NCBI GenBank assembly: GCA_010094045.1
Contig: ML986700.1
Span: forward strand, 57,107 to 121,106
Length of the DNA: 64,000 nt
Source of the DNA: Lojkania enalia
Taxonomy: Eukaryota; Ascomycota; Dothideomycetes; Pleosporales
Direction: 5' to 3'
Below the pieces are notes generated by a model. The model was not told where the DNA came from and ran no database searches. It saw only the letters and a list, made by a program, of their open reading frames with translations. A program made the translations under genes and the position numbers. Below are positions 1-64,000 of the stretch, piece after piece. Each line of letters opens with the position of its first letter. The first letter of the stretch is position 1.

Positions 1-725
1 TAGAATCCTCTAAAGATTTATTCTAGTATTTTCTCTATTCTTTAATATCTGTAGGTAGAGGCTTTATAAAATTATCTAATAAATTCTTTTCTAACTTTAA
101 CTAGTATATAGATTTAATTGTAGATATATAATAGTCTATATACCTATTCTAATTCTTATTCTTAAAGTTCTTTAGGTATTCTATTTATTACTAATCTAAC
201 TAGAATTATTTAACTTACTTCTTTAATAATAGTTATTATTATAAATCTTAGATAATTATATACTATACTTCTATCTTATTATTTTCTTAGTAGTATAGCT
301 GTAGTTCCTTTCTCTTATTTATATTCTAGTAGTTTACTTAAAATATCTACTCTTTAGTTTTATTTTCTACTAATATAGATAATCTTAAAGTTAAATATAA
401 CTAGTTTTTATAACTATTTAACCTATCTAGAAGTAAGAGTTTTAGTAGTAAGAAAGGTAGTAAGATTCTTATAATTATAATAGACTTTAGTTTACTATTT
501 TACTTCTTATAGGTATATATACTATTCTTTAAAGTATATTATAATAGCTAAGAGTTCTTAGTTATATATATTATAATTTATCTCTACTAGTATAAGTTTT
601 TATAAATAGTATACTACTAGATACTATTTTCTATTATAGATTTATATAAGAATTCTAGCTATTCTTATTTCTAATATATCGGTTTTTATAAGAGTTTTCT
701 TTTCTAAATTATAGAATTTTAGTAC
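1..725 (-). pseudogene. Gypsy element A, RNase H part of pol (RIP-degraded)
   Basis: Minus-strand translation below about 715 gives a degraded Ty3/Gypsy RNase H: an ETD-like start (read as LIKTD), then AEINY-like (VEINYNIYN), ELLAIIIYFKEW-like and KNLTTF motifs in the expected order. This continues the reverse transcriptase found at 2,602-3,300. The two were one reading frame until the Fot1-like transposon at 728-2,599 split them: removing it with one TA copy rejoins the frame. Stops are TAA/TAG at Gln or Trp positions, as RIP makes them. The integrase and left LTR of this element would lie outside the window. Identification is by motif order; exact limits are not visible. Confidence 0.8.
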
Positions 726-727
726 TA

Positions 728-778
728 ACGTACTGTATAAGTAAGCTAATTACCTAAACGAGCTAATTATAATACTAA
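728..778 (+). repeat. Left terminal inverted repeat of the Fot1-like element
   Basis: This is the inverted match of 2,549-2,599 over 51 bp, with only RIP-type differences seen. It holds a GCTAATTA direct pair starting at 745 and 762. Confidence 0.9.
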
Positions 779-834
779 AACTCTACTAAAATCGCGATAA
801 TTATACTTTATAGTATTATATTATAACTAACAAC

Positions 835-2505
835 TATAGAATTAATTTAGAAAGAAGCTAGAATATAGCTTATACTCTAAGCTCTTTAATAAGATATAAT
901 ATTAACTATACGTTACGTTATATTAATCTATAATATCTCCTAAAGTATACTTAATATATAAAAGTAAAGAATAGCTCTATAACGCGATTACTAGCCTAAT
1001 TTAATAAAATTTAGTAAGACTAAGAAGTAGGTAATTATTTAGTATATATTAGATCTAGATATAAGAAGATTTCTACTACAGCTTACTACTATTTAAAATA
1101 TAGCTAATTTACTACTAGTTATATACTCTACTAGCTAGGTTAAAAAGAATTAGGTAGAGAACTTTATTAAACGTATACTTAAGCTTAAGGTTAAATTTAA
1201 TTAAAAGTACAACTATTTAAAAGCTAAATATAAGAATCCTAAGGTTATAAGAGGCTAGTTCTACTTTATATAGAATATAAAAGCTAAGTATAGTATTATT
1301 AATAAAGATATATATAACTTTAATAAATTAGGCTTTATAATAGGCGTAATATTAATAGAAGTAGTAATTACTAACTCTAAGAGATAGAATCGACTAAAGT
1401 AGCTCTAGCCAGACAATTATAAGTAGACTATAGTTATCTAGGGTATTAACGTAATAGGATAGGTAATACTACCTTTTATTATCTTTATAGGTACCTACTA
1501 CCTCTCTATATAGTATAAAGAAGATAATATTCTACTAACCTAAGCTATATAAGTTACTAATAATAGCTGGATAATAAATAATATTAGTATTAAGTAGTTA
1601 AAGTACTTTAACGCGTATATAAAAAATTGTACTATTAGTATATATTAATTGCTAATTCTTAACAGCTATAAGAGCTATAACTTACTTAAATTTAGGCAGT
1701 TCTATAAAAAAAAGAATATTATTACTCTCTATATACCTCTATATTTATTATATCTACTATAACTATTAAATATAAGTTGTTTCTCGCTTTTAAAGACTAT
1801 ATATAGATGCTAAGTTAAGTAGTTGATGTATAATTATATTAACTATATTACGAAAATTAAGTTCTTACTCTATTTTAAAGTAGCTTTTAACGTAGCAATT
1901 ATAAAGAGTAATATTTTAAGTAGCTTTTAAAGTGCTAGTCTAGTTTTATTCGACCTAGATATAGTACTATTAAAGTTTAAAGTTTAACTGCGTATACTAA
2001 TACCCTCTATAATTAAAGATACCTTTTAAGAGTTAAAAATACTAAATAATCCTATTAAATTTAAGTTTTAATCTATATACGTTTAATTAAGAGTTTAAAA
2101 GTATCTAGATAGCTTATTTATTTTAATAGTAGAAGCGTTTAAATAGTTTATAAAAGGTGCTATATATATAATATATAAAAACGTACTATTATATACTTAG
2201 GTTACTAAGCTTTAAGTAGCTAATAAGGCTGCTATATAACGTCGATTATATAAAAAAAAGTATATATAGAAGAAAGGTAACCTAATAATTAAAGAAAGCG
2301 TTTAATTAACTACTCTAAAAGAGTTTAGTACTTATACTAATAGGAAGAAGAGTAGAAAGAAGGCGCGTATTAATAGAGGCCAGCCGACTTAAAGGTACTA
2401 TAGGTAGTATAGCGAAGCTAGATATAACTCGCGGACGTATAAAAATGATACTATAGATATAGAAGAATAGGCTACTATACTATATAGTATAATAGAATAT
2501 AAGAA
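835..2505 (+). pseudogene. Fot1/pogo-family transposase, degraded
   Basis: The plus-strand translation follows fungal Fot1/pogo transposases along its whole length. First comes an HTH region ending near IIQYILDLDIR. The DDE_1 domain then follows with NFNKLGFIIG (normally NFDETGFMMG), GINVIG, YNNSWI-like (normally DNGWT), LLILNSYKSYN (normally LDGHESH) and PLYLLYLLQLLN (normally PPHSSHLLQPLD). The C-terminal tail has a degenerate zinc knuckle ending EARYNSRTYKND (normally EAGHNSRTCKKD). Cys, His, Gly and Asp have changed to Tyr, Tyr, Ser/Glu and Asn, and Gln/Trp codons have become stops. All of these are G-to-A or C-to-T changes expected of RIP. Catalytic Asp residues are altered, so no active protein is possible. 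Confidence 0.87.
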
Positions 2506-2548
2506 AGTATAATATTTTGCGAAAAGTAGTTGTAATTTTAGTATAGTC

Positions 2549-2599
2549 TTAGTATTATAATTAGCTCGCTTAGGTAATTAGCTTACTTATATAGTACGT
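2549..2599 (-). repeat. Right terminal inverted repeat of the Fot1-like element
   Basis: Mate of 728-778, followed by TA at 2,600-2,601 and then Gypsy A RNase H sequence. Confidence 0.9.
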
Positions 2600-2601
2600 T
2601 A

Positions 2602-5294
2602 GTTCTTATTAGAATTATTTCTTAACTTCTTAGAAGGCTTTTTCTTATTTATTTTCCTATATAAAAGTAATATCTTTTCTTAATAGTTAAGTTAAAGGTA
2701 TAGTTATATTACTCTAATTATCTATAAAAGTTTAATAGAAGTTATAAAATTCTATAAAGAATTAGATATCTTTAATTAACTTTAAAATTAATTAGTTTTT
2801 AATTACTACTAATTTATTTAGGTTTATTTATAGTTGTTCTAGTTCGATAATAAATTCTAAGTAGTTTATTTATATAGTATAGAATTTATATTTCCTTACT
2901 TTAAGATATAATTTTACTACTTATAATATGCGTAGTGCTTATTTAATATATTCTTTATATTCTTACTTTATTTTTAAATATATAAAAATATCGTCTAAAT
3001 ATATTATATAGAATTATTTAAGGTAGAGTTTTAGTAACTTATTAATTTGTTTTTAAAAAGTAGCTAGTATATTAGTAAGTCTAAATAGTATAACTAGGTA
3101 TTTAAAGAATCTCTTTTTTATCCTAAATACTATTTTCCATTTGTCTTCTTCTTTAATATAGATCTAATAGTATATATTTTAGATGTCTAATTTTATAAAA
3201 ATAGTAGCTTCTTTTAATTAGTCTCTTAAATCTCTAATAAGTAATAGAAGGTATTAGTTTTTAATTATAATATTATTAAGAGTACGATAATTAATATATA
3301 TTTATAGATCTATTATTCCTTTCTTTAGGTACTTATCTATATATTATTCTAAAGCTTCTACTTCTCTTAGTATTAGACTATATCTAGGTTCTTTTTCTAA
3401 TTATAGTTTAATTTTATAATTATATTCTCTATATTTAGGTAGATATTATAGTAGTTTTTAAAGTTATTTTATTAAGTATTAGTATTCTTTAAATATACTA
3501 TATAATATATTTTCTATTAGAAATAATTCTTTTACTGTTTCTTTTACTATTATAGCAAGTTATTTCTTAACCAGCTAGCTAGAATTTTTAAGGATAATTC
3601 GTCTAATTTACTAGTTTATTTAAAAGTTTTCTTTTCTTAACTATAGAATTTCTAGGATAATATTATAGTTGGTAATTTCTATAATTTAGAATATCTATTC
3701 TTATTAGGTTGTTTCTAGAATTTTAAACTCTTCTAGTTCTATAATATATATAACTTTCTTTTAAAAGTTTTTTCTCTCTATAATTTAAATTATATAGAAT
3801 TGTTCTAGTTATACTATAGGTATTTCTTTTCTAGTAATATAGTTATTAGCTATAAAATTCTTTATTACTCTACTATTAATAAGTATATATACTTTATAGC
3901 TATAATATTACTCTAGTATTATAAGATAGTATTCTCCTATATTTCTATATAGTTAAGTTATCTTAAACTAGTAAACTATTACTTCTTTTATAGATATATA
4001 TTTTAGATATTTCTATTCTAGATATTTATACTATAATCTTCTTCTAATATATACTTTAGGTAGTAGAGGTCTAAATTTAAGTATTATATAGTTTTAGGTT
4101 TATTTAATAACTTCCTATTCTATTATAGCTTCTTATTTTATAGGGTTTTCTAGTACCTTATCTTTATTTAGTTATCTTAGCTATATACCTATATTTTCTT
4201 TTCTTCTTTAGTAGGTCTTATATTTTCGTTTAATAGACGATATCTATACTATTTTAAAATATACTAGATAGTATTAGTTTATATAAAGGTTATTATCTTC
4301 TCTAATCTAGTAGTTCTATTCTTATTTATATTATAATACCTTTAGTACCTAGTACTTTACTAGTACTTTACTTTATAAGAAGGCTACTACTTTTCGTACT
4401 ATATATACAGCCTTATCCTAATCTATTATATTAAGATATCCTTCTACTACGTTTATTATCTCTATCTATTTTTAGAAGTATAAGAAGTAGATTTCTCTAG
4501 AATAGATATTTTACTATTCTTTATAAACGTTAATAATATTTTATTCTAGTCTATTCTTATTATAGAATCTTATAGGTAGTTTTTCTTATAGGGTAGCTAT
4601 AGGAGCTGGTATTCCCTATTTATACTCGATTATTCCTCGTTAATATATAGAATATACTCTAGATACTAGTTTAAGTATTAGTACTCTAATAGTAGCTTCT
4701 TCTATTTATAATAGGGTGTTTATTTCTTTATCCTTATCTAATTCTTCCTAAACTTCTTCTAGCTATTTTTTTATATATTCTTATATTACTATAAATTATA
4801 TTTTCTTTTAAAGCTAATATTCTATAGCTTTTTTAAGTTGTTAGTATATTTAATATTTATCTTTATTATAGAAGAACTAATATAGAATTCTATATTCTAT
4901 AGTTATAGCTAGTTTTTCTTTACCTACTTCTTACGGTTTATCTTCTATAAGCCGGTTTTTTCTTTCTTTCTTTTTACTTCGGCATTTCTTTACTATATAT
5001 TCTAGTTTCTAATAATTATAGTACTTAATATCTTTCTTCTGAGTCTTTTTTCTTAGGTTACCTATAGCTTAGACTTCTTTTCTCTAGTAGTACTTAGATC
5101 TATAGGTCTACCCGCGTTAGTAGCTTTTACTAAAAAGCGTACCTTTTAATAGTATATTTATCTTTTCTTATTTTTAAACTAGTATAGTTTATTATTAATT
5201 CTTTTTACTAGTTAGAAGTATAATACTAGATCCCGAGGTTATTCTATATATATTATTACCCTTCTTATCTCTATTTTTAATCCTCTATAAAACT
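2602..5294 (-). pseudogene. Gypsy element A, gag C-terminus, protease region and reverse transcriptase (RIP-degraded)
   Basis: On the minus strand the order is gag, then pol. A CCHC zinc knuckle near 4,975-5,035 reads KYYNYxKLEYIVKKCRS; its first two Cys and its His are now Tyr. The reverse transcriptase lies around 2,700-3,300 with FRIKKRFFKYLVILFRL (normally FRTKYGHFEYLVMPFGL) and YLDDIFIY (the catalytic YxDD box). Next comes the RT-RNase H tether with FYNFYxTFIDNxSNI and LTxLLRKDITFI. The gag end at 5,294 continues across the inserted Gypsy B at 12,498. This is a Ty3/Gypsy internal region with no usable open frame. Confidence 0.83.
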
Positions 5295-5299
5295 TGACT

Positions 5300-5578
5300 T
5301 ATAATAATATAGGTAAGATAATAGGTCCGAATACGGTACGAATCTACTTAGAGGTATATAAGAGTGCGTAGGGGTTTAGAGACCTAGGAATTCTATTAAC
5401 ACCTATAGGTCTTATATAAAAGGATATAGAAGAACTACTAAGCTACTTATAAGGGAGTATACAACTATATACGGAAGGGAAAAGGGGTAGAACTAGGGGT
5501 AGAATAAGATAAGCGAAAAGCTTTGGGATAAGATTATATATAAAGCTTTTCGAAGAACGATTTCTTTGCATTATTATA
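5300..5578 (-). repeat. 3' LTR of Gypsy B (left copy)
   Basis: Near-identical to 12,214-12,492 and the same length (279 bp). Visible differences are almost all C/T or G/A transitions. Confidence 0.92.
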
Positions 5579-5592
5579 CTACCCCCCTTCTT
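5579..5592 (-). other. Polypurine tract of Gypsy B
   Basis: On the minus strand this reads AAGAAGGGGGGTAG immediately before the LTR start, the usual place for the plus-strand primer of reverse transcription. It fixes the direction of the element. Confidence 0.8.
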
Positions 5593-6679
5593 ATAGGCTG
5601 ATAGTCCCTATCTACGCTGGTTCGAGAGGGAAATAGAGCTATTATAGATAGGTTCTAGTATAAAGAAATTTCTTTAAAAAGGTATTTACTAGTAAGAGCT
5701 AATATATATAGTTGCCTATAAAGATATATTTATTAACGTAATATTAAGTGAGGTTTTTGCGGTGAGTATAATTTAACCTATATATCGGCTGGTAACTACT
5801 ATCGTAACAGTTTATTAATATTGCAATTTCATCGCGTATAGTAATAAGCGTTTGCTAGCTTTAGTATATTACTAGATTGCTATTAACTAAGCTTTCTTAA
5901 CTAAATAATAACTTCTACTCTATATGTATTATTACGCGTCTCTAGTACCGTTAATTATTAAAGTATTACTAACACCTTATAGAAAAAATTAATTAATATA
6001 CTACTCTACCCGCCTTTTAGAGCCTTTTTAAAGGCCTTCTAGATTATCTACTTTTAAACTATATATACGCTCGCCCGCGGGCGGCGTATAATATTTACCT
6101 TTCAATTTCTAAGATTAAAAAAATGCGAGTATTATACTTTATAAAATAAAAAGTACAACCCTATATAAATTACATCTAATACTAGTAGGGTATTTACTAC
6201 TAATATACTTATAGATCCCCTCCTACTATAAGGAGGAGTTTCTAGTCCTCTAGGGCCATCTTAAACTATAAGTAGCAGTCTAATATATAGGGGATAAAAA
6301 GGATAAAAAGGTAGCCTTTAAGGCTATTTTAGAGTCCGCTTATAGCCTAGCGCTTATAACCTAGGTTGTAAAGAGTTAGAAAGATAGCCTTCTTATAGCT
6401 AGTATCTAGGTAGCTTTATTCTACTAAGGTACTAAATTACTCTATCGAGTTTTAGCCCTAAAGACTTTAGTATCTAGCCTTTAAACTAATATCGCGGCGC
6501 TCTTAGGCGGTTAAAGATAAGATAGAAGAAGTTTAAGAGAAGTTTAAAGAGAAGGAAGAGGAAGGAGAGTAGAAGAGAAGAGAACTAGGGAGGTATCTAA
6601 CAGCCTACTATTAGACCCTCTGGATTCTATAGAGGAGTAATTTCGGGCCTATAATTTAGTTTTCTAATCTACTACTTAA

Positions 6680-9600
6680 CTCTTATATATTATCGTCTAC
6701 TAGGTAATCTATATTCTCTATACTATCTTTATATACCTTAATCTATTTAGTTAGAGCTCTTAGAGGTTCTAGCTAATTTAGATACTTATTATAAAAAGCT
6801 CTTAGCTTATAAGATAAACCTATAAAATTTGAAGCTTTATATTAGACCGGGTTAGAATTATATCCTACCTATTTTATATAGTATTTAAGGGTCTTATAAT
6901 ATAGCTTACTAGCTAGTATTTCCTTAACCTCCTACTCTTCTACCCCTTTAATAGCAATAGCGGGTGGTTTTAGAGCTTTTTACCCTAGTAGAAGGTCCTA
7001 GAAGTTTTTATATAGTAGGTTTAATACGAAAATATTATATATTCTCGACCCTAGGGGTAGCTATAAATAGTATAAGTTTCTAACCTATTCTAGTACTTTA
7101 AAAGGGCCCTCCTATTAATCGGATAGCTTTCAGCTTAATCTCTAAACCGTAAGATTCTTAGTATTTAAATAGACTATATTACTAATCTACTAATTAATTA
7201 GTTACTAGTAATAGTTAATAATAGATTATATATAATTTTAAGCCTTCTTAATATTAGCTTTTACAGTTTCCTAGGCTATATATATATAAGTTACTAAAGC
7301 TAAGGCATTCTTATAATTTAATTTATCTATTACGGTAATAGGATTAATAGAATATTTCTAATCCTAACTCTAATAGAGCTTAGATCCGTATAGGATCTAA
7401 TATAGAGATATTCTAATAGTTATATAGAGTAGAGTTACTTATACTCGATCAATTATAGGTAATAGAAAACTCTAGTTATTCTAGTAGAAGGATATAAAAG
7501 GGCGTAGTCTCTAATCGATATACTTATTTATAATCTCTATCTATCTATTAGTCTCTTTATAATAAATAGTAGATAGTTTAATCTTTACGCCTAAAATATA
7601 GTAGAATTTAGACTAGAAACTAGATATAAACTAAAGTCCTTAGTCTAAAATAATAGTTTTAGGCATATAGCTAAAGTAGTATACCTATTAAATAAATAAT
7701 TCGGCTATTTCCTGTACGTTAATTATATAATAGTAGAAAATAGATACTACTTATTTAGATAGGCGATTAATTACTACTATAATCTAATTATATCTAGACT
7801 TATCTATAGAGAAATTCTTAAAGTTAATATATAGATACTATATTAGTTAATTTAGTATAGGAAGTAGGTAGATAAAACCTAGAGTTCGGGTTTATATTAG
7901 ATAAGTTTTATAGTATAGGATGTAATTCCGTATATATCGTTTATAAGTAGCTTCTATACCCTTCTAGTAGTACTTTTAAGATAGTAACTAATAGGTTTTA
8001 GTAGTATTTAGGTGTACGGAGGATACTTAGTTATAAGCTTCTTATATAAGTCGCGTGTAAAGGCCTAAATCTAATAGAATATATAAGTAATTATTGTAGA
8101 GGAGTAGTCTATTCTCTATCTAATACTTATAGGGTAGAAGTATATATTCCTATATAAAGGAGGCTCGGTTTTCCTATAATAATATATTAATTAACTCTAG
8201 AGAGTCTAATAATATAACCTACTCCTAACCTTTAATAGCGTTTAGTATAGCTACTTAAGTTATTATTTAAATAATATAGGACTAGGCTAATTTAGTATTA
8301 ATTCGGGGGTAAAGTTAATACGGTTTAAATAGAACTCTTAACTAGTTATTAGTTTAAGCCGCTTTTAAGTTTTCTATATCTTATTCGCGACGATTAAGGA
8401 TATCTATTCTAGTATTATTCTTATCTAAAGTATACTCGATTCGGAACTAATACTAAATTAATTTCTTAGTCTAATAAACTTAATAAGTATTAAATACCTT
8501 TATAGTTATAAAATATTCGAGTAAGCGATAATTAGTATATACTAGAGTCCTAGTCGCTACTAAAGTAAGTTCTATCCTCTATTACTTAAATATAGTAATA
8601 ATTGCGAATAGTTTCTTATTATAGATTTCCCAGTTTAGTTCCGAACTAGATAGAACCTTACTATAGAATACTATAGGGTACTATTTTCCGTTAGGATATT
8701 TCTATAATAGTACTCCTATAACTACTCTATTAAAGGTATTAGTTTCTATTTTTATTTCTAATATAGGGTTAAAGTAGTAGAGTATAGATATATTTAATAA
8801 AGCTAACTTTAATTTCTTAAAGATAATATTATATTCTAAAGTCTATATAAAAGAGGTTATAAGACTCTATAATATAATAATTAGTTTTATAATACGCGAG
8901 AATTCTGGTACAAACTATTAATAGAATCTAGTAAAACCTAAGAAGGATTTTACACCCGTTATAGTAGTAGGTAGCTACTAATTATATAGTACTTCTACCT
9001 TCTCTAGATTAACCTTAAGGCCTTTATTTAAGAAGATATAGCTAAAGTATTTAGTTTAGATAATATAGAATTCGCTCTTCTTAATATTAACTTATAACCC
9101 TACTTAATATAATCTCTTAAGAACTTTCTTAACGTAGATAGTATATATCACCTCGTCTTTAGAGTAGATAAAAATATCATCTAGATAAGCAATATAGAAG
9201 TTATCTAGGTAGTCGATTAGTACGTTATTTATATAGTACTAGTAAGTTGCTAGACTATTATATAATCTAAAAGGTAGAACTTTATACTTATAAATTCTAT
9301 ATCGAGTTTAAAAGGTAGTATATTCTTTAGAACTAGGGTCTATTCTAATCTTATTAAAGGCCGCGCGAATATTAAACTTAGTAAAAATTACTACTTTAGT
9401 AGGTCTAGATAGGAGTTTATCTATATATAGTATTAGATATATATTCTTATAGGTAAGAGTATTAAGTTTATAATAATCTATATAGATATATAGGTCGCTA
9501 TTAAGTTTATAAATATAAAGGATTAAAAATATAAAAGAACTTTAACTCTACTTAATATAATTATACCGTAGATTATCTATAATATACTTCTTAGTTACCT

Positions 9601-10500
9601 CTAGCTTCTTAATATTCTACTTATATAACAGGCTGTAATTATTAGGGAGGGATTCCGTAAGAATAATCTTATAATTATAAAAGTAGTATTCTAGTAATTA
9701 ATAAGCTGTAGTTTTACTAAATATATTCTAATACCTATAGTATTTAGATAGTAATTAGAAATTTACTAGTACTTTATTTTCAGCTTTATCTTCTAGCTCT
9801 AAGACTTACTTGTCTTTAATTAGCCGCTTAATTTCGTATAGAGATGTAGAGAAAAACTCGTTCTCTTTTCTCTTTATATTAAAGTAGAAAGTATTAGCTA
9901 AGATAAGAGCGATAATAGGAGAATAGACTTTCTTCGAATTAGGTTCGGACTTTATTATATATAGGCGTATAGGAGCTCTAAACTTATTTAGACTATAGGC
10001 TATAGAAGACTAATATAGTTTTAATAGTCTTAGTAGACCTTTAATATAATAGATAGTCGGACTATAAAACTACTAATACTAGTTCTTTTCCTATAAAGTA
10101 TTATATTACTAGATATCTAACTCTACCTCCTTATCGTATACTAGCTAAGTTAATTATATAAGAAGAGGAGGTAAAGAATTATAAGTAGTAGGATACTTAG
10201 AAAGTTATATAATCCGATTTTTATCTATATCTAGTTGGAGTTAAAAATAACGTAACTATTTAATACTAATAATATAATCCTAAATATCTAGATTTATAAT
10301 AATAAATAGGTAGTTTTAAATAGTTCTCCTATTAATTTATAGGTATAAGTAAATATACTAATTAACTAGAGTTTAGATTCGGTCCTAAAAACTTTTAACA
10401 GTAATTTTAAAGAATAAACGCTATATTAATATATATAAGGTTTAGAAGAGTAATCTAACTACTATAAAATTAAGAAATAAGAAGCTTTAGGTACTAGTAT
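6680..10500 (-). pseudogene. Gypsy B pol: reverse transcriptase, RNase H, integrase and chromodomain (degraded)
   Basis: Reverse transcriptase (about 9,000-9,350) shows YKYKVLPFRLYNSLATY, then LIDYLDNFYIAYLDDIFIYS with the catalytic YLDD, then VNIKKSEFYII. RNase H ends near 8,400 with IEYTLDKNNTRIDILNRR (normally ...ADALSRR). The integrase core end near 7,490-7,580 reads LSTIYYKETNRxIEIIN (normally LSTAYHPETDGQTERVN). A chromodomain-type tail at about 6,700-6,930 reads EVKEILASKLYYKTLKYYIK then VGYNSNPVxYKASNFIG, a chromovirus feature thought to steer integration to heterochromatin. Numerous TAA/TAG codons interrupt every domain. Confidence 0.87.
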
Positions 10501-10649
10501 TAACAAGGGTATTTAGTTATATACTAACGCCTTTTAAATATAGAATAGTAGAGATTTAAAAGTACTTTCCTCTAAATAAATATAATAAATTAATATTTAA
10601 TAAATTATACTTACTTAAGTTTAGAACGGAGAGTTTTTTTAAACATCTC

Positions 10650-12150
10650 TATTTCCCACCTAAAAACTATTTAGGTAGTACTTATTTACGTCTAGAAACT
10701 CTTCTTCCTTAATCTCCTCTTATTTAACCTCTATCTCTTATACTCTAAGAACTATATATTTATTTATAAAATATTCTAGTTTACTATAATTATAGTAATT
10801 ATCTAGGGTTATATACCTTTTAGGTATAAGAGTCTTACTAGGTTATTAGGAAGTAATTATAGTAGAATAAGATATTAATACTAGGGTAGATTAGAATAGT
10901 ATTAAATTATAGGTTACTTTAGATAAACTTTTAGAAATCTTCTAATACTAATCCGAATTTGTTTTAGCTGTAATCTATAGGCTAGTAGTTTATTCTAGAA
11001 GGCTAAGAATACTCCTCCTTTCTATATTATAGGCTGTTAAGTAGGCAACTATAGTATTAAAAAAGTCTTTCTATATAAGCTTAAAGCTAAGGTTTAGTAT
11101 CCTTAGGCTAGAGAGAATCTTATTCTATAGGTAGAAGAACTACTTAGATTAGAATACAGATCCCCTAATAGCTGTACTAATAAAGCGAGCTTTAAAAGTT
11201 GGGAATACTTCTCCCTTATTTATTCTTAAGACCTAAAACGCCTATTACACCTCTATCTCTTTATTACCTATAATAAAATACAATTATAGAAGCAAAATTA
11301 TTTCTTTAATATTCTTAAACCAATACTAGTCTAATTTAGCTAGGTATTTTAGTTCTAGATACTCTTTTATAGTACTAGAGGTATATCCTTATACTAATAC
11401 TATACGTATATACTCTATCTAATAGTAATCTATATTAATCTTAAATTAGTCTAGAATTAAAGCTTACTATTATTTAAATATAGGTTTACTACTATCTTTA
11501 AAACTTTTAATCTTAGGCGTATATTTAGTAAAGTAGACTTAAGGGGGCTTAAGGGTAGTTAAAAGGTTTCTTACTAGAAGAGTTGTAAAAGTTTCTTAAT
11601 ATATTATTAGTTCTAATTTAGTAGTTTATAGAGGTTAATTAGGACTAATAGTTCTCTATTATATTAAGCGTATAATCTCCTCTTATAAAATTGTAATTTA
11701 TTTCTTAAGAGTTAGTTTACTCTAATTTCTTTCTAAATTAAATAGGTTCTTTATTATAGGCCTTATAGAGAGGGGTCCGCCTATTACAGGGCCCCCTATA
11801 AGAGGTAATAGTTATTCTACACGCGTAGATAGAAGCTTACTCTTACTATAACTTATATATATATCGGTTCTAATATAGGAATTAGAAGGTAAATTATAGT
11901 TAGATATTAGCGGTTACCTCCGATTCTAATAGGTTATTAGTAGTTTCTAAATTTCTACCTAGGCGTACTCTACGCGGCCTTTCTAAAGGTAATCCTAATT
12001 ATAGGGGATAGGAAGTTCTAAACTTAAAGGCTTTAGTTAATAAAAGGTCTTTAAAATCCTATCTAAGTAACTGAATAATTTAATATAATAGTATATAAGT
12101 ATTATAACTTAAACTAAATTAGGTATATCTCGGACTTAGATATAGTTAAA
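10650..12150 (-). pseudogene. Gypsy B gag with degenerate zinc knuckle
   Basis: Gag is expected upstream of pol. The clearest landmark is a CCHC nucleic-acid-binding knuckle at about 10,745-10,800 reading NYYNYSKLEYFINKY. All three Cys and the His are now Tyr, as single TGT/TGC-to-TAT/TAC and CAT-to-TAT changes would give. The rest is too degraded for me to align; limits are approximate. Confidence 0.6.
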
Positions 12151-12213
12151 TAAATAATCGATGTAATATTATTAAAGAGGCTATTACTAGTAGTATTAAG
12201 TTCTTCTATATAG

Positions 12214-12492
12214 TATAATAGTATAGGTAAAATAATAGATCTAAATACGGTATAAATCTATTTAGAAGTATATAGGAGTATATAGAGGTTTAAGGACCTA
12301 GGAATTCTATTAACACCTATAGGCCTTATATAAAAGGATATAGAAGAACTACTAAGCTACTTATAAGGGAGTATACAACTATATACGGAAGGGAAAAGAG
12401 GTAGAACTGGGGGTAAAATAAGATAAGTAAAAAGCTTTAGGATAAAGTTATATATAAAGCTTTTCGTGGAACGATTTCTTTACATTATTATA
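12214..12492 (-). repeat. 5' LTR of Gypsy B (right copy)
   Basis: The 279-bp mate of 5,300-5,578. The primer-binding site should lie just left of 12,214 but I could not match it to a tRNA end. Confidence 0.92.
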
Positions 12493-12497
12493 TTACT

Positions 12498-12930
12498 ATT
12501 ATACTATAATTATCTTATATAACTTTATTTAAGAGCTATTAAAAACTTAATATATATAAAGTAATAGATTCTAGTTAAACTAGGTTATAAAGTCTATTTT
12601 CTATTACTTATACTTTATTAATATCTCTAAACGCTAGTTTAAGTTTCTATTAGAAGTATACTAGACTTATAAATATTATCTTAGTTTTACTTTTCTAGTA
12701 TTCTTCTATATAGTTCTTAAAATCTATTAGAAAGGACTAGAACTAGTTAAGTAGTTTACCTATTAAGTAGACTCCTATAAATAGTACTTTCTTATTCTTA
12801 TATTAAATAATATCTAGGTTAGTATTAATATAAATTCTTACTACTACTAGGAATCTTTTAAATTTAGACCTAGTTCCGTCGAATTTATTAAATAGTACTA
12901 ACTTAATTTATTACTAATAATATATTATTA
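12498..12930 (-). pseudogene. Gypsy element A, gag N-terminal part (displaced by Gypsy B)
   Basis: Minus-strand translation gives a retrotransposon gag domain: NKFDGTRSKFKRFLVVV, then KVLFIGVYLIGKLL, FLIDFKNYIEEY and FRDINKV. It runs into the frame that resumes at 5,294 on the far side of Gypsy B. The 5' LTR of element A is not seen: at about 12,930 RIP-type sequence gives way abruptly to normal-composition DNA, so the element is cut there. Confidence 0.82.
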
Positions 12931-12934
12931 GTTA

Positions 12935-13230
12935 TTTTGTTGTAAGGGAAACTGCATCCGGAAATAGAGACTTCCCTTCCAGGTAAGGCGCCTCGCTTCG
13001 CTACCCTAGCCTACTAAGACTGATGCTCGACTTCACCTATAAAAGACCCTCTTCACTCGCTGCTTTTTCTCTTTCTCTCCATCTTTCCTTTCTTCCACAC
13101 ACTGCTGCCTCCTTATCAGCCCCGGCGCCTCAGCCGTGAGACAGTTTCTGTCCCCTTAGCGCTTATACAAGTGCTGTACTACCCTCCTTTTTCAATTTAC
13201 TATTTTTAACTAACGATTGTATAGCTCAAC
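12935..13230 (+). promoter_or_regulatory. Promoter-like or solo-LTR-like segment with TATA box and pyrimidine tract
   Basis: This segment begins TGTTGTAAGGGAAAC right at the composition boundary. It carries TATAAAAG at 13,038-13,045, then a strongly CT-rich stretch (13,046-13,110), the layout of a fungal Pol II start region or of an LTR. No second copy is in the window, so solo LTR and host promoter cannot be separated. Direction, if real, is plus, towards the broken SANT gene. Confidence 0.4.
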
Positions 13231-14451
13231 AAATATCCTTCGGCGTTTCCGATAGCCCTTTAGTATTGAGAACAAAGATTATAGTCTTGCTCGTTCCTAC
13301 TATATATACTCTAGGGTGATGTTTTTACTTGTTCTATCTACTAGCCCCGAGCAGCATCTTAATTCTTAAAACCTTTATAATTAGGATTACTCGCGACCTT
13401 TAGTTCTCCCTCCTAACTAGCATCTTGCTGCACTTATCTTTCCCTTAGAGTGGAAAACGGTCCTTCTTCTCACCCTCCTCCGCGTAGCAGTTCTTCTATG
13501 TAGCCTTCGCCACGTTAGCGACTGTATAAAAGGGTAACAGAGACGCCCACGGATACCTAGGCTATCACTATTTTAGTAGCTGGGTGAAGCCGGTTAGTAC
13601 TAATATTACATGCGGTTTCGGATGGATGCCTAGTAGGATTACGTAGTTATATCGCCCGGAGCCGAAGGATATAGTTGACTATATCCGTCTAAGTATTACT
13701 GCTAGCCGTCTTACGATGTCTGGGCCAGCTTCTACAGAGTGGAACCTAGCTATACTTTATCCCTTAGAGCTCCGCTACAACCGATTATTAGGCTATACCA
13801 GGTACGCCTTATATTATATATTTGTTTATATAAACAAGTTATAGTAGCAGCATCGCATTATAGCGTTTTAAATAAGAGCAACTATAGGGGCTCGAGCAGG
13901 CCTTCGTGCGTTATAGGTACAAATAGACGCTAATCACTCTGTGATTAAAGCCGCGCCGTTAAAAGTTGGAAGTACTAGGGCGAACTTAAGCTTAAGCTTA
14001 GTCTCGGTCTTACTAACGATTGAGGAATCATATATTAATCAGATAATCTATAGGGTCTTAGTTTCCACCCAGTTCCTGTTAAGCTGAGAAGGTATAGGTT
14101 ATAAAGAGATACCCCTGAGGGTCTAAAATTGCTAGGCAGACCTAGGTGGAGAGGGGAGGGATAGTACAGCCTGGCCTCAGAGGTAGCGTTATAACCCCCT
14201 TTTTAGCTAACAGATACTGGTGGAAAATTTGCGCGCTTTAACTAATAAAGAAGTATATTATGCGAGGTCTATAGCTGAAGAGTTGCGGTTAAAGGGATAT
14301 ATAGCCGATACGCGAAGGTAATTCGACGCAACCTGGTATTCCTCTACCGTAGATACGTTTCAAACGCAGTCTTATACAGGCTGCGCCCTATTAAGCGCTA
14401 AATATTATTCATGCGAGCTCCCTGAAAATCCGTGCCGACAACGGCTCTGGC
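13231..14451. other. Island without recognisable gene
   Basis: Balanced composition with moderate RIP. Short open stretches (such as 13,739-13,933) have no family features. It could hold 5' exons of the gene starting at 14,452, but I see no convincing splice chain. Confidence 0.4.
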
Positions 14452-16740
14452 ATGGATTCTTCGCCTACTTAAACTCTCCGTCTCCGCTCTCCTATCGCAT
14501 ACCAGAACTTAAGGCGAGGTAGCAGCAATAGTAGCTACGATAGCAACGTCTTTTAAAAATTTCCGCATCCTGCCCTCGCACTCTCAGTTTATACCTTATA
14601 ATGGTCCGCCTACACTAAAAGCGCCTTCTCGGCGTTATCTCTCAAGAAGTGCTCCGTCTATTATAGATGATTGGCCCGAAATTAACGAGATTCTAAGGAC
14701 TCAGCTAGAGTTAAACAATAACGGGGTTCTTATATGCACGTCCCATAAAGTTACGGATTTAATATACTTAGGTAAACCTTCTTACGGCTAATAGAGTAAT
14801 AGTTTACTAGCCTCTTATAATGACTAACGCTCACGCAGATGGCAATATCAGCTACTAAATTAGCAGTGGTAGTAATAGAGAAGTTGGCACCCCCCGTAGA
14901 GGTGGGGGGGATAGTGGAGATGGTAACGATAATTTCTCCTCTCAGGACGAACGGGAAAGCGCCGGATCTAAGCAAAGCGGGTCCCCTAGAGAGTTTTATA
15001 TAGAAAGGAAGGATGAAAGCTCGACTCACCCTATTACTACTGATGGGAGCAGTCGAGGTAAATACCTAGTCCTGATCAGCATCGTAGCTCGCGTATATCC
15101 TCTCTAACATTGCCTAGAGAATGCAGTCATCATTAATAATAACTAAACTGATACTGATACCGACAGCAAGGACGAGTATCGCCTGTAGGAAGACAATACA
15201 GATGTGCAGATGGACAATCAATCTAAGGGTACCAGTACTCCAGCCCAGGAGCGTCTCTATAAAGAGAGTCCTTGTATAGGCATCAGGGATGCTATCGACT
15301 CTGAGATGATCAAAAGAGTGGAACTTCGAGTTAGTGTACTACCGCGTCGCGAACTCATGTTAACACCCCCTAGGTACACTGTAGACGATTCGCCATCCCC
15401 CATAAGCCGCGGCGGCAAGGCAAAGGAAACCGCCCATTTCGCCGGCTAAGCGTCGGGTAATCCTAAATTCAATGATACGCATAGACGCCATTACATAATT
15501 CCAGATATTAACGGAGATGCGCGATCCGATTGCTTCACTATCTAGCTAATAAAAGGCGCCAGTAGCCGCACCCTCCTAAAAGGTACAGCACAGCAACCGC
15601 AACCGCTAGGGGAAAAGAAGACAAAGAGGCAAGGTGAGCATATGGTATTGCAAGTGTAGCATTCCTATCTAACGTTAGTAAAGGCGAATTTACTGAGCTC
15701 AAAACCGTGAACAGCAGTAGTGATAGCGATAGCGATTATAACGATGACGGCAATAACTACACAAAAGGCGGATCGTTACAGACGCACAAACGGAGGCAGT
15801 CCTCCCTCGCCGATACTGTTACCCGCAAGCCTTATAGTCAAGTGTTAAATACGATGTCGAAGGAGCGCTTAGAGCGCGCTGCACGCTATGCGAGGCGACA
15901 AAAGCTATCTCCTTTCTGTAGCATACCACTCTCCAGCGACAATGTCGGTAGTGACAATAGTAGCAACGAAAGCGATGAAGAAAGTGGCAACTGCCGCCGC
16001 CGCCTTTAAAACAATAAGCAACTGAAGTCAAGCCTTAATTACTACGGTATTCAGCCTTCACTGTCTAATACCGAAAGCACTTTCCTGTCGTCTACCCTCC
16101 CTCCGCCACACGGATCTGCAGAAAGAAGGCCACGGCCTTCTACAGAAGGCGCATCATCTGAACAGGCGCGGCAACAGTTCCCTAACTTTACTATCCATCT
16201 ACTCTCATCCGAAATCGCTTTTCTAACGGCTCTTGTCCGCGATTTCGGCAATATAGAGCCATTTTCTATCTACCAAGCAATTACGCTTCTAGAGAGTTAT
16301 GTGGGCCATCCGGCAAAGCTTACTAATGTTACTGTTAAGCTCCTTCCGTCGAATTTATGGTTCCTAACGTGCTTTATGCATCATTCTTACGACACGGCCG
16401 ACCTTACAACTAGCTGTACGCAACTGAATGCCCGCTAACATATAGACCAGCCGGCGCCGGCTCTCCCTAGTCCGCTACAAATGAGTGCCGGCGCTACAGC
16501 TCCGGGGGACGATAATACCAGTGATGATGACAACGAAGAACGTCCGAGTGATATTAGTAACGAATGTTCGAAGGCTACGAAAAATAGCCTCTAGTCACAA
16601 GAGGATGATAACCGTTTATTAAAGTAGAAGCAGGACGATATAGCTTGGGATTGGATATATCGCCAATTTCTAAACAGAACCCCCGCAGCAGTACAGGGAC
16701 GTTAGTATACAAAGTTACGACGTAAAGTATAGCCAATTTA
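14452..16740 (+). pseudogene. Broken SANT/Myb-like domain protein
   Basis: A coherent plus-strand coding trace starts at ATG 14,452 (MDSSPT...). It passes through Ser/Asp/Glu-rich low-complexity stretches (NSSSDSDSDYNDDGNN at about 15,707) and ends with a SANT/Myb-type helix-turn-helix near 16,590-16,740: SQEDDNRLLK, DIAWDWIYRQFLNRTPAAVQ, YTKLRRKV. The residues before SQEDD and before YTKL are TAG, where this fold normally has Trp; TGG-to-TAG is a RIP change. Frame changes near 14,590 and between 15,450 and 15,700 could be introns or indels. From 15,707 on, one frame is held with only TAG/TAA interruptions. Such a protein probably binds DNA; the family is otherwise unknown to me. It ends just before the inverted-repeat transposon. 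Confidence 0.6.
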
Positions 16741-16941
16741 ATAGATCTCGGTTAGTCGAACCGTTTATATATGTTGCCGCCGAGTTTATAGTAGAGGGTT
16801 GACTAGTCAGGATGCGAATCCGCAAGAAGCTAACGAAAACGCCAAGCTGGAAAAGGCGCCAGCCCTAATACGATACTATAGTCTATATTTAGGCCCCAGG
16901 ATGCGTGTGATCCGGCGGCGGATGGAATTGGTACATAAATA

Positions 16942-18160
16942 ACATCCCTCACTGCGTAGCGAGACACACCGTGTGGCGAGACAAATGATGGGTACTTTAA
17001 CTTTCAGCAACTAGAAAGCTAATGCGCACGACGAATATTGCTATAATTCTACGAAAATAATCTGCTGCAGCCAATTCTAAATATCTATATTATACTTTGC
17101 CCGAAAATTACTTTTGTATCGTAGCTTCTGCACCCGATTCGTACAGCACCTTGTTTCGTGGTACAATATGCTTCTCTACCCACGGCGCCAACCTCAAGCC
17201 TTTTTTGTCCGATTTTTGGTAGAATAGCCTTATTCTACCCTTACAACCTCACTCTAATATTAGAAAGTTATTATTAGCTCTATGCGCGCTGCAGGGCGTA
17301 GTTTTATATAGTACCAGCCCGTAGATTGGTACTTCTAGCGGAAGCTAACCACCGATCCGGGCTAATGCGAGATAACTCTATACTACTTATCTTATATACC
17401 GGTATATATTTTATATATAGCTGTATAAGTTGTATAAGCGTTCGGATTATTATTAAATCCGACTTAGGATTGGGAGTAGTAATAAGTCTTAAGCCTAGCG
17501 TTTATTTAGTTAGCTACCGCGCTTCTAGCGTTGAAACCAGCTTTAATATAGCAATCTAGTCCTATATACAGCGATACCTACTTTATAATATAGAACTATA
17601 CTATTATACCGCCCCTAAGTGCCGAGATCCGCTATTATCCCTTCTACTAACCGATGGAACGACTTAATCGAGCCTACTATATTCTTATATATCTTAAGTT
17701 AGTATACTAATTTCTAGACTAAGCCGCAGTAAGTTTAAGTCTCAGCTTATTAAAGGGGAATATAATATAATAGAAAAGATATAAGTTAAGATAAAGTATA
17801 GTATACCTGGAAATTAAAGCCTACGCTTTAGTATATAGATATAACTAAATATTACTAGTAAAACGCTGTTATTATAAGCGTATATAAAGGTGGAAAGGCT
17901 CTATATACTCTAGTAATAGAGCTATTATATAGTTAAACAACTAGCAGCTCCTTATATAAGTTCTATAACCTTTACAGCTATAGAGATATACTTTAGTACA
18001 ACCTCTAACAGTTATAAGGATTTAGATTATTTATATTTATAAGGGATAAGTACTAGTAGAGCTATAGTAGTAGCTATACTTAGTAAGGTTCTATACTATC
18101 TAGAGCTATATACAGCACTCTTCTCTTTAGCTATATCTACAAACTATTACCTTTAGTATA
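16942..18160 (+). repeat. Left inverted-repeat arm (1.2 kb)
   Basis: Matches the reverse complement of 22,555-23,784 along its length, with mainly C/T and G/A differences. The similarity stops near 18,158, where the left side reads ...aagggtgtgtc and the right side diverges. Open frames inside the arm are not shared between the two arms and look spurious. Confidence 0.85.
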
Positions 18161-18588
18161 AGGGTGTGTCTAGAGCGGGTTAACTATACCCTTTACTAGC
18201 ATAATTAAGGCGTTTATTTACCTCTAGCTAGACTATAATAGTAAATAATTAATACGTAATTCTTATACGTAGATATTCTATTACTTAATCTAGAGTATAC
18301 TCGAAGCTTTACTGTAGTAAATTAGCAAGCTATATATATATACTAATCCCCGGCCCTCTATAAAATAGAGAGAATAATAAATAAAGTATAGTAAATAAGA
18401 ACAATATAAATAGTAGAATATTATAGGATTTTAGCACCTTAGGACGCACCAAGCATATTACTCTTAATCCTACATATCTATACCCTTCTATTTCTAGTAC
18501 TAATACCAGTCATTTCCTTAGATACTGTTATATATGAGGGTCGATACTCCAACAGTAGCTACAGAAGGTTCTCTAAATTGTATGTTAT
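18161..18588. other. Spacer between left arm and HNWD gene end
   Basis: AT-rich, RIP-affected DNA without recognisable coding. It probably held the 3' flank of the captured gene. Confidence 0.4.
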
Positions 18589-18599
18589 CTACATGCCAT

Positions 18600-19640
18600 C
18601 TGGACTCAAACCTGGGCCTTGCTTAACTCCATTGTCAGCTGACCCCGACGCCAGCCGCGTTGAGTCGTGGGAGAAGGCCACGGACTTAACCCAACTGCTA
18701 TGGCCCTGGAGCGTCGATAGGCACTCGCCGCTGCTCGCATCCCAGATCTTGACCGTGTTGTCGCCTGACCCCGACGCCAGCCGCGTTNNNNNNNNNNNNN
18801 NNNNNNNNNNNNNNNNNNNNNNNNNNNNNNNNNNNNNNNNNNNNNNNNNNNNNNNNNNNNNNNNNNNNNNNNNNNNNNNNNNNNNNNNNNNNNNNNNNNN
18901 NNNNNNNNNNNNNNNNNNNNNNNNNNNNNNNNNNNNNNNNNNNNNNNNNNNNNNNNNNNNNNNNNNNNNNNNNNNNNNNNNNNNNNNNNNNNNNNNNNNN
19001 NNNNNNNNNNNNNNNNNNNNNNNNNNNNNNNNNNNNNNNNNNNNNNNNNNNNNNNNNNNNNNNNNNNNNNNNNNNNNNNNNNNNNNNNNNNNNNNNNNNN
19101 NNNNNNNNNNNNNNNNNNNNNNNNNNNNNNNNNNNNNNNNNNNNNNNNNNNNNNNNNNNNNNNNNNNNNNNNNNNNNNNNNNNNNNNNNNNNNNNNNNNN
19201 NNNNNNNNNNNNNNNNNNNNNNNNNNNNNNNNNNNNNNNNNNNNNNNNNNNNNNNNNNNNNNNNNNNNNNNNNNNNNNNNNNNNNCCTGACCCCGACGCC
19301 AGCCGCGTTGAGTCGTGGGAGAAGGCCACGGACTCGACCGTCCCGCTATGGCCCTGGAGCGTCGATAGGCACTCGCCGCTGCTCGCATCCCAGATCTTGA
19401 CCGTGTTGTCGCCTGACCCCGACGCCAGCCGCGTTGAGTCGTGAGAGAAGGCCACAGACTCGACCGTCCCGCTATAGCCCTGGAGCGTCGATAGGCACTC
19501 ACCGCTGCTCGCATCCCAGATCTTAACCGTGTTGTCGCCTGACCCCGACGCCAGCCGCGTTGAGTTGTGGGAAAAGGCCACGGATTGGACATAAGAGCTG
19601 TGACCATCGAGCGTCGACAGACAGTTACTCCATCGGTCCT
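18600..19640 (-). repeat. 126-bp tandem WD40 repeat array
   Basis: Units start at 18,638, 18,764, 19,286, 19,412 and 19,538 (+ strand), exactly 126 bp apart on each side of the gap. They encode near-identical blades of the form [20 protein letters not shown] and [13 protein letters not shown]. High identity between blades is typical of HNWD arrays that evolve by repeat exchange and set recognition specificity. Unlike the rest of the gene, this block is GC-rich and has no RIP stops. Confidence 0.9.
18788..19285. other. Assembly gap of 498 N inside the WD40 array
   Basis: The unit phase on the two sides (18,764 and 19,286 differ by 522) is not a multiple of 126. A whole number of repeats would need a gap of 480, 606 and so on, so 498 is only an estimate. 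Confidence 0.95.
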
Positions 19641-22148
19641 GCATTCCCGGCTTAATTACTATACCCCGTAGCTCTTTATCTTTAAATAGCGCTCGTATAA
19701 CACTATAAGTTAGACTAAACAGAAGCGCGCTATATATTTAGAGTAGACTGCTCTCAATTGCTAATTTATAATATATAATAAATCGCCGTGCGTCTCAAAC
19801 CACTTCTATTATTAAGAATATAGCCGCTCTCTCCTATTATAATTAGTAACAACTATCTTACGGAATATAAGCTGGTAGGGAATTACTTTAGTTAAGGTCT
19901 CTAGTCTAGATATTAAGATTATACCCTTTAACGTGCTTATATAAAGGCTAACAGCTTCGAGCTAGTAAAGATACTTCTTTCTTATAAATCCGTCTATAAC
20001 GCCTCTACTTATAAGAATACTTCTATTATATATTAAAGAGTTAGAAATCTATTTATAGAGGTAGTTAATCTAGTAGATATATAAGTACTATAATACTGCT
20101 AGTAGATTAGGCTTAGGCTGTTATATCTACTTAATAGGGTATCTTAGCGTATCTAGCTAATATATATTTTACTAGAGATTTCTAGATATAATCTAGATAG
20201 ATCTAGAAAAGATATTTTAGTAGACCTTCCTAGTCCCGGATGGGAATATACTAACAGCTGCTTTATCTAATAAGAAATCTCTAGCTAACTAGTAAATAAT
20301 ATATATATAATCTTTCTATAATATAAGAAATAAACTATATATATTTACTATTACTACAGTTATTTACTCTATATTAGACCCTTAATTAGGCAAGTCTGCT
20401 AAAATAGAAAGCTTCTATAGATGTAGCAGACGGTATATAGTAATAATAGTAGAGAGAATCTAATAGTATAGTTCTAGGTTCTAGTACTTTAACTGCTTAA
20501 TATACCCTATTATCCGTTTATATACGTCTATTAGCTCTATTAAAACTTCTTTAAGAATCTATACTACCTCCTAGGGCTATACATCTTTAAGCTCTTTTAT
20601 AATTAGAGACACCTAGAGAAATATACTATTTACCTTCTATTATATCTTCTCTTAAACTAATAATTAGAGTAACTGATTATACTGAATCTATTCTAATTCT
20701 ATAAGATAATAGTTAATATAAGTATTAACAGTATGTAAGACTTATATAATATTTTCCTTTAGCTTAAAACTTAGCCTTACTCTAGAACTATTAAGTCGTA
20801 GTTACTACTCGATATTAGTATAGTTACGACTTGTTAGTATCTATTTAATATAAGGTAATAGAGATAACTTCTATATAATAAAAGCTAGCAGCTTCTCTAG
20901 ATCCTTTATATATTCGTTAAGTGTATTAATAAAGAAGTATATATTATCTAAGGTTAAGTTTTATAGGATATCTGTAAAAATCTTATATAAGATAACCCAG
21001 GTATTAGTATCTTTAAAGAGTACTTTATCTATCTAGTTATACTTCTTCCGTAGATACGAGATAAGTACTAGCTACTAGTTAATAAGTATAAATAGGAGAC
21101 CCTATAGTACAGCTGTTATACTATTAATACGCAAGTTAGTAGCCTAATTAAAAAAGTATAAGAGTAGAATTATCTTAGCTATTAACTTATTTAGCTTATT
21201 AATAATACCGTAGAGTAGTATAATCTTACCTTTACTAAAATCGCTTTTAATTTATAGCAGCTAGCTTTACAAGTTATTATATTAATAGAAGAAGCTTAGA
21301 TTTTAAAGAATCTAGTAGTACGACTCCTCGAGTAGCTTACTTTTAGTCTCCTTAATATATACTTTATCCCGTCGGGGATTAGTAATATATAAGTCTCTTA
21401 TATACTCCTCCAACTTCTTAATCTCGTCTTAGAGTCGAGTTAATACTCTTGCTATCCCTTTACTGTAAAAGGGAGATATATAAACTCCAAAAATTTCTAG
21501 TAATAAGTATACCTTATCTTTTTTATACTTAGTCTAGCATTTCTCTATCTATAATAAGCGATTATTAACGCTAAAGTGTGACAGCGGTTTACCTTTAAGT
21601 ACTTACTCTAGAATACTAGTTATTATATATATCTATAATTAAAGGGAAACTTTATTACTAAGTCGCTTATATTACTAGGAAAAGAATTTGACTAAACGAG
21701 GTATAAGAAGCTCTTAAAGTGTCCAGCCTTAAGTAAACTATTTACTTTTTTAAAAGGTAGACTCCTACTTAGAAATATCGCTATTTACCTTCTACTTATC
21801 TATTAAAATATCTAATAGATAGATATAGTACTAAGTAGCGTTATAATACTAGTAAAATATAGAGTTAATAGTATATAACAGCTTAACCTTATTTTCCTTA
21901 TTAATATAATAGGTGTTAATCTAGAAGTAGTTTAAACTATCTTACTTAGCTTACTCTATATAAAACCGAATCTTCTTATATCTAGATTTATCTATACTAG
22001 TACTATTTATTAAGTTATTAAAGGTAATCTTATTAGAGTCCGCTTTCTATATATATAAGAGAATTATATAGCGAGGAATTATATTATTATTTAGTAAAGG
22101 CTCTGTAGGATAGTATCTACTAGTACTACTATATTATAAAAGACGTAT

Positions 22149-22554
22149 CGTCTAGTATTAGGTTAAGTAGAATAAGTAGAAGGAAGAAGGCTTAGTTAAC
22201 CTTAATTATAGCAGCCTAGCTAGTAGCACAAGTATAGCAAATTAATTGCTATTCTTATCTAGCTGAGCTTTTAAGTTAGTAAATATATAGGTGTTATTTA
22301 TAAGTTAATATTTATATAAGAATTATATTAGAGAGTAATAGTATAATACTGCTAATACGTATATTTAGGTTTTTATAAAGAAGCTATATTAGGCTAAGGC
22401 TGTTAAGTTAAGTACTTACACAGCTGGATTATAGTATAATAGAGCTTAATAGTACTAGTACGATAGTAAGAGGCGAAACTACAACCCGTATAAACAATTC
22501 GATCCCGCTAGTAGAGGATAGCCGATATACTCCTATTATACCTTTACGCTGGAG
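22149..22554. other. 5' flank of HNWD gene inside transposon
   Basis: RIP-affected non-coding DNA between the HET start and the right arm, presumably the old promoter. No TATA element can be told apart in the AT-rich background. Confidence 0.4.
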
Positions 22555-23784
22555 GCGATAGTTTATATATATAGCTAAAGAGAAGAGTATTATATATAGC
22601 TCTAGATAGTATAGAATTATACTAAGTATAGCTAAACTAAAACTCTACTAGTACTTATCCCTTATAAATATAAACAATCTAAATCCTTATAACTATTAGA
22701 GGTTATACTAAAGTATATCTCTACAGCCCTAAAAGTTGTAGAACTTATATAAGGAGCCGCTAGTCGTTTAAATATATAACAGCTATATTACTAAAGTATA
22801 TAGAGCCTTTCTACTTTTATATACGCTTATAAAGACAGCAATTTACTAGTAAGACTTAGTTAAACCTACATGCCGAAGTATAGACTTTAATTTCTAGGCC
22901 TACTATACTTTATCTTAGCTTTATCTTAGCTTATATTATTTCTATTACATCGTATTCCCCTTTAATAAGCTAGGACTAGAGGTCGCTGCGGCTTAGTCTA
23001 AGAATCGGTATACTAACTTGAGAAGTATAAGGATATATTAAGCTCGATTAGACCGTTCTATTAGTTAGCGGGAGAGATAATAGTAGATCTCAGCACTCAG
23101 GGGCGGGCGCGATAGTATAATCCTATATTACAACATAGGTATTGCTGTACGTGGGACTAGATCGCTATATTAAAGCTGGTTTTAACGCTAGAAGCGTATT
23201 AGCTAACTAAATAAGCGTCTAGCCTAAGTCTTACTACTACTCCTAATCCCAAGTTAGGATTTAATAATAATCTAATAGCTTATACAGCTAGTACAGCTAC
23301 ATATCTTCTAATAAAATATCTACTAGTATATATAGTAAGCGGTGCAGGATTATCTCGCATTAGCCTAAATCGGTAGTTCGCTTCTGCTAGAAGTACTAAT
23401 TAACGGGGCGGCGCCGCATAAAACTGCGCCCCGTAGCACGTATAGAGCTAATAATAACTTCCTAGTATTAGAGTGTGGTTGTAAGGGTAGGATAAGGCTA
23501 TTCTATAAAGAATCGGAGCAAAAATAGGCTTAAGGTTAGCGCTATAAGTAGGGAAGCATATATACTACAATACAAGGCGCTGTTTAAATCGGGCGCTGAA
23601 GCGATAATATAAACGTAGTTTTCGGGTAAAGTAGAATATAGACATTTAGAATTAGCTGTAGTAGATTATTTTTGTTAAATTATAGCAATATTCGTTATAC
23701 GCATAAGCTTTACAGTTGCTAAATATTAAAGTACCCCTCATTTGTCTTACTACACGGTGTGTCTCGCTACGCAGTAAGAGATCT
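22555..23784 (-). repeat. Right inverted-repeat arm (1.2 kb)
   Basis: Mate of 16,942-18,160. The outer tip in reverse complement reads AGATCTCTTACTGCG and is followed by TA. The inner of the two CGAGACA motifs has become TAAGACA, a RIP-type change. Confidence 0.85.
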
Positions 23785-23921
23785 TAGATGGAAAAATCCA
23801 TAAGCTTTTACTATTAGGATACTAGGAAGGAGTATAGGTAATGCTTTCTCCAAAATCCAATTTTAAGGTGGAGAAATTTGATGTTTAGACATGCCTACTA
23901 TGCGTTAATCAAAATCCTTCG

Positions 23922-26312
23922 CTAATCCTTAACACGCTTATTAGCTCCTTTACAGCCACCTCCACTAATAGTACCTCCATCCGATTCTTGGTTAGACGCC
24001 CCGAAATCGAGCCATTCATAAGTATAGATCTCCCTCTTAGCTTTAGGCCAGTTGTCTACTCTTAACCAGCTGAAGATACTCCGCGTTACTACTTCCGATA
24101 TAATCTCAAATTTAAGCATTAGTTTCGATACTAAATCTAAGGAACCTAGATTAGTTATAGTTGATATAGTACGGCTAGTAGCTGTAGTATTATACCCCTT
24201 ATTATTAGAGCCGATACTATCTATCAAGTCCCAGCTCTACCTAATATATTCGAAGGTATATCCGCAATCCGCGTGTTATTAGACCTCAATCTCTATATCA
24301 CGAAGTTAAGTAGTACTAAAAGGTTGCTAAGAGTATATTAGAATATTACCGTGATCCTTAGCTTCTATTAAAAATAGAATACAGCATTCATCCGAACGAT
24401 GTATCTTATTTTTATTAAGTATTAGGTATAACAGCCTAATACTAATAAATAAGTGGATCATCTCTATCTAAGCTCCAGCGTAGAGGTCTACTAATAGTAT
24501 GCCTAATCGAGCTATCTACAGAATTCTTTTTTTAAGTCTAACAATAGTAGCTTCTAACTATAAAGGAGTAATAGAGGGTTACTGTTTAACTATAATTGCA
24601 GCGAAGGCTCTGTAGTTATATCTATTAATAATAGAGTTAAGAATAGTAAAAATCGGTTCTAGCTAAGAACTAACAATATTATACTCTATCGTTAGATTGA
24701 AAAATGAACCACCAAGGAGGCTGAACATTCCCTGATAGTTACAACTTAGTATTATATAGTAGGGAAGGCGTTTGTATTCTTCTAGAATAAACTTAGATAT
24801 AGAGATAGAGGACGTTATAGGGTCTAATATATTTGATAGAATAGAAGGACCTGGAGTAGAAGTAATGAGAAGATACGGTCGCGGAAGTAGTATATACTCC
24901 TTACTACCGAGGGTTAGAAAATGTAAAACTGTAGCGAGAGCTGCTAGACTTTAGTTAAATATGTTGTAACGGATACAGAAGTCGTATAGATATTAGAAAG
25001 CTTTATCCGAGGATAGTAGAACCAATTAAAATAGTAAAGTGTTGCTTATTACTCTTTAAAGCTTAAACCTCTAGTAATTAGAGATTCGAACTAACTATAG
25101 AGACTGATAAATCTAACCCTTAATCGTACTTATAGTAATCCACCCTTTACTAGAAGCTAGCACCGCAGCCTACTACCTTACCTTATTATTACTAGAATTA
25201 CCTAGATCTACCTCTATATTTTTAAGAGAATCGTTGCTACTATCCCACCAATTCTAATATTATATCTGATAGTAAGGAACCCCTCTATCTACGTTCAAAA
25301 GTACTTGCATTTCTACCTATTTTACTAATAGTATATACGCCCAGGTAAATGCTAGTAATACTAGATAATTGCTTCTAGTCCGATCTTGATTATTAGGCTA
25401 GTCGAGGAATCAGGCGTTATTAGTAAACGTAAATAAGGTCGCTTGCGTGGTTCTAAATATAAGTTTATAATATAGCAACTTTTCTATAAGATCGCAACCA
25501 TCGTTAGATATCCGCTATAGAGATCTACTACTATAATATATTTGCGACCCATTACCGTCGAGATTAAAGCGTATAGTAGTCTTACCTCTACTATACTAGA
25601 GATATAGGAATGCCGGTATCTTGCCTAGAACGTTCCGAAGCTGAAAGTAAGAGATAGAGAGTTCGCTTTCTACATCTACTTCCCGAGTATAAGAAGACTA
25701 GAGACTATAGCTATACTCTAAGGTGCGTTAAATCCTCTCAGAATCTGCTCGAATAGTTTCAGTTATAATTCCTATAAAATTAGCGGCTATATATTTTACA
25801 ATATATTACGTCGCCTTACCTCTTATATAGGGTGTAAACTAATGTGGACGAGGCTTAGTACAGGCTAACAGATTTATTCTAATCCCGCTCCGTTCTCTTA
25901 TATTATTATAAAAGTATTGCTAATACTTAAAAGGTAATAAATTATCTATACCACCCCAATCGCGCACGGATTAAGCAACCTAACTAGGATGTATTTTTAA
26001 CAGGGATATTTTGAGCTATAAAACCAGCTTCTCCTTAAACTAGATGATAAAATTCTAATATGTCGATTCCTATATTATATAGGTGGTCGGGACACTTTTA
26101 GTATATAATATACGTCTAACCCTTCACCCCGTTATAACCGCCCGCTTAACAAATTTTCTATTCCTTCTTATAGCCGGGTACCATGCATTTATAGAAGTTG
26201 TGTTTATTATTGGCGTGTTAGCAGATATTACAAGTATTTTTTCGTCCTGAACTTGCAGACATATTCGTGATACTAGTCTTACTATTAGTAGAAGCCGACT
26301 GAACGTATACAT
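23922..26312 (-). pseudogene. Unknown ~796-codon protein, single frame broken only by RIP-type stops
   Basis: One minus-strand frame runs from ATG at 26,312 (MYTFSRLLLIV...) to about 23,922 (...GANKRVKD), with coherent protein-like sequence throughout and no indel. All interruptions are TAG, TAA or a single TGA, each reachable from Gln, Arg or Trp by one C-to-T or G-to-A change. Visible segments include RDWGGIDNLLPFKY, LSISYFQLRNVLGKIPAFLY, YLYDFCIRYNI, LHFLTLGSKEYILLPRPYL and a Gly/Ser-rich end. The N-terminus has a hydrophobic stretch (LLLIVRL) that might be a signal anchor. I do not recognise the family. It lies next to the HNWD transposon. Confidence 0.65.
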
Positions 26313-26720
26313 ATAGGATATATACTAGATAGCGCCGAAGCTCTTTTAATATATAAGAAGCTTAGTTTGGTATATTATAGCAATTTTATATTAGGATTAA
26401 GTCTCCCTTTTAAACATGAAGGCATAAGTAAAGGTGCTAAGTCCTACCGCCCCAGATGTCCTGTCGCGTGTATATCTATAGCGGGAAGCTGAAATTTGCA
26501 TGCATTTACGAGCAACGGAAGATGTTAACTGCTTAATAAAGATATCTGCGGGCTAGTCGTTCTAAGTTTTATATATAAGCCGCTTTGGCCTCCTCCTAAT
26601 AGCACGGTCGCGCTAAAGTTTCCTATGCTATAGAGTCTCGTAGGAAGCTAAGAATTCGGTATTGTTTCTATCCTCTAGGCTTTTTTTAACCAAAGAATTG
26701 GGTGTTTCTTATTTATTTAG
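26313..26720. other. Intergenic region between two divergent pseudogenes
   Basis: Mixed composition, no gene seen. It lies head to head between the minus-strand gene ending its 5' side at 26,312 and the plus-strand trace from 26,721, so it may have held two promoters. Confidence 0.4.
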
Positions 26721-27470
26721 ATGGCAAATTCATAGATGGGATTAAATAACAGGGCTAAGGCTGCTAAGCTGAACTTGCTAGATACTGTTCCTCTAGAAAG
26801 TACTGCTACCTATTCCTTGAAAGGCTGGACGGACGCTAAAACTGCTGGAGTTTCAGGCGCTGGATAACCGTGCTATGAGGTTAACCAGTAAGAAGTTGCC
26901 ACGAGCCGAGGATAGCCGGTATACCTCTGTACTTCCCGTCGGCAAACTCCTATAGTTAATTCCCGTCAATTCCCCGCTGACTTTCCTCTCGCCTCATTAA
27001 CTCTCCTCCTTAACTCTCCTCATTAACTCTCCCCTCGCCAACTTCCCCCAAACAAGAGACTATAACAGATCCTCCACAGATTATAGAACAGAATCGCGAA
27101 GCCTTTAAGTTATTTGTACAATAACTTACATCGCCGTAGACGCTTATTAAAATGCTGAGGGGGCTTTATAAACAATTCAACGCAGCGTAAAAAGCGGGAG
27201 TAGGAGATACAGCACGAATTTTCGCAGATGTTGGTTTCCAGGCTTAGATAGCATATTTCCTTGCGAAAAAGGAGAGTAAAGGCGGCTAATACTACCAGGG
27301 CCAGCGGGCCGACTAAAGAAAAATATCTGCTTTCGAGCAGCAATCCGCTGAAGACCGAAAGGCGGTAGCTATTAAGCTAGGAAATACTAATGCTTATAAT
27401 ACAGTTTAATCCGAGATTAGACGGTTATTAAGTCACTATCGTCGTAAGTTATAGGCTATTCATAGTATGT
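26721..27470 (+). pseudogene. Unknown plus-strand gene remnant
   Basis: From ATG 26,721 a trace reads MANS, stop, then GLNNRAKAAKLNLLDTV and YSLKGWTDAKTAGV. After a CT-rich stretch (26,990-27,050) a second frame runs from 27,062 with IIEQNREAFKLFVQ, AGVGDTARIFADVGFQA, IAYFLAKKESKGG and FEQQSAEDRKAVAIKLGN, interrupted only by TAA/TAG at likely Gln positions. The helical, charged second part is clearly protein-like. No family recognised; an intron or indel separates the two frames. Confidence 0.45.
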
Positions 27471-27548
27471 TCAGCCTAACAATATTCGTCAGATCTCGAC
27501 AGTACTGAGCTATCCGCCTCTACGTCTCCAAGCACGATACTTCTGACC

Positions 27549-27944
27549 ATGCAGCCCGTATACAAGACACAAAGTATGCCGACGGCAAGTACTCTGAATA
27601 GTACTGCTGAGACGAGACTTACGACAGCTACAACGTTACCACATATTACTTCCGATTCCCAGACAGTCTCGAACCCTTCGACTAATAGGATTACTCCGAT
27701 GTTCCCTACGTATCTTCGTAGTGCAGTTAGAAAATACGGTGATACAGCCGCTATATCAATAACGTTTACAAGTAACTTGTCTAATTGTCTCATCAGTCTA
27801 GCTATCTTACCAAACAAGGTTCAGCATCTTGCACTAGTGTTATTCGACATAATCTTAGAGACGGATAATAGGTTGCGGTATATTATTCAAGCGAACGGAA
27901 GCAGACTCTTTCCTAGACCAGAGTTAGCTCTAGTAGGAGCTTAA
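27549..27944 (+). CDS. Hypothetical open frame, Thr/Ser-rich N-terminus
   Basis: A 131-codon open frame begins MQPVYKTQSMPTAST and has a Thr/Ser-rich first half, then a more ordered half (LSNCLISLAILPNKVQHLAL, ETDNRLRYIIQANGSRLF). It may be the 3' exon of the remnant just upstream (26,721-27,470). A minus-strand open frame overlaps it, and I prefer the plus strand for its composition and neighbour. Function unknown. Confidence 0.3.
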   Translation: MQPVYKTQSMPTASTLNSTAETRLTTATTLPHITSDSQTVSNPSTNRITPMFPTYLRSAVRKYGDTAAISITFTSNLSNCLISLAILPNKVQHLALVLFDIILETDNRLRYIIQANGSRLFPRPELALVGA

Positions 27945-28501
27945 CAGCAGACTATCTCTAACTGGCTTGGGGCATAGGCAAGCCATAGAATAGATGCATA
28001 TCCGATACGAATAGAAGAAGTTAGGTAAGAAGTCTTTACTACGAGTTGCGTGACCTTGCGAGTCACAAGCAGCTGCAATAATAATAGGTATCTAAATATA
28101 AGGATGAGAATCAACAAGGTATACGATACATATTATATACTATTTAGGTAGAAGAACTTTGGAGAACCTGCAATCTTTCTTCCTCTTTCACCAACCCACT
28201 CTCGCCTATGAATATAAGTGTCTCGCCCTTCTCTAGTTTCCCTTACCCTTCCGCCCTGCTCACTTCTTTGACTAATACTAGACTACCACCATAACCAGGT
28301 TTATAGACTGAAACCTTGCAATTCCGCTAGTATACCATTGTACCGCTGCCCGGTATAAGATGGGGGGTTTTTGAAGCATTTTCGAAGTCGATCTTTTTGT
28401 TAAGATCCTTGTCCTGGAATCCCTATAGAAAAGTTAGACAGGTATTTACTATAGATTAAGTGGCATACTATGTGAGGTTGGATAAGATACTAAAGCTACT
28501 A
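27945..28501. other. Intergenic region left of the Copia element
   Basis: No gene seen. It ends in TAAGA (28,502-28,506), the left target-site copy of the Copia insertion. Confidence 0.5.
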
Positions 28502-28506
28502 TAAGA

Positions 28507-28670
28507 TGTTGAGCTATAGCAGACAGAGTGGGAGGAAGCATGTTGTTGTTGCTTGCTTGGTGAAGCGCGCTCTCTAGAAGAACTATCTAAATAGAGCTAG
28601 TCCTAATCAGGACTAGTCTACAAACGCCGATGTTTGTGAGGTCTATCACCTCGATATCCACCCTCCAACA
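28507..28670 (-). repeat. 3' LTR of the Copia element (little RIP)
   Basis: 164 bp, TGTTGAGC...CTCCAACA, with TAAGA immediately left. Confidence 0.95.
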
Positions 28671-28681
28671 CACCCCCCAGA
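28671..28681 (-). other. Polypurine tract of the Copia element
   Basis: The minus strand reads TCTGGGGGGTG directly before the 3' LTR start, the expected plus-strand primer. Confidence 0.75.
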
Positions 28682-28863
28682 CCGAACGGAAACTACGGCA
28701 TATATCTATATACATTACTCGATAGTAGCTCCTACTAGTACTGACCGTGAGCGATTGACGCTTCTCCTATACCTAGTTGCTGCAGGAATCGACTGTGGGC
28801 TTCGGCAGAGAGGGGCTTGGTTAGACCGTCTGCTGCCATATTAACTGTTGTAATATGTTCGAG

Positions 28864-31800
28864 TTACAATCGACCGAGAGCTACTTGCTCCTTAATCCAG
28901 TGATAATAGATATCAATATGCTTGCTTCGCTGGTGGTATCCTTCCTGTTTAGTGAGCTTGATAGCTGGCAGATTGTCGACGTAAAGCTTCAGGGGTTGAA
29001 GTAGTTTGTGTGACATGCCTAGCTCAGTGCAGAGTCGACAGAGCCACGCTGCTTCCTTAGCTGCGTATGTGATAGCTACGTATTCGGCTTCTGTTGTTGA
29101 TGTTGTTACCAACCGCTCCTTAAAAGATCGATGGCAAATTGTTCCTCTAAACAGCTTGAATAGATATCCAGCTGTCGATTTACGATCCTCACAATCAGCA
29201 TATGACGAATCTGAGTAGCCTGTGAGAGGTGCTTCTGGCGCGTGGGCGAAGTACTCGATTGGCACTCCTTGAGCTCCATCTGGCGCTGAGAACTTCATAA
29301 CGTAGTTACGCGTAGTGTAGAGATAATCTACGATCTGTAACGTATACTCGTAGTGTAGGCTTGTCGGATTGCTGCTGAAGCGTCCTAGGAAGGCGACATG
29401 ATATGCGATATCTGGTCGTATAAGGCATGCAGGATACAGTAACTTGCCAATGACTGACTAATATTTGTTAAGCAATTCGGTATTGCAGACGTCTTCCTTA
29501 GGGCGAGCTGTAAGTTTGATAGCTGAGAGATTGAACGGTGTGCTGCGCTTGCGGCAGTTCTCTCGCTGAAGTGTTGATGCGAGTTTCTCAATGTATGATT
29601 CTATAGAGAGCTCCATCATACGCGTCGTACGATCGCGCGCGATGCGGATTCCGAGGTAATAGCTTAGTGGGCTAAGATCGCGACATTTGTAGGTGCTCAT
29701 GACCATTTGTTTCATGGCTGCCATGCCTTTGGCCGTTGGATGAATGAAGAGCAGATCGTCGACATACACGACGATAATCTGCCATGGCTCTTTGCCGATG
29801 AAGATGCATGGATCAGAATCAAGAGGTCTATATCCATGTGATATCAAGTGGCGACTGATCTCTTCATACCAAAGTCGTGGTGACTGGCGGAGACTATAGA
29901 GTGCTTTGTTGAGTCGTACGATTGTGCTATCTGGTAGTCGAGCGTAGACAGGGTTATTTTCGTCTATCTTTCCATTTAGGAAGGCTGTGACGACATCAAC
30001 CTGGTCACACTCTAGATTAAGAGCGTTGACTAGTGCTAGAATTAACTTGATAGTCGTAGAGCGTGCTACTCCTGCGTATGTGTCTTCCCAGAGATCTAAA
30101 TATTGGCGATTGCCGCAGACGACAAGGCGTGCTTTATACCGTACTAGACATCCTTTATCATCAAACTTGTATTTGTATACCCATTTAGTAGGTAGTACAG
30201 TAGTTCTAGCTGGTGTATAATTGACGACCTGCCAGGTGCTGTTCTCCGCATGCAATTCCATTTCTTCTTCCTCTACCTTGCGCCACTACTCTGAGTGTTG
30301 ATGTACGCGCGCCTACTTCAGTGAAGTAGGCTCAGGTGGGAGATTTGGATCGTCTCTTGTACTGTAAGCGTCTGTTGTGACTGCTAAAGCGAAATTTCGT
30401 GTGAGGGCAATAAAAACGCTCGGCGTTACCTCGTCTTGAAAAGATACGTTGTTAACTGTTGATACCATATTTGGATCAAACTGTCGGGGCGCATGACGTA
30501 AGGATCGACGTGTAGGCTCAGCTGGTGGAGCTGCCGTCTTGCGAGGACGGCCACGAGGCTTCTTTACTGGTGGCGGAGGTGGCGGCGACGGCGATGGATT
30601 GTTCTCATCGCTCTGTTGCTCGTCCATCTCTTGTTGCTCCTGCCTGAAATCGTATCCTCTACCTTGCTCGAGGAGATTGATATATTCGTCATCGTTTAGC
30701 TGTGAAGGTATCTGTGGAGGCGTCGGCTGCGGCGGTAGCGCACCCCCCAGATTCTGTACACCCTCCAGATGGTCAGATTCCTCTTCCTGGATATGTAGAC
30801 GCTCGTCATATTAAGCTTTTTAAGCTTAATGAGGTACGCGGCCTGCGACCAACGGGCGTTGGGGGAAGGTTACGGAGCTTAATTATATAACCTTCTTGCT
30901 CTGTAGATCCTACATGAGGAATATCCGAGATCCCTCACGGCTGATTACGTAGCTCTTATAGCTGCGTTCTTTAAACTTCTCGCTCTTAACGCGACGCTCC
31001 TTTAGAATAAGTATATAACCAATCTCTCCCCAACAGCAAAGGTTGTAGAGATTTAGTACTGGATTTTGACAACCTAGGAATTTGTTGAATACTTGCGAAG
31101 GTATCTTACTGTCAGCAAGTGCTGCAGTGAGCGACAGATTAAGGAGCTATACTGCATACTTCGCGGCGTGTGGCTAGAATGTTAGTAGTAGGTGCGGCGC
31201 TCCGATGAGGATGCATCGCACTTTATCTGTGGTAAGCTTGTTACTAGCCTCAGCGACGCCATTCTGGTGTGCTGTATATAGTGTTGAAGGCTGTAACTGC
31301 GTTCCCCGCTTCTTAAAATATTTAACAGTTACCTGATTGATAAAGCATTTATTATTATTAAGACGATAGACCTTAATAATATTATTATACTGGGTAGTAA
31401 CCATTCTATTAAAATTAAGTAGTACTTGGGTAATTTCTACGCGGGATTTGACAAAGTAGATCCATCGATAGCACGTGAAATCGTCTGTAAGGAGTAACCA
31501 GTATTACTCTCCATCAGGACCTGGTGGTAAGATATAACCGACGACGTCGAGATGTACGACGTTAAATGCTTGCTAAACTCGACGTTGTGGAGTACGAGAG
31601 ATCTATTGATGACCTTTTACCTTATAGCATGTCTCGCAGTCGAACTTCTTAGTATTTTTAAGCTTTAAGCCGTCAACAGTCTTAAGTAGCTGCTTTAAAT
31701 CGTCTAGGTTCGTATGGCCCCAGATTTCGTGAGCTTCTTGTAGGGTGATCTCTCGCTCTCGAGCTAGCTGTAAGTCTCGGGAAGAGAATGCAGCGATGTA

Positions 31801-33400
31801 GGCTATTAAGAAAGCTGCTTGTACCTCGTCTGTGCACTTAAGGAAAGTAGGTGTCCCATCGATCTCAGGGACGTAGGCAATCTCACTATCGTCCTCGATG
31901 CGTAGTAGCTTCTGATAGAGACTGTAGTAGTACAGTCCTTTCGGTCGAAGCTGACCTAGGGAGATAACAGAGACGCAGAGACTTGGACAGTACAGTACTT
32001 CTGTAAAGCGTATATCAATAGTACTACTACTAGCTAGGGAAATGCAAAGCTGTATTATACCTTCACCTTCTACTCTAGTAAGACTACTGCCTGTCTTCAC
32101 ATGTCCTATACTGGATTGTTCTATTAAGATAAACTTGGTCCTATTATTACACATGTGCTTGTTGGCTCTAGTATTAAAGATAATTCGATTCTTATAGGGC
32201 CTCTGTAGCATTTGCTCGATTGTGTATCGCGGTGTTAACAAGACCTAAGCATTATAGCTACTTGCTGATATACTAGCGACAGCGCTAAAATTAGCTGACG
32301 GTATATAGTTTAATTAAGCTGATTAGATTAATTTTTGTGCCAATTCTGGGTGTTTATTAAGGAATTGTTTTAATACCTTCTCTGGATATGTAAACTAGCA
32401 GTTTAATCCACCCCCCAGATATTCGTATTAGCAGCTAGGACAGTACCTCCTTTCTACAGGCTTGCTGTTAGTAGGCTTACTCCTAGTCTTAGTATCGCTC
32501 TTACCCTTACCTTTATACTGATTGCTGCTAGGCTGCTATATATCTTTTAGCTGCACTCGAAGTGCCATTACCTTCTTAACTAGATCCTCTCGACGTGATT
32601 TATCGTTAATCTCGTTAATCATAGCATTAATATCTGGAACTCTACCTTAATATAAGATCTAACGCTGTTGCTACGCGTAGGTTTTAAATTAATCTTTAAT
32701 AGCGATGATGAACTAGGATATAATACTCTTAGGACTGGGCTTAAGATTAATATCGTCTAATCGCGTAAGACCAGCTTTAAATTTACTAGTAAATTAAGAT
32801 GTACTATCGCAGTAACTACTACATAGGCTAAAGAAATTAGCCTAGAGGGTACACTCCTCTATAAGACCTTACTCTTTATAGTACTTAAGGATAGCATCTA
32901 AGAGTGCTCCTACTATCTTATATAAGCGTAGACCTTTAAGTATCTCTTGGTAAACTGTAGCAAGTAGAATACTTATAACGAAGGCTTCTTTCTCGATGTA
33001 GTCGCGGTAGTCCTTCTACTATCAGTTATATTATACCTTATAGGCGTTATTAGTACGTCAAATGTTCTCGAAATTACTTTACCAGGCGAGCCTTACTACC
33101 TACAGCTCTGTATCGTCTGGACGCGGCGGTAGGTTCTAATATATCGGCTTGCTGGGCTTAGGTGGTAGAGATGCTCCTTCCAGGATATCCTTAGCAGCCT
33201 TACTAACGACTTAGTTTCGTAAGGCGGCTTCTTATAGTAAAATATTCTTGCTATCCTTTGCTAGGTTTATAACTCCCTTATAGTCTACTATAATAGTGTC
33301 GCGTCCTATATTAGTAGCGCGAGCTAAGCTCGGTTAGTTAACTAGGTGCTACTATTAGGCTACCTATTAGTTAATAATAGTAAGCTAGGGATCGATATAA
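28864..33400 (-). pseudogene. Copia Gag-Pol polyprotein, single frame with RIP stops
   Basis: All recognisable segments from 32,241 to 28,864 share one frame. Protease: IIFNTRANKHMCN (normally DTGAS, the catalytic Asp lost). GAG-pre-integrase: HEIWGHTNLDDL then CETCYKVKG (HHCC zinc site). Integrase: AHQNGVAEASNKL. Linker with a PPPPP and RGRPRK AT-hook-like stretch (30,540-30,600). RT (30,261-29,458): WVYKYKFDDKGCLVRYKARL, VDVVTAFLNG, YSLRQSPRLWYEEI and catalytic YVDDLLF. RNase H (29,298-28,864): GYSDSSYADCEDRKSTAGYL, TEAEYVAI, KHIDIYYHWIKE. Only three stops lie between 30,627 and 28,864. Gag, to the right, is strongly degraded. Confidence 0.9.
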
Positions 33401-33439
33401 TAATTAATCTAATTTACTACAGGCCGGAAGTACGGTTAA

Positions 33440-33451
33440 GGGCTTATAACC
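33440..33451 (-). other. Primer-binding site, half-tRNA iMet type
   Basis: Next to the inner end of the right LTR the minus strand reads GGTTATAAGCCC. Undoing one RIP-type change gives GGTTATGAGCCC, complementary to the anticodon arm of initiator tRNA-Met (GGGCTCATAACC). Copia-type elements prime from an internal tRNA-iMet fragment in just this way. Confidence 0.65.
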
Positions 33452-33615
33452 TGTTGAGCTATAGCAGACAGAGTGGGAGAAAGTATATTATTATTACTTG
33501 CTTGGTAAAGCGCGCTCTCTAGAAGAACTATCTAAATAGAGCTAGTCCTAATTAAAACTAGTCTACAAATGCTAATGTTTGTGAGGTCTATCACCTTAAT
33601 ATCTACCCTCTAATA
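33452..33615 (-). repeat. 5' LTR of the Copia element (RIPped)
   Basis: The 164-bp mate of 28,507-28,670. Essentially all visible differences are C-to-T or G-to-A in this copy. TAAGA follows. Confidence 0.95.
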
Positions 33616-33620
33616 TAAGA

Positions 33621-36600
33621 TACGGTTTATAGTATATAATAACTAGTTGTAGGGAGCTTCGCGAATAACTAGCCAGATGTAAATAAGTAGTTAGTTAACG
33701 TAAATTTCGTATTTAGAAGAAGTCTATTTACCGCTTTAACAGATAGGATTTATTAATACTCTTACTTTGGCGTAGTCTATTACTTAGAGGCTTTCTGTTA
33801 TTTGTAGGAAAAGTTGGTAATATATAGGTATAATAGAGCCTATACGAATATTAGGCATGAGTACGCTTAGGCTCCTTAGTACCGTAACGCTATAAATCCG
33901 GGGCTATATAAGCATCTACCTTAAAATAGGTATAATTACTATATGGATTATCTATTACTATTAAAAACTTTTAAGAAATATAAAGCCGTAGTTTCTATAA
34001 AAAATCCAGCACTCTATATCGATTATAGATCCTTTCTAAGGTATCTCAGGTGCTTAAATAAGTAGATTAGCCTTCTAAAACATGTGTCGAGAGCTGCAGG
34101 CTACTATAATATAAGGCGGTCATCCTATATACGTTGGCGCTAATTATTAGTATCTCTCTACCTCGGCAATTATAAACTTGCAAACTCTTAAAGCTGTAGA
34201 GCCTTAGCACCTATAAACTTATAAAGCCGCACAGCCTTAGCCTATATAAAATTAGTACAACCTATACCTTTATATTAGTAAGTTATAGTAAATTACTACT
34301 ATTACTTCAGTACCTATACTTAATAGGTAAGGAAAGGAGTATCTATCTCGCATGTTACGCTATAGATAGGCTCGAAGATTAAGTTTATCTACCGCTAGGT
34401 TTAAAGTTACAACAATTTTTAAAGTATGCTGTTAAGGTTAGAACTATTATAGTACTAAATATCCGCTCTAACCTTATCTAGGTTCTCTTTAATCTTCTAT
34501 AAGGATGGAGTTAATTATCCGTGGATAGTTAAAAAAGACTCTAAATTTGCTAATAGGCTTGTAGAGTAAGCAATCGCATTTAAAACCAAAGAATTATAGC
34601 TCTTAGGCTTATAGATAACAACTTAAACGTCGCAACGCCTTTCTATTTATATATAAGAATCCTAGTAACAGCAATTATAATTGGTTCGTATAAAACTAGA
34701 AATCAAATCTTAGATAAGTATCTCTTAACCTTATCCCGCCGTCGATTCTATAATACCTAGTCTATAGAATATACTACAGCAGCCACCTATTTTTCTATAT
34801 AGTTAGACGGGGCTAATATTCTATATATAGGCCTTGCGACGAGCCTATAGCTAAGGTAAGACCGCCTATAGCCTTTATAATTAAGATCTATATATAAACG
34901 ATATATTTTAGCTTACTATTATAAGCCCTTCTCGCGTGCTACATAAATAAAGTAAGCTAGTAATCTAGATCTAGACTATAAATACCTTTAAAGCTGCTAG
35001 TATATACCCGCGACTTAATTTGATTAAACTTTTAGGTAGTATCTAAATAATATATATATATATAGCTATAAAGGTTAGAATAGTATAGGAAATAGTCTAG
35101 TCTAGTTTATAATACCTAAACCTCTTTAAACCTACCTTAAAATAAGGAGAATACTACTATTACTTCTACAGCCGTACTCGGCAATACCGGAGAAATATAG
35201 GTAAAGGAGTAGGAACGCAGGAAGTATAGGCGAGAGGTATAAGAAGATAGGTATAAAAGTTTATAATCACCCTTTATTATTAAAACAAGTTTCTATCCTC
35301 TTCTACTCAAATAACTGCTCTATTAATCTATCTATTCTATAGAGGATTACTCCCCTAGTATATTATGACTACTTTAAGCTCGTCTTTCCTTACCTTACTA
35401 GGGATATCTTACTATCCTCAACGTTTTTACAGACTTATCCTTTTCTATCTTCCTCTAGTAGTAGTATAACTCTCACAGTTGGTTAAAAGTTGAATCCCTT
35501 TCTCTAGAAGTACTATTTACTATGCTAAAGTAGGTCGAAGCTTACCCCTACACGCTACGATAGAAGCTACTAAGATAAGAAGTAGTAGTACCCTATTTTA
35601 ATATATTATATTTACGCTTCCTAGCTATATTTAATATACTTACTATTATTTCTATTCTACCCTTTACTATATTAAACAGCTAATCGAACTCCTCCCCTTC
35701 AGATACTCCTAACTTGGTAGATTAGTATTATTTAAACTAAACTAACGCTTCTACTACTAATAGTTCTAATTAAAGCGGCTAAGGAGGGATTATATCTATA
35801 GATAATAGAGGAGGTACTAGCTAAGATACTCGGGCCGAGAATAGCGCACCGAATAGTACTTTAGGAAACTTAAAGAAGCTATTTTATTTAGCTAAACTTA
35901 TGCAGCGTAGGGATAGTTCTAATAACTAGAATAGATATATACCTACACTTTATAGTATATTAAATAAAATTAACTAATTAACCTATACTATCGGAAGTTT
36001 ACTAAGCTATAAGTGGAAGATTATTTTTCTATAGATTATATGCCCTGCATTTTAATACTAAGCTTTACTATCGGTAAAATCTGGAAAAGCACGTTCTAAA
36101 TATTTAAACCGCCTTCCTTAACTTTATAGTATATAGTATTTTTTACTAATAATTTTAGCTAATAACTCCTCTTATACTATTTAAGGTTATTCCTGGGTCT
36201 ACAACTCTTAAGATACTCGCCTATAAGGCCGGTTTATAAATATAGAATAAAACTAAAGTATTTAGTAGTAAAGCTTACAACTTATATAAATATAAGTTAA
36301 TACTAGTATATAAAAGCTTAATTAAGGAGCTTTTAAAGAGTAAAGTATATTAGAAAAGCTTATACTCTAGCTATTACTAATTTATACTAAGGGAAATAAC
36401 ATATCTATACTATTAGCAGAGAGTAGAAAAGTGAAAATTACTATCTAACAACCTAAATACGATCCGGGTATATATATTTAGGGTAAAGAACTAACAGTAA
36501 TAATAGAAAATTAAATCTTCCTTCTAATACCTCTACTACTCTCTAATTCGCCTAAAGAAATAAAGCTGTATATATAGAGTAATATAAAGGGAGATAATTG

Positions 36601-39600
36601 CTATAGTATAATAGAATTACTCTCTAATTTAGTAGTTTTAGTATTTTAGGCCGTTTGTTATTGGATAGAGCCTGGGGGAACGTTCCTAATTACTATAATT
36701 CTATATTCAGCATTACTATTAGAAGTTATAGAATAAAGAGAAGATGTTTAGTATATCTATTTAACTAGGAATAATAGCAAGTCTAAATCTTCTAAGATCT
36801 ATTTAGATCTTCTTATTATTATTACTAAATATATCGGTAGTAGTTAATTTATATAATAAGTAATAGAATAATTAAATAGAATAGTAGAAATATCTTTTAT
36901 AACCCCCTTAGAACCTATAATAACCTCTACTCTACTATTAATTTCTCTACTAATATTAAGGCTCCCCGCCACGAGCAGTTGTATTACTTAGCTTCCTCCT
37001 ACTACCAGTACTAGGGTAGTTTATATGGTTGTTTCTAATGCGTTATTATTACTAATACCTCCGTCTTTATAATACCGGCCGGAATTTCTATATATAAATA
37101 TATATCCTAGGTTGTTATATTTATAGGATCTTAGAGGGACTTAAAAAAGATGTGTTAGTTACATGCCTAGAGATAAGAATTAGCTGTTAACGGGCGTGTA
37201 AGGCGTGCTACTTAAAGCTAAATCTATATCTCTTATAAAAACATCTATAACAGATTATTAAACCGATATCTATTACGGTAGTAAAACGGCGAAGAGGCTA
37301 TAGTCCCGAGACTCTATAGAGATTTGTATTATAGAAACAACTAAATAGGTATCTTCTACTATCTACCCTATATATAAACCTACTATAAATATAGACAACT
37401 AGTTGTTATTTTAGGACGTGTTATTAATTAGAGCTCTATTTAACTAGTTAAGTGTTTCTACTAAATTATTATCCAGTTCCTTATATTCTAGCAATTCATT
37501 AGCTAAGTTATAACTCTACATCTACTTATTATAGAAATAAACCAAATCTATATCTAATGCTAAAGATAAGACTAACTCTTATTATATAATACCTTCTATC
37601 TCTTATAAGCTAGTAGTAGACATCTAATTCTTTATAATAAGTCTATTCTCGTTTAAGTAGTAGAAGCCTACGTATTAAACGTCTCCTAGTAAAGCTGTAT
37701 CTCTAAAGCTTTATTAATTTGCCTAAAGCTCTATAAAATTAATAATATACTATTAAAGAGTAACTATACTTATCTATATCTATTACTAAGTATAACCTTA
37801 ATTAGAAATAGTATATTAAAAGAAAGATTAGCCTATAGCTCTCCCTTAGGAGGTTTATAAATAATAACTTCGCTTGCAAATTTCTCTATTCCTTTATATT
37901 ATATAAATTTTCTATAGAAGTATATTAATCGACCACCTATTAGTTTATTTAAGTAGTTATCTATAATAATATTATTAAGAAACTTATAGAGGATAAATAT
38001 CTCCAGGCTTTAATACTTCAGGCCTTTCTCGTATAGCTTATCTATATGTCTAACCGCCTATAGCGTACCAGTTTAAAGCTATAATAAATAAACCTCTTCT
38101 AATATATACTCCTTTCCCTATTAGTCCTATAAGAACTTTCTTATATAATTATCTACTGCCTTTAGACCGGATCCAGCCTAGAGGGTAATAATAGAAAGAT
38201 ATACGAATAGTAGTATACTATAATAAACTATCTATATTATATATACTTTATATACTTCTAATATATTCGCAAATCTATCGTAGTCTCTAAAAATATTAAG
38301 AATACTTACTTCGCCGCCTAGTACGTCGCCGATTTCCAAAGAGTATACTTGTAGAAAATAGTATATAAGAAGGTAGAACGTGTAAATAAGTACTGCCGGC
38401 TTATTAAGATAGACTTAATTTCTTTTAACTGACCAGCCTTTTTTATCTATTAGTACTTAACTTAAGAATTCTTTTATTACAGCTTTCTACAGCTGGATAG
38501 ACAGCTTAGTAACTCTATTAACTCTATTAGCTTAGGACTTTAGAGTTTTAAGTTGGAAAACAAGGTTTCTAGACTGTTACTACTACATTAATAATTAACT
38601 TTAGACGAGTAGCTTTATTAACAGCTATATTAACAGCTAACTTAGAATAGATACTATATACTAATATCTAAATTGTTAAGATAAATACTATACTTATATC
38701 TGTAAATTGTAGATAAGCCGCTCCAAATATTTAGTATATTTAACTAGACTCCCCTTAAAGTTTCTAATACGTTGTCCTCTACTTCTATAAGCTATAAACG
38801 GAGGGAGGTAAAAGGAGGAGAGTTCCGTCAAATAATAAGAAGGCTACTACTATACTAAATTTAGATAAACTATTAAGGGTTTATTAAAAAACGGTCTAGC
38901 GTTAGAATAATACTAGTAGGCTATTATCAAGAATATTACCCGGCCCCTATATAATAGCCTAAATACTTACTATTACTTATAATAGAGGGCTAGATCTACT
39001 AGATTCTACCCGCTAAAAGGTTTCGTATAGCTCTTACTTATTTAAAGTCTTCTATCTAAAAGAAATATTTTAGTACTTACTTTATTTATAACTACAACCG
39101 CTGCTGCTTAATAGGTTTTTACCTAAATATTACCAATCGGCGGATTTTTCTAGGATATAATTTAAGTAAGTTTCTTTAAATAGTAGTATAATTGCTTGCG
39201 TAAACTAATAATCGCTATATTTAAATATAGGGGTGCTATAGCATAAAAGGCTAAAAGCTATATATTAACTACTTTCTTTCTCGCTAATTACCTTCTATAA
39301 GATAATATATAATTGTATCTTTTAAACCTAGACTAGTATAGATATTATATAGCTAGGTTTTTTATAGCAGCCTTTTTACCTTTAAGCTCTATATTCTACC
39401 TAGATATATTTTACCTCTCTACCTTCGGGCGTTTAGACAGCCTTAAACTAGAACCTAGCTATTTCCCCTAGTAGTATTACTATAACGAATATAGACGAAT
39501 ATATACTGCCTCTAGTATACTATTTATAACTAATTCTCTAGTTACTCTAGAAAAAGGTGTATTAGATCGTATAAATATAGTCTACTAGGCCTTACGTCTA

Positions 39601-42400
39601 CTATTAGATACTTACTATATATTATAGGCCTGCAATTTATACCGCTGATAGAAAGTAAAGTATAATAGATAGTAACTATACTTTTACTACCGAGAGCAGG
39701 CTGTAGAATATAAGTATAAGAAGAGTACTATCCTTTTAAAGTAAGGTATAAGACTTTCTTTAGCTATATATCTAGTTAACTAACTAAGCTTTTAGTTACA
39801 GATAAAAAAATTAGACGAAATCTTACTAGTCTAAAAACTATAAGGTATAGGTATAGTTGAAAAGCTATAAGATATTACTATAAGGTTGTAGAGAATTAAA
39901 TCTATATTATATATTAAGGATATTTCTAATAATTTAAATACTCTAGATACTACTATTCTAGACGCTAGTAATATATCTCTAGACTTAAATAATAAATTTT
40001 AGACTTTTAGTAATATAGAAGTTCTAGATTTATATTATTTTAACTCTAGTACTAAATATACTAGTAGTAATAAAGGGGAATATTCCCGGGATATAGAGTA
40101 ATTAGAATACTTTTAGGTAGGGGTATAATAGGGTAATTTTAAGTATTTTAAGCTAATATATTTACTATTATATATTAAACTTGCGGCTAAAGGTAAAGAC
40201 CCTATAGGGTTATATTCTACGTCAGCCTTTACCTTAATCTCTTATAGTAGTAATTTAAGTGGTAAGAATAAAAAATATTTCTAATTAATAAAGATATAAA
40301 GGTAGTAATATAGCCTAGGTTCGAATATAGTTAGGCAGCCTGCTTAATCCATCTTTTAGCTATTAAATTACAACCTTATATCGTTGGCTTATATATAGAT
40401 GTATAGCACTTGCTACTACTATATTTTACTATTTCCACTCCTCCGGCAGACTTACTATACCTCTTATAAGGGGACTTAAATAGAAAATTAAACGGTTTTA
40501 TTTTAAGACTAATTGCGGCTTTATAAATTTACTAATTACTACTTTCTCCCTCTAGGCTGTATTGCGTTATATTAGCTTATTTAAGAATTGAGCTTTTAGA
40601 ATCCCCTCTAATCAGTATCTACTAACTCTTCTAAAACTACTCTTCGCTTAACTCTACCGCAATTATAGATCTAACTCCCTAACGCGCTTAAGATAATATT
40701 TTTCTTATTACTTAATACTAAATCTAAAATAATAATATTATATCTATTATCTAAATACTCTTAGAATTATATAATAAACTACTAAGAGTCTAAGAGAAAG
40801 ATTATAAATATAAATATAGGTCCTATTATATATATAATTAATCTAATAAAGAAAATAGTTATTATATAGTTTAATAGAGAGGAGAAATAATATAAATATA
40901 CTATATTAGAGTTAGTCTATATATTTATTACTAGACTTTACTTAGGGAGTATTATAGTATATATATATTTTCTCTAGGAAAAGTAGCTATAAATAATCGA
41001 CTTAGGTGGGCTATATATATAGTATTCTTCTACTATATTTACTTTAGATAGCTCCTTAGAATAAAATTAGTAAAGTATAAGAATCTATATCTAAACTCCT
41101 TTTATATATACCTAAATATAGGGTATATTTAAGTAGTATATTAAAAATTATAGATGTAAATAGCTGTAGTAAAATATTTAAACCCTTTCTAAATTTTTCT
41201 ACTAGTACCTTATTAAGTATATTATAACTCCCTCTATATTTAAGTCGAGACGGATAATAATATAGTAAATAGAAGTAAAGTAAGTAGACCTACTATTACC
41301 TTTTTATATATTCTTATAATAAAGCTCTTAGACGCTAGAAGAATTAGAAGTCCTCCTTATTAGGGTTTATAATAAGTGCAACCGGAAACCTATATATAAA
41401 TAGAGTAGGTAAGAGTATAAATAGTATTTAAAGAAAATTCTTAAGATTATTTTACTATAGGCCTATAAAGCTGTATATATATATTATAAGAAGAATCCCT
41501 AATCAGCTTATAGTAAAAAAGATATAAAACAGATCCTCTTAAATCCCTAGCTAGGTAATAAGGGTTATTATTATAGTATATTAAGCGAGATATTTAAGCT
41601 AGATAGAAAACCTATAAGAGAGAGTATTTATAATATAGCTATATTTTATTACGCTAAAAAAAGTACTATTAAGTAGTATACTACTATAGGATTAGATAAC
41701 TAGCAATTAATAGCCTAGCTTCTCTTCTAACCTAAAAAAATTATATCCTAAAAAGCTTCTTAAATTATTAGTATTAAAGATAATATATAAATAATAATTT
41801 TATTAAAAAGAATAATAAAGTATATATTTAAAAATATTAGATAATATCCTAACAACTCTCCTTTACAGTATATATTTAGAGCTAGACTGATAAAGCAGCT
41901 TAAACTATTATTATTAAAAACTAGTCTAGCTTCTACTTATTAAAAAATAAGAGGATAGTTTACTTAAATAGTAATACTAAAATTCTTATTTAAAAGTATA
42001 AAGTATAAACTATCTAGGAATATTCTATTAATATTATAGGCGGTATATAGAGGATATAGGTAGAGGTAAAAGCGGTATAAGAGGTAGTATATAGTTTACT
42101 ACAGTAATAGTAGTATTAATATAGATGCTCTATAAGCTATAATAGTAGTTAATATCTAGTATTTAGGAGTACTACGCGTAACTTACCCTCTATTACTATA
42201 GTAGATACTAGTATTTACGCTAGAACTAAGCGGTATCCTAAGAATTAGGGTACTAGTAATAGAAGGGTAATAAAGCGAGCGCGTAGCTTATAGTAGGAAT
42301 AAATCTAACTTTAAAAAGTAGGTATAGAGGAGTACTTTTTAGCCTATCTATTTTTAGTCGCCTACAATTCTTAAGTTCCTTAAAGTCTTATTAGATAGTA
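33621..42400. other. RIP-degraded region, origin not resolved
   Basis: Very AT-rich DNA with few CpA/TpG. The plus strand holds long protein-like stretches broken only by TAA/TAG, most plausibly around 36,600-42,300 (for example LEELEVLLIRVYNKCNRK and KTSLASTYQKIREQF near 41,330-41,950). TGA is rare in all frames of such DNA, so this alone is weak evidence. No catalytic motif, LTR or terminal repeat was recognised. It could be one or more dead transposons or large accessory genes. Confidence 0.4.
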
Positions 42401-42769
42401 CTCTAGGAGAAGCTTATAAGATAAAGTACTTATAATTTATCTAGTTATAGGGGGTATTCGGCAACCTAGAGAGGGATGTTAAAGGGGGGAAGGAATATAT
42501 CCCGTCTACTCTTAATATAGGTTCTAATATATTACTACTATTATATACTATTTACATAAAATAGGTATATACTATTAATTAAGAATGCTGTTAATATAGA
42601 ATTTCTTACTATTTATATTTATAGGCTATTTTAGAATAAATTGGTTAATTTAGCTAAAAGTACGTAAAGCTATATAATCCGTCCCGCGATAGTATTAATA
42701 CCTTTAAGTCCTCCCTAAAAGGCTTTTTGTATAGTTAACCTATATAATAAACTAATACTCCTATTAGTT

Positions 42770-45290
42770 TTATAAAATATTTTTATACTCCTTAACATCT
42801 ACTATATTATCTTTATTTTCGGAGTTTACGAGGGTTAATTTACCTACTTTATTAGAACTGGGATTAGCGAAGAGCTATAGATATTAGTCTCTATTATTTT
42901 CTAATAATAGTTGGTTTATATTAGAATATAATCCGTTTTACTTATAATACTTAAAATACGCCTTTATCCTTTTATATCTTTTTAACTATATAGCCTCCTA
43001 ATTTTCTCTATACTTCTATCTAACTAATTACTAAAATTCTATTCTTATAAGCTATTCTTCGTTTAGATACTTTTTATAGTTAGCTAGTAGGTTTCTTTAA
43101 ATATCTACATAATAAACTACGCGTATATAAAGATCCTAATAGTATAGCTTACCCTTCTTTATTAACTTAGTACTAGGAGCTTGTAGAAGCTTAATGTAAG
43201 GCCCAATTACTTTTATTATTGTTTTCCTAGTCTTTTTAGCGGCTTGCTTCTATACTATAAGATTAAAGTATATATAATGCTACTCTATATTATAAAGCGT
43301 TTCCGCTCCTCCTAGTTTGAGATTAGAGCCTCTAATAACTTAGTAGTACGGTCTCTCTTTTATACTAGTATTAAGAATAAACTAACTATATTAAGCGTTA
43401 TCTATTCTATATAGACAAGTAGTAATCAGGTTACTATATTTAGTTCTTCTATTATCGTATAGCAGGATTTCTATACTATTATCTAGCACCTACTTAAGGC
43501 TATTAGTTAGACCTATATCTAACGTAGCTGCTAGTAGAATAATATCTACTTGTAAAGGTAGGAGTTTAGAGCCTTTTTAGAGACTTATATCTAATATAGC
43601 TACTAACAGTAGAAGTAGAAGTACAGAGCTTTTTTAGAGACCTATATCTAATATAGCTACTAGTAGTAAGAGTAGGAGTATAGAACTTTTTTAGAGACTA
43701 ATATTTAATATAGCTATTAGTAGTAGAGGTGGGAGTTTAGAGATTTTTTAGAGACCTAACAGTTTCTACAATTCTAGCGTTACGTCTATTCCCGAAAGAA
43801 TAAGTTATATAAGTAATTCGTATTTTATCTTTAAAAAAGTAGCTTTAAGTTTTCTTAGAATATCTACTAATACTTCTTCTAGATAACCAGTTATCTTATA
43901 GACAACTAATTGTTTTATCTTTTTAATAGGAATCTTCTAGTCTAAGAAATTTATATCTAGATTCTTATTTAAATTAGTTAGCTTATCTTATTTCTATATT
44001 ATTAGGTTAAGCTTATCCTACAACTAGTTCTCTATTACTAGCAATTGTTTAGTAGATGTCTGGGACGTATTTATACTAATAAGTTCTATTAAAGATAGTA
44101 TAACTTTATCCTAAATTTTTCTTTACTTAATAGTTGGATTATTTATAAAATCTATAAATTCTTAGTACTCTTATTTTAAGGTCTTAAATTTATTAACTAA
44201 CTCGTTAAATTTAGATAGAATATATTCTAGAATATACCTCTTTAGCTTTAGGTACTTACTCTCTAAAGAATAACTAAAGGTTAATAAACCGTAAATTAAC
44301 TTATTTATAGCTTCCTATTAACGTTTATTCTATTTTTTATTATAGTTTCCCCTAGCTATTATTTTCTAGATCTTTTATAGTTGTTAGCTAAGCGCTATAA
44401 TCTATTCCCAGATTATTACCTTAGGAAATAGATCTTAATTAGGGTGTCTAAATATTCTAGGGGGCAACTTCTAAATAAAATTATTGTTCTAATATACCCT
44501 TTTTTACATTTTTAACATACTTCTTATTATAGGCGATGTTATTCCTAGAAGGTAGATTCTTCTATACTTTAGTAAGTTCAGCCGGCTACTTCTTCTTAAA
44601 CTAAGCGGTTATAGCTTTTATTATCTCTAGTTTAATTACTTTTTAGTTATAATTAGAATTATACTTCTAGATCTTCTTGTTAGCTCTTATAAGTACTGAT
44701 TTATATAAGGTTAAAATATCGCCTCTCTACTATATTTTTATAAGTAGATAAAGCTGAGAATACTCTTTTAAGATTAGAGGCGGAAGGGATCTAAACTGTC
44801 CTTTATCTTAAGAGGCGACTAGATTATATTTCCTCTTATCCTCTTCGTTGGCTATATCTATGTCCTCCTTTTCTAAGGCTTCCTTTTTTTCTTTCTCTAT
44901 CTTTTACAGGTCTTATAACGCTTAGATAGCAGATAGATCGCTAGCTTTTACCTTTTTTTCTATCTCTTTCTGTTCTTCTCTTTTCCCCTTACTAGCTTCT
45001 ATTACTTTTAACCTTACCTGCTTTATAAATTCCTTAGAGAGTTCTAGCTCAGGATTATCCTCCCCTTCTAATTTAAGGCTGTTAATATTATCTATAATAG
45101 GATTATATAAAGCTTTCTTTCTCCTTTTAGCTTCCTCTTTAGCTATTTCTATAATTATCTTAAACTTTTTTAGATTCGTATCCTATTAATTACTCTTCTT
45201 TTAATAGGAACTCCTATCTTCTAGAAGTTTATTAAACGGCTCTCTATAAACTTATTATAAATTATTAGCTAAGGTTACTATTATATTAGA
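42770..45290 (-). pseudogene. Unknown coiled-coil protein gene, RIP-degraded
   Basis: The minus strand from about 45,290 gives a coherent charged sequence: NKLLEDRSSY, KKFKIIIEIAKEEAKRRKKA, LKLEGEDNPELELSKE, ASKGKREEQKEIEKKVKAS, EKEDIDIANEEDKRKYNLVA. It is followed by lower-quality sequence, the 57-bp repeat block, and an end near 42,770 reading LTLVNSENKDNIVDVKEYKN. The first part (45,161-44,760) stays in one frame; the end is in another, so an intron or indel lies between. Lys/Glu-rich heptad-like stretches suggest a coiled coil. Family unknown. Confidence 0.5.
43565..43765 (-). repeat. 57-bp tandem repeat, about four copies
   Basis: The shared string tttttagaga starts at 43,574, 43,631, 43,688 and 43,745, exactly 57 bp apart, and a more diverged unit precedes them. 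As 57 is 19 codons, the repeat keeps frame in either direction; minus-strand units read SLKKL, stop or Cys, TPTSTTSSYIRYR. Confidence 0.8.
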
Positions 45291-45299
45291 GTCTAAGAT

Positions 45300-48190
45300 T
45301 AAGGGGGTATTAAAGACTAAAGTTAATAGTAGATCTAAGGTAGAGTCTAATAGTATATTAAAGATAGAGGTAGGAGTAGATCCTCTATACCCTAGAAGGG
45401 TAGTATAAGTAGAAGGGTTTTTAGTAATAGATATATTAGGGAACTATAAAATAGTAGTTAGAATTATTATAGTAGTAGAATTGTTTAATATTAAAGCTTA
45501 TTTAAAGATCGAAGGGTAATTTACTCTAAAGGTAAATAAGATCTAAAAGACTATTTATAAGTTATACTAGTTTCCTATTATAGTAAGTCTAGAAAATAGT
45601 AATACGGTTATAGGCGTATAATTAGTTAACTTAGTCTCTAATAGCGTATTTTCTAATTTTAGATTAATATATAGAGTAGAGAACTATATTATACTTCTTA
45701 TTTTAATGCTACTAAATATAGGTTTTAGAATTAGGCAGTTTTATACATCTTATAGTAAATATAAGAATTTTAGGGTAGAGAGCTCCTACTAATAACTTAA
45801 CTATAAAAACCCTAGCTCTTATTATTATTATTTTAGTAGTATTATATACCTTTAAGTAAATAATAAATAGTAATATAAATTATATAAATTCCTCTATTCT
45901 AATATTAAAATTAGGTAGAATAGTAACTTAGCCTATTTATTTATCTACAAATCTACTATAGAATCTAAATACTATAGAAATTTAGCCTATTCGTTCTTCT
46001 ATAACTCTAGTACAAGTATTAAGTACTACAGCTATATAATCTATATATCAGCCTATAAAAACTGTAACCGTTAGAGCTGGAGGGTAGCTAATATTCTCTC
46101 CCTCTAGTATTATAGCTAAAATTAGCACGGTTATCTCGTTTAATTTTCTAGGACTAAATTACATACTATCTAAGAGTAAATTCTAGGATCTATATTATAG
46201 TATTATAGGATTCGATATAGGTTTTAATTAGTTTAACCTAGAAAATATTAGTAGTAAATTCGTTGTTAATTATAAAGTTTAATCTACTAATCTAATATAG
46301 TTTTTCTATACACAAAATATTACCAAGTTATATTACTAGTAAAGAATAGTATTTAATATAAACTCTTACGGCGCGTATAAACAATTTATTAAGAATACTT
46401 TATTAGCTGTAAATAAGAACTCTTCTCTTAAAACATCTCCTTTATATTAAGTTCCGAGGTTTAGGCTTGTAAATAGTACGTCCCAAATTACACAAATTTT
46501 ATCTATACCTCTTTCTATAGCTTTATTCTACTAGTATCCTTCTATACTATTAACATCTATTTTTCCTCTAATCCTAATCGCGAATAATAGTAATATAAGA
46601 AAAGTTAATACTATAGGTCTAGCGCTTAAGCTTCTAGTTTTATAAATTAGTTAAGTAAATAGATTATTTAAATTTATTACTAATAATTTCTAATATACTT
46701 TACAAGTTAAAAATATCTATAAATAACTACTAGCTAAGTATTTTACCTTATATACCTCTTTTACCCGTATTTTTATTTGGTTAGGTAGAAACTAGGTTAA
46801 TATTTATTTAGAATACTATATTAGGAATAGAACTAGTTTCTAATAATAAAACAACTGAAATATATTACTATATAGCTTAATTCGGGTACCTAAAAAAGTT
46901 TACAAGTAGATATTAAAGTACTAGTAGAGTTGGTTGTATTTTCTCTATATTCTATAGTTATAGAAGTATCTTTACTTTCTATAAGAAGTTCCTTATAATT
47001 CCTACTTCCACCCGAGATAACTATAAGATCTATTAAAGTAGCTTAACCTCCCAAGTATTCTCTAACCTAGATTAGTATATAAGTAAACTCGTATATAAGA
47101 GACTTACTATTAAAGAGCTATAGTTCTATTAAGCACGCTTCTAGGTATATAAAGCCTAGCTATAGGATCTTTAGTATAGTTTCCTGGTAACGCAATTGCT
47201 GATAGAAGTAGAAAAGTAAGATCCTAGAAGCTTAATATTACAGAATAGGTAGTATTCCTGAAATTTAACAGCCTAATATCTATTAGAACTACTATAGATC
47301 GATAAGATAGCTTATTACTAATATCTTAGCTCCTGCCCAGCTTTAATCTAAGCGACTGGCGCTGTAAGAATAGAGAAGATAAGGTTAAAAGGGATAATTT
47401 GGCAAGAAGAAAACCTAAAGAGGAGTAGAAGAAGCTTTATAGTAATAGCAAAAACTAAAATATTATTTAGTTGTAGGAGTAGTAATATAAGAATAAAATC
47501 TTTTATTATTTATAGATCTTTATAAATTAGGTGTTTAAACGATACCCTAGATATAATATAGATAAGACCTGTTAACTAAATCCTGATGCACCATTCCTAA
47601 AATAAAGATCTACTATTTCCTAAAATTAGAACTCAGGTTTTAGTATCCTATATTTATAAGTACTATAAAATATAAGGCTACAGCGTATCGGTATAAGGTA
47701 ACTATACTGATTATATACCCAAGTTTTCCCAACTATAAACGAATATCTGACCTCTTCATCTGTTTTTCTATACCCGACAAGCCTATTATTAGTAAAATCT
47801 TAGACGACTATAACGAGGCGGATAATCTACAAATTTAAGCTGCCGGAATCGTTTTATTCTAATAAGTAGGATAACTTAAACGCCTTATATCGCGTCACCG
47901 CGTCCAAATTAAACGCTTAAGCCGAAATAAGCTTAGTATAATTTTATTTCTACCTCTACTACTATACCCTCCTCTAAATATAAATTTATACAAATATAAG
48001 CGAAAGCCGTATATATAGATATTAGAAACAGTCGTAGAAGAATCTATAGAAGAGGTATTCAATTTGGCTAGAAAAATAAATACTGGAAATGGAATCTCAA
48101 CAGAACCTGACCTGGTTATTCTTTATAAATATCTACCCCGCTAAAAGAGGCATGCTATATATGTAGCTAGTAACTATCGGCAGACAATTT
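45300..48190. other. RIP-degraded region without recognisable gene
   Basis: AT-rich, CpA-depleted DNA. Open stretches exist on the plus strand but no domain or repeat boundary was recognised. Composition changes sharply near 48,195. Confidence 0.4.
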
Positions 48191-48279
48191 ATAATTTTGG
48201 GGTTTAGAGCGAATTTAATTAATTTCGATATTTTGAATATACTCTACTATAGACTGAGTATAATTGCCGATTTTGATGG

Positions 48280-49047
48280 CTATATATGCGTGACAAGAAC
48301 TACTCCGTCCCTTAAAGCGTCTCGAAGTAGCTGTAAAGCAGCTAGTAGGTTGCATAGAGGATTAAGGAATCGTTTTCCATATAACACCCGTACGCAAACT
48401 TCTTCGTCTTTAATTATTAAGCACGGAACGTCAAGACTAGGAAGGTCTCTGACAATAGTTGCATCTGGTGCTATGTGTCCGAGAATTTTTCTCATTGAAG
48501 TCCGATCGACGGGTAGGAAAGGAGACACAACATCCTCGGGGCGCGATACGTAGACGCAAACGCGCACGTCGTGACGGGAGCTAAAGATCTGGTTCTATCC
48601 GGCTAAAACGGGCTTGCAATATCGTAGTTGTTTTACAAGTATAGTGCTCGTATCGATCAGTCCCGGTTCCCTAAATTCATCATGTCTCAACGTCGGTACA
48701 GCGATAGCTGAGTTGGGATCTATAGTAATGATAGCGAAGACGTTCAGGATATTGCCTTTTCCAAAAATGCGCAGATATTAGCAGGGATCCTTAAGCCTTT
48801 TTTCTAAGATACTAATATCGGAGCCAAAAATTCGAATGCGAAATCCTGACGCCTTCTATCTTTCTAACTTTGATCGATCTTCAAAAATATCGTCCAGAAT
48901 ATTCAGATATGTCTTCTGCTCCCACTTGGATAATTGACAATGCAATACTGTTGTAAGCTTAGCAATGTTAAAGGGTTGTAGTAGGGCTAGAAGCGTGCGC
49001 CTAAATGGTTCAACATGTACAAAAATAGCTCGAATTAACAATGACAT
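48280..49047 (-). pseudogene. Hypothetical fungal protein, three RIP-type stops in one frame
   Basis: From ATG 49,047 one frame of 256 codons runs to 48,280 with only three stops (TAG at 48,856, TAA near 48,803, TAG near 48,597), each one C-to-T from CAG or CAA. The protein starts MSLLIRAIFVHVEPFRRTLL and contains LSKWEQKTYLNILDDIFED, IFGKGNILNVFAIITIDPNS and VYVSRPEDVVSPFLPVDR. No transmembrane or catalytic signature is clear. The frame may continue past the TAG at its end. It lies between RIP-degraded DNA and the short-armed transposon, and has much less RIP than the left flank. Family not recognised. Confidence 0.6.
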
Positions 49048-49277
49048 TGTTTACATGAATAATTGACTAGGGAATGTAGTTGAGGAGGAATTTATTAGAC
49101 AATAATGCGAAATTTATATATAAATCTTGTTGTTACAGGACTCATACACCGTGATGACCGTTCACCGTTTCCCGTTTCCTGTAAGGAGAATTCGAATACT
49201 AGCACCACAGTGCGCTAATGTCAACATAAGGTTAATAGAAGAAGTTTTAGCTACAATAGTGTTATCTAAATACATTA

Positions 49278-49409
49278 ACATCCCTCCCTGGGTTACCGGA
49301 CACCTCCTGTGACCGGACAAACCATCGGTACTTTGACTTTCAGCAACTGGAAAACCCATGCGCACGACGAATATTGCTATAATTCTATAAAATTAGTTTG
49401 TTATAGCTA
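49278..49409 (+). repeat. Left terminal inverted repeat (about 132 bp)
   Basis: Aligned to the reverse complement of 52,668-52,799 with few differences. It contains the stop codon of the ankyrin gene at 49,393-49,395. Confidence 0.88.
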
Positions 49410-51680
49410 AGGCGCCCGCATCGAGTAGCATCTTTACTAACTGCTCGTGGCCTTTAACTGAAGCCGAGAAGAGTGCGTTGCCGTATAATCCACCCTGCGC
49501 GTTAACGTCGGCGCCCTTGTCGACTAGCAGCCTCACCATCTGCTCGTGGCCTCTAACTGAAGCTGCCTGGAGCGCATTGCCGTACTCTCCACCCTGCGCG
49601 TTGACGTCGGCGCCCTTGTCGACTAGCAGCCTCACCATCTGCTCGTGGCCTCCAACTGAAGCCGCATAGAGTGCGTTTTCGTCTGAAGAGCTTTCATCTG
49701 GAGAGCTTGCGCCAGATCCTCCGGACAAGGCTATAAAGTCAACCTCATCAATCTATAACGTTCAAGTTAGTAAGTTGTGTGAGATATTGCTAGCCAGCCT
49801 TTACCATAGGGCTGACACTTGAAGCTTGCAGGTGCTCTTACATTTTCCGTAAATTCTGACCCACAATCTGGGCACGTTAAGCCGTGCTCATCGCGATACC
49901 ACTCGTTATTGCACTCGTGGCAATACATCACCTCCCGCCGGCCGGAGTTTTGCGTCCTTGACGTCGCGACGTCAGCGCCCTTTTCCACCAGCAGCTCCAC
50001 GACCCGCTCCTGACCTCTGTATGAAGCCTCCTGGAGCGCGTTGACGTCGGCTTCATCTGTGCTGTCATGGTTAGACCGCGCAAGCTTGAATGTGTCTTCC
50101 ACCAATCCCTGGAAATGAAAAGTCCCTCCGGCGACCTCGAGTCCCTTATCTACAGCACTCTCGAAATTTACCTTGAAGGGACTAGGTGTATTGTTCCCAT
50201 TTTCACCGGGTGTGTGAAATGCGCGTGTTTGCTTTGCTTCTGTAAAGATCTTTGGGGCCTTGACGCGCCTGGCTTCCGATACCACACGTATTCGCTTGAA
50301 TCGAGAGTAGTCACCGTCTTCCCCGTCCACTTCTTCTAATTTTCGTTTTAGTGGCTTCGGTCCAAATTGTACGCGCCCAAATGATGGCTCTCCAAAATGG
50401 ACTTCTGTATTCCGAGCCGTAAGGTGCGGAAGGTCCACTTCGTGGATTTCTGTGATACGACGAAACCACATATTGCAAGTGGGACTATAGGCGCAGGAAT
50501 TAATTAGCCCGTTTGAATTCGGAATAGAGGCCTTCCTTACCATAAAACATCAACATTTGTCGGCAGTTCCGATAGAGTGTTGCATCTCGGACAATGTGCC
50601 GAGGTTCGCGTCGATTGCTCCGTAGAATCACGTTTGAAGACGAGACTCATTGTAATCTTCTGACCGGGCAAGAAAGCGTCCTCAAAGTTGAGCGACAAGT
50701 CGACTTCCCTTCCCGTAGCACTTTCTTGCAGAACATACTCCTTTCGGCATATTTTTCTTAGCCCTTGCTTTCCTTCAAACCGTATCTCCATCACTGCTTG
50801 AAATGCCGTCCAGGAATTGATGAAGCGCAGATGAACGGGAGCTATGCGTCCAATCGCATCTTCAAGGATGAATGGGTCTTCGAAAAGAGGACGGTCCACA
50901 TGTTTCGAAAAGGCTGAACGTAGGGCTACGACTTCGCGATAGATTGCGATATTGCCGGCAATGACGTTAGACATGAAACGTTTCAGCTCTGACCCAAGGT
51001 TCTGTATCCATTCGAGACGGTCCATCATCCGCGAAGCTAGACTGTTTCCTGTCGAAATCAGCTGCCTGTTATTGTCTAATCTTATCCGAACTTCTTTCAA
51101 TGCCTGCGTATGTATATCGAGGGCTGCGTGCATTCTTCGTCCGTCTTCGGCAAGCTGGTCTTTCAAGTCGTCGTTCTTGGTACTGAGAAGCTTCCTGCTA
51201 ACTGTTAGCAGGTACTGTGAATATACCAGAAATATCTTACACCATCCCAGTACCAAGGAGCATGTTGATTGAATCTGAATAACCCGTCACCTCAGCCCGA
51301 AATTTTGCGATTTCCGCGTCCTTCTGTGACGCCTGCCATTGTATCTTTCTTGCAGTATCTTTGAGTATATTCCCCGACCCGCCCACTGCAAGGCTTCCAC
51401 TATATTTTCTGACACGAGCTGTGAACTTAGCGACGGAATCGCGGCATTTTGCAGCTGTCTGCTTCGCTGTCTCGTACAAAGCGTGGAGTTCCGGAGTGGT
51501 AGCGCGGGATCGCGAGAGCTGTTCAACTTGAAGTAGGGCGGTGTCAAGGATGTACAGTTCTCGGGCCACTGCTTGGTACTCTGCTGAAGAGCCTCGACTG
51601 TCGTTCAGCGCTATGAGAAGGCGTTTGACGAGAAGGCTGACTGAGATGATGTCGCCCACTGAGCCGAACGTTACGGGCAT
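49393..51680 (-). CDS. ULD-like / zinc-ribbon / ankyrin-repeat protein (fungal STAND-like), four exons, intact
   Basis: Exons join(51,241-51,680; 50,541-51,194; 49,805-50,484; 49,393-49,730), minus strand, give 2,112 nt and 703 residues. Introns of 46, 56 and 74 nt are GT-AG with TGCTAAC, GCTAATT and CTTACTAAC branch sites, and phases agree. Order: an N-terminal helical domain beginning MPVTFGSVGDIISV (about 1-147); coiled-coil DLKDQLAEDGRRMHAAL; a ubiquitin-like ULD-type domain with KEYVLQESATGREVDLSLNF; a zinc ribbon CPRC...CPTC completed across intron 2; a linker; one ankyrin unit; a second zinc ribbon YCHECNNEWYRDEHGLTCPD resembling the N-terminus of fungal RING-finger proteins; then ankyrin repeats (HEQMVRLLVDKGADVNAQGG). 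Such proteins resemble fungal NLR-like recognition proteins; ligand unknown. The start was chosen because upstream residues of the frame look non-coding. Confidence 0.83.
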
Positions 51681-52467
51681 GTTGTGAGCCTCCCTGATGG
51701 ACCCAGAGGAAACTGCAAGACAGGGGAACACACTAAAGACGTAAAAGGAGTATACAGACTCCCTTCATGTAGAAAATGTGAGAAAATGATTCCGGCACAC
51801 CAGGCTGAGAATGTACGGATTGCACAGGCTGCAGCGCCACGCAAGGCTGATTCAGCAGCGCAGCAGCGTATTAGACTTCAAGCTTGGTATCATGCCAATC
51901 ACTGTCGTCCGCCGCCATACCCGCAAATGTCGGACGCGCACCCAATTTGTGCTAGGCATCCGGCCGCCGCTCAGTATGTGTCTCGGTCATCATGTGCCCG
52001 GGAAGCACATTCGGTTTGAGCGGGTTTGTACGGTCGGCGAAGGGATCAACGGCGGTCTGCAGGGCTTGAGGGCGACGTGATAGATGTTGTCGAAGCCACC
52101 GAAGTAAATGCAGTCGGCTGTCGTATCACATCACGATGTTGTACGACGGCTGTGTTGGAAGCTGATTGGGGTTTCGCGGTTTCGATGGCGGACGCAGTCG
52201 TTGTCTTTGAACAAGCGCCGGGGCCCCCGGAACCTCGGCCGTGCTCCTAATCCGGGGCCGGATTTTAGATGTCCCGCAATGCTTGGCTGCGGCGCTGCAC
52301 AGCCACGGGTCTGACAGCCGCCACAGATACATTACGCACTAACGATGAGGTCAGACGTGTAAGGTCCTTCTGCACTAGCCAGGATCGGTACTCGCTTCCG
52401 CGGGAGGTACCGATCGGCATTGCGGCCCTGCATGAATTTGCCCGCGATAGCGCGCACAAGGCTGGAG
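51681..52467. other. GC-rich 5' region of the ankyrin gene, unexplained
   Basis: About 790 bp of GC-rich, non-RIPped DNA lies between the gene start and the right transposon end. It presumably holds the promoter. Several overlapping open frames exist on both strands; one (51,770-52,020, plus) is somewhat protein-like (AENVRIAQAAAPRKADSAAQ), but none shows a family motif. It may be a captured gene fragment. Confidence 0.4.
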
Positions 52468-52667
52468 ATGACTTGCAGGCATTAGAGTAAGGTTTTCGGG
52501 CTAGCAAAAAGCCGTTTTACAAAAATCCGGAGCGAAAAAGACGTGGTGTTGGTGCTGTAGGGTGGGAAGTCTGTTATACTACGATAGAAGGCGCTTCACA
52601 AATCAGGCTCGGAGGCGACAATGCAAACGTAATTTTTAGGGAAGGGTGGATTATAGGCATTTAGCAT

Positions 52668-52799
52668 TAGTTATAGTAGACTAATTTTACGGAATTATAG
52701 CAATATTCGTTGTGCGCATGGGTTTTCTAGTTACTGAAAGTCAAAGTACCGATGGTTTGTCCGGTCACATGGGGTGTCCGGCAACCCCGGGACGGATGT
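52668..52799 (-). repeat. Right terminal inverted repeat (about 132 bp)
   Basis: Mate of 49,278-49,409. Inwards of 52,668 the sequence to about 52,465 still resembles 23,450-23,650 of the long-armed element. Confidence 0.88.
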
Positions 52800-55700
52800 T
52801 ATATTAAGTTACGACGCTTGATAGGAATATGCCGTTTACTTAGAGAGTGGTTAACTGATTTCCGCTTTGAAGGCACTACTGGCAACGCTTTCTCAGCCGC
52901 CCAATGATCTATTGTCCCGAAAGGACTATCCAATCTTTGAGCATCAATCAGACTTTTTAGTGTGGTCGGGAAGCCGCTAATTACTTTAGACACATCCGTA
53001 ACGCCTCGGATTGATATAGCAATAATATCATCGAGGGAATCGGCCGTAAATTTCACTCTACACTTAAACGGCGGAAGGCTTTTTGGGACCGCTGGGGCAC
53101 AGCATACGGGGCGTCCCTGAACTATAAACCAAGATGATGTATCAAATAGTCGATGGTAAAAGTAGCGACGACCCTCTAAAGGGAGATCGAGCCGACAAAA
53201 AATATAACCACTACATCTGTACTCGTTACCACTGAAAGGTGGGAACTCATCCAACTCGAAATAGAAAACGGAGGCAATTATTGATTCTACTACCGCCGAA
53301 AATAAAATCTTCTTTAAGTATATAACTTAAGTAGCTTATACCTTCATCTCGGGAATTTTACGGACGTCGTCCAATTAAGGTTCCCCACCCTTTAGTTAGA
53401 GATTTATTCGGTGATATCGCTCGCGAGAGTTCGAACTCAGGGTATTAGCGAACTTTCTCTATGCATCTTCGCTGTTAAGGCTTCGCATAAAGCTCCGAAA
53501 TAATTAGATATAAAATAGGTCTTTTACCTGGCTGTCAGAGGATGTTGCTAATAAGGTTCCAGTACTAAGTAACAATACAAAATCAGGATCGCATTTCTAA
53601 GGCTAGAGAAATCGAGTCTCCTAATAGGTAATACTTGCAGGGTTATTATGCTGTAGGCTACCATCCTGGAACGTCCCTAGACTGTAGACGACTCTGGGCT
53701 TGAAGAACCTGTGACGAGTTAGATATAGTATCCCTACTATAGCGCTTCGAACATACCAAGGAGCAGCAGACGTACAGCATGCACTATAGAGGCATGAGCT
53801 TCATTTATAAGGAAGGGGAGCCTTACTAACGCTTCGCTAACTGAGACATTATGCTGTAGATTATCAGCACGCATTACATCATATCCTTAGTATTGTCAGT
53901 AAAGAGCACCTAACTAAGATAACAGACTTGCCGATATTATCTGGGCGTCTTCCCCCATTATAATTTGTAAATAGCCAAGGAATAGAGTCTTTTATAGTTG
54001 TAGTTGTTACGGCAACCTTAGTGTTATTTTGGAGAGGGTTAAACATCTGAACATGTGAGTCGAATATCACTTTAAAGGCTGACTCGATAGCTAAAAGGCT
54101 ATACTAGCCATCCTCAATATATGCTACTAGCATTCCGAGGGCTTTGGAAATTATAGTAGGTGCTTCCCTTTTTTTACCGAAAGTCTTGTGCGCAACTTCT
54201 TCAAATCTTGCTAAAGACTCAGCAGTACTCTACTACAGCAAAAATATACCAATAACGATAAGTCCGCCTACCGATATTTAGATGCCTTATTAGAACTAGA
54301 AGATGGGTAACTTACCAGCTGAAGTTCCACAAACGAAATTGAAATAGTTTCTAACTAGACAGTTAAATCTAGATAATACCTTTTCAAGATGTTCCAAAAA
54401 TACTAGAGGGATAACCCCTCTTATACTACCCCTATTAAGGCTAAATATACGTATCCCAGCGGTAGGAGGGACGAACCGAAAAACTAAAGCCTGGTAACAG
54501 ACCCCGTAGAGAACGCACTCAGCTAGTTCGTAGGTGTTCTTCTCCGACCAAGACCGCTGTCCATATACCTTAATGTATATATCACATAGAGCATGCCTAT
54601 ATACTAAGACTTTCTCCGGCATGCGCATAAAGTAGTAAAAGCACGATCTGTAGCTCTTAAATTTATTTAGGTAAGGTTGCAAGGTTTGTAAAGTCCGCTA
54701 ATAAACTTCTACGGCTAAGATACTAGAAGTTGAAAAGTTGTCGAATAACGACTTATAGTTGCGAAATAGTGCCGAAAAAATAGACTCTTGGAGACTTTAA
54801 TAAATTGTATACTTTACTACTGCTACTCGACATGTATTATAAAAGTGCGCCTTAAAGAGGAAGGAGGGGTAGAAGTCTAATTCGTTAGTAACGATCTAGA
54901 GTAAAGTGCGGGGGGGTAGGTAGCTCACTGTATACGCCTGGCGGGTAGTTTACTAGAAGTAAGGCGGATGCAACTAATAGGATAACGAGCTGCTAGAGCT
55001 ACGCCTAAGATAGCATTTGATTTAAGCAATCTAATAAGCAGTTTTCTAAGCTATTAATAGAGAAGCTATAGGGGCTTGTAGCAACAGCAAATAAAAACGG
55101 GCTATTGTTCGTGGCGAAGAGGTAATCGATCACCCGTTTCGAGAGTGCCTGGAAGTAGAGAGGCCCGAATTATGCTGAAGTACGGGCTTCTATTACTTAA
55201 TCGGATAGGGCTAATAAACGCCTTTATAAGGCCGAGGCTTTCTTTACTGGCGCTAAAGTCGACTTTAGCCCCATTATTTTAACGGCCTAGAAATGGCGGA
55301 ATATATCTTGCTAAATCTCTACCTTTAAGTTATACTCTTTTAGCTCTCGCATCACTCTAGTAACTAGTATAAGAACTTGTATTTCTGCAATACTTTCATC
55401 AAAAATCTTAGAGGTTGTATCTATTACTAACAGGATCTGCGGCAACACCTTAAGATCCGAAGCCACCCCCTTCACCACCTACCAAGCAAGCCATTTCGCT
55501 ACTACCTTCTATCCTCCAAAGTCGGAAATATAGTAAACTATTACACTTAAAAAGGGAGCAAAGACTCTATTATATAAAGTAGTATAAAACTTTCTCCGGT
55601 TATAATATGGGAATTTCCAGGATGTAGTTGTGCTAGAAATCTGGCCTGCGGCTAAGCTCCTGCTGTATATCTCGTAATCTATTACTGTAATATAGTTTTG

Positions 55701-55922
55701 CGCAGTAAGTATAGAAGATGTTAAGAGGCGAACCTAGCTATATATTAGTATCAGTTCTTCCATTCCAAGTATATGCTTAAGGAGGAGTGATTTAGTTTTT
55801 CGACCGACTATCGTTATAAAGGATACTTTAGTACTAGTTGCTACGTCCGGCGCATTTTCGTTTTTAGTTAGTAGGTTCCCTCCAGAAGAGCAGTTAAGTA
55901 TTATCCAACTATAACTATACAT
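52799..55922 (-). pseudogene. Patatin-like phospholipase, RIP-inactivated
   Basis: The minus strand runs from about 55,922 (GGNLLTKNENAPDVAT, IVGRKTKSLLLKHILG) through a variable N-terminal region (LKVLPQILLVIDTTSKIFDE) to a patatin domain. The oxyanion motif GIRIFSLNRGSIRGVIPLVF (normally GIRILSLDGGGIRG) is followed by the nucleophile elbow GTSAG near 54,310. An intron beginning GTAAGT splits it there, and GLIVIGIFLL then STAESLARFEEVAHKTFG resume. The catalytic-dyad region reads VYSLGTFQDGSLQHNNPASI (DGG-like, Asp kept). A conserved fungal C-terminus ends at TAA 52,799. This family hydrolyses acyl lipids, and fungal homologues can carry STAND domains. TAG/TAA stops and altered glycines mark RIP. 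A transposon sits exactly at its stop. Confidence 0.85.
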
Positions 55923-56100
55923 TTTTTTTTGTTTTTTTCCTTTCTTTTTTACTTTTATAATACAAAGACCTTTATATCTACAAGCCTTATATCTTCCATT
56001 ATTTTTCCCGTCTACTGAAACCTGTTTCCTATTACACTGAAGTGTAACTTAGTAATACTGTTTATAGAATATAGATACCCGTAAAATAAGTCTATTTAAT
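55923..56100. other. Head-to-head spacer between patatin and DUF3723 pseudogenes
   Basis: A T-rich tract (55,923-55,950) lies just upstream of the patatin start. The region could have been a shared promoter; nothing else is seen. Confidence 0.4.
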
Positions 56101-56109
56101 ACTTATAAA

Positions 56110-59100
56110 TACTATATCGCTCCTCCCTCGAGATTACTGTAATAGCATCGCTTGAGGAGCTAGACAAAGCCCTTGCTATCGATAAAGAAAAGTGTTATCG
56201 AGGCCTTGCTCGAGTAAATTTGTCAGCATTAAATTTCGATCATCCTCTTATTAGAAGTAAATATTAAAAAATTTCCAAGAAAAATGTTCGACGTATTTAT
56301 AATATTTTTAATTAAACTAGCTGTTTTCGGCTGTAATAAGAGAACTTTATTAATGCTATTATAGACGACGCAACTCTAGATACATGCTTGTTAGATTCTA
56401 GAATCTTAAGAAATAAGCTACTTTATATACGCGAAGGGAGATCTATACCTTCTCTACCCCTCCTTAAGATTAACTACTTATCTAGGTTATATCGTATAGA
56501 GGCTGCTAAAGCGTTCTTGCTGAATAATAACTAGTAGTAGGTGGTCTAAATCTTTTTAAAAGGTCCTATATATCTTAATATAACTATTAATTATTAACTA
56601 ATTACTACTAGATATACTAGAGGAGATTTTATTATAAGTTATTAAGTCTTATATAAATAAATAGCAGCTATTAGATGGAGAAATCTTTTGAAAGATACGC
56701 TATTATTATTAAATTAATAATAAGGATGCGGAAAATCGGTGGTAGGCCTATCTTAACTATTTAAAGCTAAAGGACCTGCATTAGCTCCTTAAGAAGTTTA
56801 GACTAGTATCTATATTTAATACCCTTGTTAATAAGTCTAGACTTTAGGCGAAAGTATAACTTAGTATATTCTACCGCCTACTAGCTTTAAAATATAATGA
56901 TGTAAAGTCCTAAAACTAGCTTAGCTTAGTATTTCTATTAATATACTCTAGGAAATACTAACTTATTTTAGACATATTAAGAGTATATAGGAATATATTC
57001 TTAATATAAGCGGTACTCAACTATCGCCTTTAATTATCAATTTAATTATTATAGAGAACTTAGAGCTTCTTACTCTCTAGTATTCTACTAGAGATAGGAA
57101 ATACGTTTAACAGATAATAACGAATAATAAGATTTTCCCTACTATCCGCGAAAATTATATTCGGTAGGTATTACTATATAATATCTTTTCTATTTATATA
57201 CTAATTCCGACCCTATAGACTTTTTTTAAAATGCTAAAGTATTTAGAGCCTTACTATAAAATTCTTAAGCAACTTCTTAGTAATAAACTAAAAAGTATAA
57301 TTTAGACCTTATTACTCGGTTACTATTTTCCTCTAGAAAAGATAATAATTTAAAAATCAGAACGCTTTATAGTTAAACTTATTAAAGATATACTAGAAAT
57401 TTAAAAGAAGTTTATAGCTTATATCCAGCTTTAGGCCTTTTATATCCGGAATTTTAACCGATTAGGTCTATATACACCTAGAAAAGAGTGTAGAAAAGCT
57501 AAACCGTTAGTAAAGGAGCTAAATCCTATCTTATTACAGTATCTAGCTAAATTTACTATTGCTTAAGAATTCTAAACGCTAGCCGCGTTAGAGTTAATTA
57601 AATAAGATTCTTAATAATAACTTACTCTTAAGTATTTTTATAAAATAAATCTACTATTATTAAATTTTAGCGAAGAGTAGATAGATTATATTATATCCTC
57701 TAATTTATAGTATCTAGACAAGGCTAAATTAATAGATCTATTAGATTCCGCATATATTATTCTAGAAAGAAGGTGTAGTTAGCTATTTAAAGATGACTAT
57801 TTGCGGGATAAATCTATCTTATTCTTCCCTAACCTCTATATTATATAAGAGTTTCCCGAAGTTATATACGAATATATTAGATATAATCTTTTCCGCACTA
57901 TATTTAGTAATTATACTTTAAGGGTAAGTCTTATACCTAAATCTAGGGTACTTATTAATCGTTTTTAAGCTAATAATATAAGCTCTATACTAGTTGAGAT
58001 TAGTTAGAGAAGACCTAAAGGTAGATCCTAAACTATACTAGAAACTAGAGTATTATATTAGTAAGAACTACTTACTTTAAAGCAAGAACTTAGAAATATA
58101 TAATAGCAGTTTTAAATATTAGAAGTTTAATACTAATAGGAGATATAAGAGTCGCGTAATTATATTATATAACTATAATAGAAGCTTAATAACTTAAGAG
58201 TAATTATAAAAGGACTATACTAAGAAGTAGAGGAAATATAGATCGCTTCAAAACCTTTTAATATATAGCTTCTAAAAGGAAAGAATAAGAAACTAGAGGG
58301 GGGTATTATAAGGAAAGGGACTGAGAAGAAGGTTAAGGACGCTAAGAGGGTAGTAAGACAGATGAAAATGTAAAATGAGGTAGTAAAATAGAGACTTATT
58401 AAGAATGTTAAGACTAAAAGACGGTAGATCCTTATAGATGCGTAAAATTTCATGCAACAAGTTTAATAGTAAGGCGAAATTAAGAAGTAAGCGGCTCTTA
58501 AGTAATTAGAGGAGTAAGCAAATGCTGCTATTATTGAAAAGTAACTGCAAAATGAGAGAGAGAAGCAATATTCTACTAAGCAAATAAAGGAATAGGCAAA
58601 TACTTTTGTCCTTTAATCCCAGCAACAAAATTAAATAGAGAAGTAGCAACTAATAATAGATGTAGAGATCCTCTTATCGTAAGCTTTATCTATATAATAA
58701 TAAGCTACTCTAGCTAAGTTAATAGAAGATATTACTCTAGTCGTATATAAACAACTAATAGAAGATTTATATAAGTATAATTAAAGTACTATAAGTAAGG
58801 AGATAGAGTAGTATAAGTATATATACTTTTAAATACTTAAGTAAGAAAACTTAACAATTTTCTTTGTTTATAATATTAAAGATAATAATATAATTAAAAG
58901 CTTGTAGCTACCTTTTAATATATTTCTCTTACAACTACAGTCTCTTCCTTTAGAAGCGGGTAAGAATTAGTAATTGTAGTTACTTCTTAAAGATTTAGAA
59001 AAACTTACTAAAAATAAATTAACTTACTACTAGATGCTTAATAGAAATAATAAAACTATTATAAATCTAGAACTTATCTTAGAAGTATATAGATAGACCG

Positions 59101-60480
59101 GTACCTACTTTATTAGGTTTAATAATCTTATAGATAGACTTTAGAGAATTCTAGCCTTAGAGTTTAAACGGCGTTAGTAAGGTGCAGCCGCCCCTCTAAG
59201 CGTTATAACTTTATATTCTTAGTAGTATCTTTTTAATAATAATAATAAAAAGTACTAGTATTTATATATCTAAACAATTAATATTATATTATAGCTATAT
59301 TTTACTAACTTACCTCTAGCTAGTACCTTAGAGTGGAAGATTAAATTAGCTATCTATAGAGTCTAATATCTTTTAATTATTCTTTATCCTCGACGGAAGC
59401 TACTTTAGTATAAGTAGTATAGGTATACAACTTAAACTATAGTTTATACTTTAAACTCTTTAACTATATATTTTTATAAATAGGTTAAATAGCCAGCTCT
59501 TAGAGTTTATATAGTAACCAGTATCGAAGGCTGTTTTAATACTAAAGGTAGGAGCCGTCTACACTTATTTAGACGGGGAAGAGGTAGAGAACTAATAGTT
59601 CTCTTATAGTTAAGTTGTAAGAGATATAAATTGTACTTTACCTTTAGAGATACTATTACTAACTAACTAAAAGTAAGAGGGTCGCTCTATTTTAGGCTTA
59701 ACTCTTTAGATCTAGTAAAGATAAGTATAGGGTATCTTTATACAGAAAAAAGGACGTATATAATCTTCTAGACTAGTAGGCTAATCTAGACCTTCTTCTT
59801 AAAATAAGAAGATAGAAGATTCCCCTACAGGCCTCTTAACAAAGATAGCTACTTAAATACCTTCCTCGAGTTTAGTAAGGAGTATAGCCTTCCTAAAGAG
59901 GCCTTCCTTTCTAGTTCTATAAGAACGATCTATATTCCTAGGTTTTATAGATATAGCTATATCTAGAATATAGATAATAATCGTAAAAAGAAACAAAATA
60001 CTTATTTAAATAGATTGTAAAGACAGTTTTCTAGCTCCTATACCAGCCAATTAGAGGTTATATAAGAAGTGTTACGATTCTTACGTGAGCTAAAATCTAT
60101 AAGAAAAGTACTATAACTAGAGTACGCTATTAAGCGCGCTAACTTAATAACCTTATATTAGATATATTTTAATATAGCTATATATTCGGTATTTATTAAA
60201 ATATAATTTAGAAAATATATTACTATTTTATTATTTCGGTATATATTATATAACTATTTAAAACCGGCCTATTAGTCTATTAGATATCTATAGTTGCGCC
60301 CTATAGAAATATAGGTAATAATTATATATATACTCTACTACTCCTTAGTTATTACTTTAATATTAGTTTAGAGAGTCTATTAACTTCTTACTATATAAAC
60401 GTAGGAACGCTTACTTTTACTCTTTTTAAAATAGATTATATATACTTTAGTAATATCTAAATAGAAAGGAAGTTTAGATA
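56110..60480 (+). pseudogene. DUF3723-family protein, RIP-degraded
   Basis: The plus-strand trace matches the DUF3723 pattern as I know it: CYRGLARVNLSALNFDHP, KKNVRRIYNIFN, ENFINAIIDD, YLSRLYRIEAAKAFLLNNN then WVVQIFLKG, LLDGEIFxKIRYYY, DAENRWxAYL, LHxLLKKFRL, and later FKMLKYLEPYYKILKQLL. From about 57,115 to 60,480 one frame is kept for over 1,000 codons, with only TAA/TAG interruptions, through a long Gln/Glu/Lys-rich coiled coil (about 58,050-58,800) and a C-terminal part (NKDSYLNTFLEFSKEYSLPK). A frame change near 57,110 is an intron or indel. DUF3723 genes are large, of unknown function, and frequent in accessory fungal DNA. Confidence 0.72.
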
Positions 60481-63400
60481 TAAATATTCTAGCTAGTATA
60501 GTTATCGTGTTTTATCTTACTAGTAATATTATCGCGTCTATTCTAGGGGTCGGTACTAAGTTAGAACTTTTAGCCTATTTAAGGGTTCTTAGTATTCTTA
60601 ACCTTACAATTCTGTCTATTAGCGGGAGAATAAACTTTATAGTTAACAAAGTATTTAGGCTCTCTATAATAGAGTACTACTTATTTTATTAGTAGATTAG
60701 TTATATATCTCTTCTATAAGCTTTTATATATACTCTATTAAAGTTTGTAGAGTATAGTTAGATTTTTAGTAAGGTTAACTTAATAGTAAGTCTTCTATAT
60801 AGTCCTTTAGTAGAAATTAGCTAATAAATATTAGCTTCTTATTCTCGTTATAATTCTAGAAATAACTTTAATACTCTATATACGAAGAGTTTTTTACAAG
60901 TTTTTCTTACATCTATATTATCTCTTATCTCTCTTATTGCTAATAATTTTATAGCTATATTTTAGTAAAACGTCTATATATATTACAATTTACCTTATAG
61001 TATTATTAGAGCTCTTTACTCTCTAAAAACTATTTTAGGTTATCTTTCTAATCTATTAAAATACTGGATTAGAGTTATAATATCTAGCTAGCGTTAAACA
61101 CTTTATATAGATAGATAGAAACGAAGTATTCTAAGTCCGTATTATACTAAAATAGTACTAGTATATAATATCTAGATAATATATATACCTTTTACTTCTC
61201 TATTTTCAAGTTTTAAGTCTAGATTATCTAGAATATTATCTATATATAGTTTTCTAGATTACTATTAATAAAAACACCTCTAGTTATATATTAGTACTTC
61301 TTATAAACTGTAGAGATAGATTTAGTAAAAGATTAGGCCTAGCTAAAGGCGTATTACTAGTAATTATAGATAGTCTATATAGGGGTAGTAACCTAGAGTA
61401 TCTATCTACCTACAATACAATTATTTTTCTAGTAGATAGGATTAATATTATAAATTACTTACTCTTAATTTATTATTTACTTATTTATTATAATATAAAA
61501 ACTGTACGAGTCTAATATTTGTCTATTATCTAGTTCCTAAATATATTAGATTATATTAGCCTCTTAATATATAGTATAATAACTGCTAACTTAGTAAAGA
61601 TTAATTTTAGTAGATAGAAGAGTTTTTACTCGCTTTATATGATATAGATAAGAGCTATATTTTTACTATATATATATTTTTCCCTTGCGAAATAGAAGGA
61701 GCTACGTAGAGCTATAAAGTTAAACTCTTATAGTCTAAGAAGTAAATTTATAGGACTATAGACAATCTAAATATAGATTAGTAGATTAAAGAGGAGAAGT
61801 CTGTAGAAGCTAGAAATATAATTATATTAGATTAGCTATATAAGGGTTCTTTTTAATATATTTACTAATTAAGAGTAGTTTATAAAACCCTATAATTTAA
61901 GCTTTATATTTATAAAGCTATCCGATCGAGCCGCAGTAAGATTATAATAATTAATAGAGATTTTCAGCCTAATAAAACTAAAGTAGTAATACTATCTACT
62001 CTACATTATATTTCTTAGATAATTTTTTAAGGATCTAGAAGCTTAGGTAAAGAATTATAGATAATTTTTAAAATACTATTACTAATATAATAGTATAAAG
62101 AATTCTTAGGATTAAAATTTTAGTAAAAGTTATAGGAGTATAAATTAATATAAGAGAATTCTAATACTACTAGCGCTTATCTAAGATACTAATAGGCGGA
62201 AGTAATTATATACTAAAGTAATCCGACTGTTAGTATTATATATAAAATATAGTACTATAACTAAAACTCTCTATTCTCTATAAATAGAAAATAGAAATTA
62301 TAAAAAATAAGGTTCCTTAGTTTAAGAAGCCTATAAAACCTACTACCCTAGGCTATTATAACTACGATCTCTTTAGTTCCTTTAAGTAAAGTATTCTTAA
62401 AGTACTAATAGCTAAACGCCTTTTTATATTTACTCTTCCCTACAACTTGTATTATTCTCTCTTCGTCCGGCTCTATAGAAGAAATTAATAGAATTGTAAG
62501 TTACTAGCTTTTAAATAAGAAAGCTTATAGTTAATTATTAATAGGTAATATATTATAATAGATATAATATTCTAATCGTCTATATTCGCATTTTTATAAC
62601 CAAGCTAGTAATAAAGTAAGAGGTAATTATAGCCTTTAGAAGTAAGTAATTAAGGACTAATATTAACCTTTAGATTAGTCGGGTAGAATTATATATAGAT
62701 AAAAAGGAAGCGTGCGAAGTCTTCTATTAACTAGAATATTATCATCTAAAGATATAAGATTATATTTAGGACCTAATAGTAGAGGATAAGTAAAAGTAGT
62801 AGACGATTAAGGAACTAGAGTATACTTTAACTCTATAGAATAACTTACCTTTAGGAGATACGGTTTTAAATAGTATTACCTAGAAGTAGTAAATATTTAG
62901 TCTATTTAGGTCTATTAACTAAGATTAACGCCGTGTTATTAAATTATATATTATTAGAATCCTTCCTAAATCCCTATAACTCGTAATAAGTAGATATACT
63001 ATACTACTTTCCTTAAAGCAGCTGAAAGTATTCTAGTAGAGTAGTTTCGCCGCAAGAATAGTATAGTAATATAATATCTAGTAATCCCGAAATTACTTCC
63101 CTCTTTACACCTAATTAGTAACAGTATACTATACTATACTATACCTCCGCATTTAAAGATAAGCCTATATCTAACCTTAAGGAATTTCTAACCCTACTTT
63201 TACAACTATATTATATAGTAGGTTTACAAATTATATTATAATATTAATAAGAGAGACCTTATAAAGGAACCCTTAGCTATATAAGGCTATATTCTAGCAG
63301 CTCCCGCGCAGTAATATAACGAGAGTTTCTAGAGACGCTGTAAAGTATACTTATAAAGCCTAGAATCGTATAATATATAGTAAGTACTAGACTCTTACTT

Positions 63401-64000
63401 ACTATTTTCTAACCTATTGTAAGAGCAAATTTCCCGTACTATTAGGAACAAGCCTAACTCCTTATACTATTTAGGATAGAATCACGTATAGGATATAAGA
63501 ATCGTTTATATATAGCGCTTAGAGAGCTAATTACCCCTCCCCCCTCTACTAAAAATTTCTGTAAAGCGACATTTCCCGTACGGCCCTTAAATATCTAAAC
63601 TACGCTTTCTCTTCTAAAATAGATATCTGTACGGTTATATTAATATATAGTTAACTAGTTTTCGGTTTTTATAATTCCCGTATACTTTAAGTATATAAAT
63701 AGTCTACTAGTATATATAGTAGAAACCCCTATACTATAGGCTCTTACTACTATTTTAGTAAGTCTCTTTATACGAGATACTCTTACGGAATAACCTTATA
63801 CTCGATCTTTTCTAGCCTTATCCTCTAGTATTCTAGACGTGTCTAATTCCTATATAGTCGCTAGAAACTATATCTATATTTCCGTAAGTGTTAGAATCCT
63901 ATATAGCTAATAGTTTCTAGCTACTTAAAAGTACCTATTAGTTAAACCGGTATTATTACTATACTTAACCCCTAGGAGAATCTATTTATATTATACTATT
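60481..64000. other. RIP-degraded region, possible continuation or second gene
   Basis: AT-rich with protein-like plus-strand stretches (for example DIRLYLGPNSRG near 62,745 and LNSYSLRSKFIGL near 61,720) broken by TAA/TAG. No domain recognised. It could be the far C-terminal part of the DUF3723 gene or a separate dead element. The window ends inside it. Confidence 0.4.

Follow-up and report, generated by a model that had tools for sequence, protein, structure and literature searches.

The window, that is the whole stretch of 64,000 nucleotides analysed, comes from the wood-dwelling fungus Lojkania enalia (Pleosporales). It holds two elements bounded by inverted terminal repeats (TIRs): element A, with the relic of a HET-NACHT-WD40 gene, and element B, with a gene for ULD_2, zinc ribbon and ankyrin domains (Table 1). 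A sequence-only reading had described two elements with related inverted ends and a TA outside both, each holding a single recognition-type gene, and this description stands. The arms of element A, of about 1.25 kb each, align at 81% identity and the 138-bp arms of element B at 89%, while the right end of B matches an end of A at 69% over 432 bp. As that reading had also stated, no transposase was seen in element A or element B.

Table 1. Features of elements A and B and related sequences (window positions; mariner copies are placed on extracted stretches)
Feature	Position	Strand	Evidence or remark
TA target duplication, left of element A	16940..16941	.	sequence; TA at both ends
Left TIR of element A, ~1.2 kb	16942..18165	+	81% to 22540-23786 reversed
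WD40 tract of the A gene, open, GC-rich	18589..19644	-	498 N at 18788-19285
HET-NACHT gene relic, RIP-degraded	19881..22151	-	homology and TpA/ApT
Right TIR of element A	22540..23784	-	arm alignment
TA target duplication, right of element A	23785..23786	.	sequence
Degenerate third terminus, no partner detected	42415..42481	-	27.3 bits, E 1.4e-7
TA target duplication, left of element B	49276..49277	.	sequence
Left TIR of element B	49278..49413	+	89% to 52664-52801 reversed
B gene exon 4: ankyrins; the stop codon lies within the TIR	49393..49730	-	splice reading; Ank_2 E 1.8e-22
B gene exon 3: zinc ribbon plus an ankyrin-like stretch	49805..50484	-	domain match, splice reading
B gene exon 2: ULD_2 domain	50541..51214	-	E 2.2e-12, splice reading
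B gene exon 1: N-terminal helical domain	51243..51680	-	SesA E 0.13, not significant
Terminal plus subterminal sequence at the right end of element B, ~430 bp throughout the family	52372..52799	-
TA target duplication, right of element B	52800..52801	.	sequence
DDE_3 mariner copies	L060 1073-2295; L061 1032-2295; L046 891-2681; L062 from 1293		extracted stretches

The HET-NACHT gene of element A is recognisable by homology alone, its relic matching the intact C88 protein at 39% over 784 positions. The RIP signature (TpA/ApT) reaches 1.64 over the whole element and 1.68 over HET-NACHT. The WD40 tract carries no such signature and has a GC content of 0.61–0.63, against 0.27 in the neighbouring DNA; its run of N may be an assembly gap or withheld sequence. 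The WD40 tract of another family member, C88a (about 4600-5350 of extracted stretch L042), is likewise open, with a GC content of about 0.5, within a RIP-ruined copy. Thus in A and C88a the WD40 tracts are GC-rich and open while the rest of the copy is ruined, a pattern described for Podospora NWD pseudogenes (PMC1805685). RIP-ruined copies may serve as donors of WD40 repeats.

The gene of element B is intact, with 709 codons in four exons according to our splice reading, and its stop codon falls inside the left TIR. The zinc ribbon match (E 2.1e-5) lies under the cut-off of that model. The 72 relatives retrieved are mainly fungal ULD_2 proteins, four of them also carrying PF17111, and the weaker tail has ankyrin matches alone.

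The window also contains two copies (5311-5571 and 12225-12480) of a dispersed repeat of about 260 bp, found again in extracted stretches L049 (about 4742-5011) and L036 (633-902). One copy of this repeat sits within the right TIR of element C48.

The terminus family in the genome

The genome searched comprises 58.1 Mb in 400 contigs, the window belonging to contig 123. Three terminus probes gave 38, 41 and 42 matches, and a 27-place TIR pattern with up to three mismatches was found at 39 places, compared to none for the reversed-pattern control. From the three probes and the pattern, 66 termini on 41 contigs were tabulated, with weaker matches left off; the number is a lower bound. The termini are thus not limited to the window, as the family proposed by the earlier reading would have it. 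In the alignment of 38 termini (of 49 candidates, after filtering) the mean column identity is 82% and 37 of the 38 begin with TA; most copies start with A[CG][AG]T[CG]C. Facing termini no more than 15 kb apart form 14 pairs spanning 3.1–13.2 kb, and 13 of these pairs were read as two-ended elements (C104 was left out). Among 12 elements TA flanks all the left ends and 11 of the right ends, the right side of C198 having none. Ends, flanking TA and dispersed copies are therefore directly observed.

At C53:146402-175675, facing ends stand 29 kb apart around a NACHT match, a HET match and a DDE_1 reading frame that is open over 605 aa.

Cargo of the elements and its bias

Among the 13 two-ended elements, seven carry NACHT (A, C212, C88a, C43, C55, C155 and C35), one carries HET (C150), three hold weaker immune-type genes (B, C198 and C48) and two (C276 and C2) have no immune domain match and a cargo that looks membrane-like by eye. 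Clear NACHT or HET cargo is therefore present in eight of 13, four of these eight being of one lineage, and three of the 13 immune assignments were made from domain matches under cut-off or from a database name. In C198 both SesA (E 8.8e-5) and HhH-GPD (E 1e-4) are under cut-off, and the cargo of C48 has the UniRef name ‘fungal N-terminal-domain protein’ with no significant Pfam match. The SesA-like N-terminal and HhH-GPD DNA-glycosylase matches of C198 lie in tandem on the same strand between the ends (L045 1944-3378) and possibly form a single protein.

NACHT was also found in the one-ended copies on contig 88 at 45385 and at 136863 and in C51, C195, C122 and C142, and HET in C15 and C20. 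The HET-NACHT and WD40 ORFs at 45385 of contig 88 are intact. Intact cargo ORFs measure 783 and 615 aa in C88 and 1027 aa in C35, where HET, NACHT and TPR share one frame, and in C88 and C155 a NACHT ORF is followed by a WD40 ORF. The cargoes of C88, C35 and C155 thus have the composition of fungal NLRs, NACHT/NB with C-terminal repeats. In a one-ended copy on contig 51 (L054 2667-8745), two genes lie just inside, to the left of a minus-strand terminus: one encodes a CHAT-TPR protein (1061 aa, E 2.9e-36), the other a protein with a caspase domain (732 aa, E 4.1e-15); no partner end was found within the 10 kb read.

In C155, a gene with a HeLo-like PF17111 match (E 1.1e-4; 22.1 bits against a cut-off of 27.2) is divergent from the NACHT and WD40 ORFs. 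At its start, the NACHT frame is similar to the C-terminal portion of the HeLo-like protein, one of 5000 shuffles scoring as high for this pair picked by eye. If the pair is true, a complete cell-death module moves as a unit.

We counted domain matches within 6 kb inside and outside of the 66 termini. The 49 NACHT matches gave nine inside and none outside, where 0.33 per side are expected. For NPHP3_N, a second NACHT model, 11 were inside and one outside (96 matches, 0.65 expected per side). HET showed six inside and two outside out of 150 (1.02 expected), compared to none and one for the p450 control out of 105 (0.72 expected); at a distance of 8 kb one p450 match falls inside. The HET and p450 counts are bounds, since 150 of 270 and 92 of 220 candidates, respectively, were scored. 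Poisson values for NPHP3_N (around 1e-10) overstate the case because independence is assumed, and three of the 11 inside matches are copies of a single lineage (C212, C43 and C88a), which are not independent as they share flanks. The cargo is biased toward fungal immune-type genes, namely HET-NACHT-WD40, HET-NACHT-TPR, HET, SesA/HeLo-like and ULD-ankyrin.

One could object that this is an ordinary gene-capturing non-autonomous transposon taking any gene, with an NLR and HET excess due to their abundance and a repeat-rich location. Such genes are indeed numerous (270 HET candidates, 49–96 NACHT matches), and no immune gene can be recognised in C276 or C2. Regional richness alone is nevertheless insufficient, since the two NACHT models match nine and 11 times inside the ends against none and one outside, and the p450 matches at 6 kb do not fall inside. 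We consider this explanation unlikely, although it is the strongest of the alternatives.

Elements A, C212, C88a and C43 form one lineage, their cargo DNA being 81–89% identical. A FastTree built on the NACHT region groups this lineage with contig 36 and C51 with contig 106 (support 1.0 for both), C55 with P0002 (0.98) and C88 with P0001 (0.999; 89% identity). On contigs 36 and 106 no terminus was detected. In this tree the cargo NLRs are polyphyletic, which agrees with several captures, or with ends having been lost from some copies, but not with a single capture in which no ends were lost.

Transposase candidates and unoccupied sites

No transposase or recombinase match was obtained among 108 ORFs (at least 85 aa) of ten elements, nor any tyrosine recombinase of the Starship captain type. 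These are 108 of the 115 ORFs listed, seven of C35 (over the NLR and TPR repeats) being omitted, and the list excludes the WD40 stretches of C155 and C55 as well as A, C88a and C43. The scan counts against intact genes alone, because the known broken DDE_3 gene of C35 was missed. The family thus appears to be non-autonomous.

The DDE_3 matches raise a second alternative, a composite made of an autonomous Tc1/mariner element and a captured NLR, whose own transposase decayed in place. Three of the 16 DDE_3 matches are inside termini and none outside, and in C35 the HET-NACHT-TPR gene has a broken DDE_3 transposase next to it. However, DDE_3 belongs to an independent mariner, about 1.2 kb long and bounded by 32-bp ends of its own, which stands alone on contigs 167 and 316 and lies at different distances from the family ends in C35 and C16; the DDE_3 match of C72 is under cut-off. 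The composite is accordingly very improbable. As a family transposase DDE_3 was rejected, being a nested mariner in C35 (both of its own ends) and in C16 (one end seen). DDE_1 has 1137 candidates in the genome, and its overlaps with termini carry little weight because 150 of these were scored. The DDE_1 stretch at C13 lies between its own 72-bp inverted repeats and was rejected as well, as was, as a driver, a 3.5-kb repeat common to C155, C88 and C51 (88–91%) that looks LINE-like by eye. The abundance of DDE_1 makes a helper transposase plausible.

To look for sites without an insertion, the two flanks of each of 12 elements were joined and searched against the same genome, 40 of 910 candidates being scored; C88a was omitted, its flanks repeating those of C212. 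The joined flanks of C155, the 13.2-kb element with an NLR and the HeLo-like gene, match contig 172 at 293 of 300 positions (150 of 150 on the right side) and contig 105 at 278 of 313, and those of C276 match contig 172 at 210 of 230. Each unoccupied site has a single TA at the junction. Two insertions, C155 and C276, thus occurred at sites that still exist unoccupied, and at least some family members really moved. For C2, the 11 places found are weak because identity is 75–77% and the two that were read have CA, not TA, at the junction. The other nine joined flanks gave no junction-spanning match among the 40 of 910 candidates scored. Single-flank matches link C276 with contig 293, C43 with contig 84, and C212, C43 and C88 with one another.

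That neighbourhoods of immune genes were copied by segmental duplication instead of transposition is the least credible explanation. The flanks of C212 and C88a do match on both sides, and C43 has one flank in common with C212 (87–90%), but the flanks of the other two-ended elements are unrelated and the empty sites of C155 and C276 show exact junctions.

Proposed movement in trans and relation to known systems

Taken together, these results make it probable that the elements belong to a family of class II (DNA) transposons of about 3–13 kb, TA-targeted, TIR-bounded and non-autonomous, which repeatedly captured and moved immune genes. The TA duplication and the TIRs point to a DDE transposase with TA specificity, from the IS630-Tc1-mariner/pogo group, which would be encoded elsewhere and move the elements in trans through a cut-and-paste mechanism. 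Immune genes would have entered between the ends on several separate occasions, new or relocated recognition genes might have been retained by selection, and RIP may later have destroyed some copies.

The sequence-only reading had suggested that such a family spreads or shuffles immune genes. Its suggestion gains from the dispersed termini, the NACHT and HET cargo and the clean, paralogous unoccupied sites of C155 and C276 in the same genome, and the family may also explain the patchy distribution of fungal NLRs. A small TA-target family that moves complete receptors, in one case perhaps together with the effector, represents a concrete mechanism for the shuffling of immune genes in fungi. With the terminus probe and the empty sites, this idea is directly testable across strains and species. 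A more speculative possibility, to which we give little credence, is that the immune gene is the element's own weapon in a mobile self-recognition drive with a transposase borrowed in trans. Fusion would then harm partners without the matching allele and so enforce retention and spread of the element; C155 would add a putative death effector.

Transposons of the IS630-Tc1-mariner/pogo group duplicate a TA target and have inverted ends. The present family shares the TA duplication (37 of 38 termini, and the single TA in the empty sites of C155 and C276) and the inverted terminal repeats, and differs from that group and its non-autonomous derivatives in that no transposase was found among the ORFs scanned and complete immune genes lie between the ends. 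Pack-MULE-type elements are non-autonomous TIR elements with captured host genes, but their target duplications are longer and they mostly carry gene fragments, unlike the TA target and several full-length ORFs seen here.

The Podospora HNWD/NWD genes likewise have the HET-NACHT-WD40 architecture, as well as RIP-ruined copies whose WD repeats are functional; in the available part of PMC1805685 these are not described between transposon ends, one pseudogene being said to come after a transposon relic. The putative C155 pair would resemble the NWD2/HET-S type pairs known in fungi, in which an NLR adjoins a HeLo-type gene with a short motif in common (PMC5485727).

Lojkania enalia is not mentioned in the literature searched, and the terms for transposition and Starship are absent from PMC12881547 and PMC10197012. 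The sequence-only reading knew of no described family of this behaviour. This holds for a small TIR-bounded, TA-target family carrying NLRs, which was not found in the literature searched, but not for the carriage of NLRs by transposons, already in print for Starships (PMC9815663 and PMC12134995), a Gaeumannomyces Starship having one putative SesA-NACHT-WD NLR aboard (PMC12134995). Like Starships of Pezizomycotina, the elements described here are mobile, occur in a fungus and carry accessory genes. Starships are of giant size, reaching about 700 kbp, and are classified by their tyrosine recombinase, in contrast to the 3–13 kb, TIR-bounded, TA-target elements of this family, whose 14 facing pairs fall well short of giant size. 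The family is therefore a variant of gene-carrying DNA transposons, and NLR carriage as such was already known from Starships.
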